Part shown: one piece after another, positions 1 through 64,000 of the stretch
Layout of the letters: each line of letters opens with the position of its first letter
Position numbering within the stretch: position 1 is the stretch's first letter
NCBI GenBank assembly: GCA_035610835.1
Contig: CM069449.1
Location: 65,000,292 to 65,064,291, forward strand
Length of the DNA stretch: 64,000 bases
Direction of reading: 5' to 3'
Origin: Ophiura sarsii
Taxonomy: Eukaryota > Echinodermata > Ophiuroidea > Amphilepidida > Ophiuridae
Translations under genes and position numbers: made by a program
The notes under the pieces: model-generated
Told to the model about the DNA's origin: nothing
Databases searched by the model: none
Seen by the model: only the letters and a program-made list of their open reading frames with translations

Positions 1-37
1 TACAAATACAAATAACCCAAAATCATCATGATTTAAA

Positions 38-454
38 TCACAAGAACTGCTTTTCCGACACCAGACCCATCTTGATCAACTCTGATCGTATTCTCCAACC
101 TATTTTCTTTGTAGCTTGCCGATGAAATCTCTTCTTGTAGATATCCAACTGACACAAGTCCGGGTTGGCTGCCAGAGCCGTCTCCACATCTTTCGGATTC
201 TTCTTGACGAAAACTTTCTGCGACAAACCGCCGGTGAGTTGGACAACACTTCCGAAGCTAAGTTTCTCAAGTTCTGTGGCGGCCGCGAGAAACTGTTGCA
301 TCGTCGCGGATCTAAGAAATCGCCAGTTTCCCCGGATGGCCTGACCGGTCGACACCGGTCCTATAGTCTGCAGAATGGCCATCATGACGGTACGACGTGA
401 CACAATGGCATACTGCCCCAAGAGACCCGACTTGGAAACGGTTTTATCTACAAC
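38..454 (-). CDS. Alternative terminal exon T30 (NWKFL class)
   Basis: The acceptor is ttcaatccag and the exon opens VVDKTVSKSGLL, for 138 codons. It has TVMMAILQTIGPVSTGQAIRGNWRFLRSAT, a wing loop GGLSQKVFVKK and ANPDLCQLDIY. It ends KQFL-TGA. It is the last copy before the window edge, so the array may continue. Confidence 0.75.
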   Translation of the reverse strand, partial: VVDKTVSKSGLLGQYAIVSRRTVMMAILQTIGPVSTGQAIRGNWRFLRSATMQQFLAAATELEKLSFGSVVQLTGGLSQKVFVKKNPKDVETALAANPDLCQLDIYKKRFHRQATKKIGWRIRSELIKMGLVSEKQFL

Positions 455-1154
455 CTGGATTGAATATAAGAGCGGGTAACAAAGGATGAGTTTTGAAGAG
501 AAAAAATCTGGCAAGAAAAGTTTGGAACTTGTAAAACAAGAATTGCTAGTACGTAAAAAAATATGCATTTAAAAAGGAAAATAAGGCAACAGGCAACAAT
601 GTATGTGTTTAGTATGGTTTTGTGTTTTTCGTTTGGTTGTTTTGGTTAAACATTTGATGTGACTTTTTGTTGTTGTTCATATATCATGACATGTGATGAC
701 ATGTTCTTTGATTTGCTATGTGCGACAAGACATATATTATGAGTGTAAAATGTGAGAATTAACACGCCTCATGCGTGAACACATTTTTTTCAGTATGCCT
801 CATGGAATTTGATGTTCATAACATCTTCCATGTTTACATCCAAATGATAAATCCTTGTCTATACAAATTAATTTCATTCAAGAATTGCTGTAAATCCAGT
901 CAATGTTTAAAGAGTTTGTACAATTTAGTGATGGTATATAAACTGCTAACTATTTACAAAAATCCATGGTTCTATGACCTATTAAAATCAATGATTAAGT
1001 ATTTAAATGAACTACAAAAATATGTGGCAAGTTTTATAGAACATCAGCAACCATGCGAGGCAAAAAACATGGTGGATTGGTTTGGCACACCATATCACAT
1101 TCAGCCTATAACCTGTGAGAAAGCATATCAAACTAAAGACAACAATTCAGTCAA

Positions 1155-1568
1155 TCACATGAATTTTTCCTTTGACACAAATCCCATGTCGATCAGTTTG
1201 ACCCGGACATCCCAGCTGATTTTCTTGGAACTTGGTTTATGAAATCGTTCACTGTATATCTCCACGCCACACAGATCCGGGCTCAACTCCAACGCTTGCT
1301 GAGCTTCCTCAGGTATTCTCTTGATGAAAAAACGCTGCGAGCGTCCCTTTCCACCGGAAAGCGAGACAACATTGCCCAATCCGAGTTTCTCCAATTCCAT
1401 AGCTGCTGCTTGGAATTGCTGCACTGTAGTGGATCTCAGGCATCGCCAGTTGTGACGGACACAACGGCAGGAAGAAACCGGTCCTAGTGTCTGCAAAATG
1501 GCCGTCATAATAGTGCGCCTCGACATCATCGCGTACTGGCTCAGTAAACCTGATGCAGATCGTTTACC
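1155..1568 (-). CDS. Alternative terminal exon T29 (NWKFL class)
   Basis: The acceptor is tcaatacag and the exon opens GKRSASGLLSQ, for 137 codons. It has GPVSSCRCVRHNWRCLRSTTVQQF, a wing loop GGKGRSQRFFIKR and LSPDLCGVEIY. It ends KEKFM-TGA. The wing loop is four residues shorter than in T28. Confidence 0.76.
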   Translation of the reverse strand, partial: GKRSASGLLSQYAMMSRRTIMTAILQTLGPVSSCRCVRHNWRCLRSTTVQQFQAAAMELEKLGLGNVVSLSGGKGRSQRFFIKRIPEEAQQALELSPDLCGVEIYSERFHKPSSKKISWDVRVKLIDMGFVSKEKFM

Positions 1569-1798
1569 CTGTATTGAAGATAAAATCAAGCGTTGGTGGA
1601 TGAGTTTGTGGTTTGCATACTTGCTCGAGTATATTTCAATCAAATCGAGAAATCTTGACTCGTGGCTGATGCATTGGAGATCACAACATATCTCATCATG
1701 AAGATCAATAAATCAATGGAAAAGTGTATTTGCCCATGTAATTGTTCTGTGTATGTATTGTATGCTACATGATTGAATTCCTAATTTGTAAAATAAAA

Positions 1799-2002
1799 TA
1801 CTGTAAAAGTAGAAATTTTCGCGAGGTTTTTATTTTCGCGAATCAATCCTTATCCGCGAAAATATAAACTCGCGAAAATTATTGACTTCCATTGACTTTT
1901 GTTCACAAATGTTGAAAATCACAGAAATAAAAAATCGCGAAATGCCTGTTATGACCATTTTCGTGAAAATATCTTATTGCGAAAATATTGACTTTTACAG
2001 TA
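1799..2002. mobile_element. Short inverted-repeat element, CGCGAAA family, copy 1
   Basis: Ends are TACTGTAAAAGT and ACTTTTACAGTA, inverted. The interior is rich in TTTCGCGA/TCGCGAAA. It matches 62092-62311 closely along its length. A non-autonomous MITE-like repeat. Confidence 0.75.
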
Positions 2003-2276
2003 GCAGGATATGTTTTATTAACTTAAAAAACACTATTACCTCAAGTTGGGGGCTGTCAACAACAACAACAACAAATCCCAGACAATAACAGATGATAGTA
2101 CACAGCCTTCAAAATCAACATTATCATTCATCAAACAGCTAAACCACAAATATATCAAAAATAATAACATCAAATCCTTTGCTCTTCGGTGCTGATGAAT
2201 AAGCTAGTAAATCCGTAAACCCTGTAGTCAAAATGAACTCAAATGTTCATACCACAACAGAACCAAGACTTGCAAG

Positions 2277-2610
2277 CAGTGGCGTAGCTAGAGTTTTCAT
2301 ATTAGGGGGGTTGGGGCAAAAAATAAAAGCGAACTGACGATACATTACAAACTAAAAAAATATGTGCAAAGAACATTTTCAATTTGACACCAATTTGCCA
2401 TGATTGAGGTATATTGGGCTTGAAACAAGCTTTTAAAAGCACTAACATTATTTTTAGGGGGGGGGGGGGGGGTGGCAAGCACCGCGCACAAAAAAGTTAG
2501 CTACAGCGTTGTAATGTTGACCATCACAATTCCATGATTCCTCTTGTCAAATGAACCGACAGTGCCAATCTCAACCAACACAACTCAAATATCGGAGGTG
2601 GGATCAATAA
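2277..2610. repeat. Dispersed repeat with GTGGCGTAGCTAGA and a long G run
   Basis: It holds GTGGCGTAGCTAG, a run of G near 2457-2471, and AAATGAACCGACAGTGCCAA. The last block recurs at 55790-55830 next to GGCTACACCACTG. Confidence 0.5.
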
Positions 2611-2688
2611 CCGTATAAACATGCAAATATTCGAATTCTTACAAATCACTAGCTTGTTAAAGTGTGCCACTTGCACTGAAAGTCTCCA

Positions 2689-3114
2689 TCACATGAACTT
2701 CTCCTTTGTCACAAGTCCCATTTCAATCAATTTAACCCGAACGTCCCAGCCAATTTTCTTTGAACTCGGTTTATGAAATCTCTTCGTATAAACGTCTGCT
2801 TCGCACAGATCTGGGCTTGACTCCAACGCCTGCTGCGCTTCTTCGGGTTTGCGCTTGATAAAAATCCGCTGCGAGTGACCTGCCGAGCGGCCCTTTCCAC
2901 CAGACAACGCGACCACATTGCCTAATCCAAGTTTCTCCAGCTCAACAGCTGCTGCATGAAACTGTTGTACTGTAGTGGACCTGAGACACCTCCAGTTACC
3001 ACGGACACACCGACAGGTGGAAACGGGTCCCAAAGTTTGCAATATAGCCGTCATGATGGAGCGCCTCGACATCATTGCATACTGGCTCAGTAAACCTGAT
3101 GAACCTCGTTTACC
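2689..3114 (-). CDS. Alternative terminal exon T28 (NWKFL class)
   Basis: The acceptor is tcaatacag and the exon opens GKRGSSGLLSQ, for 141 codons. It has GPVSTCRCVRGNWRCLRSTTVQQF, a wing loop GGKGRSAGHSQRIFIKR that is longer than in T29, and SSPDLCEADVY. It ends KEKFM-TGA. T28 and T29 are close duplicates and share the upstream flank. Confidence 0.76.
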   Translation of the reverse strand, partial: GKRGSSGLLSQYAMMSRRSIMTAILQTLGPVSTCRCVRGNWRCLRSTTVQQFHAAAVELEKLGLGNVVALSGGKGRSAGHSQRIFIKRKPEEAQQALESSPDLCEADVYTKRFHKPSSKKIGWDVRVKLIEMGLVTKEKFM

Positions 3115-3146
3115 CTGTATTGAAGATAAAATCAAGCGATGGTGGA

Positions 3147-3598
3147 TGAGTTTGCGGTTTGCACAATGAATTCTTACTTGCTTGTGAATATTATTACAAC
3201 ATACTAACATTCACCAGTGCTTTTTTTGCTACAAGGAGACTACAGGTTGATTTGCATTTGACGATCAAACCGTTGATGAATTAAGTTGTATTTGTTTATT
3301 TTGTATGCATGTTTGGTGTTCTAGCTAAATTGGGAAACTAGGCATGCATTTTTTAATCAAACATATTGTCTTGAGTTTGCGGTTTGCACAATGAATTCTT
3401 ACTTGCTTGTGAATATTATTACAACATACTAACATTCACCAGTGTTTTTTTTTGCTACAAGGAGACTATAGGTTGATTTGCATTTGACGATCAAACCGTT
3501 GATGAATTAAGTTGTATTTGTTTATTTTGTATGCATGTTTGGTGTTCTAGCTAAATTGGGAAACTAGGCATGCATTTTTTAATCAAACATATTGTCTT
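3147..3598. repeat. Tandem duplication, two copies of about 225 bases
   Basis: The block starting TGAGTTTGCGGTTTGCACAA at 3147 repeats at 3372 with almost no change. The first copy includes the intron just upstream of T28. Confidence 0.85.
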
Positions 3599-4136
3599 AA
3601 ATAGTTACGAACTACCCCAACAATCCACTCTCATCACTATATGACTAAGTGTTCCGCCAACTAAAACAATCTCAAACTGCTAATTCACAAAACTAAAAAC
3701 TTCAAACACCACATCCGTTCACTAAATAGTCAAAATGCTATGTGAGTGTGAATGCAAGATATATATTCATCTTAAATTGAACCTAAACTACAAACATCAA
3801 ATTATGCACAACAAATTTGACTTTCAGAATCCAACAATATCCAGCAGTGCTCAAATACATAAGCTCAAATTACTAATGCTGGTTTCAAGTTCAACTCAAC
3901 AAACTTTAGTGTCAATTTTATCAACAATGGACGTACGGGCACATATTCTCCTGGCCACAGTCCGACATATGAGGGCGCACTTCGATAAGCTTACAGCACA
4001 TGCTTGACAAAATGCTGCTAACCAATCAGAGCCATGAAGTCAAGCTTTCGTATTGCGCACTACTGATGTCCATTGCACCGTTTAATTTGGGTGAAGTATG
4101 ACAAGGTCAACCTCATGAGACGTGCCTCCATCCTCA

Positions 4137-4142
4137 TTTATT
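4137..4142 (-). terminator. Polyadenylation-type AATAAA after T27
   Basis: AATAAA on the minus strand, 15-20 bases past the T27 stop. It would permit 3' end formation specific to that exon. Confidence 0.4.
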
Positions 4143-4156
4143 CTCCTCAAGCGCAT

Positions 4157-4576
4157 TCACATGAACTGCTTTTGAGCGACCAGACCCATCGCCACCAACT
4201 TCGACCGAATATTCCAGCTGATAATCTTAGTAGCCGGTCGATTGTATCGCGCAGTATACACACTCGGGTCACACAGGTCAGCATTGGCCTCCAATACCAC
4301 CTGAGCTTCTTCAGGAGTCTTCTTGATAAAAATCTGCTGTGCTCGACCAACTTTACCCGACAAGCCAACCACCTGACCCAAGCCCAACTTCTCCAGCTCG
4401 ACTGCAGCCACGTGAAACTGTTGGGATGTTGCAGATTTCAGAAACTTCCAGTTTCCGCGAATGGCTTGGCATGTGGAGACTGGTCCCACCGTTTGCAGGA
4501 TAGCTCCCATGATGCTGCGCCGGGAAACTAGGGTATGCTGGCTTAGAATACCGGACTTAGTTTTTGGTAATTTATC
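4157..4576 (-). CDS. Alternative terminal exon T27 (NWKFL class)
   Basis: The acceptor is tcaatccag and the exon opens DKLPKTKSGIL, for 139 codons. It has GPVSTCQAIRGNWKFLKSATSQQF, a wing loop KVGRAQQIFIKK and ANADLCDPSVYTARY. It ends QKQFM-TGA. AATAAA (4137-4142) lies 15-20 bases past the stop. Confidence 0.77.
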   Translation of the reverse strand, partial: DKLPKTKSGILSQHTLVSRRSIMGAILQTVGPVSTCQAIRGNWKFLKSATSQQFHVAAVELEKLGLGQVVGLSGKVGRAQQIFIKKTPEEAQVVLEANADLCDPSVYTARYNRPATKIISWNIRSKLVAMGLVAQKQFM

Positions 4577-4689
4577 CTGGATTGAAAAAACAAAGAATGA
4601 AGCGGTAGAAATCAGATTACCATAAAGTATTTGAAGAAGTTTATTAAGTAGCATGCATCTGACAACTAAGAACATCTCTTTTTACTAAA

Positions 4690-4873
4690 ACACTGTGAAA
4701 GTGGACACTTTCATGCGTGTAATTTTTGCGCTCTGCCCATTTGAAAAAAAAGTGCTTGTTTTTATTTTTGCGATTTTCAGCTTACATAGACCGACATACA
4801 AAATGAATATATTTGCGCTTTTTTTTCTTCATGCTTGCTGATTTTCGCGCAAATATTTCCACATTTACAGTAA
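4690..4873. mobile_element. Diverged inverted-repeat element related to the CGCGAAA family
   Basis: Ends CACTGTGAAAGTGG and CCACATTTACAGTA are inverted with mismatches. The interior has TTTTTGCG/GCGCAAA blocks. Confidence 0.5.
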
Positions 4874-5379
4874 ATGGAACAATTAATGGTTCAAATGAGA
4901 ATGAGGGTTATTTGTTGTGGTACGTGTAGGTGGCATGTGTATTCTTTACAAGTGCATTTCATTTTTTGGGGTGGGAATGGTAAAGACGAATAGCATCCTT
5001 AACTTTGGTTTATTAATGCGAATTAAGGTTTGTCTCATTTATGTAAATATGAATCATTTGCAATTTGTATCTTTAGAGGATAATCTAATATTGGAGCCCT
5101 GCTGACATAAGTCTTCCAAATACAACAATTTAAAAGTTCCCTTTGTTCAGAGGTGGTGTAGTGTGACCCGTCTCAACATTAAAGCTGCTTTCAGTAAAAG
5201 GAGTGCTATTGGGTACCGGTATAGCCATGGTAACTGTTCATTGTCGGTCCTTTTACAGCACTTAACAACATAGGGAAAAGATTAAGCATATCTCTGTTTT
5301 GACAATGTTTTTGAGAAGATTTCCCTTCCTTACGTTTGAGGGCAGTATAACATACCCCTCGTAAAGACCGAGGGCAGCA

Positions 5380-5796
5380 TCACCCAAACTGATTCTGTGA
5401 CACAAGCCCCATAGCAATCAGTGTGGATCGCACATGCCGACTAATCCTCTGTGACGCTGGCCGACGATACCTCATAGCGTAAACATCGAGCGTGCACAGG
5501 TCTGAATTAGTCTCCAACGCAGGCTTTGCTTCCTCTGGTGCTTTCTTCACAAACACCTGTTGTTTACGTCCAGGACCAGAGAGACTCAAGACCCGACCAA
5601 AGCCTAGTTTTTCCAGTTCAGCAGCAGCCGATTGAAATTGAGTGGATGTTGTGCTCCTCAGAAAGGCCCAGTTGGCACGAATGGCTTGGCATGTTGAGAC
5701 TGGTCCTATGGTTTGCAGGATGGCCCCCATGATACTCCGTCGCGATACAAGCGTGTTTTGACAGAGGATACCGGACTTGGATTTTGTTAATTTGTC
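5380..5796 (-). CDS. Alternative terminal exon T26 (NWKFL class)
   Basis: The acceptor is ccaaatccag and the exon opens DKLTKSKSGIL, for 138 codons. It has GPVSTCQAIRANWAFLRSTTSTQF, with A in place of K in NWKFL. The wing loop is GPGRKQQVFVKK. It has TNSDLCTLDVYAMRY and ends QNQFG-TGA. Confidence 0.75.
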   Translation of the reverse strand, partial: DKLTKSKSGILCQNTLVSRRSIMGAILQTIGPVSTCQAIRANWAFLRSTTSTQFQSAAAELEKLGFGRVLSLSGPGRKQQVFVKKAPEEAKPALETNSDLCTLDVYAMRYRRPASQRISRHVRSTLIAMGLVSQNQFG

Positions 5797-6271
5797 CTGG
5801 ATTTGGGAAAGAAAACAAATGTAGTAGTTTACAACGTGTGCATCACAATGTATCTTGCTCCAAATTTGTTTAATTTCCCAGCTGGTTGAATGGTTCGAAC
5901 AATTTTTGTAACAAGCATAATGGCTGGGCAAGTGTTTTATGTGTTGTCAAGTAGGTGTGTTTGATATTTCAATTCTAACGCATCCCATAAATTATTCTGT
6001 ATTAAAATGAAATCTTGAGTGGTTTATAACAGCGCGAAGTTAAATACCATTCCAATGGCAGGGAACTCCAGGTCCTATTTCAGTCCACGAAAAAAAAGAT
6101 GTTTAGCTGACTTTGGATGAGGTTTTAAGGAGTTAACTTAACAGCTAAAAGCTGTTCTAATTCTAATATCAATTATATACATCACAATATCCCTTTTTTA
6201 AACTATTGCACTCCTAAAACCGTGCTGGAATTTGAATCCAATCACTATTGTAAGTCATTAAGAATGGGTTG

Positions 6272-6688
6272 TTACATGAACTGCTTTTGTGAGACAAGAC
6301 CCATTGCAACCAGTTTTGACCGTATATTCCAATCGATAGTCTTTGAAGCTGGTCGATGGAACCTTGTTGCATAAACCTCGGTTGCGCAAAGATCAGGATT
6401 AGACACCAGCACATGCTGAGCTCTCTCAGGGGGCGCTTTCACAAACACCTGCCGGCCGTGACCTTTTCCCGAGAGACTGACAACCTTGCCTAAAGACAAT
6501 TGTTCAAGTTCGGCGGCGGCGGCCGTGAACTGCGAGGCTGTTGCACACTTAAGAAACTTCCAGTTGGCACGGATGGCGACATGGGTCGACACCGGTCCTA
6601 CCGTTTGCAAAATGGCCGCCATGATACTACGTTTGGACATAATGTTCATGGGACTCAAGATGCCAGACTTGGTAAGTGCCATCTTGAC
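6272..6688 (-). CDS. Alternative terminal exon T25 (NWKFL class)
   Basis: The acceptor is ctttatgcag and the exon opens VKMALTKSGIL, for 138 codons. It has SIMAAILQTVGPVSTHVAIRANWKFLKCAT, a wing loop GKGHGRQVFVK and SNPDLCATEVYATRF. It ends QKQFM-TAA. The class switches back here to the type seen in T1-T3. The KSGIL leader replaces KRD and is shared by T26-T30 in related form. Confidence 0.76.
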   Translation of the reverse strand, partial: VKMALTKSGILSPMNIMSKRSIMAAILQTVGPVSTHVAIRANWKFLKCATASQFTAAAAELEQLSLGKVVSLSGKGHGRQVFVKAPPERAQHVLVSNPDLCATEVYATRFHRPASKTIDWNIRSKLVAMGLVSQKQFM

Positions 6689-6729
6689 CTGCATAAAGTG
6701 GAGAACAAAACCGAGGAAGGATTGTGATT

Positions 6730-6899
6730 GGTTAGGGCTCACATAGGTTTGCATTTGATTGGTTGTCATTCACAATGATGGCTTCTGATTGGTGTATTTG
6801 AATATCTGTTGTATGTGCAGTCCTTGGTTGGGCTCACATAGGTTTGCATTTGATTGGTTGTCATTCACAATGATTGCTTCTGATTGGTGTATTTGAATA
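6730..6899. repeat. Direct duplication, two copies of about 74 bases
   Basis: CTCACATAGGTTTGCATTTG and the following bases occur at about 6738 and 6833, with the same flanks to TGGTGTATTTGAATA. Confidence 0.85.
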
Positions 6900-8319
6900 A
6901 TAAAGGGTTGTATTTGAAATGTTGCATGAGCAGTCTAGTTTGTTTAATATTGGACCTTCATTAAAATAACATGTGTTATGATTTAGGAAAAGTCAAGTCT
7001 CATCATTTCTTTAAATCCCAAAAAATGAGGCCTTGAAGTCAGGAACATCGCCTCATTCACAAGAATAACTCTGAAACATGCGCAGGCATCAGAAACACAA
7101 TACAACCTCCGCAATGGAGTGCGACACAATAGACAATTTACAAAGAAAATACAGCAGCAATATTTCTTGAACCAAAACTATGACAAAAACCATTGCCCAA
7201 CTATCAGAGAAAACATGCATACTAAATTCCTTTCTCAGTTAAGTGAAAACTGAAAAGATTTGTTTTTAAATGGTTAGGGAAATCGAGTATGACTATGAAT
7301 TCACTGCCATAGTTGCATGAATTCCAGAAGAGGGCATGGATTGGTAAACAATAATTCTTCAATAGGGCGACCAAAAAAACCTGTTATACAGGCAAACAGA
7401 CCTCTCAGGTAGGCTACAGTTTGTTCGTCCGACAAGCTGTTTTTTTGTTTTGTGGCTATTTTTTTAAACATTTGGTTAAAAACTGAAAATGTTGGTGAAT
7501 TTTAAAAAATTTAAGAAATTGTCAACTTATATTCTTTTTTCCCAAAAAATTCAAAAACAAATTTAAACATTTCTTTACAAAATTAATAATATTGAGTTGG
7601 TCAGGCCCGTTGAACAGGGACTTTTTTGTCGCTTTAACATGGTTTTTGCTGAGCAAGATTTTTGAAAATGCCACTCCCATTCAGATTATATTACACACCC
7701 ACAAATCAACAGTGTCAGAACTCAAGACTTCACTCTCTGCCCTCTGTACATAGTAACATTGAAAAGTTGTAATAAAGATCGACAAAGTTCTCCAGGTCTA
7801 TCCAATCTGTAAAGAATTTTAGATGTTTGGTGGGTTGCCCCCGTTTCTTAGAATTTTACGAATTTTAATAACCTTCCTTTTTCCAATTTTTTTTTTTAAA
7901 TTATGAATTTTTGCCAATGACGGGTAAATGTTACTGAAGCCCCAAAACATTTTTGTTCTGCTATCTTCATAATTAATGGGTTGTTTTAAGCCCTATAGGT
8001 TTTGTTCTACATCATACTCTTATCAGAGGTATCCTAAAGACTTTTATGAATTCTAGGAACCTTGTGTCTTCCTTTTTTTTCTTCCCAAAAATGTTTGAAC
8101 AATAAAAAAGAATTACAAATTTGCTGATGACGGGTTACTGAAGCCCAAAAACATTTTCCCCAACACAGCACAAGCATTTTGTTCTGTGATCATCACAATT
8201 AAAGGCATATTATATGATCTTTTCCAAGTAGCGCCCTCTATCATTGATTTTTACTATGAAAGCAGATTTTCTTGCAGATTTGCATTTTTGATCATAAATC
8301 ATTAAGATCTTCTAAGTTA

Positions 8320-8466
8320 CAGATCGATACGATTCCTAATTACTTCAACATTGTGGTTTGAAAATAGATTGTACCGAGCGGTACAATCTATTTTTTTTCA
8401 AATTTTACTCTAAATTCACTCTTAAACTATGATTTTGAGGTTATTAGGAATCGTATCGCTCTGTAG
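8320..8466. repeat. Palindromic repeat
   Basis: CGATACGATTCCTAAT and ATTAGGAATCGTATCG are inverted and flank a hairpin AGATTGTACC/GGTACAATCT. Confidence 0.6.
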
Positions 8467-9684
8467 CTTGGTCAAATATCACTATTTTCCATTTGAAATA
8501 AAGTTTGCTTGAATAAATTGTTTTTAACCTTATCACACTAGAAAGGTTTGTCAAATTTACATTTAACAATTTTGTCTTGACATGAAAACTACCGTCTGGA
8601 AGTAATATTTGAAAATAAATAAATTGGCCTTATAAGCTATACCATGAGACTGCTGAATGAGTACCAATACCATGAGACGGATGAATGAGTAACAATTCAA
8701 AACTCCAAAATATTTTCAAAACATACTTTTTATTCAACATCGATATATTCTTAAAAACAATCTGCACATAAACTCGTAATTTTACAAAAATCAGCTTTTT
8801 TCATACAACAGTAGGGATAATTTACAACTATAGTTTAATCAGTTTCAAATAGGCGAGAATTGTGGGGCTTGTATTTATCCGCGGCACAAAGAATCCCTCC
8901 CTGCTGTAGCGCGTAGTTATTGGTGTAAGTGTGCGTCTGTGCATTATAAGCAAGTACTACAATCAAAACAAAAAATTGTCGATCACAGCGTATACACCAT
9001 TCCCTAGCTTCCCATGTGACTGGTGCATATCGTGCGTAACTGCGTCATTAGCGATGGCAAGGGTGCAGTAAAACCGGAAAATGTGACGTACTTGTAAACA
9101 AATAATTGACCAATCGCGGGCCGTATCAACAAGACCCCACGTTGCGTTGCAACTGTTTTTGAATGCACCGCAGGCAAGGACACACTCAACCTTTGTAATG
9201 ATCACGAGCGCTCGGATCATGACGCTGTGATTGACAAATCTTTGTTTTGATTATAGCTAGTATTGTTTATAAGCGCAGCGGGCACACGCATTAGATGTGC
9301 GTGGTACACACTCACACTAACAGACACATGCGCAAGTGGATAAAAACAAGCATAATATGCGTCACCAATTTGGAAATGATTCAACTATAGTCACTTAATA
9401 TTAACAAGTAATCCCTTTTTAAAACTATTTTTGTGAACAGTACAAATAAGAATTAACAAAACACAGTAATCAAAGGTAACTGAAGCAAATTGAGATTTAA
9501 ATGTAACCAGTCATTTTTCAACTGCAGAACTTGACCAACTAAGACAAAATGGATTAAATTGCTCGATCATCTATGTACTCAATTCAGGGGTAAGACTTCA
9601 ACAGTTTTTAAAAAAAACACTTGAATGAATCACTGTGTTTGATTCATGTATTATGTGTAAATAGTTGAACATGTCTTTGTCAAT

Positions 9685-9782
9685 ACTGTATTATTTTCTG
9701 TATGATGAGGGCCTGCTTGGAAAGCAGTGCTTGACACTGAAGCTGTTTACCCTCAATAAAGAAAGATTAAACAAACAAACAA
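9685..9782 (+). mobile_element. 3' tail of a CR1/L2-like non-LTR element
   Basis: GATGAGGGCCTGCTTGGAAA followed by CTGTTTACCCTCAATAAAGA and an AAAC-repeat tail has the look of a LINE 3' end. No coding part is attached. Confidence 0.45.
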
Positions 9783-10155
9783 ACTGTTAACCAGGTATTT
9801 GGCAGAGTGCTGCGCATTGAATGGTTTGAGTCCGTTTATTGTTAAATTTCATTTCCGCCTTCAAAAAGTACTAATAAAAATAAAATGTATGAATAAATGC
9901 TAACAATATTTACTACCCACTAATCAAACAAATCCCAAGGGAAAATCTTGGGTTTAGTCTGTCATGGTAATTAAATGGCAAGTCTGGGATTAAATAGCCA
10001 ATTTGTGTTTTTTCTGAGCTTGGCTTCTTAAAAAACGGTCTCGTAAGATAGTGGGATGAAACTTTTGTGTGATGTTATGTAACTTGGCAAATTGAACACT
10101 AATTTAGAAGAAAAAGGTTTTTTCCTCCAGTTCTCTAAATGATATCATTTAGTTT

Positions 10156-10563
10156 CTACATGAAACAATTCTGGGCCACAAGTTTCATAGCGACTAGTTT
10201 GGCTCGCAAAGGCAATTTGATAGCTTTGGGTGCAGATTTTGCATAGCGAGCTTTATACACATCCGGCGAACACAGATCGGGATTGGCAAACAACGTTGGT
10301 ACAATTTCCGATGGCAACTTCTTGATAAATACACTTACGCCCCTCTTGCGTTCGTTCGCAATGGTCACCAGCGTACCAAAATTAGCCTTTGCGAGTTCCG
10401 TTGCCGCGTCCACAAACTGTTTAACAGTTATCAAGTGAAGGCTCATTTTAGTGTATCTCACGGCCTCGGTTGTAGATACAGGCCCCGATGTATTTAAGAT
10501 GGCTGCCATAATATCACGAATGTCGAAAGATTGTTGCGCCCTCTTATGCAGTGCATCTCTTTT
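10156..10563 (-). CDS. Alternative terminal exon T24 (central class)
   Basis: The acceptor is attttttacag and the exon opens KRDALHKRAQQ, for 135 codons. It has GPVSTTEAVRYTKMSLHLITVKQF, a wing loop NERKRGVSVFIKK and ANPDLCSPDVYKARY. It ends AQNCFM-TAG. It is the last member of the central class. A LINE fragment lies between it and T23. Confidence 0.77.
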   Translation of the reverse strand, partial: KRDALHKRAQQSFDIRDIMAAILNTSGPVSTTEAVRYTKMSLHLITVKQFVDAATELAKANFGTLVTIANERKRGVSVFIKKLPSEIVPTLFANPDLCSPDVYKARYAKSAPKAIKLPLRAKLVAMKLVAQNCFM

Positions 10564-10794
10564 CTGTAAAAAATAGAGTTGACAAAGACCAATCATTCCC
10601 ATCAGTTTCTGTGAAAAGCAACAAGTACAGTTTCGTTCAAGATTCATTATGCAATGCTCTTTGCAAAAAAACTACAATTTTGATTTTTAAAATTAAACTT
10701 TTTCACAAAATGTAGTGTTTTCATTTATTTATTTATGCACCACTCAAATTCACTACTCAACAAAGTGGAGACTTCAGTGGGTCAAGTTGAGCTC

Positions 10795-11330
10795 AAAATG
10801 AACGCTGCAAAGACAAAGTATATGTACCTCAGAATCAAGTTGAGAACTTCAAATACCTTGGAGCCTGGATGAAAAGTACCGAGAAGGACATTAAAATATG
10901 CAAAGCAACTTCATCGAGAGCTTGTGGCAAACTTATTTGGTTATGGAAGGCCAAGTCAATATCCCGAAAGCTTAAAGAAAGACTGTTCATAGCTACAGTA
11001 GAATCAATCCTTCTGTATGGATGTGAGCAATCAACCAAAGCTTAGTAATGTTACACTAGAATGCTAAGAGCAATGTTCAACATCAACTGGAGACAGCATT
11101 TTAGTATGCCTAAAATCTTGGATAACATCAGAGAACGTAGAGCAAGATTTGCCAAACACTACTTCAGAGGGTCCTAGTCTCCAAACTCATACACTGGATT
11201 CCAAAACAAGGAGAAAGAAAGCATTGTAGACCAACCCTAACTTACATTGACCTACTAAAACGTGACACATGTAGATGAAATCAAGACAGCTGTGAACTTG
11301 AAAGGAAGATTTGTAGAAACATCATGGTTT
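10795..11330 (+). pseudogene. Decayed non-LTR retrotransposon reverse-transcriptase C-terminal fragment
   Basis: The plus-strand reading VENFKYLGAWMKSTEKDI, then SRKLKERLFIATVESILLYGCE, is typical of the end of LINE reverse transcriptases. Stops follow directly and the rest is broken. It lies between T24 and T23, opposite in orientation to the array. Confidence 0.75.
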
Positions 11331-11519
11331 GGGAAAATCACCTGACTTAAGTCAAGCAAGTCAATTTATGCGCTTATTTATTTATTTAAGTATGTGTGTG
11401 TACCAGTTTACAAAATAACATTTTATCACAGATGTATGTAACAACAGCAAAAACACACAACTTTCTTTAAATCAAGACAGCACAATCTAACCCACAATAA
11501 GAAACGTTATTTTACTACA

Positions 11520-11525
11520 TTTATT
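11520..11525 (-). terminator. Polyadenylation-type AATAAA after T23
   Basis: AATAAA on the minus strand, within AATAAATAAATG, 24-29 bases past the T23 stop. Confidence 0.4.
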
Positions 11526-11548
11526 TATCTGATGCAATCCGAGGCTAG

Positions 11549-11956
11549 CTACATGAAACAATTCTGGGCCACAAGTTTCATCGAAACCAGTTTGGCTCGC
11601 AAAGGCAACTTGATAGCTTTGGGTGCTGATTTCGCGTAACGGGTTGCATAAAGATCAGGCGAGCACAGATCAGGATTGGCTAGCAGAGCTGGCCCAATTT
11701 GCGACGGCAACTTCTTGATAAACACATTGTGGCCCCTGTTACGGTCGCTTGGAATGGTCACCAGCGTACCAAAATTAGCTTTTGCAAGCTCAGTTGCCGC
11801 TTCCGTAAAATGTTTAGCCGATATCAAGTGTAAACTCATTTTAGTGTATCGCACGGCATCAGTGGTAGACACAGGCCCGGAAGTTTTCAAGATGGCCGCC
11901 ATGATTTCCCGAAAGTCAAAAGATTGCTGAGCCCTCATTTGCAAAGCAGCCGTTTT
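11549..11956 (-). CDS. Alternative terminal exon T23 (central class)
   Basis: The acceptor is gactctttgcag and the exon opens KTAALQMRAQQ, for 135 codons. It has GPVSTTDAVRYTKMSLHLISAKHF, a wing loop SDRNRGHNVFIKK and ANPDLCSPDLY. It ends AQNCFM-TAG. AATAAA (11520-11525) lies 24-29 bases past the stop. It is paired with T24 by the YTKMSLHLI segment and CFM end. Confidence 0.78.
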   Translation of the reverse strand, partial: KTAALQMRAQQSFDFREIMAAILKTSGPVSTTDAVRYTKMSLHLISAKHFTEAATELAKANFGTLVTIPSDRNRGHNVFIKKLPSQIGPALLANPDLCSPDLYATRYAKSAPKAIKLPLRAKLVSMKLVAQNCFM

Positions 11957-12674
11957 CTGCAAAGAGTCAACAAATAAAGACCAAACAATCCAATCAGATA
12001 TGAAAAAATACATGAAATTTCCGTTCAAATTTAAACACTTAGTTACAAGTTGCAAACATTGATGCTGTTGTTAATACAATTGAAAAATAAAAATAAAAAT
12101 GGTAATATTAAAATGTAACAATAAAACTTGTCTATGGATGGGCAATTTTAATGGCATGTTTAACACTTTCTTTCTTTTTTCCTAATCCATCCATTCATCC
12201 ACTCTTAATACTACACAGCCATTTTCTTAAAAACATAAAACATGATATCAATTGATAAATATTTCTAATTTCCACAAACATCACGCAGATGAATTCAAAA
12301 TAACTCAAACTCAAATAATTCAAAAATGGTGAACTTTCAATTCAACATGAACTTATTGTCTTAACATTTTAAGAACACTGATTCACATTACCCTTGTAAT
12401 AAATCTGACATGATTCAAATATTGTGTTTGTTAGCAACAAATGTCACTGTGTTTTTTATAGTATGAAATGGCCTTTCAAAGGTCTCTAGACAGAGTCAAT
12501 ACACCGATCACCAACTATACAGTTTTATCACATTATAAAAATATTAAAAGGTGGTTTTATATTTACAAATCTACAAACAATATTTACAAATCTAGGAACA
12601 CTTGCATCGTATTCTAAATATATTTCACACAGTTGTGATTTCAGCCCTTGATAATCAGTTATGGCAAGCTGGCC

Positions 12675-13766
12675 TTAAGGGCAGTGTCAACCCGGCACTT
12701 GTTTCAAAAATTGAATTTCATATTTCTCTATTATTTTATACTTTTATATGTATTCTATCATTACCATCATAAGTTACTAATCGGAAGCTATTAGTATTAT
12801 TTCCCGTTCTTTTGGGTGATTTTAAATTGTTGTTTTGGTAAGTTTGAGTCAGGAAAAGGCGCATAGTTATTTGGCGGGAATTTAAGCGGAGTTCCGCGCT
12901 TTTCAAATGCTGCGACAGCTGTTCGATCATTGCGCGTAATACTAGACGCGCCGCTTAATATCCGCGACGTAGACGCGAAAAACAAAAGAGCGCAAAACAA
13001 TGTCTAAAATGTAAACAAAGGCCAATCTTACGATCATTTAAATTTCAGTTTTCTTCCAATTTCTTCACATTGTGACAATGTAAATTGAATCTGATAGTTT
13101 ATTATGATTGTTCATAATAGTATACTCGCTTTTTAGGTCACACGCCCGTGTGTTCCGTGAACATTTAGCTTTAAATGGTGGAAAATGTCAATATTTTTAC
13201 TAAATCGATGTTTTCTAGAAGTTCAAATTTGAAGGAATTTTACGAATTTTCAGACAACATAACTAAAAATATATCAAACTATCAGGTAAGCTTTTACTAC
13301 CATTGTGTAGAGGACTTTCAGCGCTAGGAGGCAATTTTTTATTTTTTCGATTATGGATTTTAAACTCGAGATATGCATCCATTTCTAGCGAAATGTACGC
13401 AAAAAAACACGACTTTTACACTTTTCCGATGTTTTTAGCAATATTTCCAAAACCAAGCTTTATTTTGGAAAAAGAAAAAATTGCCTCCTAGACAAAATTG
13501 TTTTGTTTACAAAAACGTATATTAGAACAAATTACCATTTTTTATTTTATAGTTATGCTGTCTGAAAAATTTGGGGTAAAAAAATGGCTTTTTGGTTCAT
13601 TTCTCAAAATTTAGTTTATTTGGTATCACATTGATATATATCACCATCGGCTTCCTTATCAAATTTCCTTTCTAAAAATGTATACTTTTATGTACTTTTA
13701 TTCAATATTCTCAAACTTAGAAGCAAAAGTTGATCATCAAAATAATAGGGTTGACACTTCCCTTAA
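12675..13766. mobile_element. TTAA-flanked 1.1-kb inverted-repeat element
   Basis: TTAAGGGCAGTGTCAACCC on the left and GGGTTGACACTTCCCTTAA on the right are inverted with one mismatch. Inner blocks such as AGGAGGCAATTTTT and AAAAAATTGCCTCCTA are also inverted. No transposase was recognised. It fills most of the space between T22 and T23. Confidence 0.65.
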
Positions 13767-14350
13767 GGGTCCTTGAAAATTCTTGTTACAGATTGGTGAA
13801 CACTGCTGCTCAAGAGTATTTGAGCACTGCTCCCATGCTCTAAACTCTACTTATTCTGCTCAATACATCCAAAAAGATTAAGTATGAATGTTTTTCACAC
13901 CTTACGATGAATTTTTAAATTTTGATTAATTAATTTGAAACACTGTAATAGATGCTCATTCAATATGGCCACCACTCTCGGTGAATGGTCCATCCTTTGA
14001 CATGGATTTCTTGGAAAGAGGCAGCAAAACAAGAATAAAACCAAGCCCTATTAATTATTAATTGAAAAATGTACATACAAAGTACCACAGAAAAAATGCC
14101 TTTGTACAAGCGTGCAAATGTGACACAAATTGACATGTGACCTACTGTGAAATATTCTCTCATTGTAATATGTGTGCTCGTGCGACGACGCATGAACATT
14201 TCTTTTTGGCAGAATCTCAATTTTATTATCATAGAAGTCCTGTTACAACATACACAATTCTACCATAATTCTATATGGTGCGACAGGCGACAGGCCTCCA
14301 TAAAATGTGGGTCATTTCATTCACTGAAAAGGGGAAAGTTGTTATTTCGG

Positions 14351-14564
14351 TTAACCCTCTGAGAACTACCGGCCGATTGGTTAAAAAGATGGATACATCA
14401 TTTATTGCACCAATGAGAGACATTGTTAGAATAATTGTATTCCTGATAAAGATGAGAGTGAACCATTTTACAAGCTGCATTTGAATTGGCTATTCATATG
14501 AGTACATCTAGTAATACACCAATCAGAACCACTGTAAGATAGAAAGGTAGACCCAGGGGGTTAA
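14351..14564. mobile_element. TTAA-flanked short inverted-repeat element, copy A
   Basis: It begins TTAACCCTCTGAGAAC and ends CCAGGGGGTTAA. The sequence is shared with 20127-20341 over its whole length. TTAA at both edges is the insertion pattern of piggyBac-type elements, but no transposase is present. Confidence 0.7.
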
Positions 14565-14963
14565 GGATATATCTTATAATGAAAGTGTCTTGATACAGAT
14601 TTTTTTATATGCTGGATGGCCTCTTATTATGTTGTGGGTGAGCAGGGCCAAAATACAGAGGCCTATGTTTTCAAAATCAATAGCTGCTTTAACACAAACT
14701 TTGTGATCAGAACGACAGGGTCTGCTTGTGGATTGGACAGTCTTAACAGAATCCACAGGGCGTGAAGTCCGCAAGATAGCTGCCGTGTTTCTTTTATCTC
14801 AATGTTTACTGGTGCAGTGCCTCTTTCTGCATTGGCAAATAACACCCACTGTTTGTTTGTTTGTTTCATTTAGCATTTAATTTCTATCCAAATTCACCAG
14901 AGACTGAAATACATCACAAATTGGAAATAACATTGTGAATTGGTATGTTAGTCCACATCAAGT

Positions 14964-15383
14964 TTACATTAAAAGCTTTTTCGGCACAAGTTTCATCGCT
15001 ACAATTTTTGCCCGCAACTGCAACCCTACGGCTTTCGAAGGCAGCTTGTTATATCTTGTTGCATAAACTTCCAGAGTACACAGATCAGAATTTGAACTTA
15101 ATGCCTGCTCGGCTTCAAGTGGAGGTTTCTTAATAAAAATTTGCGATGCTTGTTTGTTTTTACTGGCACCTAACCCAAGAGTGACCAGCCTCCCCAAATG
15201 TCGACGTTCTAGCTCAGTTGCGGCTTCAATGTAATCCGCCACTTTTAAAAAGCGCAGTGACATGCTAGTGTTTTTGACAGCCTCGGTTGTGCACACTGGT
15301 CCCCGTGTTTTCAAGATGGCCGCCATAATGTCTCTTATACCAGTTGGTTGTTGACGTATTCTGGCATGTAGTTCATCTCTTTT
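14964..15383 (-). CDS. Alternative terminal exon T22 (central class)
   Basis: The acceptor is ccgtactacag and the exon opens KRDELHARIRQQ, for 139 codons. It has GPVCTTEAVKNTSMSLRFLKVADY, a wing loop GASKNKQASQIFIKK and SNSDLCTLEVYATRY, with S for P. It ends KKLLM-TAA. The intronic motif at 15396-15413 is identical to that of T21. Confidence 0.77.
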   Translation of the reverse strand, partial: KRDELHARIRQQPTGIRDIMAAILKTRGPVCTTEAVKNTSMSLRFLKVADYIEAATELERRHLGRLVTLGLGASKNKQASQIFIKKPPLEAEQALSSNSDLCTLEVYATRYNKLPSKAVGLQLRAKIVAMKLVPKKLLM

Positions 15384-15557
15384 CTGTAGTACGGTGGGCA
15401 AACAATACCAAAATAAACTTTAGTTAGCAGCTATAATGGCAATGTGAATTAACAGTCAACTATGTGTACAAACTAGGTGTTTTTTGTGTGTTTGTTGTTT
15501 TTAGTCATTAACAAAAATGTCTTTTTGATATAAATGTCATGTCATCACAGCACATCT

Positions 15558-15686
15558 AGCGCCCACTTGCAACTGCAACCCAATGGCTTTCAAAGGTTTT
15601 GTTTATATCTTGGTACACACATATCCGCACTACAAAGATCATGATTCGCACTGAACACCTGCACTGCTTCAAGTGGCGGTCAGACC
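15558..15686 (-). pseudogene. Degenerate terminal-exon fragment below T21
   Basis: The minus strand reads PPLEAVQVFSANHDLCSADM and then loses frame. It keeps only the second half of the domain and has no acceptor. Confidence 0.6.
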
Positions 15687-15691
15687 AACAA

Positions 15692-16108
15692 TTACATTAA
15701 CTGCTTTTTTGGCACTAGTTTCATCGCAACCAGTTTAGCACGCAAATGCAACCCGATTGACTTCGAAGGGGGCTTGTTATATCTTGCCGCGTACACATTC
15801 GGAAAACACAGACCAGGATTTGCACTCAAGACCTGCTCAGCTTCAAATGGAGGTTTCTTAATGAAAACTTGCGATGCCTGTCCTTTGCCATGATTGGCTG
15901 TAAGAGTAACTAGTCCACCCAAGTGTAGACGTTCAAGCTCAGTGGCTGCCTCCACATACTGAGCTGATTTTAAAAAGCGAAGGGCCATACTGGTGTTTTT
16001 CACAGCTTCTCGTGTGCACACCGGTCCGGTAGTATTCAAAATGGCGGCCATGATTTTGTTGATCCCGAATGGTTGTTGGCGTATCCGCTCGTGGATCTCC
16101 TCTCTTTT
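15692..16108 (-). CDS. Alternative terminal exon T21 (central class)
   Basis: The acceptor is ccgtactacag and the exon opens KREEIHERIRQQ, for 138 codons. It has GPVCTREAVKNTSMALRFLKSAQY, a wing loop TANHGKGQASQVFIKK and ANPGLCFPNVY. It ends KKQLM-TAA. It differs from T20 at only a handful of codons. The shared motif (GGUAUUGUUUGCCC form) is at 16121-16138. Confidence 0.78.
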   Translation of the reverse strand, partial: KREEIHERIRQQPFGINKIMAAILNTTGPVCTREAVKNTSMALRFLKSAQYVEAATELERLHLGGLVTLTANHGKGQASQVFIKKPPFEAEQVLSANPGLCFPNVYAARYNKPPSKSIGLHLRAKLVAMKLVPKKQLM

Positions 16109-16275
16109 CTGTAGTACGGTGGGCAAACAATACCAAAATAAACTTTAGTAAACAGCTATAATGGCAATTTGAATTAACAGTCAACTATACATGTAGAAAC
16201 TAGGTGTTTTTTTGTGTGTTTGTTGTTTTCAGTCATTAACAAAATTGTCTTTTTGATAAAAGTAATCACAACACA

Positions 16276-16405
16276 TCTAGCGCCCACTTGCAACTGCAAC
16301 CCAATGGCTTTCGAAGGTTTTGTTTATATCTTGTTACATACATATCCGCACTACAAAGATCATGATTCGCACTCAACACCTGCAATGCTTCAAGTGGTGG
16401 TCAAA
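16276..16405 (-). pseudogene. Degenerate terminal-exon fragment below T20
   Basis: Matches the second half of the array domain on the minus strand (PPLEA, SANHDLCS) with frame damage. It sits at the same relative place as the fragment at 15558-15686, so it was carried along in the 0.72-kb tandem duplication. Confidence 0.6.
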
Positions 16406-16412
16406 CCAACAA

Positions 16413-16829
16413 TTACATTAACTGCTTTTTTGGCACAAGTTTCATCGCAACCAGTTTAGCACGCAATTGCAACCCAATTGACTTCGAAGGGGGCTTGTTA
16501 TATCTTGCCGCGTACACATTCGGAAAACAGAGACCCGGATTTGCACTCAAGGCCTGCTCAGCTTCAAATGGAGGTTTTTTAATGAAAACTTGCGATGCCT
16601 GTCCTTTGCCATGATCGGCTGTAAGAGTGACTAGGCCACCCAAGTGTAGACGTTCAAGCTCAGTGGCTGCCTCCACATACTGAGCCGATTTTAAAAAGCG
16701 AAGGGCCCTACTGGTGTTTTTCACAGCCTCTCGAGTGCACACCGGTCCGGTAGTATTCAAAATGGCGGCCATGATTTTGTTGATCCCGAATGGTTGTTGG
16801 CGTATCCGCACGTGTAGTTCCTCTCTTTT
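16413..16829 (-). CDS. Alternative terminal exon T20 (central class)
   Basis: The acceptor is tattctacag and the exon opens KREELHVRIRQQ, for 138 codons. It has GPVCTREAVKNTSRALRFLKSAQY and a wing loop TADHGKGQASQVFIKK. It has ANPGLCFPNVY and ends KKQLM-TAA. It is nearly identical to T21. Its upstream flank differs from that of T21 and has only a degenerate GGUUUUAUUU motif. Confidence 0.77.
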   Translation of the reverse strand, partial: KREELHVRIRQQPFGINKIMAAILNTTGPVCTREAVKNTSRALRFLKSAQYVEAATELERLHLGGLVTLTADHGKGQASQVFIKKPPFEAEQALSANPGLCFPNVYAARYNKPPSKSIGLQLRAKLVAMKLVPKKQLM

Positions 16830-16935
16830 CTGTAGAATAGTAGAGTAAATAAAACCATAATAGTTTTAAACAAGCTAATGTCAACAATGCACACCATGAA
16901 ATTGTGAATGTCAATCTTTCAATTACAAAAGACAC

Positions 16936-17256
16936 TTTACAAGTTTCATTGCAATGAGTCTAGCTCAGTTGCAAACCGATTGCTTTTGAAGGGGCTTGGT
17001 ATATCTTGCGGCATGTTTCACTAGGGAACCTAGATCAGGATTCGCAATCAAAACCTGCTCAGCTTCGAGCGGTGGTTCTTGACGAAGACGTTGAACGTGA
17101 ATTAGAGTACCCAAATTTATATTTTCGAGTTGGGTGGCGGCTTCATGGAAACGAGTCGATTTCAAAAACTGGAGAGATCGGCTGGTGTTCTTCACAGCCT
17201 TGGTGTTAGACACTGGCCCTGCTGTTAGCAAGATAGCTGCGATGATCTCTCTTTAA
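16936..17256 (-). pseudogene. Decayed terminal-exon copy between T19 and T20
   Basis: The minus strand gives IIAAILLTAGPVSNTKAVKNTSRSLQF and later PPLEAEQVLIANPDL, so family membership is plain. The wing region is frameshifted and lacks VFIKK. The second half shifts frame again, and there is no acceptor or basic leader. It is not expected to be used as an exon. Confidence 0.8.
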
Positions 17257-17419
17257 GTTGTGATGAATAATGCCCAGTCAATGCATGTCATGTCTGCATG
17301 GTCCTCTGATTAGATATACATTGGGGGAATCGGGAATCTAAGATCGGGAAGGCAGTTATATCAGCAAAAACCTAGTTCCCAACCATGTAAAATAGATACA
17401 TTGTGAACCAGTCTGTTGA

Positions 17420-17839
17420 TTACATAAAATGTTTTTTCGACACAAGTTTCATAGCGACAAGTTTAGCTCGCAATTGCAAACCAATGGCTTTCGACGATGG
17501 TTTAACAAATCTTGCTGCATATGCAGTCTGAGAACACAAGTCAGGAACTGCACTCAGGACCTCTTCAGCTTCTAGAGGTGGTTTCTTGATGAACACTTTT
17601 GATGCTGACCCGTGGCCTGTTTGACTGAGTGAAACCTGCACTAAAGTGCCCATGTTTAACTTTTCAAGCTCTGCAGCGGCCTCAGTAAATTGATTTGCTT
17701 TCAAAGCCCTGAAAGATCTGCTAGTATTTCTTACAGCATCTGTCGTAGATATTGGTCCAGCCGTTTGCAAGATGGCGGCCATGACAGGCTTAATCCACCC
17801 TATTTGCTGGTGTAGCTTCGTATGTTGTGCATCTTCTCT
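17420..17839 (-). CDS. Alternative terminal exon T19 (central class)
   Basis: The acceptor is ttattttgtag, a TAG in place of the common CAG. The exon opens REDAQHTKLHQQ, for 139 codons. GPISTTDAVRNTSRSFRALKANQF, a wing loop TGHGSASKVFIKK and VPDLCSQTAYAARF show replacement of the usual N before PDLC. It ends KKHFM-TAA. The shared intronic motif is at 17854-17871. Confidence 0.76.
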   Translation of the reverse strand, partial: REDAQHTKLHQQIGWIKPVMAAILQTAGPISTTDAVRNTSRSFRALKANQFTEAAAELEKLNMGTLVQVSLSQTGHGSASKVFIKKPPLEAEEVLSAVPDLCSQTAYAARFVKPSSKAIGLQLRAKLVAMKLVSKKHFM

Positions 17840-18063
17840 CTACAAAATAACAGGGGCAAAGAAGACCAAAATAGATTAGTCGGCGGTCTTTATTGGCGTA
17901 CATAATTAGACGGAAAACAAAGGCGATGTGAATTATGTTGTGAAGGTTACTTAATGCAAATCAAAGGATCGGGGAGACAATGGCACATTAATAATAGGGA
18001 TTGTAACAATATCAGGATTAGTCCATGATCCCTTGTATCAAATTTATATTTCAAGTCCGTTGA

Positions 18064-18468
18064 TCACATAAAATGTTTTTTCGACACAAGTTTCATGGAG
18101 ACTAGTTTAGCTCGCAGTTGCAACCCAATAGCTTTTGAAGGTGGTTTAGCAAATCTTGCAGCATACACATCCAGTGAACAAAGATCAGGATTTGCACTCA
18201 GGATCTGCTGGGCTTCAAGTGGAAGTTTCTTGATAAACACTTTGGACGCCGACCCGTGACTTTGACTAAGTGTTATCGGCACTAACGTGCCCATGTTAAA
18301 CCGTTCAAGCTCCGTGGCAGCCTCAATAAACTGAGATGATTTCAAAGTCCGCAGAGACCTGCTGGTGTTTTTAACAGCCTCTGTAGTAGATATTGGTCCA
18401 GCTGTTTGCAAGATGGCCGCCATGATTTCTTGAACCCCTATTGTTTGTTGATGCAGTGATTCTCTTTT
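18064..18468 (-). CDS. Alternative terminal exon T18 (central class)
   Basis: The acceptor is gttttatacag and the exon opens KRESLHQQTIG, for 134 codons. It has GPISTTEAVKNTSRSLRTLKSSQF, a wing loop SQSHGSASKVFIKK and ANPDLCSLDVY. It ends SKKHFM-TGA. T18 and T19 share a wing loop and C-terminus and form a pair. Confidence 0.77.
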   Translation of the reverse strand, partial: KRESLHQQTIGVQEIMAAILQTAGPISTTEAVKNTSRSLRTLKSSQFIEAATELERFNMGTLVPITLSQSHGSASKVFIKKLPLEAQQILSANPDLCSLDVYAARFAKPPSKAIGLQLRAKLVSMKLVSKKHFM

Positions 18469-18585
18469 CTGTATAAAACATGGTAAACAAAAATCAGAAA
18501 GTCTGTTTTAATCAGCAGCTATCTTGGGGCAAGGGTGTGAACAAAAAGTGTTTGTTTGTGTAATTGTGAGTATGTTTGTCCCTAG

Positions 18586-19002
18586 CTACATGAAATAATC
18601 TTGTGACACTAGTTTCTGTGCAACGAGTCTAGCTCGCAATTGAAACCCGATGGCTTTTGACGGCGGCTTAGCGAATCTCGCAGCATATAGACCCGCATGG
18701 CACAGATCGGGATTCGCATTCAAGATCTGCTCAGCTTCATTAGGCGTTTTTTTGATGAAAACTTTTGATGATTGCCCTTTGCTGTGGGTATGAGCGACAG
18801 ACACCAAATTTCCCAAGTTCAGGTTTTCAAGTTCAGTTGCAGCGTCCACAAATTGCTTGACAGTAAGCCAACGGAGCACCATCCTTGTGTTTCTCACAGA
18901 TATCATCGTTGAAACGGGTCCTGCTGTTTGCAAGATTGCATCCATTACTTCTTTTACCCCTAATGTATTCTGGCGTAGCCTTGCATGCAGCTCGTCTCTT
19001 TT
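18586..19002 (-). CDS. Alternative terminal exon T17 (central class)
   Basis: The acceptor is ttattatgcag and the exon opens KRDELHARLRQ, for 138 codons. It has VMDAILQTAGPVSTMISVRNTRMVLRWL, a wing loop HTHSKGQSSKVFIKK and ANPDLCHAGLY. It ends SQDYFM-TAG. The shared intronic motif is at 19018-19035. Confidence 0.77.
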   Translation of the reverse strand, partial: KRDELHARLRQNTLGVKEVMDAILQTAGPVSTMISVRNTRMVLRWLTVKQFVDAATELENLNLGNLVSVAHTHSKGQSSKVFIKKTPNEAEQILNANPDLCHAGLYAARFAKPPSKAIGFQLRARLVAQKLVSQDYFM

Positions 19003-19054
19003 CTGCATAATAACAGGGGGCAAATAAGACCAAAACAGTTTAAGTGTATGGTTA

Positions 19055-19060
19055 TTTATT
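19055..19060 (-). terminator. Polyadenylation-type AATAAA after T16
   Basis: AATAAA on the minus strand, 42-47 bases past the T16 stop and about 55 bases before the T17 exon. Confidence 0.35.
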
Positions 19061-19101
19061 GTCAATAAATGTATGAATCGTCCATTTCCTAATCTGTTTG
19101 A

Positions 19102-19518
19102 TTACATGAAGTGATTTTGGGACACAAGTTTCATCGCAACAAGTCTGGCTCGCAATTGAAACCCAATGGCTTTAGATGTCGGCTTGGCAAATCTCTCCGC
19201 GTATACATCGGGAGAACACAGATCAGGATTTACACTCAAGGCCTGCCAGATGTCATTCGGTGGCTTCTTGATGAAAACCTTGGAAGGATGACCACATTTC
19301 TTCAGAATGTTTACTGTGACAGTGACTAAACTGCCAAAGTTTCGGCTTTCAAGCTCTGTGGCAGCGTCGATAAACTGTCTGACAGTCAGTTCACGTAGCA
19401 ACCGGGTGGTATTTCTCACTGATGTCATGGTCGATGCAGGTCCGCTGGTTTTCAAAATGGCCGCCATGATTTCTTTAATTCCTACAGATTGCCGTCGTAG
19501 TTTTGAGTATTGTGCGTT
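19102..19518 (-). CDS. Alternative terminal exon T16 (central class)
   Basis: The acceptor is tttgtctgcag and the exon opens NAQYSKLRRQSVG in phase 0, for 138 codons. It has GPASTMTSVRNTTRLLRELTVRQF and a long wing loop NILKKCGHPSKVFIKK. It has VNPDLCSPDVYAERF and ends QNHFM-TAA. AATAAA lies 42-47 bases past the stop, inside the stretch just upstream of T17. Confidence 0.76.
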   Translation of the reverse strand, partial: NAQYSKLRRQSVGIKEIMAAILKTSGPASTMTSVRNTTRLLRELTVRQFIDAATELESRNFGSLVTVTVNILKKCGHPSKVFIKKPPNDIWQALSVNPDLCSPDVYAERFAKPTSKAIGFQLRARLVAMKLVSQNHFM

Positions 19519-19859
19519 CTGCAGACAAAATAAGACCAGAAACTATTTTTAGCCAGCAAAATTTAATTTAACAGGGTACTTGGCAATTTAGCACATTACA
19601 CGATGAAATCATTTTGCATATTTTATTTCATATAATTAAAAAGCCTATTCTACACTTGCAAGCAAACACATTTTGTTTTGGGGGGTTTTCCCTTCAAATC
19701 TGCAGCAAATCCATCAGGAAACAACGGTTAGAATGCGCAAGCTAGACCTGCCATAAACCAACAGAACACTACTAGGATTTAAACCACAATTTTCAAACAT
19801 CCTATTAACCCTAACACTTTTGATATTGAAATCTTGAAAAAACTACCCGGGGGTGGAAA

Positions 19860-19990
19860 TGGGCGAAATTTAGCGGGAAAAACTAGACTTGCCGACGATG
19901 GGATTCGACCATCGGTCCTCCAGCATGGATCAAGGGGTCACACGCCCGTAATTAACAATTCCGTGCGCATTTATCACCAGCAGTGAGTGC
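19860..19990 (-). repeat. Possible tRNA-derived repeat
   Basis: The minus strand contains GGTCGAATCCC, a B-box-like sequence. The rest of a tRNA fold was not found. Confidence 0.3.
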
Positions 19991-20126
19991 CCAGCGAGAT
20001 TGACTGAAACGACACGTCCTGCCAGCAAAGTTTTCAAGTGGGATTTTATAGGGTTGGGGCTGGGAGGGTTAACAGACAACACTCACCCAAACTTGGTTGG
20101 TTTGTGCAAGCACTCTCTAGGTGCTC

Positions 20127-20341
20127 TTAACCCCCTGAAAACTACCGGCCAATTGGTTAAAATGATGGATACATCATTTATTGCACCAATGAGAGACATT
20201 GTTAGAATAATTGTATCCCTGATAAAGATGTGAGTGAAACATTTTACAAGCTGCATTTGAATTGGCTATTCATATGAGTACATCTTGTAATAAACCAATC
20301 AGAACCGCTGTAAGATAGACTGGTAGACCCCAGGGGGTTAA
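20127..20341. mobile_element. TTAA-flanked short inverted-repeat element, copy B
   Basis: It begins TTAACCCCCTGAAAAC and ends CCAGGGGGTTAA. It matches copy A at 14351-14564 with scattered differences. Confidence 0.7.
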
Positions 20342-20979
20342 ACAAACCAATGTTGACACCTGGGCAATAGTGGGCAAAATGGCATACATTTCTTTCATGC
20401 AAATGATTGCTAACTATCTAAAATCTACAAGGCAATGCGATCCAAAAGCTATGAATTGAGTTCTTGATTGTAAGATATCATAACAAAAAGTATTTTGACA
20501 CTAAAACACTCTATCAATGTTATAATGTAATTTTCTAATATGATAGATTGGAAAAGTCTAGTGAACAAAAAGACCATAGATCTTCAATGAGAAGATATTC
20601 TGCACATACTCCCAATCACAATCTCACCTTCCTACCTATCACTTTACTTTAATAATACAATGACCCTGTAACTCCAATGTATAGGGATGGAACAACATAA
20701 GTAGGATTGGCAAAGACAGAAACCAACAAAATGGGCTGCTATAGTCAGCACCAAAGAAGTTCAGCACTTTTTTCTGTTAGTGTTAAGATTGTGTACTTAC
20801 TAAGCGTAAATACGGAAGTGCAGTTCCCATTGGTGGAATCGAATAGCACAACTTTGAACTGACTAACATGCCTGATTGTATCTATGATATCAAGGATGTT
20901 ACAACCCACATGCTCAATAATTAACACACGTGAGTGCCAGTGCTGAACTTCTCTGCCGGCGACTATAGTATTGTAATTC

Positions 20980-21190
20980 ATTGCTACTTTAATTTCATTG
21001 CAACTTAATTCAGAAAATTAGCATATAGTCAACTTTTTGCGGCAATTTAATTTCACTAATTTGTATCATCTTTCTATATAATATAACCATTATAAATAAT
21101 ATTATTGGCGGCAATTTAATTTAGCGAATTAGATCACTTAGCGAATTAGATCACCTAGCGAAATTAGCGAAATTAACTTGTTTTACAGTA
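20980..21190. mobile_element. Probable relative of the TACTGTAAAAC elements
   Basis: The right end reads AACTTGTTTTACAGTA with GCGAAATTAGCGAAATT inside, as at 45709-45906. The left end is not clear. Confidence 0.4.
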
Positions 21191-21237
21191 TTGTAGAAGT
21201 ATGTATATATACTATAAAATAGTACCTCACTTTGATA

Positions 21238-21648
21238 TTACATGAAATGACTTTGCGCCACCAGTTTCATTGTAACAAGCTTCGCTCGCAATTGAAACCC
21301 TATGGATTTAGATGTTGGCTTTGCAAATCTTGCAGCATACATATCCGCAGAACACAGGTCAGGATTTGCACCCAAGGCCTGCTCTGCTTCCAGCGGAGGT
21401 TTCTTAATGAAAACATTGGTGGGTAGACCCGCTTTGTAATTGATGGTCATTAGAGTTCCAAAATTTGCATTTTGAAGCACCGTGGCAGCTTCAACAAACT
21501 GTTTTGCGGGTAATAAATGGAGGGCTTTTTTTGTGCTCTTAACGGCTCCTAGGGTTGAGACTGGTCCTGTTGTTGTCACAATGGCCGACATAACATCTCT
21601 TATGCTGAATGACTGCTGATGTACCTTTCTGCTTTGTGCATCTCCTTT
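21238..21648 (-). CDS. Alternative terminal exon T15 (central class)
   Basis: The acceptor is cattattctgcag and the exon opens KGDAQSRKVHQQ, for 136 codons. It has GPVSTLGAVKSTKKALHLLPAKQF, a wing loop NYKAGLPTNVFIKK and ANPDLCSADMY. It ends QSHFM-TAA. The upstream intron has a partial motif (GGGCUUUGUUUGCC). Confidence 0.76.
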   Translation of the reverse strand, partial: KGDAQSRKVHQQSFSIRDVMSAIVTTTGPVSTLGAVKSTKKALHLLPAKQFVEAATVLQNANFGTLMTINYKAGLPTNVFIKKPPLEAEQALGANPDLCSADMYAARFAKPTSKSIGFQLRAKLVTMKLVAQSHFM

Positions 21649-21776
21649 CTGCAGAATAATGGCAAACAAAGCCCAAGTCATGATTGTGATATTGAAATGC
21701 AAAATAAATAGATCCCACTTTTGTTCTAATCGAGTATTAGTTATACTGGAAACAATAACCAACTGAATTGCAATCA

Positions 21777-21782
21777 TTTATT
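21777..21782 (-). terminator. Polyadenylation-type AATAAA after T14
   Basis: AATAAA on the minus strand, 86-91 bases past the T14 stop, in a flank shared with T13. Confidence 0.4.
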
Positions 21783-21867
21783 GGTAAAACCCATAGAAAA
21801 ATAGTGGTTGGCTTGCCCACCCTTACACCACTTCTTCATGGACAGTTGGACACCACCCAAGTCCCAA

Positions 21868-22266
21868 TTAAATGAAATGGTTTGGGGACACAAGTTTCAT
21901 CTCAACAAGTCTAGCTCGAAGTTGAAACCCAATGGCTTTGGGTGTCGGCATGACAAACCGTGCAGCATAAACATCTGGAGAACACAGGCCAGGATTTGCA
22001 CTCAAGACCTGCTCAACATCAGATGGTGGCTTTTTGATAAACACTCGCACTGGACGCCCAATCTTTTGGGTAATAGTCACCAAAGTGCCAAAGTTTGCCC
22101 TTTCTAGCTCTGTAGCAGCTTCACTGAACTGCTTTAAAGACATATAGACGAGCGCCTTTTTTGACCTCTTGACCGCTAGCATAGTTGACACTGGTCCTGT
22201 AGTTAGCAAGATGACCGCCATGACTTCTTGTATCCCAGGTGATTGATGGCGAGGCAAAACACCGCT
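21868..22266 (-). CDS. Alternative terminal exon T14 (central class)
   Basis: The acceptor is cccgttctgcag and the exon opens SGVLPRHQSPG, for 132 codons. It differs from T13 at scattered sites, including MLAVKRSKKALVYM against MPAVKRTKLALVYM and ANPGLC against ANPVLC. The wing loop is QKIGRPVRVFIKK. It ends PNHFI-TAA. A polyadenylation-type AATAAA lies 86-91 bases downstream. Confidence 0.77.
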   Translation of the reverse strand, partial: SGVLPRHQSPGIQEVMAVILLTTGPVSTMLAVKRSKKALVYMSLKQFSEAATELERANFGTLVTITQKIGRPVRVFIKKPPSDVEQVLSANPGLCSPDVYAARFVMPTPKAIGFQLRARLVEMKLVSPNHFI

Positions 22267-22591
22267 CTGCAGAACGGGGCAAACAAAACCAAAAAATACC
22301 ATATCAGTTCGAAAAAGTGAGAATATACTTAACAGAAAATCATCAAGCTCAAATAATAACTAGTGTCAAAAGCACAATTGAAATAAGGCTAAAATTTCTC
22401 GGAAATTGTGGTCTCAATTTTTTCATTCATGGGCATTTCCACATTATTGAGACTCCCTAGGTTATGGCCCTAATCATCGTTTCATAATGATTTCGGACTC
22501 ACATTTGGTCAATACTACTTTTTTGTACTAAGAGATGGCAAACACAATTTCAGAATCCTACTTCATGAGTCAATAACTTATTTAAGTATCA

Positions 22592-22597
22592 TTTATT
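22592..22597 (-). terminator. Polyadenylation-type AATAAA after T13
   Basis: AATAAA on the minus strand, 66-71 bases past the T13 stop. The flank matches that of T14. Confidence 0.4.
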
Positions 22598-22662
22598 GGT
22601 AAAATCCATAGAGACCAGTAGTTGGCTTGCCCACCCTCTTTATGGACACTACCCAAGTCCAG

Positions 22663-23061
22663 TTAAATGAAATGATTTTGGGACACAAGTTTCATCTCAA
22701 CAAGTCTAGCTCGAAGTTGAAACCCAATGGCTTTTGATGTCGGCATGACAAACCGTGCAGCATAAACATCTGGAGAACACAGAACAGGATTTGCACTCAA
22801 GGCCTGCTCAACATCAGATGGTGGCTTTTTGATAAACACTCGCACTGGACGCCCAGTCTTTTGAGTAACAGTCACCAAGGTGCCAAAGTTTGCCTTTTCT
22901 AGCTCAGAAGCAGCTCCAATGAACTGCTTTAAAGACATATAGACGAGCGCCAATTTTGTCCTCTTGACAGCCGGCATAGTTGACATCGGTCCTGTAGTTT
23001 GCAAGATGGCCGCCATGACTTCTTGTATCCCAGGTGATTGATGGCGAGGCAATACACCGCT
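22663..23061 (-). CDS. Alternative terminal exon T13 (central class)
   Basis: The acceptor is ccctgttctgcag and the exon opens SGVLPRHQSPG, for 132 codons. It has GPMSTMPAVKRTKLALVYMSLKQF, a wing loop QKTGRPVRVFIKK and ANPVLCSPDVY, with V at the usual D. It ends QNHFI-TTTAA context (stop TAA at 22665-22663). AATAAA lies 66-71 bases downstream. It is a near-duplicate of T14, flanks included. Confidence 0.77.
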   Translation of the reverse strand, partial: SGVLPRHQSPGIQEVMAAILQTTGPMSTMPAVKRTKLALVYMSLKQFIGAASELEKANFGTLVTVTQKTGRPVRVFIKKPPSDVEQALSANPVLCSPDVYAARFVMPTSKAIGFQLRARLVEMKLVSQNHFI

Positions 23062-23349
23062 CTGCAGAACAGGGCAAACAAAACCAAAAAATACCATATC
23101 AGTCGGAAAATTGGAGAATGGCAACAGAAAATCACAAAGCTTAACTAAGTGTCAACTGCCCAATTACTATTTTAAGGCTAAATTTCTTGGAAATTGTTGT
23201 CTCAATTATTTCTTATATGGGCGTTTCCACAGTAATGAGACTCCCTCAGGTTGTATGGCCCTTATCATTGTTTCGTATTGATTTTCGGAGTTGCCGTTTT
23301 AGACGTACTACTTTTTAGTATTAAGAGATAAGTGAAAAAACTCAGAATC

Positions 23350-26300
23350 CTACCTCAATCTTGAAAAATATTACAGAGATGTAAGACAGTTCTGTACAGA
23401 TGGCCTGAAAATAGCTGAAAAAGTCTGACAATTTTGAGTTTTCTATACTTTGTACTGGAAAACCTAGATAACAAAGCCATATGATGTACAAGAAGGCCTG
23501 AAATCAGGCAAAAGCCTGACAACTTACAAATCCATGTTTATAAGGCAAACCTCTTAAAAAGTTGACCATGTATGTGGTTTGTACTTTTTTTCTTTAAGTT
23601 GACAGACTGACAGTCATCAATTGCTTGAAGCCTATTAAATTGGAGGCAGGGCTGGAACTTCAGATTTTTTGTAACCAGCCAGTCGGGCGGGCAGGTAATT
23701 CACAAAAATACCTGCCTGGCAGAATTTCCACCAGCCAGTGCCAACTCCCTTACATTGCAAGTTTGAAAAACTGTACCCGCCAGTTGGGCAGTTACTTATT
23801 TATCTTCACCCCTGCCCTACCCCAACACAAAAGTTACCCATTATGGGCAGGTGCTATATCCAGGCCCGATTGGAGGTACGTTTTGATCAAGACGAGTCTG
23901 CGTACAAACTTGTAATGTGTGTAACATGCATCAAGTTACAACTGCTATAAAAGATCATAAAATGTCATGAAACTCATCACAAAAATGATAATTTCAAGAC
24001 TTTCCACAATATCCAGGTAGCCTCAAATGTGATGAATTACAAAAATCAAGGGAATTCCACTTTCAAATGAATATGGACTTCAGGTCATTTTCAATGTTTG
24101 ACACACAAATAATGTTACATTAAAAATTACTCTTTTTCAGCTTAAAGTTGGCTTCCCTTGAAGTTAGATGGAACATAGAGATGTCTTCCAGGAATTTAAT
24201 TTATAAAATACTACCACTGGAGTGTTAGCAAATAGCAACTGCCATTGGTATGGTAGATAATGGGTACGGTACAGTCACCGATTAGGGTGCTGTCTGTATT
24301 ATAGGCCTATAACTGTATATATTAAGTGACCGATCCCATGAAAACAGACCAGTTGTCTCCAAAAAGGAAATTTGATATATTTCAATTTCATTACAAACCT
24401 TATTTTGTTAAAAATGGACACTTAAATTATTGAAATTGAACATATAAAACACCAGATTTTGTGAAGCTGAGGTGATTTTTTTTTTTTCCCAATTTTTCAT
24501 CTTCTTTTTTTTCTTGAGGTCAACCTTTACCAGCCAGATTTTTTTGAGAATATCTTAAGGTTGATATTTGTCCATATTAGTTCATCTGTCACCAAATGAA
24601 CAGATATTCTAATTAAAGCTAGTTCGTTCACCCAGGGTGAACTACATGTAGTCACGAGTGGACCTATGTACCTCTTTGGTTTGCAGACAACTGGTCTATT
24701 TTGATGGTCCAAATAACCCCCACCTCCCCTACGTAACAACAAGACCCTATTTTGCCCACAGGAAGCTAAGACTTCTAATATTCTTGCTGTTTTACAACAA
24801 TGTCATAATAAGACAAAACAAATACAAATCATGTAAACAAATGTAATCTTTTCTTTATTAAAACTTGGCTGTCATTCCATCTATAAGACCAGCATATGCA
24901 GTCGCAACTATTTTCCTCAACCTCAACCTCAAATCTTTCTCTTCCATGGACGTTCTATAGATAAGTGTTATTTTACAAGATATAAGTCGCAATGATCATA
25001 TTCTACAGATTTTGAAAAACATGGATTATATATTAAGGTTTGATTCAAAATTACTTCTACTCGCTACACAACAAGAATCTAAAAACGTTTATTAAAAAAT
25101 GCTCAAGAAAAATCAAAAGTTTCAAGAACTGACAAATCACTCCCACAACTGACAATTTGATCCTTTTAACCACCGACTTAAACTCCTCAAAGGCTCAAAG
25201 AAAGATCACACATTGTTTTCAATCGCCAATTTTCAGGATATCTCGCTATATGTTCATCTTTCCGATGGTACCACCAAATGTGTAGCCATTACTTTAAGGT
25301 CACGAATTTTCTGCTTTGTAACCGTCAAATACCGCGTTTTTCCGCTTTGTAAATTTTGCATTTTTCTGTGATGTAATTTTCCCGAAGAAAGCTTAAAATT
25401 TACATTTTTTTACGATCTATAAAACCAAAATAAACACACTTTACAGAAAAACACATCAATTTTAGGTTTTATCACGTATCGTTTTTTAATATTGATATTG
25501 TTTTATTCAAGACTTTTTATAAATTTTGTGTTTTGGACGTTTTTTGTGCATTTTTCCCCCTTCTTTTCATCAAAATGTCGTTTTCCGCGTTTAACCTCAA
25601 TTCCGCGATTTTCGCGGAAATTCCGCAACGCGGAAAATTCGTGACCTTACATTACTTGATTCAGTGCTTGGCCACTTGCTTGAGAACATGGAGTATGGAG
25701 AGGTCCCAATCATATTGTGCCGTAATCACCACTATTTTGTGCTGTAAGGAAAAAACTTGGTCGTCTGTTCAATGAAGTGTTACATTGACAACTATACAGA
25801 CATATTCTGTGGATTTTTGTGCACAGAATAGTGGTTAGCTTGGCACATTCATATTAACCCCTCCGCATATTCTCAAGCAAGTAGCTGGGAACTGAAACAA
25901 ATAATTGCTACAAAGTTGGAATCATACGGAAAGGGGAACACATCAGCTTTACAATGTATACAAAATATGAATATTTCTAGAAATATACCAAATCTTGAGG
26001 GGTTTATTTATTCTTTTACTGTTCGGGGCTGTCGGTCAGATCTCGGATCTCAAGCCTATAGATGTTATCTTGCACATTACTGTACATGGCAATAAAGTCA
26101 TGATACTATTTTTGTGTCAAATTGTGTAAATTGCATTGATGAAACACAGCTACACAAATCTTACAATTACCAACCTGAACTTTTAAGTGACATAACTGTG
26201 CCAATTGCCCAGCAATGGAGGAGAACGACTTAAAAAGGGGTCAACCAACACAACACAACCGTAACACAATAATATCTGATTTAACCTTTATGACTGAAAG

Positions 26301-26411
26301 CATGAACAAAACATTTACAATATCAATTTGATTGATTTTGGTAAAAATGAAGGTACTGAAAAAAAAACTGTTACATTGTTAGCCGTAAGGGTAACACGTG
26401 CAACAAACCAA
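23350..26411. other. Gene-free stretch between T13 and T12
   Basis: Holds a CCAGCC/CTGCCTGG-rich repeat near 23640-23830 and the element at 25295-25649. No exon-like sequence of the array was found. Confidence 0.55.
25295..25649. mobile_element. Inverted-repeat element with TAAGGTCACGAATTTTC ends
   Basis: TAAGGTCACGAATTTTC (25295-25311) and its exact reverse complement (25633-25649) bound about 355 bases rich in CCGCGTTTTTCCGC-type sequence. Confidence 0.65.
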
Positions 26412-26816
26412 CTACATGAAATGATTTTGTGACACAAGTTTCATTGCGACCAGTTTAGCTCGCAATTGAAACCCAATGGCTTTGGACGACGATTTGGCAA
26501 ATCTAGTTGCATACACATCTGCCGAACACAGATCAGGATTTGCACTCAAGGCCTGTGCCGCATCCTCTGGTGTTTTTTTGATAAAAACAAAAGCCGGCAC
26601 ACCTTTGTACTGACTTCTTGACACTGACACTAAACGACCAAAGTTGAGTTTTTCTAGCGCAGTGGCGGCGTCATTGAAATCCCTCGCAGTCATCGCCCTA
26701 ATTGACATTTTGGCACTCTTGACGGCCATTAGCGTTGCTACGGGTCCCATAGTTTGCAAGATGGTCGACATGATCTCTTTTATCCCAAAGGACTGATGAG
26801 GTGGTGCATCTTTATT
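26412..26816 (-). CDS. Alternative terminal exon T12 (central class)
   Basis: The acceptor is cattgttctacag and the exon opens NKDAPPHQSFG, for 134 codons. It has GPVATLMAVKSAKMSIRAMTARDF, a wing loop SQYKGVPAFVFIKK and ANPDLCSADVYATRF. It ends QNHFM-TAG. The upstream motif is not clear here. It is isolated: 3.4 kb of repeat-rich sequence separates it from T13. Confidence 0.75.
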   Translation of the reverse strand, partial: NKDAPPHQSFGIKEIMSTILQTMGPVATLMAVKSAKMSIRAMTARDFNDAATALEKLNFGRLVSVSRSQYKGVPAFVFIKKTPEDAAQALSANPDLCSADVYATRFAKSSSKAIGFQLRAKLVAMKLVSQNHFM

Positions 26817-27921
26817 CTGTAGAACAATGAGGTAAGCAGAGATAAAACCACCAATCATCAGTAAGACAATAATATAGGCATTTTTCAAAACAGTTGTTAC
26901 ATTTCCCCCCTCTGCTAATGCTAACTAGGGGTGGTGTTATTTTCGTGATGGACGCTCCCGTTATCCTAAAATACCTTTAGGCACGATCCCAATTTTTTTC
27001 TTCAAATATGGGCCGGGCCTACTCTGAGTTGGTTGTTGGGGCGTCATCCACAGGCTGAAAAAGTAGGCAATACAGAAAGCTCCTTGCAGGGAAATTTGAG
27101 CATTTGGAGGGAAATTTTGACATTTGGAGGGAAATGTTTCTCTTTCATTTAAGAAATGCATTCCATTTTGAAGGGAAATCTGGAATCGCTTGCCGGGAAA
27201 AAAACCATTTTTTCAGGCCATGACGTCATCTTTTGTAGAAATTGTGTTACACTTATTTCAAATTGGCGACACCGTTAACACAGGAAGTGAAAATTTGCAG
27301 AGAAAATCACATTATAGGGAGCATTCCAGTTTTAATAATGAGTGGATTTGGCAAAATAAACACATTTTAAGTGAATCTCCAATTACAGATCTAAGAGCTA
27401 GCTAAAGACAGGTGAGGTTATATGTCAAGATTGAAATTTCAACAAGCCCAGATGGGGACAGCAGATGATCTTTGTGAATCATTTGGGGTTTTATGTAGGG
27501 TTGTTGTTGTTATGGGTAGGTTTTTACAGCATATTTTCACTCTTACAGTACACATAAAAACTTATCTCATGAAAATTCATTTGTAAAGAAGTATGAAGTT
27601 GCACAGTAGAATGATTAGTTTGATGCCAAATTGTAACAACAATGCATTTTTAAAACCATAGAACACAAAGCAATGAGATGGAAAAAAATGTTGAAACAAA
27701 GTAAAATCTTACCCATTACTTGTACCCACATTTATGACATGATTTGTGAATTAATATTTTACTTTGCTATGCTTTTACAAATTTCAATGCGCCCTTTGTC
27801 AATGTATGCACACAAAACACAAGAACACTGTCTGGTAATTTAAAATACCATTCTAATAATACAAGATTAAAATTTCAAACAGCATGAAACATGCCCTAAA
27901 CATAATACTGATGAAGCGTCT

Positions 27922-28344
27922 CTACATAAAGTGATTTTCAGCCACAAGTTTCATCGCAACAAGCTTAGCTCGCAATTGCAGACCAATTGCTTTACACGTC
28001 GACTTTTTGTATCTTGCCGCATACACATCCGGAGAACACAGGTCAGGATTCGCACTCAAGGCCTGCGCCACTTCCTGCGCTGGTTTCTTGATAAAGACCT
28101 GAGAAGGCCGCCCCATTTTACGACCACCTGCCTGCAATGTCACCAAAGTGCCCAATCTTAAATGTTGCAGCCTGTGAGCGGCTTCAATAAACAGCTTCAC
28201 GGGCAGCAGATGCAGCGACATTCGGGTGCTTTTGACAGCCTTCAATGTAGACACAGGTCCGGTTGTTAGCAGTATAGCCTCCATAATGTCTTTCAACTCA
28301 TAAGTGGTCTGTTGTTGAAGATTTGTGCTTAGTGCCTTGCTTTT
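27922..28344 (-). CDS. Alternative terminal exon T11 (central class)
   Basis: The acceptor is aaatatacag and the exon opens KSKALSTNLQQQ, for 140 codons. It has a long basic wing loop AGGRKMGRPSQVFIKK, which contains an AT-hook-like GRP. It has GPVSTLKAVKSTRMSLHLLP, and AHRLQHLRLG replaces the acidic helix. It has ANPDLCSPDVY and ends ENHFM-TAG. The shared intronic motif is at 28356-28374. Confidence 0.77.
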   Translation of the reverse strand, partial: KSKALSTNLQQQTTYELKDIMEAILLTTGPVSTLKAVKSTRMSLHLLPVKLFIEAAHRLQHLRLGTLVTLQAGGRKMGRPSQVFIKKPAQEVAQALSANPDLCSPDVYAARYKKSTCKAIGLQLRAKLVAMKLVAENHFM

Positions 28345-28758
28345 CTGTATATTTAGGGACAAAGAAGACCAAAACAAATATCCAAATCATGAATTCCGAT
28401 CAATGAGATATAGCTTTGTGGCACTTTGACAGTTCAACAGTTCTTATGTCATAAATAGTGTATCATAATGTAGTGGCTTTGGAATAGTGGGCTATGAATT
28501 ATACCCCTAAAAATAAAATTAACATAATAAACTCACAACACAAAATAATAGTAACAGCAAGTAGGAACAATTTAGTATCTAAAGAGCAACACCGATTCTT
28601 CATATTGTTCTAGATAGAGCAGCTCATCCATAGGCCGGATTGTACTTTCTAATCAATCTAATTTAAATAAATTTCACTAGTTCCACTAGTCTTTTAAATG
28701 GTTGAATACTTATATGTAAAAATCTGTGCCCAGTACAAAAACCAAACAAGACGCATTA

Positions 28759-29082
28759 TACACCTATCAGTTGTAAGACGCACTATACGACCCCCGGGAG
28801 TGGTGCGTCACTTTACCGAGGTGCGTCAACTTCTCATGTACCATGACGCACCCTGTGTCAAAAAAAAGACGGACCATTGCCATCCAAATACGTACCCTCA
28901 GTCAACTATCAGCCCATTCGCACCCATGTAAAGTGACGGACCTTTACGCACCCTCCGTCATTTTTTTGACGGACCAAAAGCTGCCACTGACGTACCCTCC
29001 GTCAAGAATTATTGGTAAACGACGCACCCACTACGCACCTCTCCCGGGGGTCGTATAGTGCGTCTTACAACTGATAGGTGTA
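28759..29082. mobile_element. Element with 42-base perfect inverted repeats
   Basis: The first 42 and last 42 bases are exact reverse complements (28759-28800 and 29041-29082), starting TACACCTATCAG. The interior repeats GACGCACC, ACGGACC and CCGTCA units in both directions. Identical arms suggest recent activity or gene conversion. Confidence 0.75.
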
Positions 29083-29146
29083 TTAGATAATCAAGGAAGA
29101 ATAATTTAGCTATGCAAGTAGCAGTTGAGGTCAACATTGGATATGT

Positions 29147-29551
29147 TTACACAAAATGTTTTTGGGACACAAGTTTCATCGTAACAAGCTTAGCACGCAG
29201 CTGAAACGCAATTGCTTTAGCTGGTGGTTTGGTGTATCTCTTGGCGTACATCTCCGGCGTACACAGATCAGGATTAGCAATCATGGCATCCTCAGCTTCA
29301 ATTGGTTGTCTCTTTATAAACACTCTATTATGATTGGCAGTGATAGTCACTAAATTGCCAAGGTTGGCATTTTCCAAGGCTTCCCCGGCTTCGATATACT
29401 GCTCTAGAGGAAGCCAGTGAAGTGACATCTTTGTGCTTTTGACGGAGGCTAATGTCGATACCGGTCCCGTTGTTAGCAAGATGGCTTTCATCACGTCTCT
29501 TAGTTGGATAGGCTGCTGCAAAAGCTTCTCACGTATGGCTTCTCTTTTCTT
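29147..29551 (-). CDS. Alternative terminal exon T10 (central class)
   Basis: The acceptor is tttattctgcag and the exon opens KKREAIREKLLQQ, for 134 codons. It has GPVSTLASVKSTKMSLHWLPLEQY, a wing loop TANHNRVFIKR and ANPDLCTPEMY. It ends KHFV-TAA. EAGEALENANLG replaces the more common EAATELE. A perfect inverted-repeat element (28759-29082) lies just below its 3' end. Confidence 0.76.
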   Translation of the reverse strand, partial: KKREAIREKLLQQPIQLRDVMKAILLTTGPVSTLASVKSTKMSLHWLPLEQYIEAGEALENANLGNLVTITANHNRVFIKRQPIEAEDAMIANPDLCTPEMYAKRYTKPPAKAIAFQLRAKLVTMKLVSQKHFV

Positions 29552-29818
29552 CTGCAGAATAAATTAGACAAGACCAAAAAATACACCAAATCATGAGACT
29601 ATTTTTGATTGCTGACAGTGACCATGTAACAAATAACGAGTATCCACATGTACTTGTGAAGAGTGTAATGTTGTATTAGTGGCCTTGTCATGTAAGAGGC
29701 TATGTGTGTGTCAATAGACCAGCAAAAACAAGTCATCTGATGTTATAATGTATGGCTAGTGCGATCTGGCTGATAACAAGTGTCCAATTTGTCATTAAGA
29801 ATAAATAAGAGTCAATGT

Positions 29819-30217
29819 TTATACAAAATGTTTTTGCGACACAAGTTTCTTTGCTACGAGTTTAGCTCGCAATTGAAATGGAATAGCTTTTGCCACTGGT
29901 TTATGAAACCTTGTTGCATACATATCCGCTGTGCACAGATCAGGATTTACACTCAGGGATTGATCTGCTTCAGACGGTTGTCTCTTGATAAATATTTGAC
30001 TGTAACCAGCAATTGTCACCAATCTGCCTAAGTTGGCGTCTTCGAGAGCAGTAGCAGCTTCAATATACCGCTCTATGGGCAGCCAATGAAGTGACCTTTT
30101 AGTGCTTTTGACCGCGGCCAATGTCGAAACCGGTCCGGTTGTTAACAAAATGGCTGCCATGATGTCTCTAAGCGGGATTGGTTGTTGCTGCGGTTTTGGG
30201 CGTATTGTGTCTTGCTT
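29819..30217 (-). CDS. Alternative terminal exon T9 (central class)
   Basis: The acceptor is tttattctgcag and the exon opens KQDTIRPKPQQQ in phase 0, upstream of the first methionine, for 132 codons. It has GPVSTLAAVKSTKRSLHWLPIERY, a wing loop AGYSQIFIKR and VNPDLCTADMYATRF. It ends KHFV-TAA. The upstream intron carries GGUCUUAUUUUG. Confidence 0.76.
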   Translation of the reverse strand, partial: KQDTIRPKPQQQPIPLRDIMAAILLTTGPVSTLAAVKSTKRSLHWLPIERYIEAATALEDANLGRLVTIAGYSQIFIKRQPSEADQSLSVNPDLCTADMYATRFHKPVAKAIPFQLRAKLVAKKLVSQKHFV

Positions 30218-30508
30218 CTGCAGAATAAATCAAAATAAGACCAAAACACCCATCATGATTATGATCATATTGATTGAAATGTGTAGTTTGTCACAAGTCA
30301 ATATTTTGATTGCTTTCAACTGTGGACATTAATAAAACCAAGTGTGCAAAATACAGGATTGAATTGACAGCCATATATGTATCGATAATCAGTGTATTTT
30401 TGTTTGTTCATGTCAGAAATGTTATCAAATCTAATTGCCCTGAGATACCTAGAATCTGCCAATACCAAATATCATAACAATCCATACAAGAGAAGAGGTA
30501 ATTAAGGG

Positions 30509-30904
30509 TTACACAAAATGTTTCTGTGACACAAGTTTCTTCACAACCAGCTTCGCTCGCAATTGAAATCCTATCGCCTTTGCAGTTGGTTTATGAAATC
30601 TTGAGGTGTACAGATCCGGAGAACAAAGATCAGGATTTGTCATCAAGGCCTCCTCTACGTCAGACGGTGGTTTCTTGATAAAAACTTGATTGTGCTTCGG
30701 ATCAACAGACACCAATCTGCCAAACTTTAAAGTTTCAAGGGATGCTGCGGCTTCGATATATTGCGGCAAGGGGAGCCAGTGAAGCGACATCTTAGTGCTT
30801 TTGACAGAGGTACATGTAGAAACCGGTCCAGTGGTAAGCAAGATGGCCGACATCACTTCTCTTAGATCAAGCGGCCGCTGCTTTTTGCGTATTGGATCTC
30901 TTTT
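30509..30904 (-). CDS. Alternative terminal exon T8 (central class)
   Basis: The acceptor is cattctgcag and the exon opens KRDPIRKKQRP, for 131 codons. It has GPVSTCTSVKSTKMSLHWLPLPQY, a wing loop DPKHNQVFIKK and TNPDLCSPDLYTSRF. It ends KHFV-TAA. With T9 and T10 it forms a subgroup marked by SLHWLP and a KHFV end. Confidence 0.77.
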   Translation of the reverse strand, partial: KRDPIRKKQRPLDLREVMSAILLTTGPVSTCTSVKSTKMSLHWLPLPQYIEAAASLETLKFGRLVSVDPKHNQVFIKKPPSDVEEALMTNPDLCSPDLYTSRFHKPTAKAIGFQLRAKLVVKKLVSQKHFV

Positions 30905-31193
30905 CTGCAGAATGAAGCACAAAAACACCGAATCATGATTGTGATAATTTTAAAGTCTAAATCCTACCGACTATAAACCAGCAAATCAACAACAAGTGTA
31001 TTCATTAAAACAAAAATTGAAGCGACTATCTAATCTTTATCAGCAAGTTGCTTACAAAAAATGCTGCAACAAATATTTTATCACAATTGAAAATGAAACC
31101 ATTAACCTGATGCCTTACATCCCTTGAACTGTATTTTACAAAGTCATGCATATAATTGTCAGTCAGAAAGTCTTGGAAGTCCACAGTTAATCA

Positions 31194-31583
31194 TCACATG
31201 AAATGATTCTTTGATACGTAATTCAGTGCAACGAGCTTCGCTCGCATTTGCAACCCAACGGCTTTCGACGTCTTTTTAGCATATCTCGCAGAGTAAAAAT
31301 CGGGAAAACACGACAGATGAGGGTTTGCTCGTAAGGCCTGCTCCGCTTCATATGGTGGTCTCTTGATAAAAACTTTGACTATGTTAGTGATGTTTACCAA
31401 ACGGCCGAGGTTGGCATTTTCAAGCTCTGTGGCAGCGTCGATAAATAGCTGTGTTGGCAACAAACGAAGAACCCGTGAAGTGCTCCTCACAGATCTGATC
31501 GTAGAAACCGGTCCCGCTGTTTTCAAGATGGCTGCCATGATTTCATTGATCTCAAATGTTTTCTGATGCAGCGGATGTTTTTT
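31194..31583 (-). CDS. Alternative terminal exon T7 (central class)
   Basis: The acceptor is ccctgtctgcag and the exon opens KKHPLHQKTFE, for 129 codons. It differs from its neighbours in the conserved LC motif: PHLSCFPDF carries one extra residue, which shifts the cysteine. The wing loop is TNIVKVFIKR. It ends KNHFM-TGA. Confidence 0.77.
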   Translation of the reverse strand, partial: KKHPLHQKTFEINEIMAAILKTAGPVSTIRSVRSTSRVLRLLPTQLFIDAATELENANLGRLVNITNIVKVFIKRPPYEAEQALRANPHLSCFPDFYSARYAKKTSKAVGLQMRAKLVALNYVSKNHFM

Positions 31584-31592
31584 CTGCAGACA

Positions 31593-31610
31593 GGGCAAAG
31601 AAGACCAAAA
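31593..31610 (-). promoter_or_regulatory. Conserved intronic element upstream of T7 (example of an array-wide motif)
   Basis: On the minus strand this reads TTTTGGTCTTCTTTGCCC and ends 9 bases before the exon. The same motif precedes T5 (32796-32813), T6 (32100-32117), T11 (28356-28374), T13 (23072-23089), T14 (22277-22294), T17 (19018-19035), T19 (17854-17871), T21 (16121-16138) and T22 (15396-15413). Weaker forms precede most other central-class exons. It could be a polypyrimidine/branch region or a splice-choice element. Confidence 0.55.
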
Positions 31611-31706
31611 CACCTCTCATTATTAATATCATTACAAAAGACACTAATTATTCAAATAAACTGTATAATTTTAAGTCTTAAAGTCTTGGGAGTCTACAGT
31701 TAATGA

Positions 31707-32090
31707 TCACATGAAATGATTCTTGGATACGTAATTCAGTGTAACAAGCTTCGCTCGCATTTGCAACCCAACTGCTTTCGCCGTCGGTTTAGCATATCTC
31801 GCAGAGTAAAAATCAGGAGAACACAGATCGGGGTTTGCTCTTAAGGCCTGCTCCGCTTCATACGGCGGTCTCTTGATAAAAACTTTGCTTAAAGTGATGT
31901 TCACCAAACGGCCGAGGTTGGCATATTCAAGCTCTGTGGCAGCGTCGATAAATAGCTTTGCTGGCAACAAATGAAGAGACCTTGAAGTGCTCTTGACAGA
32001 TTCTATTGTAGAAACCGGTCCCGCTGTTTTCAAGATGGCTGCCATGATTTCATTGATCTCAAATGTTTTCTGATGCAGCGGACGTTTTTT
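31707..32090 (-). CDS. Alternative terminal exon T6 (central class)
   Basis: The acceptor is ccctgtctgcag and the exon opens KKRPLHQKTFE. It has 127 codons, the shortest intact copy, because the wing loop is reduced to TLSKVFIKR. It has GPVSTIESVKSTSRSLHLL and ANPDLCSPDFY, and ends KNHFM-TGA. It sits only about 120 bases above T7, which leaves no space for an independent promoter. Confidence 0.78.
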   Translation of the reverse strand, partial: KKRPLHQKTFEINEIMAAILKTAGPVSTIESVKSTSRSLHLLPAKLFIDAATELEYANLGRLVNITLSKVFIKRPPYEAEQALRANPDLCSPDFYSARYAKPTAKAVGLQMRAKLVTLNYVSKNHFM

Positions 32091-32399
32091 CTGCAGACAG
32101 GGCAAAGAAGACCAAAACACCTAGTCATTATGAATATCATTACAAAAGACACTAATTATTTAAGAACTTGGTGGGAAAAAGGAAACTGAAGCATTCGACT
32201 ATAACAAAAATGGAATTGACTATTTAATCATTAATATCAGCAACATTATACAAAATGCTGCAACACAAACAAAAATTCCACAATTGAAATTGAAATCTTT
32301 GTCCCGATGACTTATATCCAATGGACTGTACAAATTGAATTTGATAAAGTCGTGCGTATAATTTTAAGTCAGAAAGTCTTGGGAGTCTACAGTTAATGA

Positions 32400-32786
32400 T
32401 CACATGAAATGATTCTTGGATACGTAATTCATTGCCACAAGCTTCGCTCGCATTTGCAACCCAACTGCTTTCGCCGTCGGTTTAGCATATCTCTCAGAGT
32501 AATAATCGGGAGAACACAGATCGGGGTTTGCTCTTAAGGCCTGCTCCGCTTCATATGGCGGTCTCTTGATAAAAACTTTCACTTTGCTTGTAATGTTCAC
32601 CAAACGGCCGAGGTTGGCATTTTCAAGCTCTGTGGCAGCGTCTTTAAATAGCTTTGTTGGTAACAACTGAAGAGACCTCGAAGTGCTCCTCACAGATCTG
32701 ATCGTAGACACCGGTCCCGTTGTTTTTAAGATGGCTGCCATGACAACTTTGATCTCATATGTTTTCTGATTCAGCGGATGTTTTTT
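32400..32786 (-). CDS. Alternative terminal exon T5 (central class)
   Basis: The acceptor is ccctgtctgcag and the exon opens KKHPLNQKTYE, for 128 codons. The turn/second-helix segment is GPVSTIRSVRSTSRSLQLL. The wing loop is short (SKVKVFIKR). It has ANPDLCSPDYY and ends KNHFM-TGA. It is very close to T6 and T7, including the 3' flank, so the three arose by recent tandem duplication. The shared motif GGUCUUCUUUGCCC lies at 32796-32813. Confidence 0.78.
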   Translation of the reverse strand, partial: KKHPLNQKTYEIKVVMAAILKTTGPVSTIRSVRSTSRSLQLLPTKLFKDAATELENANLGRLVNITSKVKVFIKRPPYEAEQALRANPDLCSPDYYSERYAKPTAKAVGLQMRAKLVAMNYVSKNHFM

Positions 32787-33355
32787 CTGCAGACAGGGCA
32801 AAGAAGACCAAAACACCTAGTCATTATGAATATCAATACAAAAAGGACATAGACAATTTGTTGTGGGGAAAAAAAGGAAACTGCACGAGTTCTGTTGACA
32901 GAAGTTGACAAAATGCTGATCGATGTGTAACTAGGTTTTGGGATTCTTAAATCAAATACCACCCTGACAAGTCTCACACATTCCATCATTCTTGATGTCA
33001 ATGTTAGTGGACAGGATTCTGTGTGTATGAACGTCTGGATGAAGGAGATTTATTGGGTATGTACGTATGCCTACATGTAGATGTATCATATCAAAATGTC
33101 TGTGTCATATTAATGCGTAAGTCCTAGCGGTGTGTGACTGGGTGTGCTGCATAATCCGTACATGTACACACTCGTGCCGTATGCTGCATAAGCTTGAAAA
33201 TATGCCAAGTCCCCGTGCTAGCATTTCATCAATTACATATCTCGTAGCAGCAGCGCACACGCTAGTAAGAACTTGTTTGTTCAATAATAAATCAGACTAT
33301 ATTCAGATGAACTGGAAAAAGTCACACATTTGTTTGTTCACAAGTTTACTAAATA

Positions 33356-33402
33356 TTAAATGAAATGATGGTTTGGCACAAGTTTCATTGCAACAAGTAG
33401 TC
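33356..33402 (-). pseudogene. Tiny fragment of terminal-exon 3' end
   Basis: On the minus strand about 14 codons resemble the family C-terminus (LLVAMKLVPNHHF). The upstream sequence is unrelated, so this is a remnant. Confidence 0.5.
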
Positions 33403-33619
33403 TTTGTCAAAAAGTAATCTTGTTTTTTCCCTACCCCTACATAACATGTAACGGGTGGAAAAATGCCAATTTCATTTTTTTCCCTACCCCTATAGCGAAT
33501 CACTGTTCAATATTTTAATATACAGCGTTCATCAATATCAAACTAATGAACAGATCCATCCATGGACGTAACAATGAGAGTCTATTAAAATTGTTTGTGT
33601 AGGCCTAAAATATTTGTTA

Positions 33620-33781
33620 TTACATGATATGTTTTTGCGACACAAGTTTCAAATTAACAAGCCTAGCTCGCAACTGAAACCCAACAACTTTTGCCGTCGG
33701 TTTAGCAAATCTAGAAGCATAATTGTCCATAGAACCTAAATTAGGATTCGCACGCAAGGCCTGCTAGGCTTCAAGCGGCGG
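33620..33781 (-). pseudogene. Decayed terminal-exon copy (3' half only)
   Basis: Reading on the minus strand gives a clear match to the second half of the array domain, from PPLEA to KLVSQKHIM-TAA. There is an in-frame TAG where the family has a glutamate, the conserved cysteine of PDLC is a glycine, and no N-terminal half or acceptor is present. It lies in the larger spacing between T4 and T5. Confidence 0.75.
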
Positions 33782-34623
33782 TGTTCCATCTACGATGTAT
33801 TTATTGTGTTCTCTAATTTAGGGTGTGTTCGATTCAAAGTCAAACTAAGGATTCAAAGCAACTTAATTGTTAACACTAACCCCAATAATGCCAAAATCGC
33901 TGTTTATTTCTTACAACCCATTTCAGCTAATGGAAACAAAAAACGCCAAATTATCTAAAAACGCAAAATAACCTAAATGTTTTTACAGGTTATATATATT
34001 ATTATTGAACAGAAATAATTAAAATGATTAGAAACTACTATGATTGTTTGTATACAAATTGCTCACAGCAGTCGCTTAGTGCATGGAATTCCATGATTAT
34101 GTGTGATGAAAAGATCAGTGTTGCTAACCTTACTGATAAACTGCTTAATTGGGCTAATGTTTGCCCTAGGATCGCGCCTGCACAAAGTTGTGTTACCAAT
34201 ACATTTTCTGAGGGCTCAAAGAAAATTGGGCTCCATTTTGTAGTGGGTGGGGCCTAGATGGCACATTAGCCATGGTTCGGGAGAAATTTTGATTGACAAC
34301 ACTGCCAGTACTTCTTGAACATTAACTGATTCTACACACAATCTCCGGTCCGATTGGTTATGACGACGCAACACAATTAGCACCTAATCATTCAAAATGA
34401 ACATTTGATAGTAACATAGCTCTAAAAAAATTAACTGTAATGAAGAAGTTGTCTTGTTTCAATAAGAGTGAATGATTTAGTTATTCATTTTTCATCTAAA
34501 GAAAACTACACTTTACAGTTGCTGATCTAGAATAAGCAAGTTGAACAGTTTTTCTGGCGATAGGTTCCTGAACTGTGTCACGTAAATGATTATGAATCGT
34601 TCAGTCGCAATATGTCAAGCATT

Positions 34624-35031
34624 TCACAACATTTGTTTCTGCGTCACATATTTCTTGGAAACGAGTGCAGCTCTCAGCTGCAATCCAATAGCTTTTGAAG
34701 TCGATTTGGCGAATCGTGCAGCATATACTTCTGGCGTGCACAAACCAGGATTGGCCATCAAGATTGGCTCAGCTTCGACTGGAGATTTCTTGATAAAAAC
34801 TTTAGCCCTGGTCTGACTTGATGGCACAGTCACTAAGGACCCCAATTGAGCCTTTTCCAGCTCACTCGCGGCTTCTATAAACTGGAATGCTGACATAGAG
34901 TTGAGCGACATCTTGACGCGTTTCACCGCCGCCAACGTTGCGACGGGTCCCGTGGTTTGCAAGATGGCCGACATGACTTCTGGTATTCCAAATGTATGCA
35001 TCTTTGCGGCACGAGGTGAACTATCGTTTTT
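34624..35031 (-). CDS. Alternative terminal exon T4 (central class)
   Basis: The acceptor is gttattctgcag and the exon starts KNDSSPRAAK, for 135 codons. It is the first member of the central class: GPVATLAAVKRVKMSLNSMSAFQF replaces the NWKFL segment. The wing loop is SSQTRAKVFIKK. ANPGLCTPEVY has G for the usual D. It ends KQML-TAA. The upstream intron has only a weak form of the shared GGUCUU motif. Confidence 0.74.
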   Translation of the reverse strand, partial: KNDSSPRAAKMHTFGIPEVMSAILQTTGPVATLAAVKRVKMSLNSMSAFQFIEAASELEKAQLGSLVTVPSSQTRAKVFIKKSPVEAEPILMANPGLCTPEVYAARFAKSTSKAIGLQLRAALVSKKYVTQKQML

Positions 35032-35604
35032 CTGCAGAATAACAATGAAGACAAACAAAACCAATAATATTTTAAGCCAACAACCACTACAGATGGCATT
35101 GTACAAAGTAGCGCTGTGTTTAAATTTAATGTGTACTACACATAAACAAAGGCAGAGTGCAGGAAGGATTTGTGTTACATATAGTTGCCAATTGCCTCAA
35201 TAAAAACATACTACTTCTTCATAGCAATGTAGGCCACTTTTGAAATTGTTGCTTGCAGTGCAATTTATGTGCGACTTTTGCTAATCATGATCACATAATC
35301 ATTGGGGAGGCTTGTTCCTACTAAAGGAGAATTTACAGTCATACACACTCTGGTCAATCAAGTCGTCAAGCTTTAAAGGTTACAAGACTTCAGTAAATTT
35401 ATTGGAGGGTGAATCAACCGATCTGAAAATCTATACTCTATTTTGCATCCAATTTCCTAACCTTATAATGTTATGGTGCTCAGTATACAGAATGGAAAGC
35501 TATTGTTATTGGGATTTATGTACATGTAGTATCAAATGTAACCACTCATGAATTCTTTGCACAACTAGTCAAAGAAAGCCCCTTTAGGGGAGGGGGAAAC
35601 CTGT

Positions 35605-35862
35605 TTTACGGGCCTGACTGACCCACTTTTGCATTTTTCAAGATTTTATGATTATAATTTTTTTCCTCTCAAATCATGTAATAAAATAAGCAATTTCTTG
35701 GCCAAAAATCTGTCAACAAATTTGTTTTCACAAAGTTTTCACAAATTTTTAAAAAGTTCCAGATTTTTGCAGATTTAAAATTTTTAAATTACAAAAAAAA
35801 CACCACCGACCGACCAACCCTACTTGACACGTCCGTCTGCCCGTAAAACGGGAGGGTTTTTC
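35605..35862. mobile_element. Inverted-repeat element, CTGTTTTACGGGC family
   Basis: The left CCTGTTTTACGGGCCTGACTG and right CTGCCCGTAAAACGGG ends are inverted. The same GGCCTGACTGACCCACTTTT left block occurs at 63748. Confidence 0.6.
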
Positions 35863-35934
35863 GTCGCTGTACAACAAGTTCATATCAATTGTCAATTTAT
35901 CACTATTAGAGCCAAGTAACACACATGTTGTGCC

Positions 35935-36090
35935 ATGGGCTCAAATCAATCCAAGGCAATTTGCCATGGTTGCCCCGCCTTCTGACTGTTTTTACATTCA
36001 AAAGTACATCACTGCCTTGGAGAAAGCTGTACTCCTTTCAAATTGCTTTAAATTGCAGTGCCCTCTCCATTTCTTAAAGCGAGGCCTGGT
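35935..36090. repeat. Dispersed repeat, second copy of the intron 1 repeat
   Basis: Shares GGGCTCAAATCAA, ACTGCCTTGGAGAAAG and GAGGCCTGG with 54400-54590, with moderate divergence. Confidence 0.6.
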
Positions 36091-36442
36091 TATGCCCTTT
36101 GCTTAACTAACACAACACACAATATAATATTAATACTTGAAATCAAGCATAACAATGTATCCAATGAAGAACATTGTGGTCGAAATTCACTCTGTTGCAT
36201 CCATTTTTTACATGAATTCAATGGTTCCCCTGTTACAAGAGGAATTCTCTCACTATTCTAATTACTTCTATGGTTCTCATTTGAAAAATGCACAGAGGGA
36301 ATATGCGTTTGATCCAAGTTGTTGGTCCATCATTACTATTTTTGCAGCTACATGGCAAAGAATTGACATCAGTATTCAATAGTTGTTTGTGTTTGATAAT
36401 CAAAACTCTTGAAACATTTTAGCATTTTAGACATCTAATGTA

Positions 36443-36859
36443 TTAGAACATTGTTTGACTGACGTGTCCACGTACAACTAGCTCCTCTCGGATACTTTGT
36501 GAAAGAATCTTTGATGACGGCTCATAGAATCTGGCTCCATAATGCTCAATCAAACACAAATCAGGGTTAGCTTCGAGTATCACTCTGGCTTCATCGGGCT
36601 GCTGTTTGACAAACACCGCTTGCGACAATTTCCGCTGCATAAACACCAGCGTCCCGAGGCCAAGCGTTTCCAAATCCTGACTAGCAGCTTGGAATTGTTT
36701 CGCCGAGAGCAGACGCAGGAATTTCCAGTTGAGCCTTACCACCCTGTGAGTTGAGACGGGACCCGTGGTTTGCAGGATACCCGCCATAATGTTCCGTTTG
36801 GTCATGTTACCATTTTGTCGCAAGTGACCCCTGGACTTCATGAGTCGACATTTTTCGGC
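36443..36859 (-). CDS. Alternative terminal exon T3 (NWKFL class)
   Basis: The acceptor is tttacacag and the exon opens AEKCRLMKSRG in phase 0, for 138 codons. Landmarks are NIMAGILQTTGPVSTHRVV, LNWKFLRLLSAKQF, a wing loop with RKLSQAVFVKQ and ANPDLCLIEHY. The end is SQTMF-TAA, one residue shorter than the array norm and without a GT after it. The second helical segment (SKILSQSIREELVVRG) is diverged. Confidence 0.7.
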   Translation of the reverse strand, partial: AEKCRLMKSRGHLRQNGNMTKRNIMAGILQTTGPVSTHRVVRLNWKFLRLLSAKQFQAASQDLETLGLGTLVFMQRKLSQAVFVKQQPDEARVILEANPDLCLIEHYGARFYEPSSKILSQSIREELVVRGHVSQTMF

Positions 36860-37409
36860 CTGTGTAAATGGGATACGAATGAAAAAGAAATGGTGTGCTT
36901 AGCAGATAATGCCGATTGATTAAAATGTTTATTGTATTTAGGTAGTTTCAATGTACCCAGGCTTTCCCCCTCCACATATTCCATACAGGGTATTATTATT
37001 ACCCAGGTCGGTGTTGTGGTATTTCAGGTTGGGTCAAGTCGGGTTACGATTCAGGTCTAGGTACCTATATATTTGTTTTTGAGTTTTGACCGGGAATGAC
37101 ATTAAGTCGTTATCAGCAAAATAAATTGTTCACTATGTTCTATTCATACACTCTATGTGGTGGTAAACCAATCAGAAAGCAGGAATTACAAATACGCGGA
37201 GTGCATTGAAAGTGTCCAGTGCACTCCGCGTGTGCGCCGTTCAATGCGCGAACCGCTCGCTTTGTTTTGATTCGTTGTTCAGGCATCGCGGGTTCGCCGA
37301 TTTTTACTGCGGGTGTTAGCAAACGTGTTAACATGGTTTTATTTGTCATTATAAAGATAAAAATCATGCCTTAATTGTAATTTTGAATTGTATAGTGTTG
37401 TATATGAAT

Positions 37410-37601
37410 TAGGTCAATACATGCGTACGTCTTATTTCTCGAGAAATGAGAAAATTCAATGCACTTGCGCTGGTGTTGATTTGTTCACAATGCCACTCCC
37501 CCTGCGGGGGTCGTGGCATTATTCGCATCAACACCAGCGCGCGTGCATTGATTTTTCTAATTTCTCTCAAAACAAGACGTACGCATTAATTGACCTATAA
37601 T
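37410..37601. repeat. Foldback repeat
   Basis: AGGTCAATACATGCGTACGT at the left pairs with ACGTACGCATTAATTGACCT at the right. The inner arms GCGCTGGTGTTGAT and ATCAACACCAGCGC also pair, around a CCCCCTGCGGGGG core. Confidence 0.65.
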
Positions 37602-37812
37602 TATTCAATATGCTAATATTACTTTATAGTGTTTTATGAATGAAAGCAATTTCCTATTCTCACAACACACAAACAGTCTTATTTGTACATGTATCTAAAC
37701 TGATCCTTATAAATATGTTCATTAATTGTTAATCCAGCTCCAATAACTTTGAACAATTTCACTCACTCTACAGTATTGCATGAACATGTTCACAGTTAGT
37801 CTCTGCTACGCA

Positions 37813-38244
37813 TCAGTTCTGTTGCTCCCTACTGACAAAGTAGTGCCTAGACACTAAACCCAAGTCAACTAGTTTATCTTGCATATCCTGCGGCACATAT
37901 TTCGACACCGGCTTAAAGAATCGAAATTCGTAATATTCTGGTTCGCACAGGTCAGGGTTTGCTTCCAAAATGATCTGAATCTCTGTCGGGGGCTTCTTTA
38001 TGAAGATATGTGATCCCATTTGCATTGTTCCACACCCAAGTCCTATGCCTTCCAGAGATTTGGCCGCGACTAGATACTGCTTGACGGTGAGCATGTTGAG
38101 AAACTTCCAGTTTCTTGCCAGCACCCTGTGGAGGGTCACCGGACCTGTCGTTTGCAAAATGGCCGCCATAATGTTACGTGGGGTCATGCTAGAGTGTTTA
38201 TTGATGCGGTTCGGAAAACGATTCATGAAATCTCTAGACGTTTT
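37813..38244 (-). CDS. Alternative terminal exon T2 (NWKFL class)
   Basis: The acceptor is catcttgcag and the exon starts KTSRDFMNRF. With 143 codons it is the longest array member. Domain landmarks are NIMAAILQTTGP, RNWKFLNMLTVKQY, a short wing loop MQMGSHIFIKKPP and ANPDLCEPEYYEFRF. The C-terminus runs about eight residues past the usual end (VSREQQN) before TGA, so the normal stop position has been lost. The GPVTLHRVL turn differs from the common GPVST. Confidence 0.72.
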   Translation of the reverse strand, partial: KTSRDFMNRFPNRINKHSSMTPRNIMAAILQTTGPVTLHRVLARNWKFLNMLTVKQYLVAAKSLEGIGLGCGTMQMGSHIFIKKPPTEIQIILEANPDLCEPEYYEFRFFKPVSKYVPQDMQDKLVDLGLVSRHYFVSREQQN

Positions 38245-38452
38245 CTGCAAGATGAAAAACAGCAATCGTATTAACCATCTAGGTTTTAAGTTACACAATG
38301 AAGACTTAAGTGCTCGAAATTGTTAAAGTCTTGCACACCCAACAACAATGTATTAGTACATTTTTCTTTAGCCCTTTGATGTTATCTAACCCTAACTTCC
38401 TAATTAGAGTTTTTAACAATTAGACTATCAGGGGAGAAAAATTGATCAATTC

Positions 38453-38531
38453 TGTTCGCCCACGCCGGGATCAAACCCCGCCGTCCGCATGGCAGACGGA
38501 CGACTAACTGATTGCGCTAACAGGGAAGCTC
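38453..38531 (-). repeat. tRNA-derived sequence (SINE or tRNA pseudogene)
   Basis: The minus strand has an A-box-like TTAGCGCAATCAGTTAG and a B-box-like GGTTTGATCCC at tRNA spacing with a stem between. The acceptor ends do not pair well, so a working tRNA is unlikely. Confidence 0.5.
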
Positions 38532-40122
38532 CAAAAAGTTTTACGAGACCAAATTTGAGAGCTCACTGGATCGTGCCACGAGATAGAATCGTGAAGCATG
38601 CGGCACAGCACATAGCTATTTGCTGTGGCCTCTGGTAAGGTTAGGGTTAATGGGACCAAAAACGCATATCAATATTTTCATTCCAAGAAGTTACTGGGGT
38701 GCTTGGATCAAAACAAGGGAACTATCACTGTCCGGAAAGGGGTCAAGACCCCCGCCCTTTTTATTTTTGCCCCACCCTTTTTACAGAGCCACCCTTTATA
38801 TTTGGGAATGTTCACCCCCCACCCTTTATACCGAAAAGGGGACATTTTGATCATTTTGTGCATTCAAATTTGAAAAGGCACTTGTTGGAAGAAAGAACAA
38901 AGTTACAGAAACATCCGGGAACCGTTTTGTTTTTGGGACAGCTCCCGGAAATTATTCAACAACAAAATAATTGTTGGCTTAATCACGCCGTTATTTAATG
39001 CAAATTTATAGAGGAGATTCATTTGAAATGGATTTATTTCATCAAATCAGTGCATTTTTGGTAAGTACTCTTATGCTCCCTAAAATGTGATATGATGCCT
39101 TTCGTAGCTTGCGCGAGTTTCCATTTTGAAAAACTGTCACGATATCAACAATAGATGGCGCTATATAACAACAAACTCGATCCCTGCTCAATTTAAAGAT
39201 GGCGACTTTTTAATTTTGAAGTATATCGGACCCGATATCGGATACATATTTACAATGATATAACTAGCGCTAGCGAGCCGACAAGGTCGTTATTTTGATT
39301 ATTTTGATGATCGCTGAGAAACCCCCACCCTTTTTATTTTAACTCCACGCTTTATACAACTACACGCTTTATATCAGGAATATTCTGACCCCCACGCTTT
39401 TGTTGATTTTCTGATTTCTGGAGTCCCACGCTTTATAAAGCGTGCCGGCTAGACTATGCTATGTGTATTGTGTAGTGGTTGAAAAAAGAGTCGTCTTGTT
39501 TGTTATTTTGTATGTAGGTTTTTTTGTTTTTTTACACTCACTTTTCCCCAGCTTTATTTGTTCTTCTTTTGCAATGTCTTTGAGAGGAGATAAAGGGGCT
39601 GGAGTGCCAAAACACAATGTGAATGATTTTTTGTTTGTTTTACAATAAATATTTCTCTTTTTTTAAAAGGAAAACAATAAATATTTTCACCTGAAAACTA
39701 TTTTTGCTTTACCAAGAACACAAACTCATAACAATTCTTTGAAAGTAGAAATGAAAGATGGTATTGAATGTAGCCGCATAAGTTATGAAAAGGGTTCCGA
39801 TTCAAAATGGCAGCGATAATAATTGGCCATAAGCGCTTACACTGTGGAAAGGGCTATAATAAGAACTGGATAGTATTATTATTATTTATGTAAACAAATC
39901 ACAGAACACTGTGACCTCGCAAAGGCACACTGGTAAACAATTTATCACAATACCGCGCTAGCCTATGACGTGTGCAGGTTTACCCAAACACCATCTTTGG
40001 TTTACCAAATGATTTCGGTCCATGTAGCCCAATCCATGGGCTATGTGAAATGGACAAACTACTGTATAACACTATCATTTCATAGATGTATAAAATACAT
40101 CCCCTGACCACCAGACCAGCCT

Positions 40123-41607
40123 TAGGCCTAAAAAAAAAGAAGGTTTGTTTGCCCAAACAAGAGTTGAAAAAAGTGGGTCGGTAGGTCGATTACCTTTTTT
40201 TTGTTCTTTTTTTTTGGCTATGGACACTTTTAGAGAAGAAAAAGACTATACAAGTTGATGTTAATACACTTGAATGTTCTTTAAAACCCTAACCTTCTTA
40301 CACTCCGATTCACTAAAGCAAAAAACAATGTCCACGCGCATTCTATAGCATATGATTCGATGACGTCATCAACCAAGCTGATATGTGTGTACAAAATCAC
40401 TGCCCAGGTGAGCGTTACCAGGTTAGCCGAGTGATTAGGGACGCGGCGCGGTGATCAGAGGTTCTGGGGGTCAATTCCAAGGGGTTTCACAGCGATTATT
40501 TGGTTTAACATCATACTTTGTCTCCTTCCCCCAGTTTCCACACCGTACGAACATAGCCTGGCTGGTTACAGCCTTGACCAGGCTTCTAAAATTATACAGT
40601 CCCATATTGTCCATAACCATCTGGCGTTGCTAACACCGTAACATGGAAATCCAACCCTTCCATTAAGCTGAATATAGCGTGCTAAGACAAGTGACACAGG
40701 ATTTACGAACTGAGAGCAGTGCTAACACGAAGCCTTGCACATTCTGCATTGCCAATCTAATGTTTCACTTTATAAAACCGATGGAAATCCAACGGTTTTT
40801 CGTGGGGGGTAATATTCCCAAATATGGCAAATATGTATTATTCATAGGGTATAACATCCAATCAGAAGAGAAAAGCAGCCTTTGACCGGTAAACATCGTT
40901 AAATTGCGCTATTACGACACTAGTGGAGGAGGGTCAACATGTTTATGCAATTAGCATAAATTACTTCACCAGTCATTCAGATTGCACAAGGCTTTCGGGC
41001 GCAAGCGCCCTCAGTCGAACTGATCGTTCTCCCGTGATGGTATCTCAATGGCTATCACTACAGTTTACAGCGGGCTTCGCCCGGCGTGTTCAGTGAGTAA
41101 TTGGTGGGTCAGTGAAGGGGGCTGCGGCTGATGAATTGTCACTGTTCAGTTTGGATGCTTTTATCAGACTAAATAATCAAGCTTACAGGACTTGTTATTA
41201 TAGATTAATATCAGTATACAATAGCCTAGACTACTACTACCCGATACAAATTTTAGAAAGCCTAATCAAGGCTAGGCTGGTTAGGGCTAATACATGTATT
41301 TTGTTTTTAATAGGGCAGCTGGCAGCCTGTAGTACAAACCTTCAGATAGTGGTAGGATCTTGGATTTGCATCTCCTTAGTGTTTTAAAGGGTGGATATGT
41401 GGGAATAAGTAAATAACAGGGCAGTGTAGTTGATTAGTTTGGCAAATTAAGATGAAAATATCATTTAATACATATATTTTTCAACATAAAACATTATTTA
41501 AAAATTAAAAAAAATCTCAAAAAAAAAAAAAAAAAAAGGCATGGGGTTTTGAGATTTTATGGGTCGGTCGTGTTTGGGCAAACAAACCTTCTTTTTTTTT
41601 AGGCCTT
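40123..41607. mobile_element. 1.5-kb interval bounded by TAGGCCTAAAAA...AACA inverted repeats
   Basis: The left block (GAAGGTTTGTTTGCCCAAAC, about 40139-40158) is the reverse complement of the right block (GTTTGGGCAAACAAACCTTC, about 41572-41591). Both are flanked by poly-A/T and TAGGCCT. A tRNA-like SINE lies inside. No transposase was seen. Confidence 0.5.
40415..40500 (+). repeat. tRNA-derived SINE-like sequence
   Basis: GGTTAGCCGAGTGATTAGGG (A-box-like) and GGGGTCAATTCC (B-box-like) occur in order. Confidence 0.4.
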
Positions 41608-41849
41608 ACATTTAGCCATAACATTGACACAGATCATACTGTTACTGCTAGTACACCAAACTGTGTATAGCCATTCATGTGTAGCCATGGCCTAGAGTTG
41701 TCCTGTCACTACCTTGCTCCGCCCACTCTTGATGGACACTGGATTGGGACAGTCAGAGATGGGGTATGCCAGCTTTATGATTGGGGTAACAGAGGATCTA
41801 AATTTAGATCTATCATTTCGTGGATCCCTTTACTTTAGTTCACAAATTT

Positions 41850-42026
41850 AAAATTGCTGCTATTTTAGCTGCTATTTTAGCAGGCATTTAATTTTACAAA
41901 TCTGGAAATGTTGCTGTTACTTTCAATTTAAAATGGTCAGTTTCACAGTTATTTAATTTCGTGAATCAACATCCCTCGCGAAATTCGCAAAATTAAATGC
42001 GTAACAAAATAAGTTGGTATACAGTA
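41850..42026. mobile_element. Probable relative of the TACTGTAAAAC elements
   Basis: The right part has CTCGCGAAATTCGCAAAATT and ends AAGTTGGTATACAGTA. The left boundary is uncertain. Confidence 0.35.
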
Positions 42027-42777
42027 TTGGTTACACAGAATGAAGGAAGTAGCCTACTGTTCAAACAAATTGACCTTGAATATTTTATTTCTTACAGAAA
42101 TTGTCTCCTTCAACACTTCTGCAACGCATGACTAGACAAATACAATATGTTCAATGGATAGTATACTAAAGCAGAACAGTAATATAAAATGAAGCCTACT
42201 CTAGACATCACACAATTATTAGACATTTTAAATGTGCATGTTTTCACAAGTCTATTGATACCAATACACTTTGATGCAGAAATTGGAGGCCTCATTGTGG
42301 GAGCTCCACTCTCCTTAAATTTGACTTGAACTGACAAAAGCTATGTCTTAAAATCAGATCAAATCTATATTATTTTTGAATTAATTCTCTACCAAATTCT
42401 CAACATCAGGCCTGGAATAAATTGGCAAATTGGGAAGCTCCTTGTCGGGAAGAAATTTTGCTCTTCCATGTAAGGAAATACATAAGAAATAGTGGGACAT
42501 TTGGGTTAGCTTGCCGGGAAATCAATTATTTTTCCAGGCCTGCTCAAAATACTCCTGTAACGAATAAAAGAATCGACATTTATACTTGTCAATACTTTCT
42601 ACAATACCATTTTAATGCGAAAATCCTTTTATGTACGCCAATTTTCTGTAAATAATTTTCTGTTATACACTACATGTATGGGAGATTGTTTTTTCCGAGT
42701 TTGGTTGCATTACTCATCGAATAATGTTCCTTGCACGTCGCCTTGAACAGTTAGTATCTAACTAGTGGTAGTATTAA

Positions 42778-42846
42778 ATTGGCAATGGTCCTTTCCATTT
42801 CATTCAGTGACTAATTAGCAATGGTCCTTTCCATTTCATTCAGTAA
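42778..42846. repeat. Short tandem duplication below T1
   Basis: GCAATGGTCCTTTCCATTTC with CATTCAGT occurs twice in a row, next to the T1 stop. Confidence 0.8.
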
Positions 42847-43266
42847 CTAGGCGAACCATTCTCCAGGTGCAAGCCCGGCTGAAACAAGCCTTTCTTGTAA
42901 CTGCTGTGTGATATATTTAGAATTAGGCAAATTAAACCGCACAGTGTAATATTCAGGAGTGCACAAGTCGGGATTCGCACAGAGAACCTGCGCAGCTTCA
43001 ACAGGCACCCTCTTCATGAATACTTGAGTTGGTCTTCCCACTGTCTGCAATGTCACGAGTGATCCCAGTCCTGTTTCTTGCAGATCACTTGCAGCTGTGG
43101 TGAACTGTTTTGCAGTGAGCATATTAAGAAACTTCCAGTTACTGACGAGCATTTTGTGTTTGACAACCTTTCCTGCTGTCTGCAAGATGGCCGCCATTAT
43201 GTTCCGCCGAGTCATGCCCGAGTTTTGAAGCAACGGTCCTCCAGATCCGGCTCGTTGCCTCTTTTT
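42847..43266 (-). CDS. Alternative terminal exon T1 (NWKFL class)
   Basis: The acceptor is cacccgcag and the exon opens KKRQRAGSGG in phase 0. It codes 139 residues to a TAG. It has the full variable domain: NIMAAILQTAGK at the first helix, then SNWKFLNMLTAKQF, a wing-like loop with VGRPTQVFMKR, and ANPDLCTPEYY. It is the most diverged copy at the turn (GKVVKHK instead of GPVST) and ends in WFA instead of the usual HFM. It is first in transcription order, nearest to the constant exons. The stop is GCC-TAG with no GT, which argues that the shared array end is a stop codon and not a hidden donor. Confidence 0.72.
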   Translation of the reverse strand, partial: KKRQRAGSGGPLLQNSGMTRRNIMAAILQTAGKVVKHKMLVSNWKFLNMLTAKQFTTAASDLQETGLGSLVTLQTVGRPTQVFMKRVPVEAAQVLCANPDLCTPEYYTVRFNLPNSKYITQQLQERLVSAGLAPGEWFA

Positions 43267-46200
43267 CTGCGGGTGTGAAAAGTCAATGAGCGGAAATTTA
43301 GAGGGGAAAAGGTCTAGTCTTCGAGCATTGAGTGTACATGCTGCAAGAAACGTATAGATCATCTATGTATGCGTATGTCAGTGATATTTTTTATGTAAGG
43401 AATGAAATACAAACATAAAAGGTTCAAATAAACTTTTTACTATAAAGTTTAATAGCTTATTTTGGAGTGAAATAAGATTTTAAGAACTAATCACATAGCA
43501 AATATTTTAGGGAAAATGAACCCAAGATCAAGTGGATATCTGTCAGATCAAGTGGATATCCTTCAGATAAAAATAACTTCATTGTGATTTTCTTTAAAAT
43601 TACAAACCCTGCCAGTGCCATACCATGCAGTAATAAAGTGTTGGATCCAAGTAAAATGGTTTCCGTGTCACACATGCTGAATAAAATTAATTTTGTAATT
43701 TAAGGTTTTTATACCAGCTATAACATGATACATCATTGAAAATTCCAGTGAGGGCAAGCACGTTTATCATTAGCCTAGGAAAGGCAAGACATTCTGACTT
43801 GCAGGTACTAAACTCCTTAGCTGATAGCAGGAACATTGCATGTCTGCATGGAGACTAGACCAACTAAAAACCCTTGGTTGAAAAATGACTTTTAACTGCA
43901 GTAAGGAATGTTAAGGCTGAAACCCTCTGCTATGCTTTATAAGTCACCCATTCATTCTCTCCACTATAATTCAGCCTGTCTGCTTGCTATTCAGTGCTCC
44001 ACTATTCAATCCCTGTGTCAGCCTACAACTTGTATCACTTATTGGTGACGGATTAATCTTCTGTGACTTCTGCTACGCCGATGTTTACTTCTGGGATATT
44101 CATCTCTTTCTTGGCGCTTGTGTCAGATCTGGTTCAAACATTCTTCCTCGCATCACTGGTCTGCAAAGGTAGAGCTCCAACTTGTTATGCATCTTTGTGT
44201 GCCATTCTTGTGACCTCCTTGCTGTGACCTCGTTGAGTTGACGTGTATATTGTTGTTGAGATGAAAGGCTGTGTTGCCAATATTTCACTGAATTTTCATC
44301 ATCTTCTTGTTGGCTCTCAGGGCATTTCTGTTGCTAGAATGTTGTTCTTCCTTGTATTGTTATAACTCTGCAAAGCTAGATCCGACTTCTTGGAACTCAT
44401 CTTTTAGGGTGGTTGATGTGACCTTCTTCAAATATTGTTTTCCCACGGTTTCTGGAACAGATCTTTTCATCTGAGCTGGGTTAGGATGTTGGATCCAGAT
44501 GCAGACAGGTAAAGTCGGCAGGATCCTTTCTGGGAATCCAGATGCATACAGGTTAAGTAGGCAGGATCCTTTCTGGAATGTATTACCCTTCAGCATCCTG
44601 CCTGCTGTGGATACAGAAACGGAACAGGACAATCTTGCCTGAACCTTGGTCTGTCCAGTTTTATAACATATTTCAAAGCAACACACAATCATTATCACGA
44701 CGACTTCTAACAGCCTCTTCGTTGCTTTTTTATTTGGTATTCATTAATCAACCAACACTCATTCTACACATAGAATTGTGGTATTCTTCTTCAATTTTTC
44801 ATAGTCAATTATCTTAATTTGGGGCCATTACGAAAGAGACACAACGATACACTATTGATCACCAGAGCCTGATATTAGGGAATGCCCAAGCTTCATAGAG
44901 GATCGAGTTAAAACTGTTTACTATCACTCTCTGTGTTATGAATATCCTGCGACTGTGAGTGAACTATATATTTGTGTCTGAATCCTGTTGTGTACCTCTT
45001 ATATTTTCAAACTCTCTGAATCCCAAAGTGTTCTCCTTGTTTTGTATTTTCGAAACCTGTAAGTGCAACTTCCAATTGACTTTTTATCCATTGTTCAATT
45101 ACAATATTTTACATTTAACAAACCGTACCGCCCAAGTAAGTAAAGCATATCCTCTTGTTACGACTGCCAATATTGGCACTTCATAAACAGCAAATCCATA
45201 CATTTCATTTTATTGCTTTTTAAATGTCCTGAATCGAAGCTTTTCTTCTGTATCACAATCACATATAACCATCGAGTCATACTGATATTGCTCCATTTTG
45301 AGGTGGATATATTCGATAGTTTGATAGTAGACTAGATGTGTTGTCGTATCAATATTATTCCATGAATAGGATAACAGACTATTCAACTATTTGACCACAC
45401 CCTCCGAGTCTGCACATGCCTCTACCAAAGTGTCTGTAAAACCAGTAGCTATATATGGGGCGACAGGTGACGTCATATCAAACATTTGCCAGACAGTTGC
45501 CATGGTTCTTTGCCCGACAGTATGCGCGCGCATCCTGTTTTGTTTAAGACCCATGCTTTTAAAACTCGCGCCAAAGCATTATAAAGGGCAATAAGGCATA
45601 GTGGACAGTGTTGTGGTCATATGCTGTTTCCTCAAGCAATATCGACAGTCCAGTCTCTTCGACCGTTGCTTTTGTTTTTAAACATTGCTGTCACCCTGTC
45701 TATAGGGTACTGTAAAACGAGTTTATTTCGCGGCAACCTTTTTTCGCATATATATTGCTAATCATCACTACTTCCGCGGTAACTTAATTTCGCGAATTTA
45801 AATTTTCTACCACTACTGTCATCTTCACACACATCAAAATCGCGGCAATATAATTTGCGAATTTGAGCCTCTTGGGAAAATCGCTAAATTAACTTGTTTT
45901 ACAGCATTCAGAATCCTTTCCAGGTGGCCAAAGGGTCCAGTATTATGCAAAGTAAATGAGCAGTAACAATTTGATCTTGTAACTCATCTCAACAACATTA
46001 CGCACTGTTACGCGTCAAATCCTTCACGCAAAACCAGCAAAGCATTATGGCAACGACGAGGTTAAAAACTCTGTAAAACATGATAGCTTCTGGTTTTAAA
46101 CTTCACTGCAAAATTGTATTGAAAAACTTGGCAACCATAGAGATAATTCTCTTAGTTCCACCTTTTTAATTTTTCAATTTGCACTTTATTTCACAAAGTG

Positions 46201-49200
46201 TTTATAAAACAATTTTAAATTGACCCATTTAGTTATCGATATTCCCAATCGTTTGTTGTTTTTTGTATAAAGGGTAAATATTGTTTGAATAATGAATAAT
46301 CTACAACTCTTATGCAATTAATAACAAACAGTACACAGATAATAACAATAACACAGTTTTTGTTACTAAATATAGACCAACCAAACCACTTTCCTCTAGT
46401 GTCCTGTCCGCAGGTGCTGAGTGAAATCCTCATCCTCCCTGGCGTTGTACTCCATTCGAAGATCCGCTCGAGATGTTTTGCCGAAACCGACGTGCCACCG
46501 GGTGCCAATTCGTGTTGAGGGTGGATCAATGCAGGGACATCAATACTGAGTATCCCATTATTCATGGTTGGGACGCAAGGCCTACATGTTGTAGGCCTGT
46601 TCTAAATGGGGCTCTATTCAGGGAAGGACTGGGTGGGTGGATACCTAAGGACATGGGGCCTAACGGGTAGGGGCGGAACTTGTATAGGCTGTCTAAAGCC
46701 GTCTGTGTATTGGTGTTGTATATCGATTGATGGATAAACTAAGTCATCACTCAGATTGTATTGTACACACGATGCAATTGGGCTTCCATCAATTCACTTT
46801 GTTCACTTCATAGTCTCACTTCACAAGTTCAGTGATCACATACACTTTGTCGGATAAGATGTTTCTTTTTACATCAAATGGGAAGTTCGCATTTAACTGA
46901 ACTATGCTCCAGAATATTAGATCATGCCATGATGTTAGCAAGATGGCATTGAAAGGAAGGAGTATGCACGTATATTGAAAAAGCGAGCTGATTCCGTTTC
47001 ATTAATAACCAAGGAATGGTCTTGCGTCATACTTTCCATGTTGTACGCATTAGCATTGAAAATGCACATCACACCAATTGGTAGTTTTTCCATGGTATAA
47101 CAGCAGAAGGTCAGAAGTCAAATGTCGATGGGTATTTATGACATTAGAAATTCCTGGAAATATTTTCTTTCTTTTCTTTCAAATGAGACAATGAAGTTAA
47201 TTAGTGAGGTTCTTTTTTATATCACTAACAAAATTTGGGTTTTTTCAAAACAATAAAATGAAAACAATGTTGCAGAAAGAAATACTCTAAGCCAAAGCAA
47301 TATGATATCACTGACACACAGCCCTTCTCTACATGTGATTTTATGCACGCGATTCCACACACTTCTTATTGCATAATATACCAAGCTGACATCCTAAATG
47401 TGGATACAGCACTATTTTTGCATCGTGTTGACATCCTGAATGTGGACTTATTAGCTGATGGCAATAGGTGCCCATGCCATGTTAAATGCTTCACATGCAA
47501 ACTAGTTTACCAGCAGTGGAATGACCAGGTCAGTAATGCCATTTTGCTTTTCAACCAGGTTGGGGGGGGGGGGGGGGTGTAATGGTCTATTGATGGAATA
47601 GTTGTGTAGCTACATCAAAATCAATTAAATGAATTTCATTTCATTAGGCAAAATCAAAATGACTGGGTAGAATTAACTTTGATTTAGTAATTTGCTAGTC
47701 ATTGATCAGAGGTCCAAGGGAATTAATGTGACTATTTACAATTACAACATAAAATGTCAAGAGAGCATCGATTTATCAGGGATACCCGACTAGATAGAGC
47801 ATCATCACTACTGAACTTCTAGGCTTCAGACCAGATTAATTATCTGAAAGTGATTTCTTGGCCTGTCCACAAAGGTCAAAATAGGTCATCCGTCATGTGT
47901 TTCCCCGAATTAATCACTAGACAGACACAATCATTGAACACAATTACTATCAAATTCAATTGCCAGTGATTCTAAATGAAATTGTCATCCTTTTATTTAA
48001 TCTAAATGTTGAGGTTAATTGATCAGTGAGGGTATCGATGGTGCCAGAGAAAAAAACCTTCTTAATTTGGCAGCCTGTGATCTTTTTGACAAAACATGGC
48101 GGTCTATATTTCGTGGCAGCACTAGTTTGCATGTGAGGCATTTGACAGGGTGTTAACTAGGTCACATATCAGCATAGCAGATGCATTGTTTATATGATCA
48201 GGCAGATAGAATACATGTATGTGTGGATAGCAGAAACTCATCGGAAGTCAATTTGACATCCATCATCCTTTCATGATGAATTAGTAGAGTTGAGTGGTGC
48301 AATTGCTGACTGAATCCAAACCAATAATTAATATTGCCATTTTTAGAAGAATCCTTTCACTCAAGTTCAGTTTGAAATTACCAATTGAGTGATCTTGGAT
48401 CTTTCCCATCACATACTCTTTCTCACCTTAAAAGACAGCAATTGAAGAGACGCAACTGGCAATCGAGTTGTTCGTATTCTGTGGCTTGCACACCACCTTT
48501 TCCTTCATAATTGGCGAGACTTGGTTTTATTTGTCATAGAATTGCACCACACAACTATACCTGATGTGGATCCACAGATGATCAGTGTTGCCAAAACATT
48601 TCATTTCTGGCCCAATTAGGTTGCTTGCATTGCATAAATAACTCTTGGCAATGGCAACACTGGGTTTCATTTCATGCTATTAATCAACCACTCTACCATA
48701 TTGTGCTTTTCTACAATTATTCATAATATAACAATGCACCTGCTGTAGCAGTGTGTATCTTGTGATGTGTGTATAGTGCATTGCATGTAAAATATATCAA
48801 CTTTGTAAGGGAAGAAGGAAACAAACCAACTTTCTTTAGGAATTTGATATCATTTAATATCGAAGATTTAGATAAGAACTTAATGAGGCAATATCGACAT
48901 AAATATGAATTTCATATCATATCATATCATACAAAATGTTTAAGTATCAATGCAATACCACCATGTTTAGGCATTTATAAAAACACAATTCTTGGCTTGT
49001 TCCCTTCTTCTTATGTGTTATCATTATCGTTCAAGTCCTTTCAGTTTTAAAACAGTACTCCCTTGGAGACCAATATAATTATATTTATCTTTATTCCAAC
49101 TGCAGTTCTGAAACAAATCAACCGCCTAGATCGAGACTACTAAACCAACATAAATTTCACTGTCCCCCGGAAAAATGCAATTTGGCCTCCGGGCCGCTTT

Positions 49201-52200
49201 TTCGATACTATATGAATACAATAAGATCAATTAAATGTCTGTTCAAAACATAATGGGACAATCAAATGCGTAAATCCACACCATATTCTTGCCCGCAAAA
49301 TGGAAATCTATATCTCACAGAGGTTACAAACCAAACTCCAGACAAGTGAACGCCAAATTTTCCTTTCTATCCATAAACACTGACTAGACCATATCATTAG
49401 GACTATCCAATCAAATTACAACTAAGTGGGTTCACAAAAGACACTTGTCCTCCCATAGCAAATTGCATGCAACATGACTATAATAGCTGCAGATTTATCT
49501 TATACCGACCAAACAAGTTTCTTGAAATTTACCTCAAAATTGATTCATATTGGCAGGGGATACTTAGGTTTCTTATTGAAGCACTTCCAAAATATAATCA
49601 TTCCGTGCCTACTATTACGCTTTATTGATTTAAACAATTGGAAAACGATTCCAAAATTTCTTCAGGAAATTGTTAAAAATTGGATCCCCAGGACAAATAC
49701 TACGCGCAATCAAACAAAACAAACCTACTATTAGAACTTCTATCCATATTCGATAATACATGCCGGGATTTGTTTTTGTGTGTGTGATTGTTAGTCACTG
49801 GAAGTATTGTTAGATCAAACCAAAAGGACTTGAGACACATATTAATGCACAAAAATCAATAACATGATTATTTCAAACGCCTCACAGCCTCATCTTCTGT
49901 ACACAGTTCAAACCATAAACGAGTGGGACTTTGAAAGGAACTTTGCCATAAGTTAGGAGCATGAGGGTGCCACTAAGGTCACCTTATTTTGAGTAGCAAG
50001 GCATAGAGTCACTGTGCACAGAAAGGAATTGTGGCCGTGAGCTGTCTGAAATAAGAAAACAACAACAATAACAACAACATTAAGTATCAAATTTATATAA
50101 AACAGAAGCATACATTTACTGTGGTCATTTAAATTGTAAATATTTGACATGTTTATTTATTGATGAAGCCAAAGAGGAATTGTGCGACTTTGTAAACTTA
50201 GTTTGGGTTCATCCAATTGAATAGATAGATAGGATGCGCCAGATAGATAGGAAATTTGTTTGAATATGAGTCAACAAAAGGAGGTTTGTGACTTTGATCA
50301 GTAATTATGTGGTTTGATTTTAATTGAATTCTACAGAGGATAAGAGTGAGAAGGATCAGCATAGGGAGTTACCGCTTTTTATGCGAAGTACTTTCAGTCA
50401 CCAAAATGAGGAAGGAAAAATAATTTTCATTTTCAAAGAGGACAATATATTATTCTATGTCTGAATCGAAAATGTGCCAAAGCAGCTGTATTAGGCTAAA
50501 TTTAAATAAATCATTTGTCTCAAAGCGCGCGTTAGTTTATTGATGCGCATTAGAAAAACAAAAATCTTATTTTTATTTTTTTTATATCCCAAAATATCAC
50601 AGATTTTTCAGATTTTCATTGATCACATCATTTTAAATACAAAAAGTCACTTTTACAAGGATTTCAATATTCTATATTTAAACAAATTAAATAAAAAAAC
50701 TTTTAAAAAAACGCATTCCGCATTAGGTTTTGAAAAACTGAAGAGCTTTGAGACAAAACATTTTTTTAATTTAGCCTTATTTCCAGGAGTTTCTTTTCAA
50801 CAATTTAAAGGGAATGAGAAGTTAATTATCTTTTTTTTTAAAAGACGTGTGTTAACAGTTTTCTTCATTGATACAAGAAATTGAAAATGCCATTGACCAC
50901 AGATGCATGATTTTGTTTTGTTTGTGAACAAAGTATGATTCAACTCAGCACCATAAATGTGTGGTGTCAATCAGAAAGTCATGGGAGTGATTTGCAAGGA
51001 GTTCTCATCAACTGACATACTGATTTGAGCGTTTGAGCCTAAACCACAATTTTCAATTTGCATATTTTGTCCATCCAATTTAAAGGTTTCACTTCAATTT
51101 GACAGACTGTATTATTCCTACATGTAGTACACAGTCATTCTTATAAGGCGTATGACTGAAATCAAGTTTTGGGTATATTCTACAACCATAAACAAAGCTT
51201 GTAGTACAGATAATTCAAGGGTGAGTAATTAAATCTTCTACAAAATGTCAGTTGACACTATTGACAGCTATGGGTGTATGGATATGGGCTCTAAATAAGG
51301 ATAAATACAGCCCTTTTCGAGCACGCCAATCCCAAAAATACTTATTATGTCATAGTTTGTGTAAGTTTTCAGAAAAATCTTCTCAACTTTTGGTGAAATA
51401 GCAGGACAAAACCAAGATTAAGCCCTTTCAAATTACTTCCAGAATGTGTGCCATTTGAATGGGTACAATTACCACTTAGCTAACCCTCATTGTCACGCAA
51501 GGAATTTTATAGCACTGCCAAACTTGTTGGGATTCTCCAAATCATTGCTTCCATACCTCGGATGAGGATACTAGTCAAGTTTAATAATAATCTATCTCTC
51601 AAAGTTTTTAGCAGGGCCAGAAAAATTGAAAATTTCCAGGAAACTTAATTAAAAATTGAAAATTTCCAGGAAACTTAATTACAAATTTCCCTTATGTATT
51701 TCTTTATTTTTATACCCAAAATTTCCCTCCGAAGTAAAAATATCCCGGGAACCAGGTTTGCGAAATTGCGAGTTCCCCATTTTGTTTAGCCATGGTTGTT
51801 GGATGGGGGTAACCAGCCAATATTTACCTGCCTTGCAAATCACTGCAAATTGAAACCCAAATGACCGACACCGTTACACTTTAGAGGCCTCTTTCATAGA
51901 GCAAAATGGTGTATCTGAGATGTGGGGAACTTTACCAAAGTGGTGCTAAATCCATTAATGTGGATCTACATACTGATTTTCACTTATTCTTAATGGTTTA
52001 TGTGATTAAATAATTAAGAAAGTAAAAAGACAAAAACTCCCCATTAAAAAAACCTAGCATAGAGCAACCCATTTTGATGTAATAAATTGCACATTTAAGA
52101 TGTGAACAATTTTACAAACAGAAATTAAAACATGATTTGTTAATTTTAGAAAATTGGTGCAATTCTGAAAACTATTTGGATTGTTTCTTGTTTCTTCTTA

Positions 52201-52481
52201 AATTTTGAATAGAAGTTTTCAGAATATGTTTGATATTTTTTTCTGAACCTTTTAAAAATGTGTAATTGTTTTTCTTTTTCCATGTTTTAGTTTGAAATTG
52301 AACCCTTGATCCTATACTGATTTTGTTTTGACAAATAGGATACATCTACCAGAAGAGCCTAGAGGACTTTTAGGTTAGTATGACAGGTGCCTCAAGTAGA
52401 TACTCCATTTTAACAAAGGAAAGAGACCCAACTTACGCTGCTGACTTGATTCACCTTTTCTGAACGAATCAAGACACTTAC
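43267..52481 (-). other. Long interval/intron between constant exon 3 and terminal exon T1
   Basis: About 9.2 kb separates the exon 3 donor from the first array acceptor. I see no further exon here that continues the constant region, and no convincing gene on either strand. Contents are AT-rich unique-looking sequence, an inverted-repeat element at 45709-45906, a G-run at 47563-47577 and small local duplications (for example around 44510-44580 and 43532-43566). A missed small exon cannot be excluded. Confidence 0.4.
45709..45906. mobile_element. Inverted-repeat element, TACTGTAAAAC type
   Basis: Ends TACTGTAAAACGAGTT and AACTTGTTTTACAGCA form an inverted repeat. The interior has TTTCGCGGCAA and CGCGGCAATATAATTTGCG blocks. 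It lies in the long intron between exon 3 and T1. Confidence 0.65.
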
Positions 52482-52890
52482 CCGACTTCCCGACGAACTT
52501 CCTGCTCCAGACGTGCTCGCTCTAGGGGACTGGCCTGGGGAGGACTGGCCGGGACTGTTGAACATATTAGGACTTTGTTGACCAAAGAACGAGCTTGCAG
52601 AGGGGAGATTGAGGCCACTGGGGGACGATCCATCAGGGGGCATAAAGGACTGCCAGGAGGTGTCAGACTGGGAGGTAGCAGGGGTCATGTTGGGGTCATC
52701 CTTTATGGCATCCTGGGGGAACTGGGGGAATCCAGAGGGGTCCATGGATCCGGCTGCGGCAGGAGTGCCGCCGCTGTCTGAGAACGATTCTGATTGGTTG
52801 GCTTGTGATTGTGCCATGGGGCACTGGGGAATGTGTTCGGCGAGTTGTTCGGCTTGTTCAAAGGTTTGGTTGCATGTGTAACAGGTATTG
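52482..52890 (-). CDS. Constant exon 3: C2HC zinc finger and S/G/P-rich linker ending at a strong donor
   Basis: Residues 326-462. The acceptor ttaaattacag precedes 52890, and its first base completes the serine codon left open by exon 2. A second finger, C329-x2-C332-x12-H345-x3-C349, follows at once. The rest is low-complexity S, G, P and Q sequence (SPGQSPRAST-type), a likely flexible linker. The exon ends CGG/GTAAGT at 52482 on a codon boundary. Read-through of the donor would add only about 23 residues to a TAA at 52412-52410. The phase-0 donor is compatible with every acceptor of the downstream array. The exon could alternatively end a short isoform by intron retention. Confidence 0.8.
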
Positions 52891-53448
52891 CTGTAATTTA
52901 AAGAAAAGCAACTTGGCTGGTTAAAAATTCATCGGGACATGAGAGCAATAACAACAAAACTTGACGTTCAATTTTATCAGACAGCCAGATTATTTATATT
53001 GCATCTTTTTTTCTTTTAAATTCAATAAAACATAAATCTGGCCTCATATACACCTTCACTATATTCGTTACTTAAAAAGTAAAGAGAAACCCAGCCAATG
53101 TTCACAGAAAAAAGAGATCTTTTGGATGAATGAAAGAGTGTTTATCAAATTATAGATTCTCAAAAAAATATTGTAAAAACAGCTTTTTCATTTGTTAGTT
53201 GCTGCAGTGCATTCAATAAATATCCAATCACATTTCAAGTAACTTGATAGGCCTACGCTTCACATCCTTGCAGAATAATATAATGTAAACAACAAATTCA
53301 ACCGAAATAACAAAATAACAAATAACAATTATTAAGCCAGATTGTAGACAAACTTTCCTTTCCTATGCGGTCTACCAATTTATGTATCTAAAAAGAACTA
53401 CAGGGTTGTGGACTAAAAACAAATCATTGACTGATATACCAACCATAC

Positions 53449-54353
53449 CTGTTTGGATTAGGTACAGTAGCTTCCGTTTTAACGGTAGGAGCTGCCATGC
53501 TTTGTTGGAACTGTTGAGCTGCTATGGTAGGTCTATTTAACCTTCCTGCACCTCTGCCTCTCCCCCTTCCCCGGCCTCCACGGCTACCCCTGCTTCCGCG
53601 ACCTCGATTCCTTGATGCACCGCCTCCTGGCGTGTGGAATGTCAGTGTGTGTTTTTGTAAGACGTGAACACTTTTAAACGCTTTCCTGCATATGCTACAC
53701 TGATAAGGCTTGGGTGCAATGGGTACTTGTTGATAAGGCTGTGGCATCATCTGTTCACTACCCATCATGCCTTGATTACCCATCATGCCTTGGTTACCCA
53801 TCATGCTTTGTTGCTGTTGCTGCGGATTATACATGTTCGGTTGCTGTTGGTCAAAAGTTGGTTCTTGCTTAACCTGTACGTTACCCGTGTTCAGGTTCTG
53901 TGGGTTTGTGATCTGAGTGATTTCAATGTCTGAGTCTTCTCCCTCCTCCTCGTTCATGGTCTGTGTTTGTGAGTTGAAATTATTCATTGTCATGGTGCCA
54001 CCACTGGCTGACAATTGCATTGGCACAGCACTTGGGTTCATCATACCCGGTTGTTGGAAGCCACTTTGCATATCAATGTCACCGCCGCCGCCATCTCCTC
54101 CGCCCCCTTCAGGGTCTCCAGGGATGCTGCTCTCTGTAGAAGCGGACGCATCCTCACCGTACTGTATACACTTGTCCATAAGAGGCTGGCCAGTTTCACC
54201 AGAGACCATTGTCTCTCCTGGCTGCCTCAGCTTACTGTTCCTGTAGCACCTTTTAAGATTACTTGTGGCATAAAATTGGCAGCCACTGACATCTTGCGAG
54301 TCGTGTAGTTTGACGAGAATCTCGCAGCCCGTCTGGACGGCTAAGGCATGAGC
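53449..54353 (-). CDS. Constant exon 2: MADS-like segment, acidic/Q-rich region, C2H2 finger, RG-rich tract
   Basis: Residues 25-326 of the proposed protein. The acceptor cttgcag lies just above 54353 and the donor AACAG/gtatgg is at 53449, splitting a codon after two bases. Residues 24-58 (KAHALAVQTGCEILVKL ... FYATSNLK) match the SRF-type MADS pattern KAxxLxxxTGxxxLxx..Y/F-ATxxL. An acidic stretch (158-172) contains DSDIEIT, a SUMO-interaction-like motif. VKQE (185-188) and VKTE (315-318) fit the sumoylation consensus. Residues 193-233 are Q/M-rich with MMGNQG repeats. A classical finger follows, C243-x2-C246-x12-H259-x4-H264, then an RG-rich tract (about 270-299). The mix suggests a nuclear transcription or chromatin factor. 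I do not recognise a named orthologue. Confidence 0.85.
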
Positions 54354-54399
54354 CTGCAAGGAGTAAAAGAAGGATTTTGAATAATATATACAACAATCA

Positions 54400-54590
54400 G
54401 GGCTCAAATCAAAGGCATCAAAGGCAATTGCCTTCGATGGCCCACCTAATTGCCTTGATGCCCTCAATTTCTGGCTGTTTTCACTCCATTCAAAAGTTCA
54501 TAACTGCCTTGGAGAAAGTTGGTGCCCCTTTCAAATTGCCTTAAAATTGCATGCCCTCTTCATTTCTTATTTTGAGGCCTGACAACAACA
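54400..54590. repeat. Dispersed repeat (AAAGGCAATTGCCTT type) inside intron 1 edge
   Basis: The same order of blocks (GGGCTCAAATCAA, GGCTGTTTT..., CTGCCTTGGAGAAAG, TTTCAAATTGC.TTAAA, GAGGCCTG) occurs at 35935-36090, and part of it at 55157-55265. Confidence 0.65.
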
Positions 54591-54985
54591 GTTCTGTAAG
54601 TCAATTCAAGCATAATAAGTTCTGTCTTCCTATCTCAGCATGAATGAGCGTCTCAAGGTCTACTTGCTTTGTAAGTAAATTGCATTGCAAGCAGACTCCA
54701 TATGATTTGATGCTAGAGTTTCAGGATTGTTGCTGTTTTAAGGGCAAGGCGAAAAAACACGTTTGAAAATTGGGGGAAAACTGGGGGAATTAAGACGGGC
54801 GACAGGTGATTTGCCTCTTAAAATTCAAATAATTTGTGGAAAAGAATAGTGGAGAGGGGGGAAAGGGGATAAAAAGGAGAAATGTGACAATAATTAACAT
54901 TTTGTATTGGGGAAGAAACTTGGTATACCATTACCATCTGATGTGGAGTGTTACATTGCAATGTACTTTCTTATTCTAACTTTAC

Positions 54986-55102
54986 CTTTTGAAAGATCGT
55001 CTTTCTGAGATTGTCTTTGACCCATTCTCGTAACTCGTAGCTTTCTATGAACTTCATGGTGATAACTGTACAGTCTTTGGTGTATGCTTGTAAGTCTTAT
55101 TC
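54986..55102 (-). CDS. Constant exon 1 (5'UTR end plus start of MADS-like/zinc-finger protein)
   Basis: The exon begins after a tgttgcag acceptor at 55103, so at least one upstream noncoding exon is expected. An in-frame TAA follows the acceptor directly. The first ATG after it (55057-55055) is therefore the likely start. Twenty-four codons follow, reading MKFIESYELREW then a basic LRKTIFQK stretch, and end at a gtaaag donor (54985) in phase 0. Together with the next exon the basic residues lead into a MADS-like segment. The short N-terminus lacks the long basic arm of SRF and MEF2 proteins, so DNA contact by this part is uncertain. No promoter was recognised upstream. Confidence 0.75.
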
Positions 55103-56070
55103 CTGCAACACACAATAGTTAGAAATAAATTAAATGTGACTAACATTGGTGCCGGGGCTCATAATAATTAAAGGCATTAGTTGCCTTGATGTCCTAAATC
55201 TCTGGCTGTTTTACTTTCTAAGGTACATACATGTACCTGCCTTGGAGAAAGTTGGTGCCCTTTTTCGGGGTTCGCAACAAGATTCTCGCTACGCGAAAAA
55301 TGTCGCCAATTTTTTAGGGTCCCCGCCGGAGGATCTTGCAATTTTGTTAGGCAAAATCGTGAGGCGAGTTTACTTAAACCGTGATTCACGGGATTTTGCT
55401 ATATTTGCAACCAAAACCGAGAAATCTCGCGAAAATAAACCAAATGCGAGAAACCGCGACCAAAAAATGTGACCGAAAATAACCCCCAAATATCACTCTT
55501 TAAAAAGTAAATAAGCTTATTTTATAGTCCATTATTCTATTCTGCAAGAAAATATATTAATTTCCAAAGTTATCCCTGGCCGAGGGGTTTCATAATATTC
55601 CAATATATATTAATGTCCGGCGTTTTGACATTTTTTATACTGAAGAAATATTTGTTTCGAACACGCACGGCCATCTTGAGTACATCCATGTATTCCATTT
55701 TCAAAGAGATATTTTTATTTTCAAAATTCTATGAACATGTCTATCATCATAGTGGTGATCATAAAATAATTCCATGATTCCTTTGGTCAAATGAACCGAC
55801 AGTGCCAATCTCAACCGACACGACGTCAATATTTGGGGGGGGCGGCCCCCCTCCCCCCCTCTGGCTACACCACTGTGAGATATTCGATGTTTGTAATTTT
55901 TTTCTCGTTACGCTAACTCGAAGAATTTTTATTGAAAGATGGCGATCGTAAACAAATCTGAAATATTACCCAGAATGCACTAAAAAAACTAAAAATAACT
56001 CGGCAATGTTTTGATGTGACGTGATGCGCAGAAGCGATTGCGCAGTAATTAATTGCCGTGCCTACGAATA

Positions 56071-57560
56071 TACACCTAGCACATAAAGTCCCTGACCAGG
56101 TGCTTTGAGGTTGGCTAATTCAAAATATATGATCGGTACCAAAAATCTGAGATATACGGCCACGCGTTTTGAGTTGGGCCCGCAAATAGGTGGTGTTGTA
56201 ACATTTGCTCGACCAACATACAAATTATTCGGGGTGTAAAATATTAATTACATGTGCTATACTGTCATATTTGGTACCAATTTGAAGGTAATATTCATAC
56301 CAATAACTCTGAAGTCAAAAACATGCTTTTTGATGACTTATTAATTAGTAATTAGTAATTAACTAACTCCGATTAGCCATTTTTGCACGGTGGTGGAGGA
56401 GGGGAGCATAAATTTTGGGCAATTTCCAAAGAAAGCTCAAAATAGATCATAATACCTTACAGTCAATTGTTTAATTCAGTTATTAAGTTATCACTTACTT
56501 ATTATAAGGTAATAAACAGGTTACTAATTAATTAACTAACTAATTATTCTAACTTAATTACTAAGATAATGCTGTGCACAATTAAAATTTGCGGTGAAAA
56601 GATGATCGGACAAAATTACTATACTAAACAATACCCCTGACAAATTATATATCACTGGAAAGCTCTAACTGTGAAGATTTGAAATATGCACATTTTCCTG
56701 GCATGGGGTATTATACCAGTCTCTCTTAATCAAAATTTCAAAATGTCCTTTTTTTAAATAAAAAATCCCACACATTTTGATCTCAAGTCTTTATGACTTC
56801 ACCCTACACCTTTTCTGATTGTATTTTTAGATCCCTGAGACAATTTCCTTTCCAAAAATGTATATGGGGCTTTTATGGGGGTTGGATGTCAAACAACAAA
56901 AATATACCAAATTGAAAAAAAATGGCGCGATTTCTGGAAAATCACACGATGTTACGGAAATGGGCCCACCTCAAAACGCGTGGCCATACATTAAATGAGC
57001 AAATTTCTTCTCTGCAGTTTGATACCTCATTCAACAAAATCGAATGGATACTTTTAAAGTTATGTCGATTTCAATGACCGCGCATGCAACAGAAAAGTTG
57101 CACTAGGTATAGGAAATCATTGATTTGTGTGTGATTTACCATACAGCATAGACGGTAAAAATCAATGTTTTACCCGTCTATGGATTTACGCACTGAAAAA
57201 CTCACAGCTTATCAGCTAAGACTTGTATTCTTCACAGCCGGATACACCCTTTGTCCCGCACATTGCGTTATCACTAAAGACCCATTCATCTGTCTCGTTC
57301 AGATAGCACACAGTTATGACAGTAATCACACACAAATCAATGATTCCTATACCTAGTGCAACTTTTCTGTTGCATGCGCGGTCATTGAAATCGCCATAAC
57401 TTTAAAAGTATCCATTCGATTTTGTTGAATGAGGTATCAAACTGCGGAGAAGAAATTTGCTCATTTAATGTGTATCTCAGATTTTTGGTACCGATTATAT
57501 ATTTTGAATTTTATAGTCAACCTCAAAGCACCTGGTCAGGGACTTTATGTGCTAGGTGTA
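56071..57560. mobile_element. Large foldback element with long inverted arms
   Basis: The left arm begins TACACCTAGCACATAAAGTC and the right arm ends with its reverse complement. The arms continue through ACCAGGTGCTTTGAGGTT, GGTACCAAAAATCTGAGAT and CAATGACCGCGCATGCAAC to a centre near 57.2 kb. The left arm is interrupted by the nested element at 56158-56985. Confidence 0.75.
56158..56985. mobile_element. Nested inverted-repeat element with 4-base target duplication
   Basis: GGCCACGCGTTTTGAG on the left and CTCAAAACGCGTGGCC on the right are inverted. The full 24-base ends differ at one position. ATAC occurs directly outside both ends. The intact right arm of the host foldback shows the corresponding sequence without the insert. 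Confidence 0.75.
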
Positions 57561-57895
57561 CTTCAAATGCACACATATCAATACAAAGCGACAGTTCCAT
57601 GTTTCGTGCAGAGTTTTTTACTTCCCAGAAATGTTTTCTCAATCCGAAAGTATTGAAATGCGGCTCATTGGCTAATTTTATCGCCAGAAAAGTGTTAAAA
57701 AGCTTATGAAAAGGCTTTAAACAATGAAATGTTTTTAAAATATTACATATTTATATCACGCGGGTGACTTTTTTGGACGCTGGTGACTTTTTTTTGACGC
57801 GTGCGGGCAACAGTAAACTCACATTTAATTAATTGCAAGGAGCCTTAGTCTTCAACCTCAATGAAACAGGAAGAAGAGACCCTGGCAAGGGAATC

Positions 57896-57995
57896 NNNNN
57901 NNNNNNNNNNNNNNNNNNNNNNNNNNNNNNNNNNNNNNNNNNNNNNNNNNNNNNNNNNNNNNNNNNNNNNNNNNNNNNNNNNNNNNNNNNNNNNN
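57896..57995. other. Assembly gap
   Basis: One hundred consecutive N. A fixed-length scaffold gap is likely, so the true distance is unknown. Confidence 0.98.
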
Positions 57996-59422
57996 TGAAA
58001 GCCAGAAAGGGAGTCCGATATTGTGTCGTTTGGCAAATAAATGAATTTGTTAATAACAATCTAGGAGTTATATTGTTGAGCAGGGGTCGCATCCTAGACC
58101 TCTCACTTTCTTGTAGTGACGCGTCAGGTTTCAAATTTGAAAGACTTCCGGGTCCTGATCAAAGTGAGGGGACCCCTTAAATTTGACGATATATGGAAAT
58201 GGAAACCTTAAGAAATTCTGTAAATTTAAGCGGTATGCATCCTTCGCTAACGATATAAATTCATTAAAACTGTCCGTAAAAAAGTAACATTTTTCAAATA
58301 CCCAAACTTCAGGACCCCTCAATTTCTTTTATGAAGTCCTACAGGGTCCTGAAAAAATTTCATGGGACCTCTCACATTTCTGATCCAGTGCTATCCCTGT
58401 TGTTGGGTAATACCTACCAGGAGCCTGCGCTTAGATAATTTCAAGGCCATTTGATGTTTTGTGTATATCCAACAAATAAAATAAAAAAATTGCAATTTCA
58501 TAATGGAGGCTATTCTACATGTATTGTTTAAGGAAAATCCAGCAGAAGATCCACACATTTTGCTTGGAAATCACTGACTGTACAGTTAATATTTACTAAT
58601 TTACCATTATTCTATGCAGCGGTGTTGAACATTATCATGTCACTGTGTCACGATGGACGGGACTTCGAGTGGCAACAAAAGTGTTTAAACGACGCGAGTT
58701 TAGTCTAGGTATGCGCATATATAATTAGCGAGGTCAGGGGACAAAGTACTAAGCGCAAAATTTGAATAGAGGTATAGAACACACGCAAACGAGACGGCTA
58801 CGTGTAAGGACGTACTATGAACTCATCGTAATAACCTGACGGGGCCTTTTGGATCTGGTGTTCAAATAGTAATGGCATTACGTGTATACTAGTATCAGCA
58901 TGTTTGGCCGTATGGCAATGTTTGAGCTACGACATAACACACACCGTTGGAGAGGTTATCTGATGGGAGGCGTCTGTACCTAGTGTACGTTTAACGTGTC
59001 ACTTCTTTTTGTTGCAAGAATGTAAGTACAGAACAGTTATCTTAATTGAGCCATTTATGTGTTAAATTATGTTTGGGGGGATATTATGTTCGTTTTTGCG
59101 CAAGTATACAAATTTATACGATAAAAGGGTGAGTGTGTGTTGACACTCGTTTTGGTGATGTTTTTAATATCTAATTTTAATATCCGTTTGCAATTTTGTC
59201 AAAATAAAACATGGCCGACAGCGGCAATGCATTATGGGGCATGAAATTTGACTTTAGCGGGAAATAAAATCAACATGGATTTGATATAATTATACTTCTG
59301 TTGAGTGTTTGAAAAATAATATGTCCATGTAATCCAAGTAGATTTCCAGACATTATTCCTTTTTTTTTGCCGGTCTGTTTTAAATTTACAGCCCGCCGTT
59401 AATTTGGTTTGGTTTCATTATA

Positions 59423-59665
59423 CAACATCGCATGGTGGATTTTCATCTATTCAAGAATCCCGCCGGTAATATGATTTGGTTTCATTATATAACAATTATC
59501 TACGCCTAGAAGACGCTCAGGAGACGTCCATATCCAACATCGTATGGTGGATTTTCATCTATTCAAGAATCCCGCCGGTAATATGATTTGGTTTCATTAT
59601 ATAACAATTATCTACGCCTAGAAGACGCTCAGGAGACGTCCATATCCAACATCGCATGGCATGCA
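59423..59665. repeat. 112-base tandem repeat, two full copies and a partial third
   Basis: CAACATCG.ATGGTGGATTTTC recurs at 59423 and 59535, with a partial copy starting at 59647. Copies are nearly identical. Confidence 0.85.
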
Positions 59666-59940
59666 TTTCATCTACGCATCTTTTTCTACGGAGTGATCAT
59701 CATCAGTGATACATAAACACGAATGCTAACGAACTCAGAACGTTGTTGACAACACGCGCGTACACGCGTAACTTTTGGATGAATAAATATAATTATTATT
59801 ATTATGAATAACAAAAACAGTTGAGCATCTATGATTTAATTCCAGCGTCAGTTTTTAATTTTGCTAAAATCAATACTTTACAGATTTAGGTGACACACTG
59901 TCTGTCTATCTATCGCGGGTACCCAATAATGTGTTGCATT

Positions 59941-60592
59941 CTATATATGAAGAGCTTTGTTGCAAAAGGGCTATGGTGCATTTTTCTCAAAAATGAGTGT
60001 GATATAGAAATGTATAGGGAAAAATCATGTGTTTCAAGGAAACAACGTTTTTTTTTTCTTCAAAAAGTCCTACATGTACATCTCATTGTAAACAGCCATT
60101 GAAATTGTTGTTTTGTTGCAAAAGGGCCTGTATCCAGAATTAAATCGGGATACAGGCCCTTTTGCAACAAAACAACAACTTCAATGGCTGTTTACAATGA
60201 GATGTAGGTCTTTTTGAAAAAAATGACTTTATTTCCTTGAAACATATGATTGTGACATATACATTTCTATATCAAACTTCTTTTTTTAAATGATTAAAAT
60301 AACTGATTTTTTGTGTGTGGTATTTTTTCTCTATGTACAAACAGATGGAGTTTTGTTGCAAAAGGGCCTAAATCCTAATTTTCCAAAAAATGTAAACATG
60401 ATTTAAAAAAATTAAAAACTAGCACATTTGAAATTTATTTCAATTTCAATTAGTATGTAGTGTACCTCTTTCATAATCCATTCAGTTTTTCAATTGCTCA
60501 ACTTGAATATTTAGAAACAGTTTTTTGACTTTTTCTCAATAAGAGCCAAAGTGGATGAAGGCCCTTTTGCAAAAGACCTCTTCATATACGTT
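59941..60592. mobile_element. Foldback element with GTTGCAAAAGGGC ends
   Basis: The outer ends CTTTGTTGCAAAAGGG and CCCTTTTGCAAAAGACC are inverted. Inside, about 60069-60136 pairs with 60152-60216 (CAATGGCTGTTTACAATGAG block) around a GGGCCTGTATCC hairpin. Confidence 0.65.
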
Positions 60593-60963
60593 TAATTGCT
60601 ATCTTCAGAAGATAGCAATGATATACTTAACATTACTTGACTTGTTCATAAGACTACATAAAATCCAACACAAGACACATTTTTATTAGAAAAAAGAATA
60701 ATATTTTTATTTTTTGGGCAAGATATACACACCTATTTTGTACAACAATCAGTAAATCTGTAACTAGATACCATCAAAATGCTTTTACCGTATACCCACA
60801 TTTTGCTTCGATGTATATGTTTTACCATGTGTCTTTTGCGTGTCGAAATACTTTCATTTTTCGACAATCGACAGCATACAGTAGAATTTATTTGATTTTA
60901 CACACCACAGAAACCCTCGTCCAGAGCAATCCACAAAATGATTAACATTGTCAAAATGCTGTG

Positions 60964-61203
60964 CCTGAAAAGAATATAAAACATTGTGTAACCTATCCAA
61001 GGGGATGGTCGATTCAGTGATGTAGCTAGTGGAGGGAGGGTGCAGTGCAAACCCTCAACCTCCTCACAAACACTATAATTGCCTGAAAAGAATATAATAC
61101 ATTGTGTAACCTATCCAAGGGGATAGTTGATTCAGTGACGTAGCTAGTGGAGGGAGGGTGCAGTGCATGCAAACCCTCAACCTCCTCACAAACACTATAA
61201 TTG
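60964..61203. repeat. Tandem duplication, two copies of about 120 bases
   Basis: CCTGAAAAGAATATAA.ACATT starts both copies (60964 and 61082), and both end CACAAACACTATAATTGC. Confidence 0.85.
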
Positions 61204-62091
61204 CTATTGGGTAATTTGATGGGTGAACAAAGAAGACAACAGGGCTTTTCTCCTAAAACAAACAATGCCAAACATGTGTTAAAGTAATTCACAGCTGGAG
61301 GCCATCTGACTTCCACCTTTTAATACATGGTACAGATATGAGGGGGTATCAAAAAGTTGTTAACATCACCCAGAAGTGAAGGAGCTATATCAATGAAATT
61401 TTGTCAGTGTAATCACTAGTCCTTAAAAACATTATGGTGCAAAAATGGTCTCATAACTATGTTCACTAGATGCCAAGGCCATGTACATCAATGACATCTT
61501 CCAATGGTGCTGAGAAAAAAACTGGGGTGTTTTTCCTCGCCTTATCACCACTGTATTGCTGGTGTATCTTTACTTCTATATTGTTGGCACTCTATATTTC
61601 AACTACCATATTTGACAACCAGTTTTAGTTTAATCATTTCCAAATTGGTAAGAAATATTAAGTTTTTATCTCTCGGTGCTCGGTAATCCAAGCAAGTGTG
61701 CGTGATTATGGCCACACACACACGGTTTTGGTTGCATGCACGCATTACACATAATTATGATGCACAGTGGGCTTGTTGCCTTCATGTGCGCCCGCATCCT
61801 TCTGTATTTATTCGCTGCTGTTATGAGGCTTCGCCAATTTGGAATTGATCAAACTATAGCAAGTACCCAGATTTTTCACCACTAATACTAAAACATCTCT
61901 GCCTCAATAAAATGTAAATACTCACACAAAATAATCAGCAAGAAGGGGAAAAATGCTTTCAAAAATTGGCTTACTCTTTAAAAGTCCATGTATTGTGAGA
62001 TAGGTTTGTTTCACGCTCAGGTTTGTTTCAAGCTCTGGTGACATTTATTTCAAGTGCATTATTTATTATGTAAATATGGTATCTTTTTGAA

Positions 62092-62311
62092 TACTGTAAA
62101 CGTAGAAATTTTCGCTGGGTTTTTTATTTTCGCGAATCAATCCTCATCCGCGAAAATATAAACTCGCGATCCTCAAACTCGCGAAAATTATTAACTTCCA
62201 TTGACTTTTGTTCACAAATGTTGAAAATCGCGAAAATAAAAAATTGTGAAATGCCTGTTATGACCATTTTTGTGAAAATATCTTATCGCGAAAATATTAA
62301 ATTTTACAGTA
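62092..62311. mobile_element. Short inverted-repeat element, CGCGAAA family, copy 2
   Basis: Same order of blocks as 1799-2002 (TTCGCGAATCAATCCT, then GACTTTTGTTCACAAATG). It has a small extra CTCGCGATCCTCAAA insertion and ends in TTTTACAGTA. Confidence 0.75.
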
Positions 62312-62348
62312 CACTGATATTTACATAACATATTAAATAAATGGATGA

Positions 62349-62866
62349 TTAACCCTTTGAATCCGGAGTTATTATAAGGGTTCGGTACACCCACCCTGAC
62401 TTCTCCGGGGGTAAAATACTAAATATAGTACACCTATATCATCGGTTACTGATGTTACCGATGATAGAGGGCAGTATGCCATTATATAACATGTATAACG
62501 TATAACATAAAAACGTCCGTTTTTATTGCCAAAATTGCCAATCATGAGTTCATGACCGCAAAATAATGCATCCCTGTCTAACTGAACATCATCTGCGCAA
62601 TATTGAAATATTGGGTTGCATATTCATCCAATTTCGTGCAATTGTTGACTGTTTTCTTCAGCTAAATGACATCAAAACACAACGTAAACCTTGCGAAACA
62701 ATGTATTTCACATCGGGTGAACATCATATGACTTTCAAATCACATGACCACTCAGTCATATGATCAATGTGTCACCTGTTCGCTCAGGTCGATTTTTCAA
62801 CCTATCGGGTTATACGAGTCACGACGTTCTCCGATAGGTCGATTTCTATCGGGTTCAAAGGGTTAA
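62349..62866. mobile_element. TTAA-flanked inverted-repeat element (CCCTTTGAA ends)
   Basis: TTAACCCTTTGAATCC at the left and GGGTTCAAAGGGTTAA at the right form a terminal inverted repeat bounded by TTAA. There is no coding capacity. Confidence 0.65.
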
Positions 62867-63739
62867 GTAAATATCTATATAAATAGAATACAAATAATTG
62901 AATTCAATGACATTTTGATTGCAACATATAAAATAAATGGATTTAAGTTAATATATCTAAATAAATGAAATAAAAATACTTTATATACGGAAATATACAC
63001 TGGTTTGTTTAACTTGCACTTAATAATAAAATTCTGTGTACCATGTTGGGGCCTAATATTCTAACATAAACTATACACTTGTGCAGGACAAAACTTTCTG
63101 CTACTGTTTTGAAAATTGTGTACCAGTGCTCTGAATACTGATTTCCATTTGTGACCTAACGCGAGTAAATGAGGCACAATGAGGGACATATGAATATTGC
63201 GTTATTATTTATATCAATTTTATCATGATAATATGTACAAGTAAAGGGACATTACTTTGATACCAAAGTCAATTTGTCATATCACATTCCTAACTTACGG
63301 ATCATAGAAAATCACTTTGTCTCAAAAAAGCAAAAATGAATTGTCAAGTTTTGGTTTTGTTAACAAATCAATAGAGTATATGAAAACGAAATACCACAAA
63401 ATGTAGTTTCTATCTTTATTTTCATGAATTTGAGTATTTTGTTGAATACAAGATGTATCAAAGATCAGAAATAAGACTTGTTATGAATTAGCTATTGCGG
63501 CATTGTGCCTCATTTACTCATGTTGGGTCACATTTTGTTACATTATTTCTGATCTCACTGAAAACAATGCATAAAGACTCAATCTGATTGTCTGTCGGAC
63601 TTAATTTTCTAAATATTCTACTGTACACCCCTCCCCCCCCTCTCATTTGAAATTTTCCTACCGATGAAAGGCCTCCAATTTCCAATGTACAAACTCTTCT
63701 TTCCTTTGTTTTTGAAGCACTCAGACAACAACAATAAGC

Positions 63740-63988
63740 AAAACCCTGTTCTACGGGCCTGACTGACCCACTTTTTAAAAAAAAAAACCACTTTTTTTTG
63801 TTAGAAGATTTATGAAAACCTTTTTTTGGTGCAATTTTTTAAATTTTGTTGTTCAAATTTTTGAAATTGTTTTGAAAATTGCTGGAAATCCAATAAAATG
63901 TCCCCCCAAAACAAAAGCATCAAACAAAAATGCCTGACTGACCCACCCTACCCGAGAGGTCCGTTTGCCCGTAGAGCAGGTTTCCATC
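63740..63988. mobile_element. Inverted-repeat element, CTGTTTTACGGGC family, second copy
   Basis: AACCCTGTTCTACGGGC on the left and TTTGCCCGTAGAGCAGG on the right are inverted with mismatches. The interior is A/T-rich. Confidence 0.55.
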
Positions 63989-64000
63989 CGTTGCCTTAGG

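Follow-up and report, generated by a model that had tools for sequence, protein, structure and literature searches.

A brittle-star transcription-factor-like gene whose shared front half is very probably joined to one of at least 30 alternative last exons

The window considered here is the whole stretch of 64,000 nucleotides analysed from the Ophiura sarsii genome, and its coding content on the minus strand begins with three constant 5' exons. Joined, these exons provide 1386 nt of coding sequence (462 aa) that ends at a phase-0 GTAAGT donor without a stop codon, which bears out the initial annotation's description of three 5' coding exons without a 3' end. The donor of constant exon 1 is GTAAAG, in phase 0.

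54986..55102, minus strand: constant exon 1; acceptor TTGCAG just before 55102; coding 55057-54986, ATG at 55057
53449..54353, minus strand: constant exon 2; phase-2 donor GTATGG
52482..52890, minus strand: constant exon 3; phase-0 donor GTAAGT

The constant half is built, in order, from a divergent SRF-like MADS-fold domain, a C2H2 finger and a C2HC-like finger. Exon 1 encodes the start of the MADS-like domain, exon 2 its remainder followed by a disordered part, the C2H2 finger and an RG-rich stretch, and exon 3 the C2HC-like finger and a Ser/Pro/Gly-rich linker. Thus, the name 'zinc-finger half' used in the initial annotation is correct for the one C2H2 and one C2HC-like finger, and misses the MADS-like domain that lies ahead of them. 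The N-terminal ~70 residues adopt the MADS arrangement of a long helix, a beta hairpin and a helix, and match Pfam PF00319 at 19.3 bits, which is below the curated cut-off of 26. The same model is matched by 17 of 17 members at E <= 1, with 20.0 as the best among the scores listed. At E <= 10, Pfam lists 18 families for the constant half; BTB is not one of them, and SRF-TF appears below its cut-off. The MADS-fold part is probably a dimerisation domain, as had been anticipated in the proposal that the shared part includes a dimerisation part, and it perhaps contacts DNA.

Downstream, from 43266 to 38 and on the same strand as the constant exons, lie 30 intact homologous exons with five fragments interspersed. 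The terminal exons listed below were delimited by a profile scan, a phase-0 acceptor and an open frame with a stop.

42847..43266, minus strand: terminal exon 1; winged-helix-like domain, stop
37813..38244, minus strand: terminal exon 2
36443..36859, minus strand: terminal exon 3
34624..35031, minus strand: terminal exon 4
32400..32786, minus strand: terminal exon 5
31707..32090, minus strand: terminal exon 6
31194..31583, minus strand: terminal exon 7
30509..30904, minus strand: terminal exon 8
29819..30217, minus strand: terminal exon 9
29147..29551, minus strand: terminal exon 10
27922..28344, minus strand: terminal exon 11
26412..26816, minus strand: terminal exon 12
22663..23061, minus strand: terminal exon 13
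21868..22266, minus strand: terminal exon 14
21238..21648, minus strand: terminal exon 15
19102..19518, minus strand: terminal exon 16
18586..19002, minus strand: terminal exon 17
18064..18468, minus strand: terminal exon 18; AlphaFold2 model, mean pLDDT 87.7
17420..17839, minus strand: terminal exon 19; acceptor TAG
16413..16829, minus strand: terminal exon 20
15692..16108, minus strand: terminal exon 21
14964..15383, minus strand: terminal exon 22
11549..11956, minus strand: terminal exon 23
10156..10563, minus strand: terminal exon 24
6272..6688, minus strand: terminal exon 25
5380..5796, minus strand: terminal exon 26
4157..4576, minus strand: terminal exon 27
2689..3114, minus strand: terminal exon 28
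1155..1568, minus strand: terminal exon 29
38..454, minus strand: terminal exon 30; array may continue past the window
33623..33784, minus strand: C-terminal fragment of a copy; profile positions 77-130
16938..17261, minus strand: degenerate copy; profile positions 8-124 of 130, 94 bits
16242..16400, minus strand: fragment of a copy; profile positions 78-129, 29 bits
15569..15679, minus strand: fragment of a copy; profile positions 78-114, 18 bits
14628..14786, minus strand: weak fragment of a copy; profile positions 14-67, 13 bits

A six-frame scan with the array profile returned the 30 full-length copies, every one of them on the minus strand, at 152-194 bits, together with the five fragments; the bit scores of the 30 copies are necessarily high, since the profile was made from them. 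Independent queries, consisting of 50 terminal peptides from the brittle star Amphiura filiformis used in tblastn at E 1e-3, matched all 30 copies and two of the fragments, and gave no match outside the array and no sign of other terminal exon types in the window. Each copy has a length divisible by 3, an open frame of 127-143 aa and a sole stop at its end. All 30 also carry a phase-0 YAG acceptor, the phase of the exon-3 donor, such that the claim of 30 same-strand homologous exons with acceptor, frame and stop holds for every copy; the donor at 52482 and the acceptors at 43266, 38244, 36859 and 454 had been placed exactly. Most copies contain further AGs, and the one chosen is that at the homologous place after a pyrimidine tract. 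The mean pyrimidine content at -20 to -5 is 0.77 at the chosen acceptors, versus 0.50 at 2367 other AGs on the same strand within positions 1-44000. Identity at four-fold sites is only 0.40 between divergent copies (204 pairs in a 21-copy clade), and the retention of frame, stop and acceptor in 30 of 30 copies despite this divergence is therefore not due to chance. The array holds at least 30 exons, as it runs up to the window edge and may go on beyond; for the exons that may be used within the window, 30 is the maximum.

Each terminal exon encodes a variant of a winged-helix-like domain of about 115 residues, for which DNA binding is a probable, candidate role. A Pfam scan of the 30 exons listed neither FLYWCH nor C2H2 among nine families at E <= 1, and we regard the domain as a winged-helix-like family with no matching Pfam model. 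A viral origin of the domain was considered and rejected, as searching viral contigs with one of the exons gave 10 pattern matches, of which 0 were confirmed. Elsewhere in the window, ten chosen unassigned ORFs (from those of at least 80 aa) had no Pfam match above cut-off, and there were no matches in Rfam at the gathering threshold or in a tRNA scan.

The same architecture is found in annotated proteins of A. filiformis. The orthologous locus of this species has 18 annotated protein clusters, with isoforms up to X24, that are identical over 401 residues, exactly up to the exon-3 junction, and then diverge. Of these, 17 run on into the terminal-domain family of the window (two are truncated), and the A. 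filiformis proteins share 47% identity with the joined window product. These isoforms, which part at the homologous junction, support the proposal that the constant half is spliced to alternative terminal exons. Additional A. filiformis loci have a like build. Domain order and junction in these uncharacterized proteins, from orthologous and paralogous loci alike, are those of the window gene; the terminal-exon set differs after lineage-specific expansion, as judged from a tree from which 9 truncated or unrelated members of the 50 A. filiformis terminal segments were omitted, along with 2 of 16 from a further locus, H, and some paralogues, unlike the window gene, end in BEN or other domains. 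One ORF set comprised 118 ORFs used, among 120 listed of 132 found.

Given these observations, we consider it very probable that this is an ophiuroid transcription-factor-like gene in which a shared front half is combined with a single alternative last exon out of 30 or more. It is hardly credible that the array copies are separate genes that cluster here and have no relation to the constant exons. Every copy does have an open frame and a stop, and the A. filiformis models may include errors of prediction; against this, 22 of the 30 copies have no start codon ahead of the domain, the acceptor phase equals that of the exon-3 donor in all copies, and both halves are joined at the same point in A. 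filiformis proteins. We also think it unlikely that few array exons are used and that the others are recent or silent duplicates. The five fragments, one of which spans most of the domain, show that copies are born and lost, and five copy pairs are young (dS 0.11-0.23). However, all 30 copies are intact and evolve under purifying selection, with pN >= pS in 0 of 435 pairs of terminal exons. Furthermore, 17 of 30 copies have reciprocal-best counterparts in other contigs at 62-82% identity, where their neighbours are apparently the same as here, and numerous isoforms are annotated in A. filiformis.

Another arrangement, in which the terminal exons have promoters of their own and their transcripts are trans-spliced to the constant exons, seems quite improbable to us even though it is that of the closest known architecture. 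Passages of one study describe the mRNAs of Drosophila mod(mdg4) as made exclusively by trans-splicing, with 3' exons that have independent promoters and lie on both strands (PMC12692577). A further point in favour of this arrangement is that poly(A) signals in the window have no clear placement per terminal exon, AATAAA being present within 400 nt after the stop in 8 of 30 copies versus 35% of random segments, which is no enrichment. Against it, and in contrast to mod(mdg4), all 30 copies share the strand of the constant exons, so cis splicing suffices, and gaps between terminal exons as short as 99 nt leave scant room for promoters.

Under the preferred reading of alternative last exons joined in cis, the constant exons would supply the MADS-fold domain, the disordered linker and the C2H2 and C2HC-like fingers, and the phase-0 donor at 52482 would be spliced to a single member of the tandem series of 30 or more terminal exons, and that exon would bring its own winged-helix-like variant and its own stop. 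With one terminal exon per mRNA, each transcript would specify a single regulator that has the dimerisation and zinc-finger parts in common with the others and a C-terminal domain of its own, and dimers formed through the MADS part could pair two different ends. Docking/selector pairing is the model for Dscam, and a mechanism of this type received no support here: the best mean duplex energy was -18.1 kcal/mol, versus -18.2 to -19.9 for shuffled sequence (17 copies from the 21-copy clade against 40-nt windows along the 9.2-kb intron, and five dinucleotide shuffles of the intron). The locus would offer a natural test of how a single donor selects among dozens of acceptors.

To our knowledge, animals are usually credited with only the SRF and MEF2 types of MADS protein, and insect BTB genes are the chief known cases of large regulator repertoires built from alternative last exons. 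The locus suggests that animals also have a divergent MADS lineage of SRF-like type. Moreover, echinoderms would have invented the principle independently, with other constant and variable domains and with several parallel loci. The titles and abstract openings listed in literature searches on brittle-star or echinoderm MADS, zinc-finger and winged-helix proteins and on alternative last exons do not describe this family, and the main texts of PMC11310086 and PMC11959729 contain neither 'zinc finger' nor 'alternative splicing'. A broader idea, which we consider rather unlikely, is that brittle stars evolved an expandable combinatorial repertoire for DNA recognition. Clustered SRF-derived MADS/zinc-finger genes with many fast-diversifying winged-helix (or BEN) last exons, and with MADS dimers that pair different ends, might let a few loci yield hundreds of dimers, serving cell identity or the recognition of foreign or mobile DNA.

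Comparison with known systems places the gene more precisely. The MADS-box proteins SRF and MCM1 have in common with the N-terminal ~70 residues the fold and a weak profile match, and differ in that the Pfam score here is below cut-off and the MADS part is joined to zinc fingers and a winged-helix-like end. Like the window gene, mod(mdg4) has constant 5' exons and isoforms that differ in the C-terminal exon (passages of PMC11426971 and PMC12692577), and the former also gives at least 30 isoforms, such that the number of variants, which the initial annotation took to differ from the examples known to it, has a precedent. The domain types do differ: mod(mdg4) has a BTB constant domain and mostly FLYWCH ends, whereas the window gene has an SRF-like MADS fold with zinc fingers and winged-helix-like ends. 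Drosophila lola likewise joins a constant N-terminus to different C-terminal ends, with 17 of its 20 isoforms carrying different C-terminal C2H2 fingers according to passages of PMC11426971, which call mod(mdg4) and lola the two exceptional loci; the zinc fingers of lola are in the variable part and those of the window gene in the constant part. Having neither BTB nor FLYWCH or C2H2 ends, the window gene falls outside the mod(mdg4)/lola gene family. Its mechanism class is probably that of mod(mdg4) and lola, with different domains and in a different lineage.

The window has a mean GC content of 38% (over 32 blocks) and an exon-intron structure with the following features.

55057 to 52482, minus strand: three constant coding exons, from an ATG to a GTAAGT donor
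43266 to 38, minus strand: 30 intact copies of one terminal-exon family, with five fragments, downstream of the constant exons
3221-3372 and 3447-3598: direct repeat of 152 nt, 99% identical, between terminal exons 28 and 27
14351-14560 and 20127-20336: second repeat pair, 93% identical
32790-32831: example site of TTGGTCTT, 4-45 nt upstream of a terminal-exon acceptor, in a stretch conserved above the surrounding intron
57389-57709, plus strand: open frame whose OSTMP1 match is weak (E 0.0062) and falls below the cut-off, beyond the gene's 5' end
57896-57995: the only N run, outside the array

When joined, constant exons 1-3 (a MADS-like domain and two zinc fingers) encode 462 residues without a stop, confirming the three 5' coding exons without a 3' end that had been described in the initial annotation, whose positions for the donor (52482) and for four acceptors (43266, 38244, 36859 and 454) proved exact. 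The claim of 30 homologous exons on the same strand also held for every copy, as each has a phase-0 YAG acceptor that fits the exon-3 donor and an open frame of 127-143 residues closed by a single stop. Only 38 bases separate the end of the last copy from the edge of the window, so the array has at least 30 members.

We propose that the constant exons and the array would lie in one transcript, that one of the many terminal-exon acceptors would be chosen per mRNA, and that the mRNA would end within or past the chosen exon. Alternatively, the terminal exons could be private genes. However, 11 of the 29 gaps between them are shorter than 310 nt (the smallest is 99), and 22 of the 30 exons have no start codon before the domain. 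Given this tight spacing, the missing start codons and the strand shared with the constant exons, the data speak against private genes and argue for joining in cis. A comparison of intron and terminal-exon copies revealed no docking site, and a search of the 30 copies found no pattern of poly(A) signals set exon by exon.

Pyrimidine content is 0.77 at the array acceptors versus 0.50 at 2367 other AGs, which fits 3' splice sites. Conservation from -33 to -19 is 0.64, versus 0.44-0.48 beyond -34, on a measure that takes the best of several offsets and therefore has a background of about 0.45. The sequence TTGGTCTT occurs within -45 to -4 of acceptors in 10 of 30 copies (expected 0.0, from 600 background segments) and is a possible splicing regulatory element.

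The conservation of the array exceeds chance. Agreement at 4-fold sites is only 40% in pairs below 80% protein identity within a 21-copy clade (204 pairs, 7242 sites), and despite this divergence no copy of the 30 has lost its frame, stop or acceptor. In none of 435 pairs does pN reach pS, and median dN/dS is 0.25 over the 266 pairs with usable dS. The N-linker, wing and helix 2 are the variable elements of the terminal domain, which suggests that the endings differ in specificity, although other elements vary more than the presumed recognition helix does. The MADS part suggests that the products form dimers.

Searching with the joined product gave 58 matches, of which the brittle star Amphiura filiformis supplies 56, all labelled 'uncharacterized protein' isoforms. 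An alignment search gave 99 proteins, from A. filiformis, shorter contigs, one Strongylocentrotus purpuratus entry and one weak fish zinc-finger protein. Both searches scored about 8000 candidates sharing most words, and further taxa may hold relatives. Identity to the closest A. filiformis protein is 47% overall and 79% over the first 92 residues, which makes a different ophiuroid the most likely source of the window. The S. purpuratus protein (P0100) carries the same MADS-like N-terminal domain behind a Brix domain; it is perhaps a fused gene model, and it points to a module older than brittle stars.

At the orthologous A. filiformis locus (isoforms up to X24), 18 protein clusters, made at 90% clustering, have 401 identical residues before they diverge. 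In the alignment, the last of these residues fall at the end of exon 3 of the window. Seventeen of the 18, two of them truncated, run on into the terminal domain family. Such database protein models usually have RNA support, and as models these isoforms directly support alternative endings. Among the A. filiformis groups A-G, 45 of 50 terminal segments match the family at E <= 1; the others are P0050 (BEN match below cut-off), P0047 (BEN-like by eye, yet no match at E 0.1), P0020 (short and unrelated), P0051 and P0056. Outside the 50, BEN matches were above cut-off in P0062 (E 1.4e-12) and below it in P0057. In the models P0062, P0057 and P0050, the same MADS/zinc-finger front half carries a BEN or BEN-like end, which means that winged-helix-like domains are not the only form of the variable part. 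The searches turned up 15 different MADS-like N-termini in A. filiformis, for which the longest contig listed is 64.2 Mb in 14 cases and 102.7 Mb in one (group D). At the paralogous locus H (P0065-P0093), 16 clusters have 197 residues in common, starting at the first zinc finger, in models without the MADS part.

A profile search of other contigs found 132 relatives of the terminal domain, and 118 of the best 120 span it. A maximum-likelihood tree built from 85 terminal domains (few columns, bootstrap not fully settled) places the 30 window exons, 14 of the 15 exons from the orthologous A. filiformis locus and two from paralogous loci in one group (support 99/100). Twenty-one window exons make up an expansion on the window's own side (100/93), and a grouping of six low-coordinate exons with three from A. 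filiformis has support of 97/90. Among the relatives listed from other contigs, reciprocal-best partners exist for 17 of the 30 window exons, at 62-82% identity, but for none of the other 13. Partners of neighbouring exons lie on contigs of equal size (7419, 5374 and 3884 nt), and because equal sizes are read as the same contig, neighbouring exons apparently keep the same neighbours. For terminal exon 43266, the partner is P0133 (7419-nt contig) by tree and P0126 by identity.

The mechanism claimed initially, of the type known from Drosophila mod(mdg4) and lola, is upheld as a likeness, and the brittle-star locus would work as these loci do. In contrast to them, it has no BTB, and its variable exons encode neither FLYWCH nor C2H2, which places it outside both gene families. 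No description of this gene family was found among the titles and abstract openings searched on brittle-star splicing, the A. filiformis genome, echinoderm MADS-box genes and alternative last exons.
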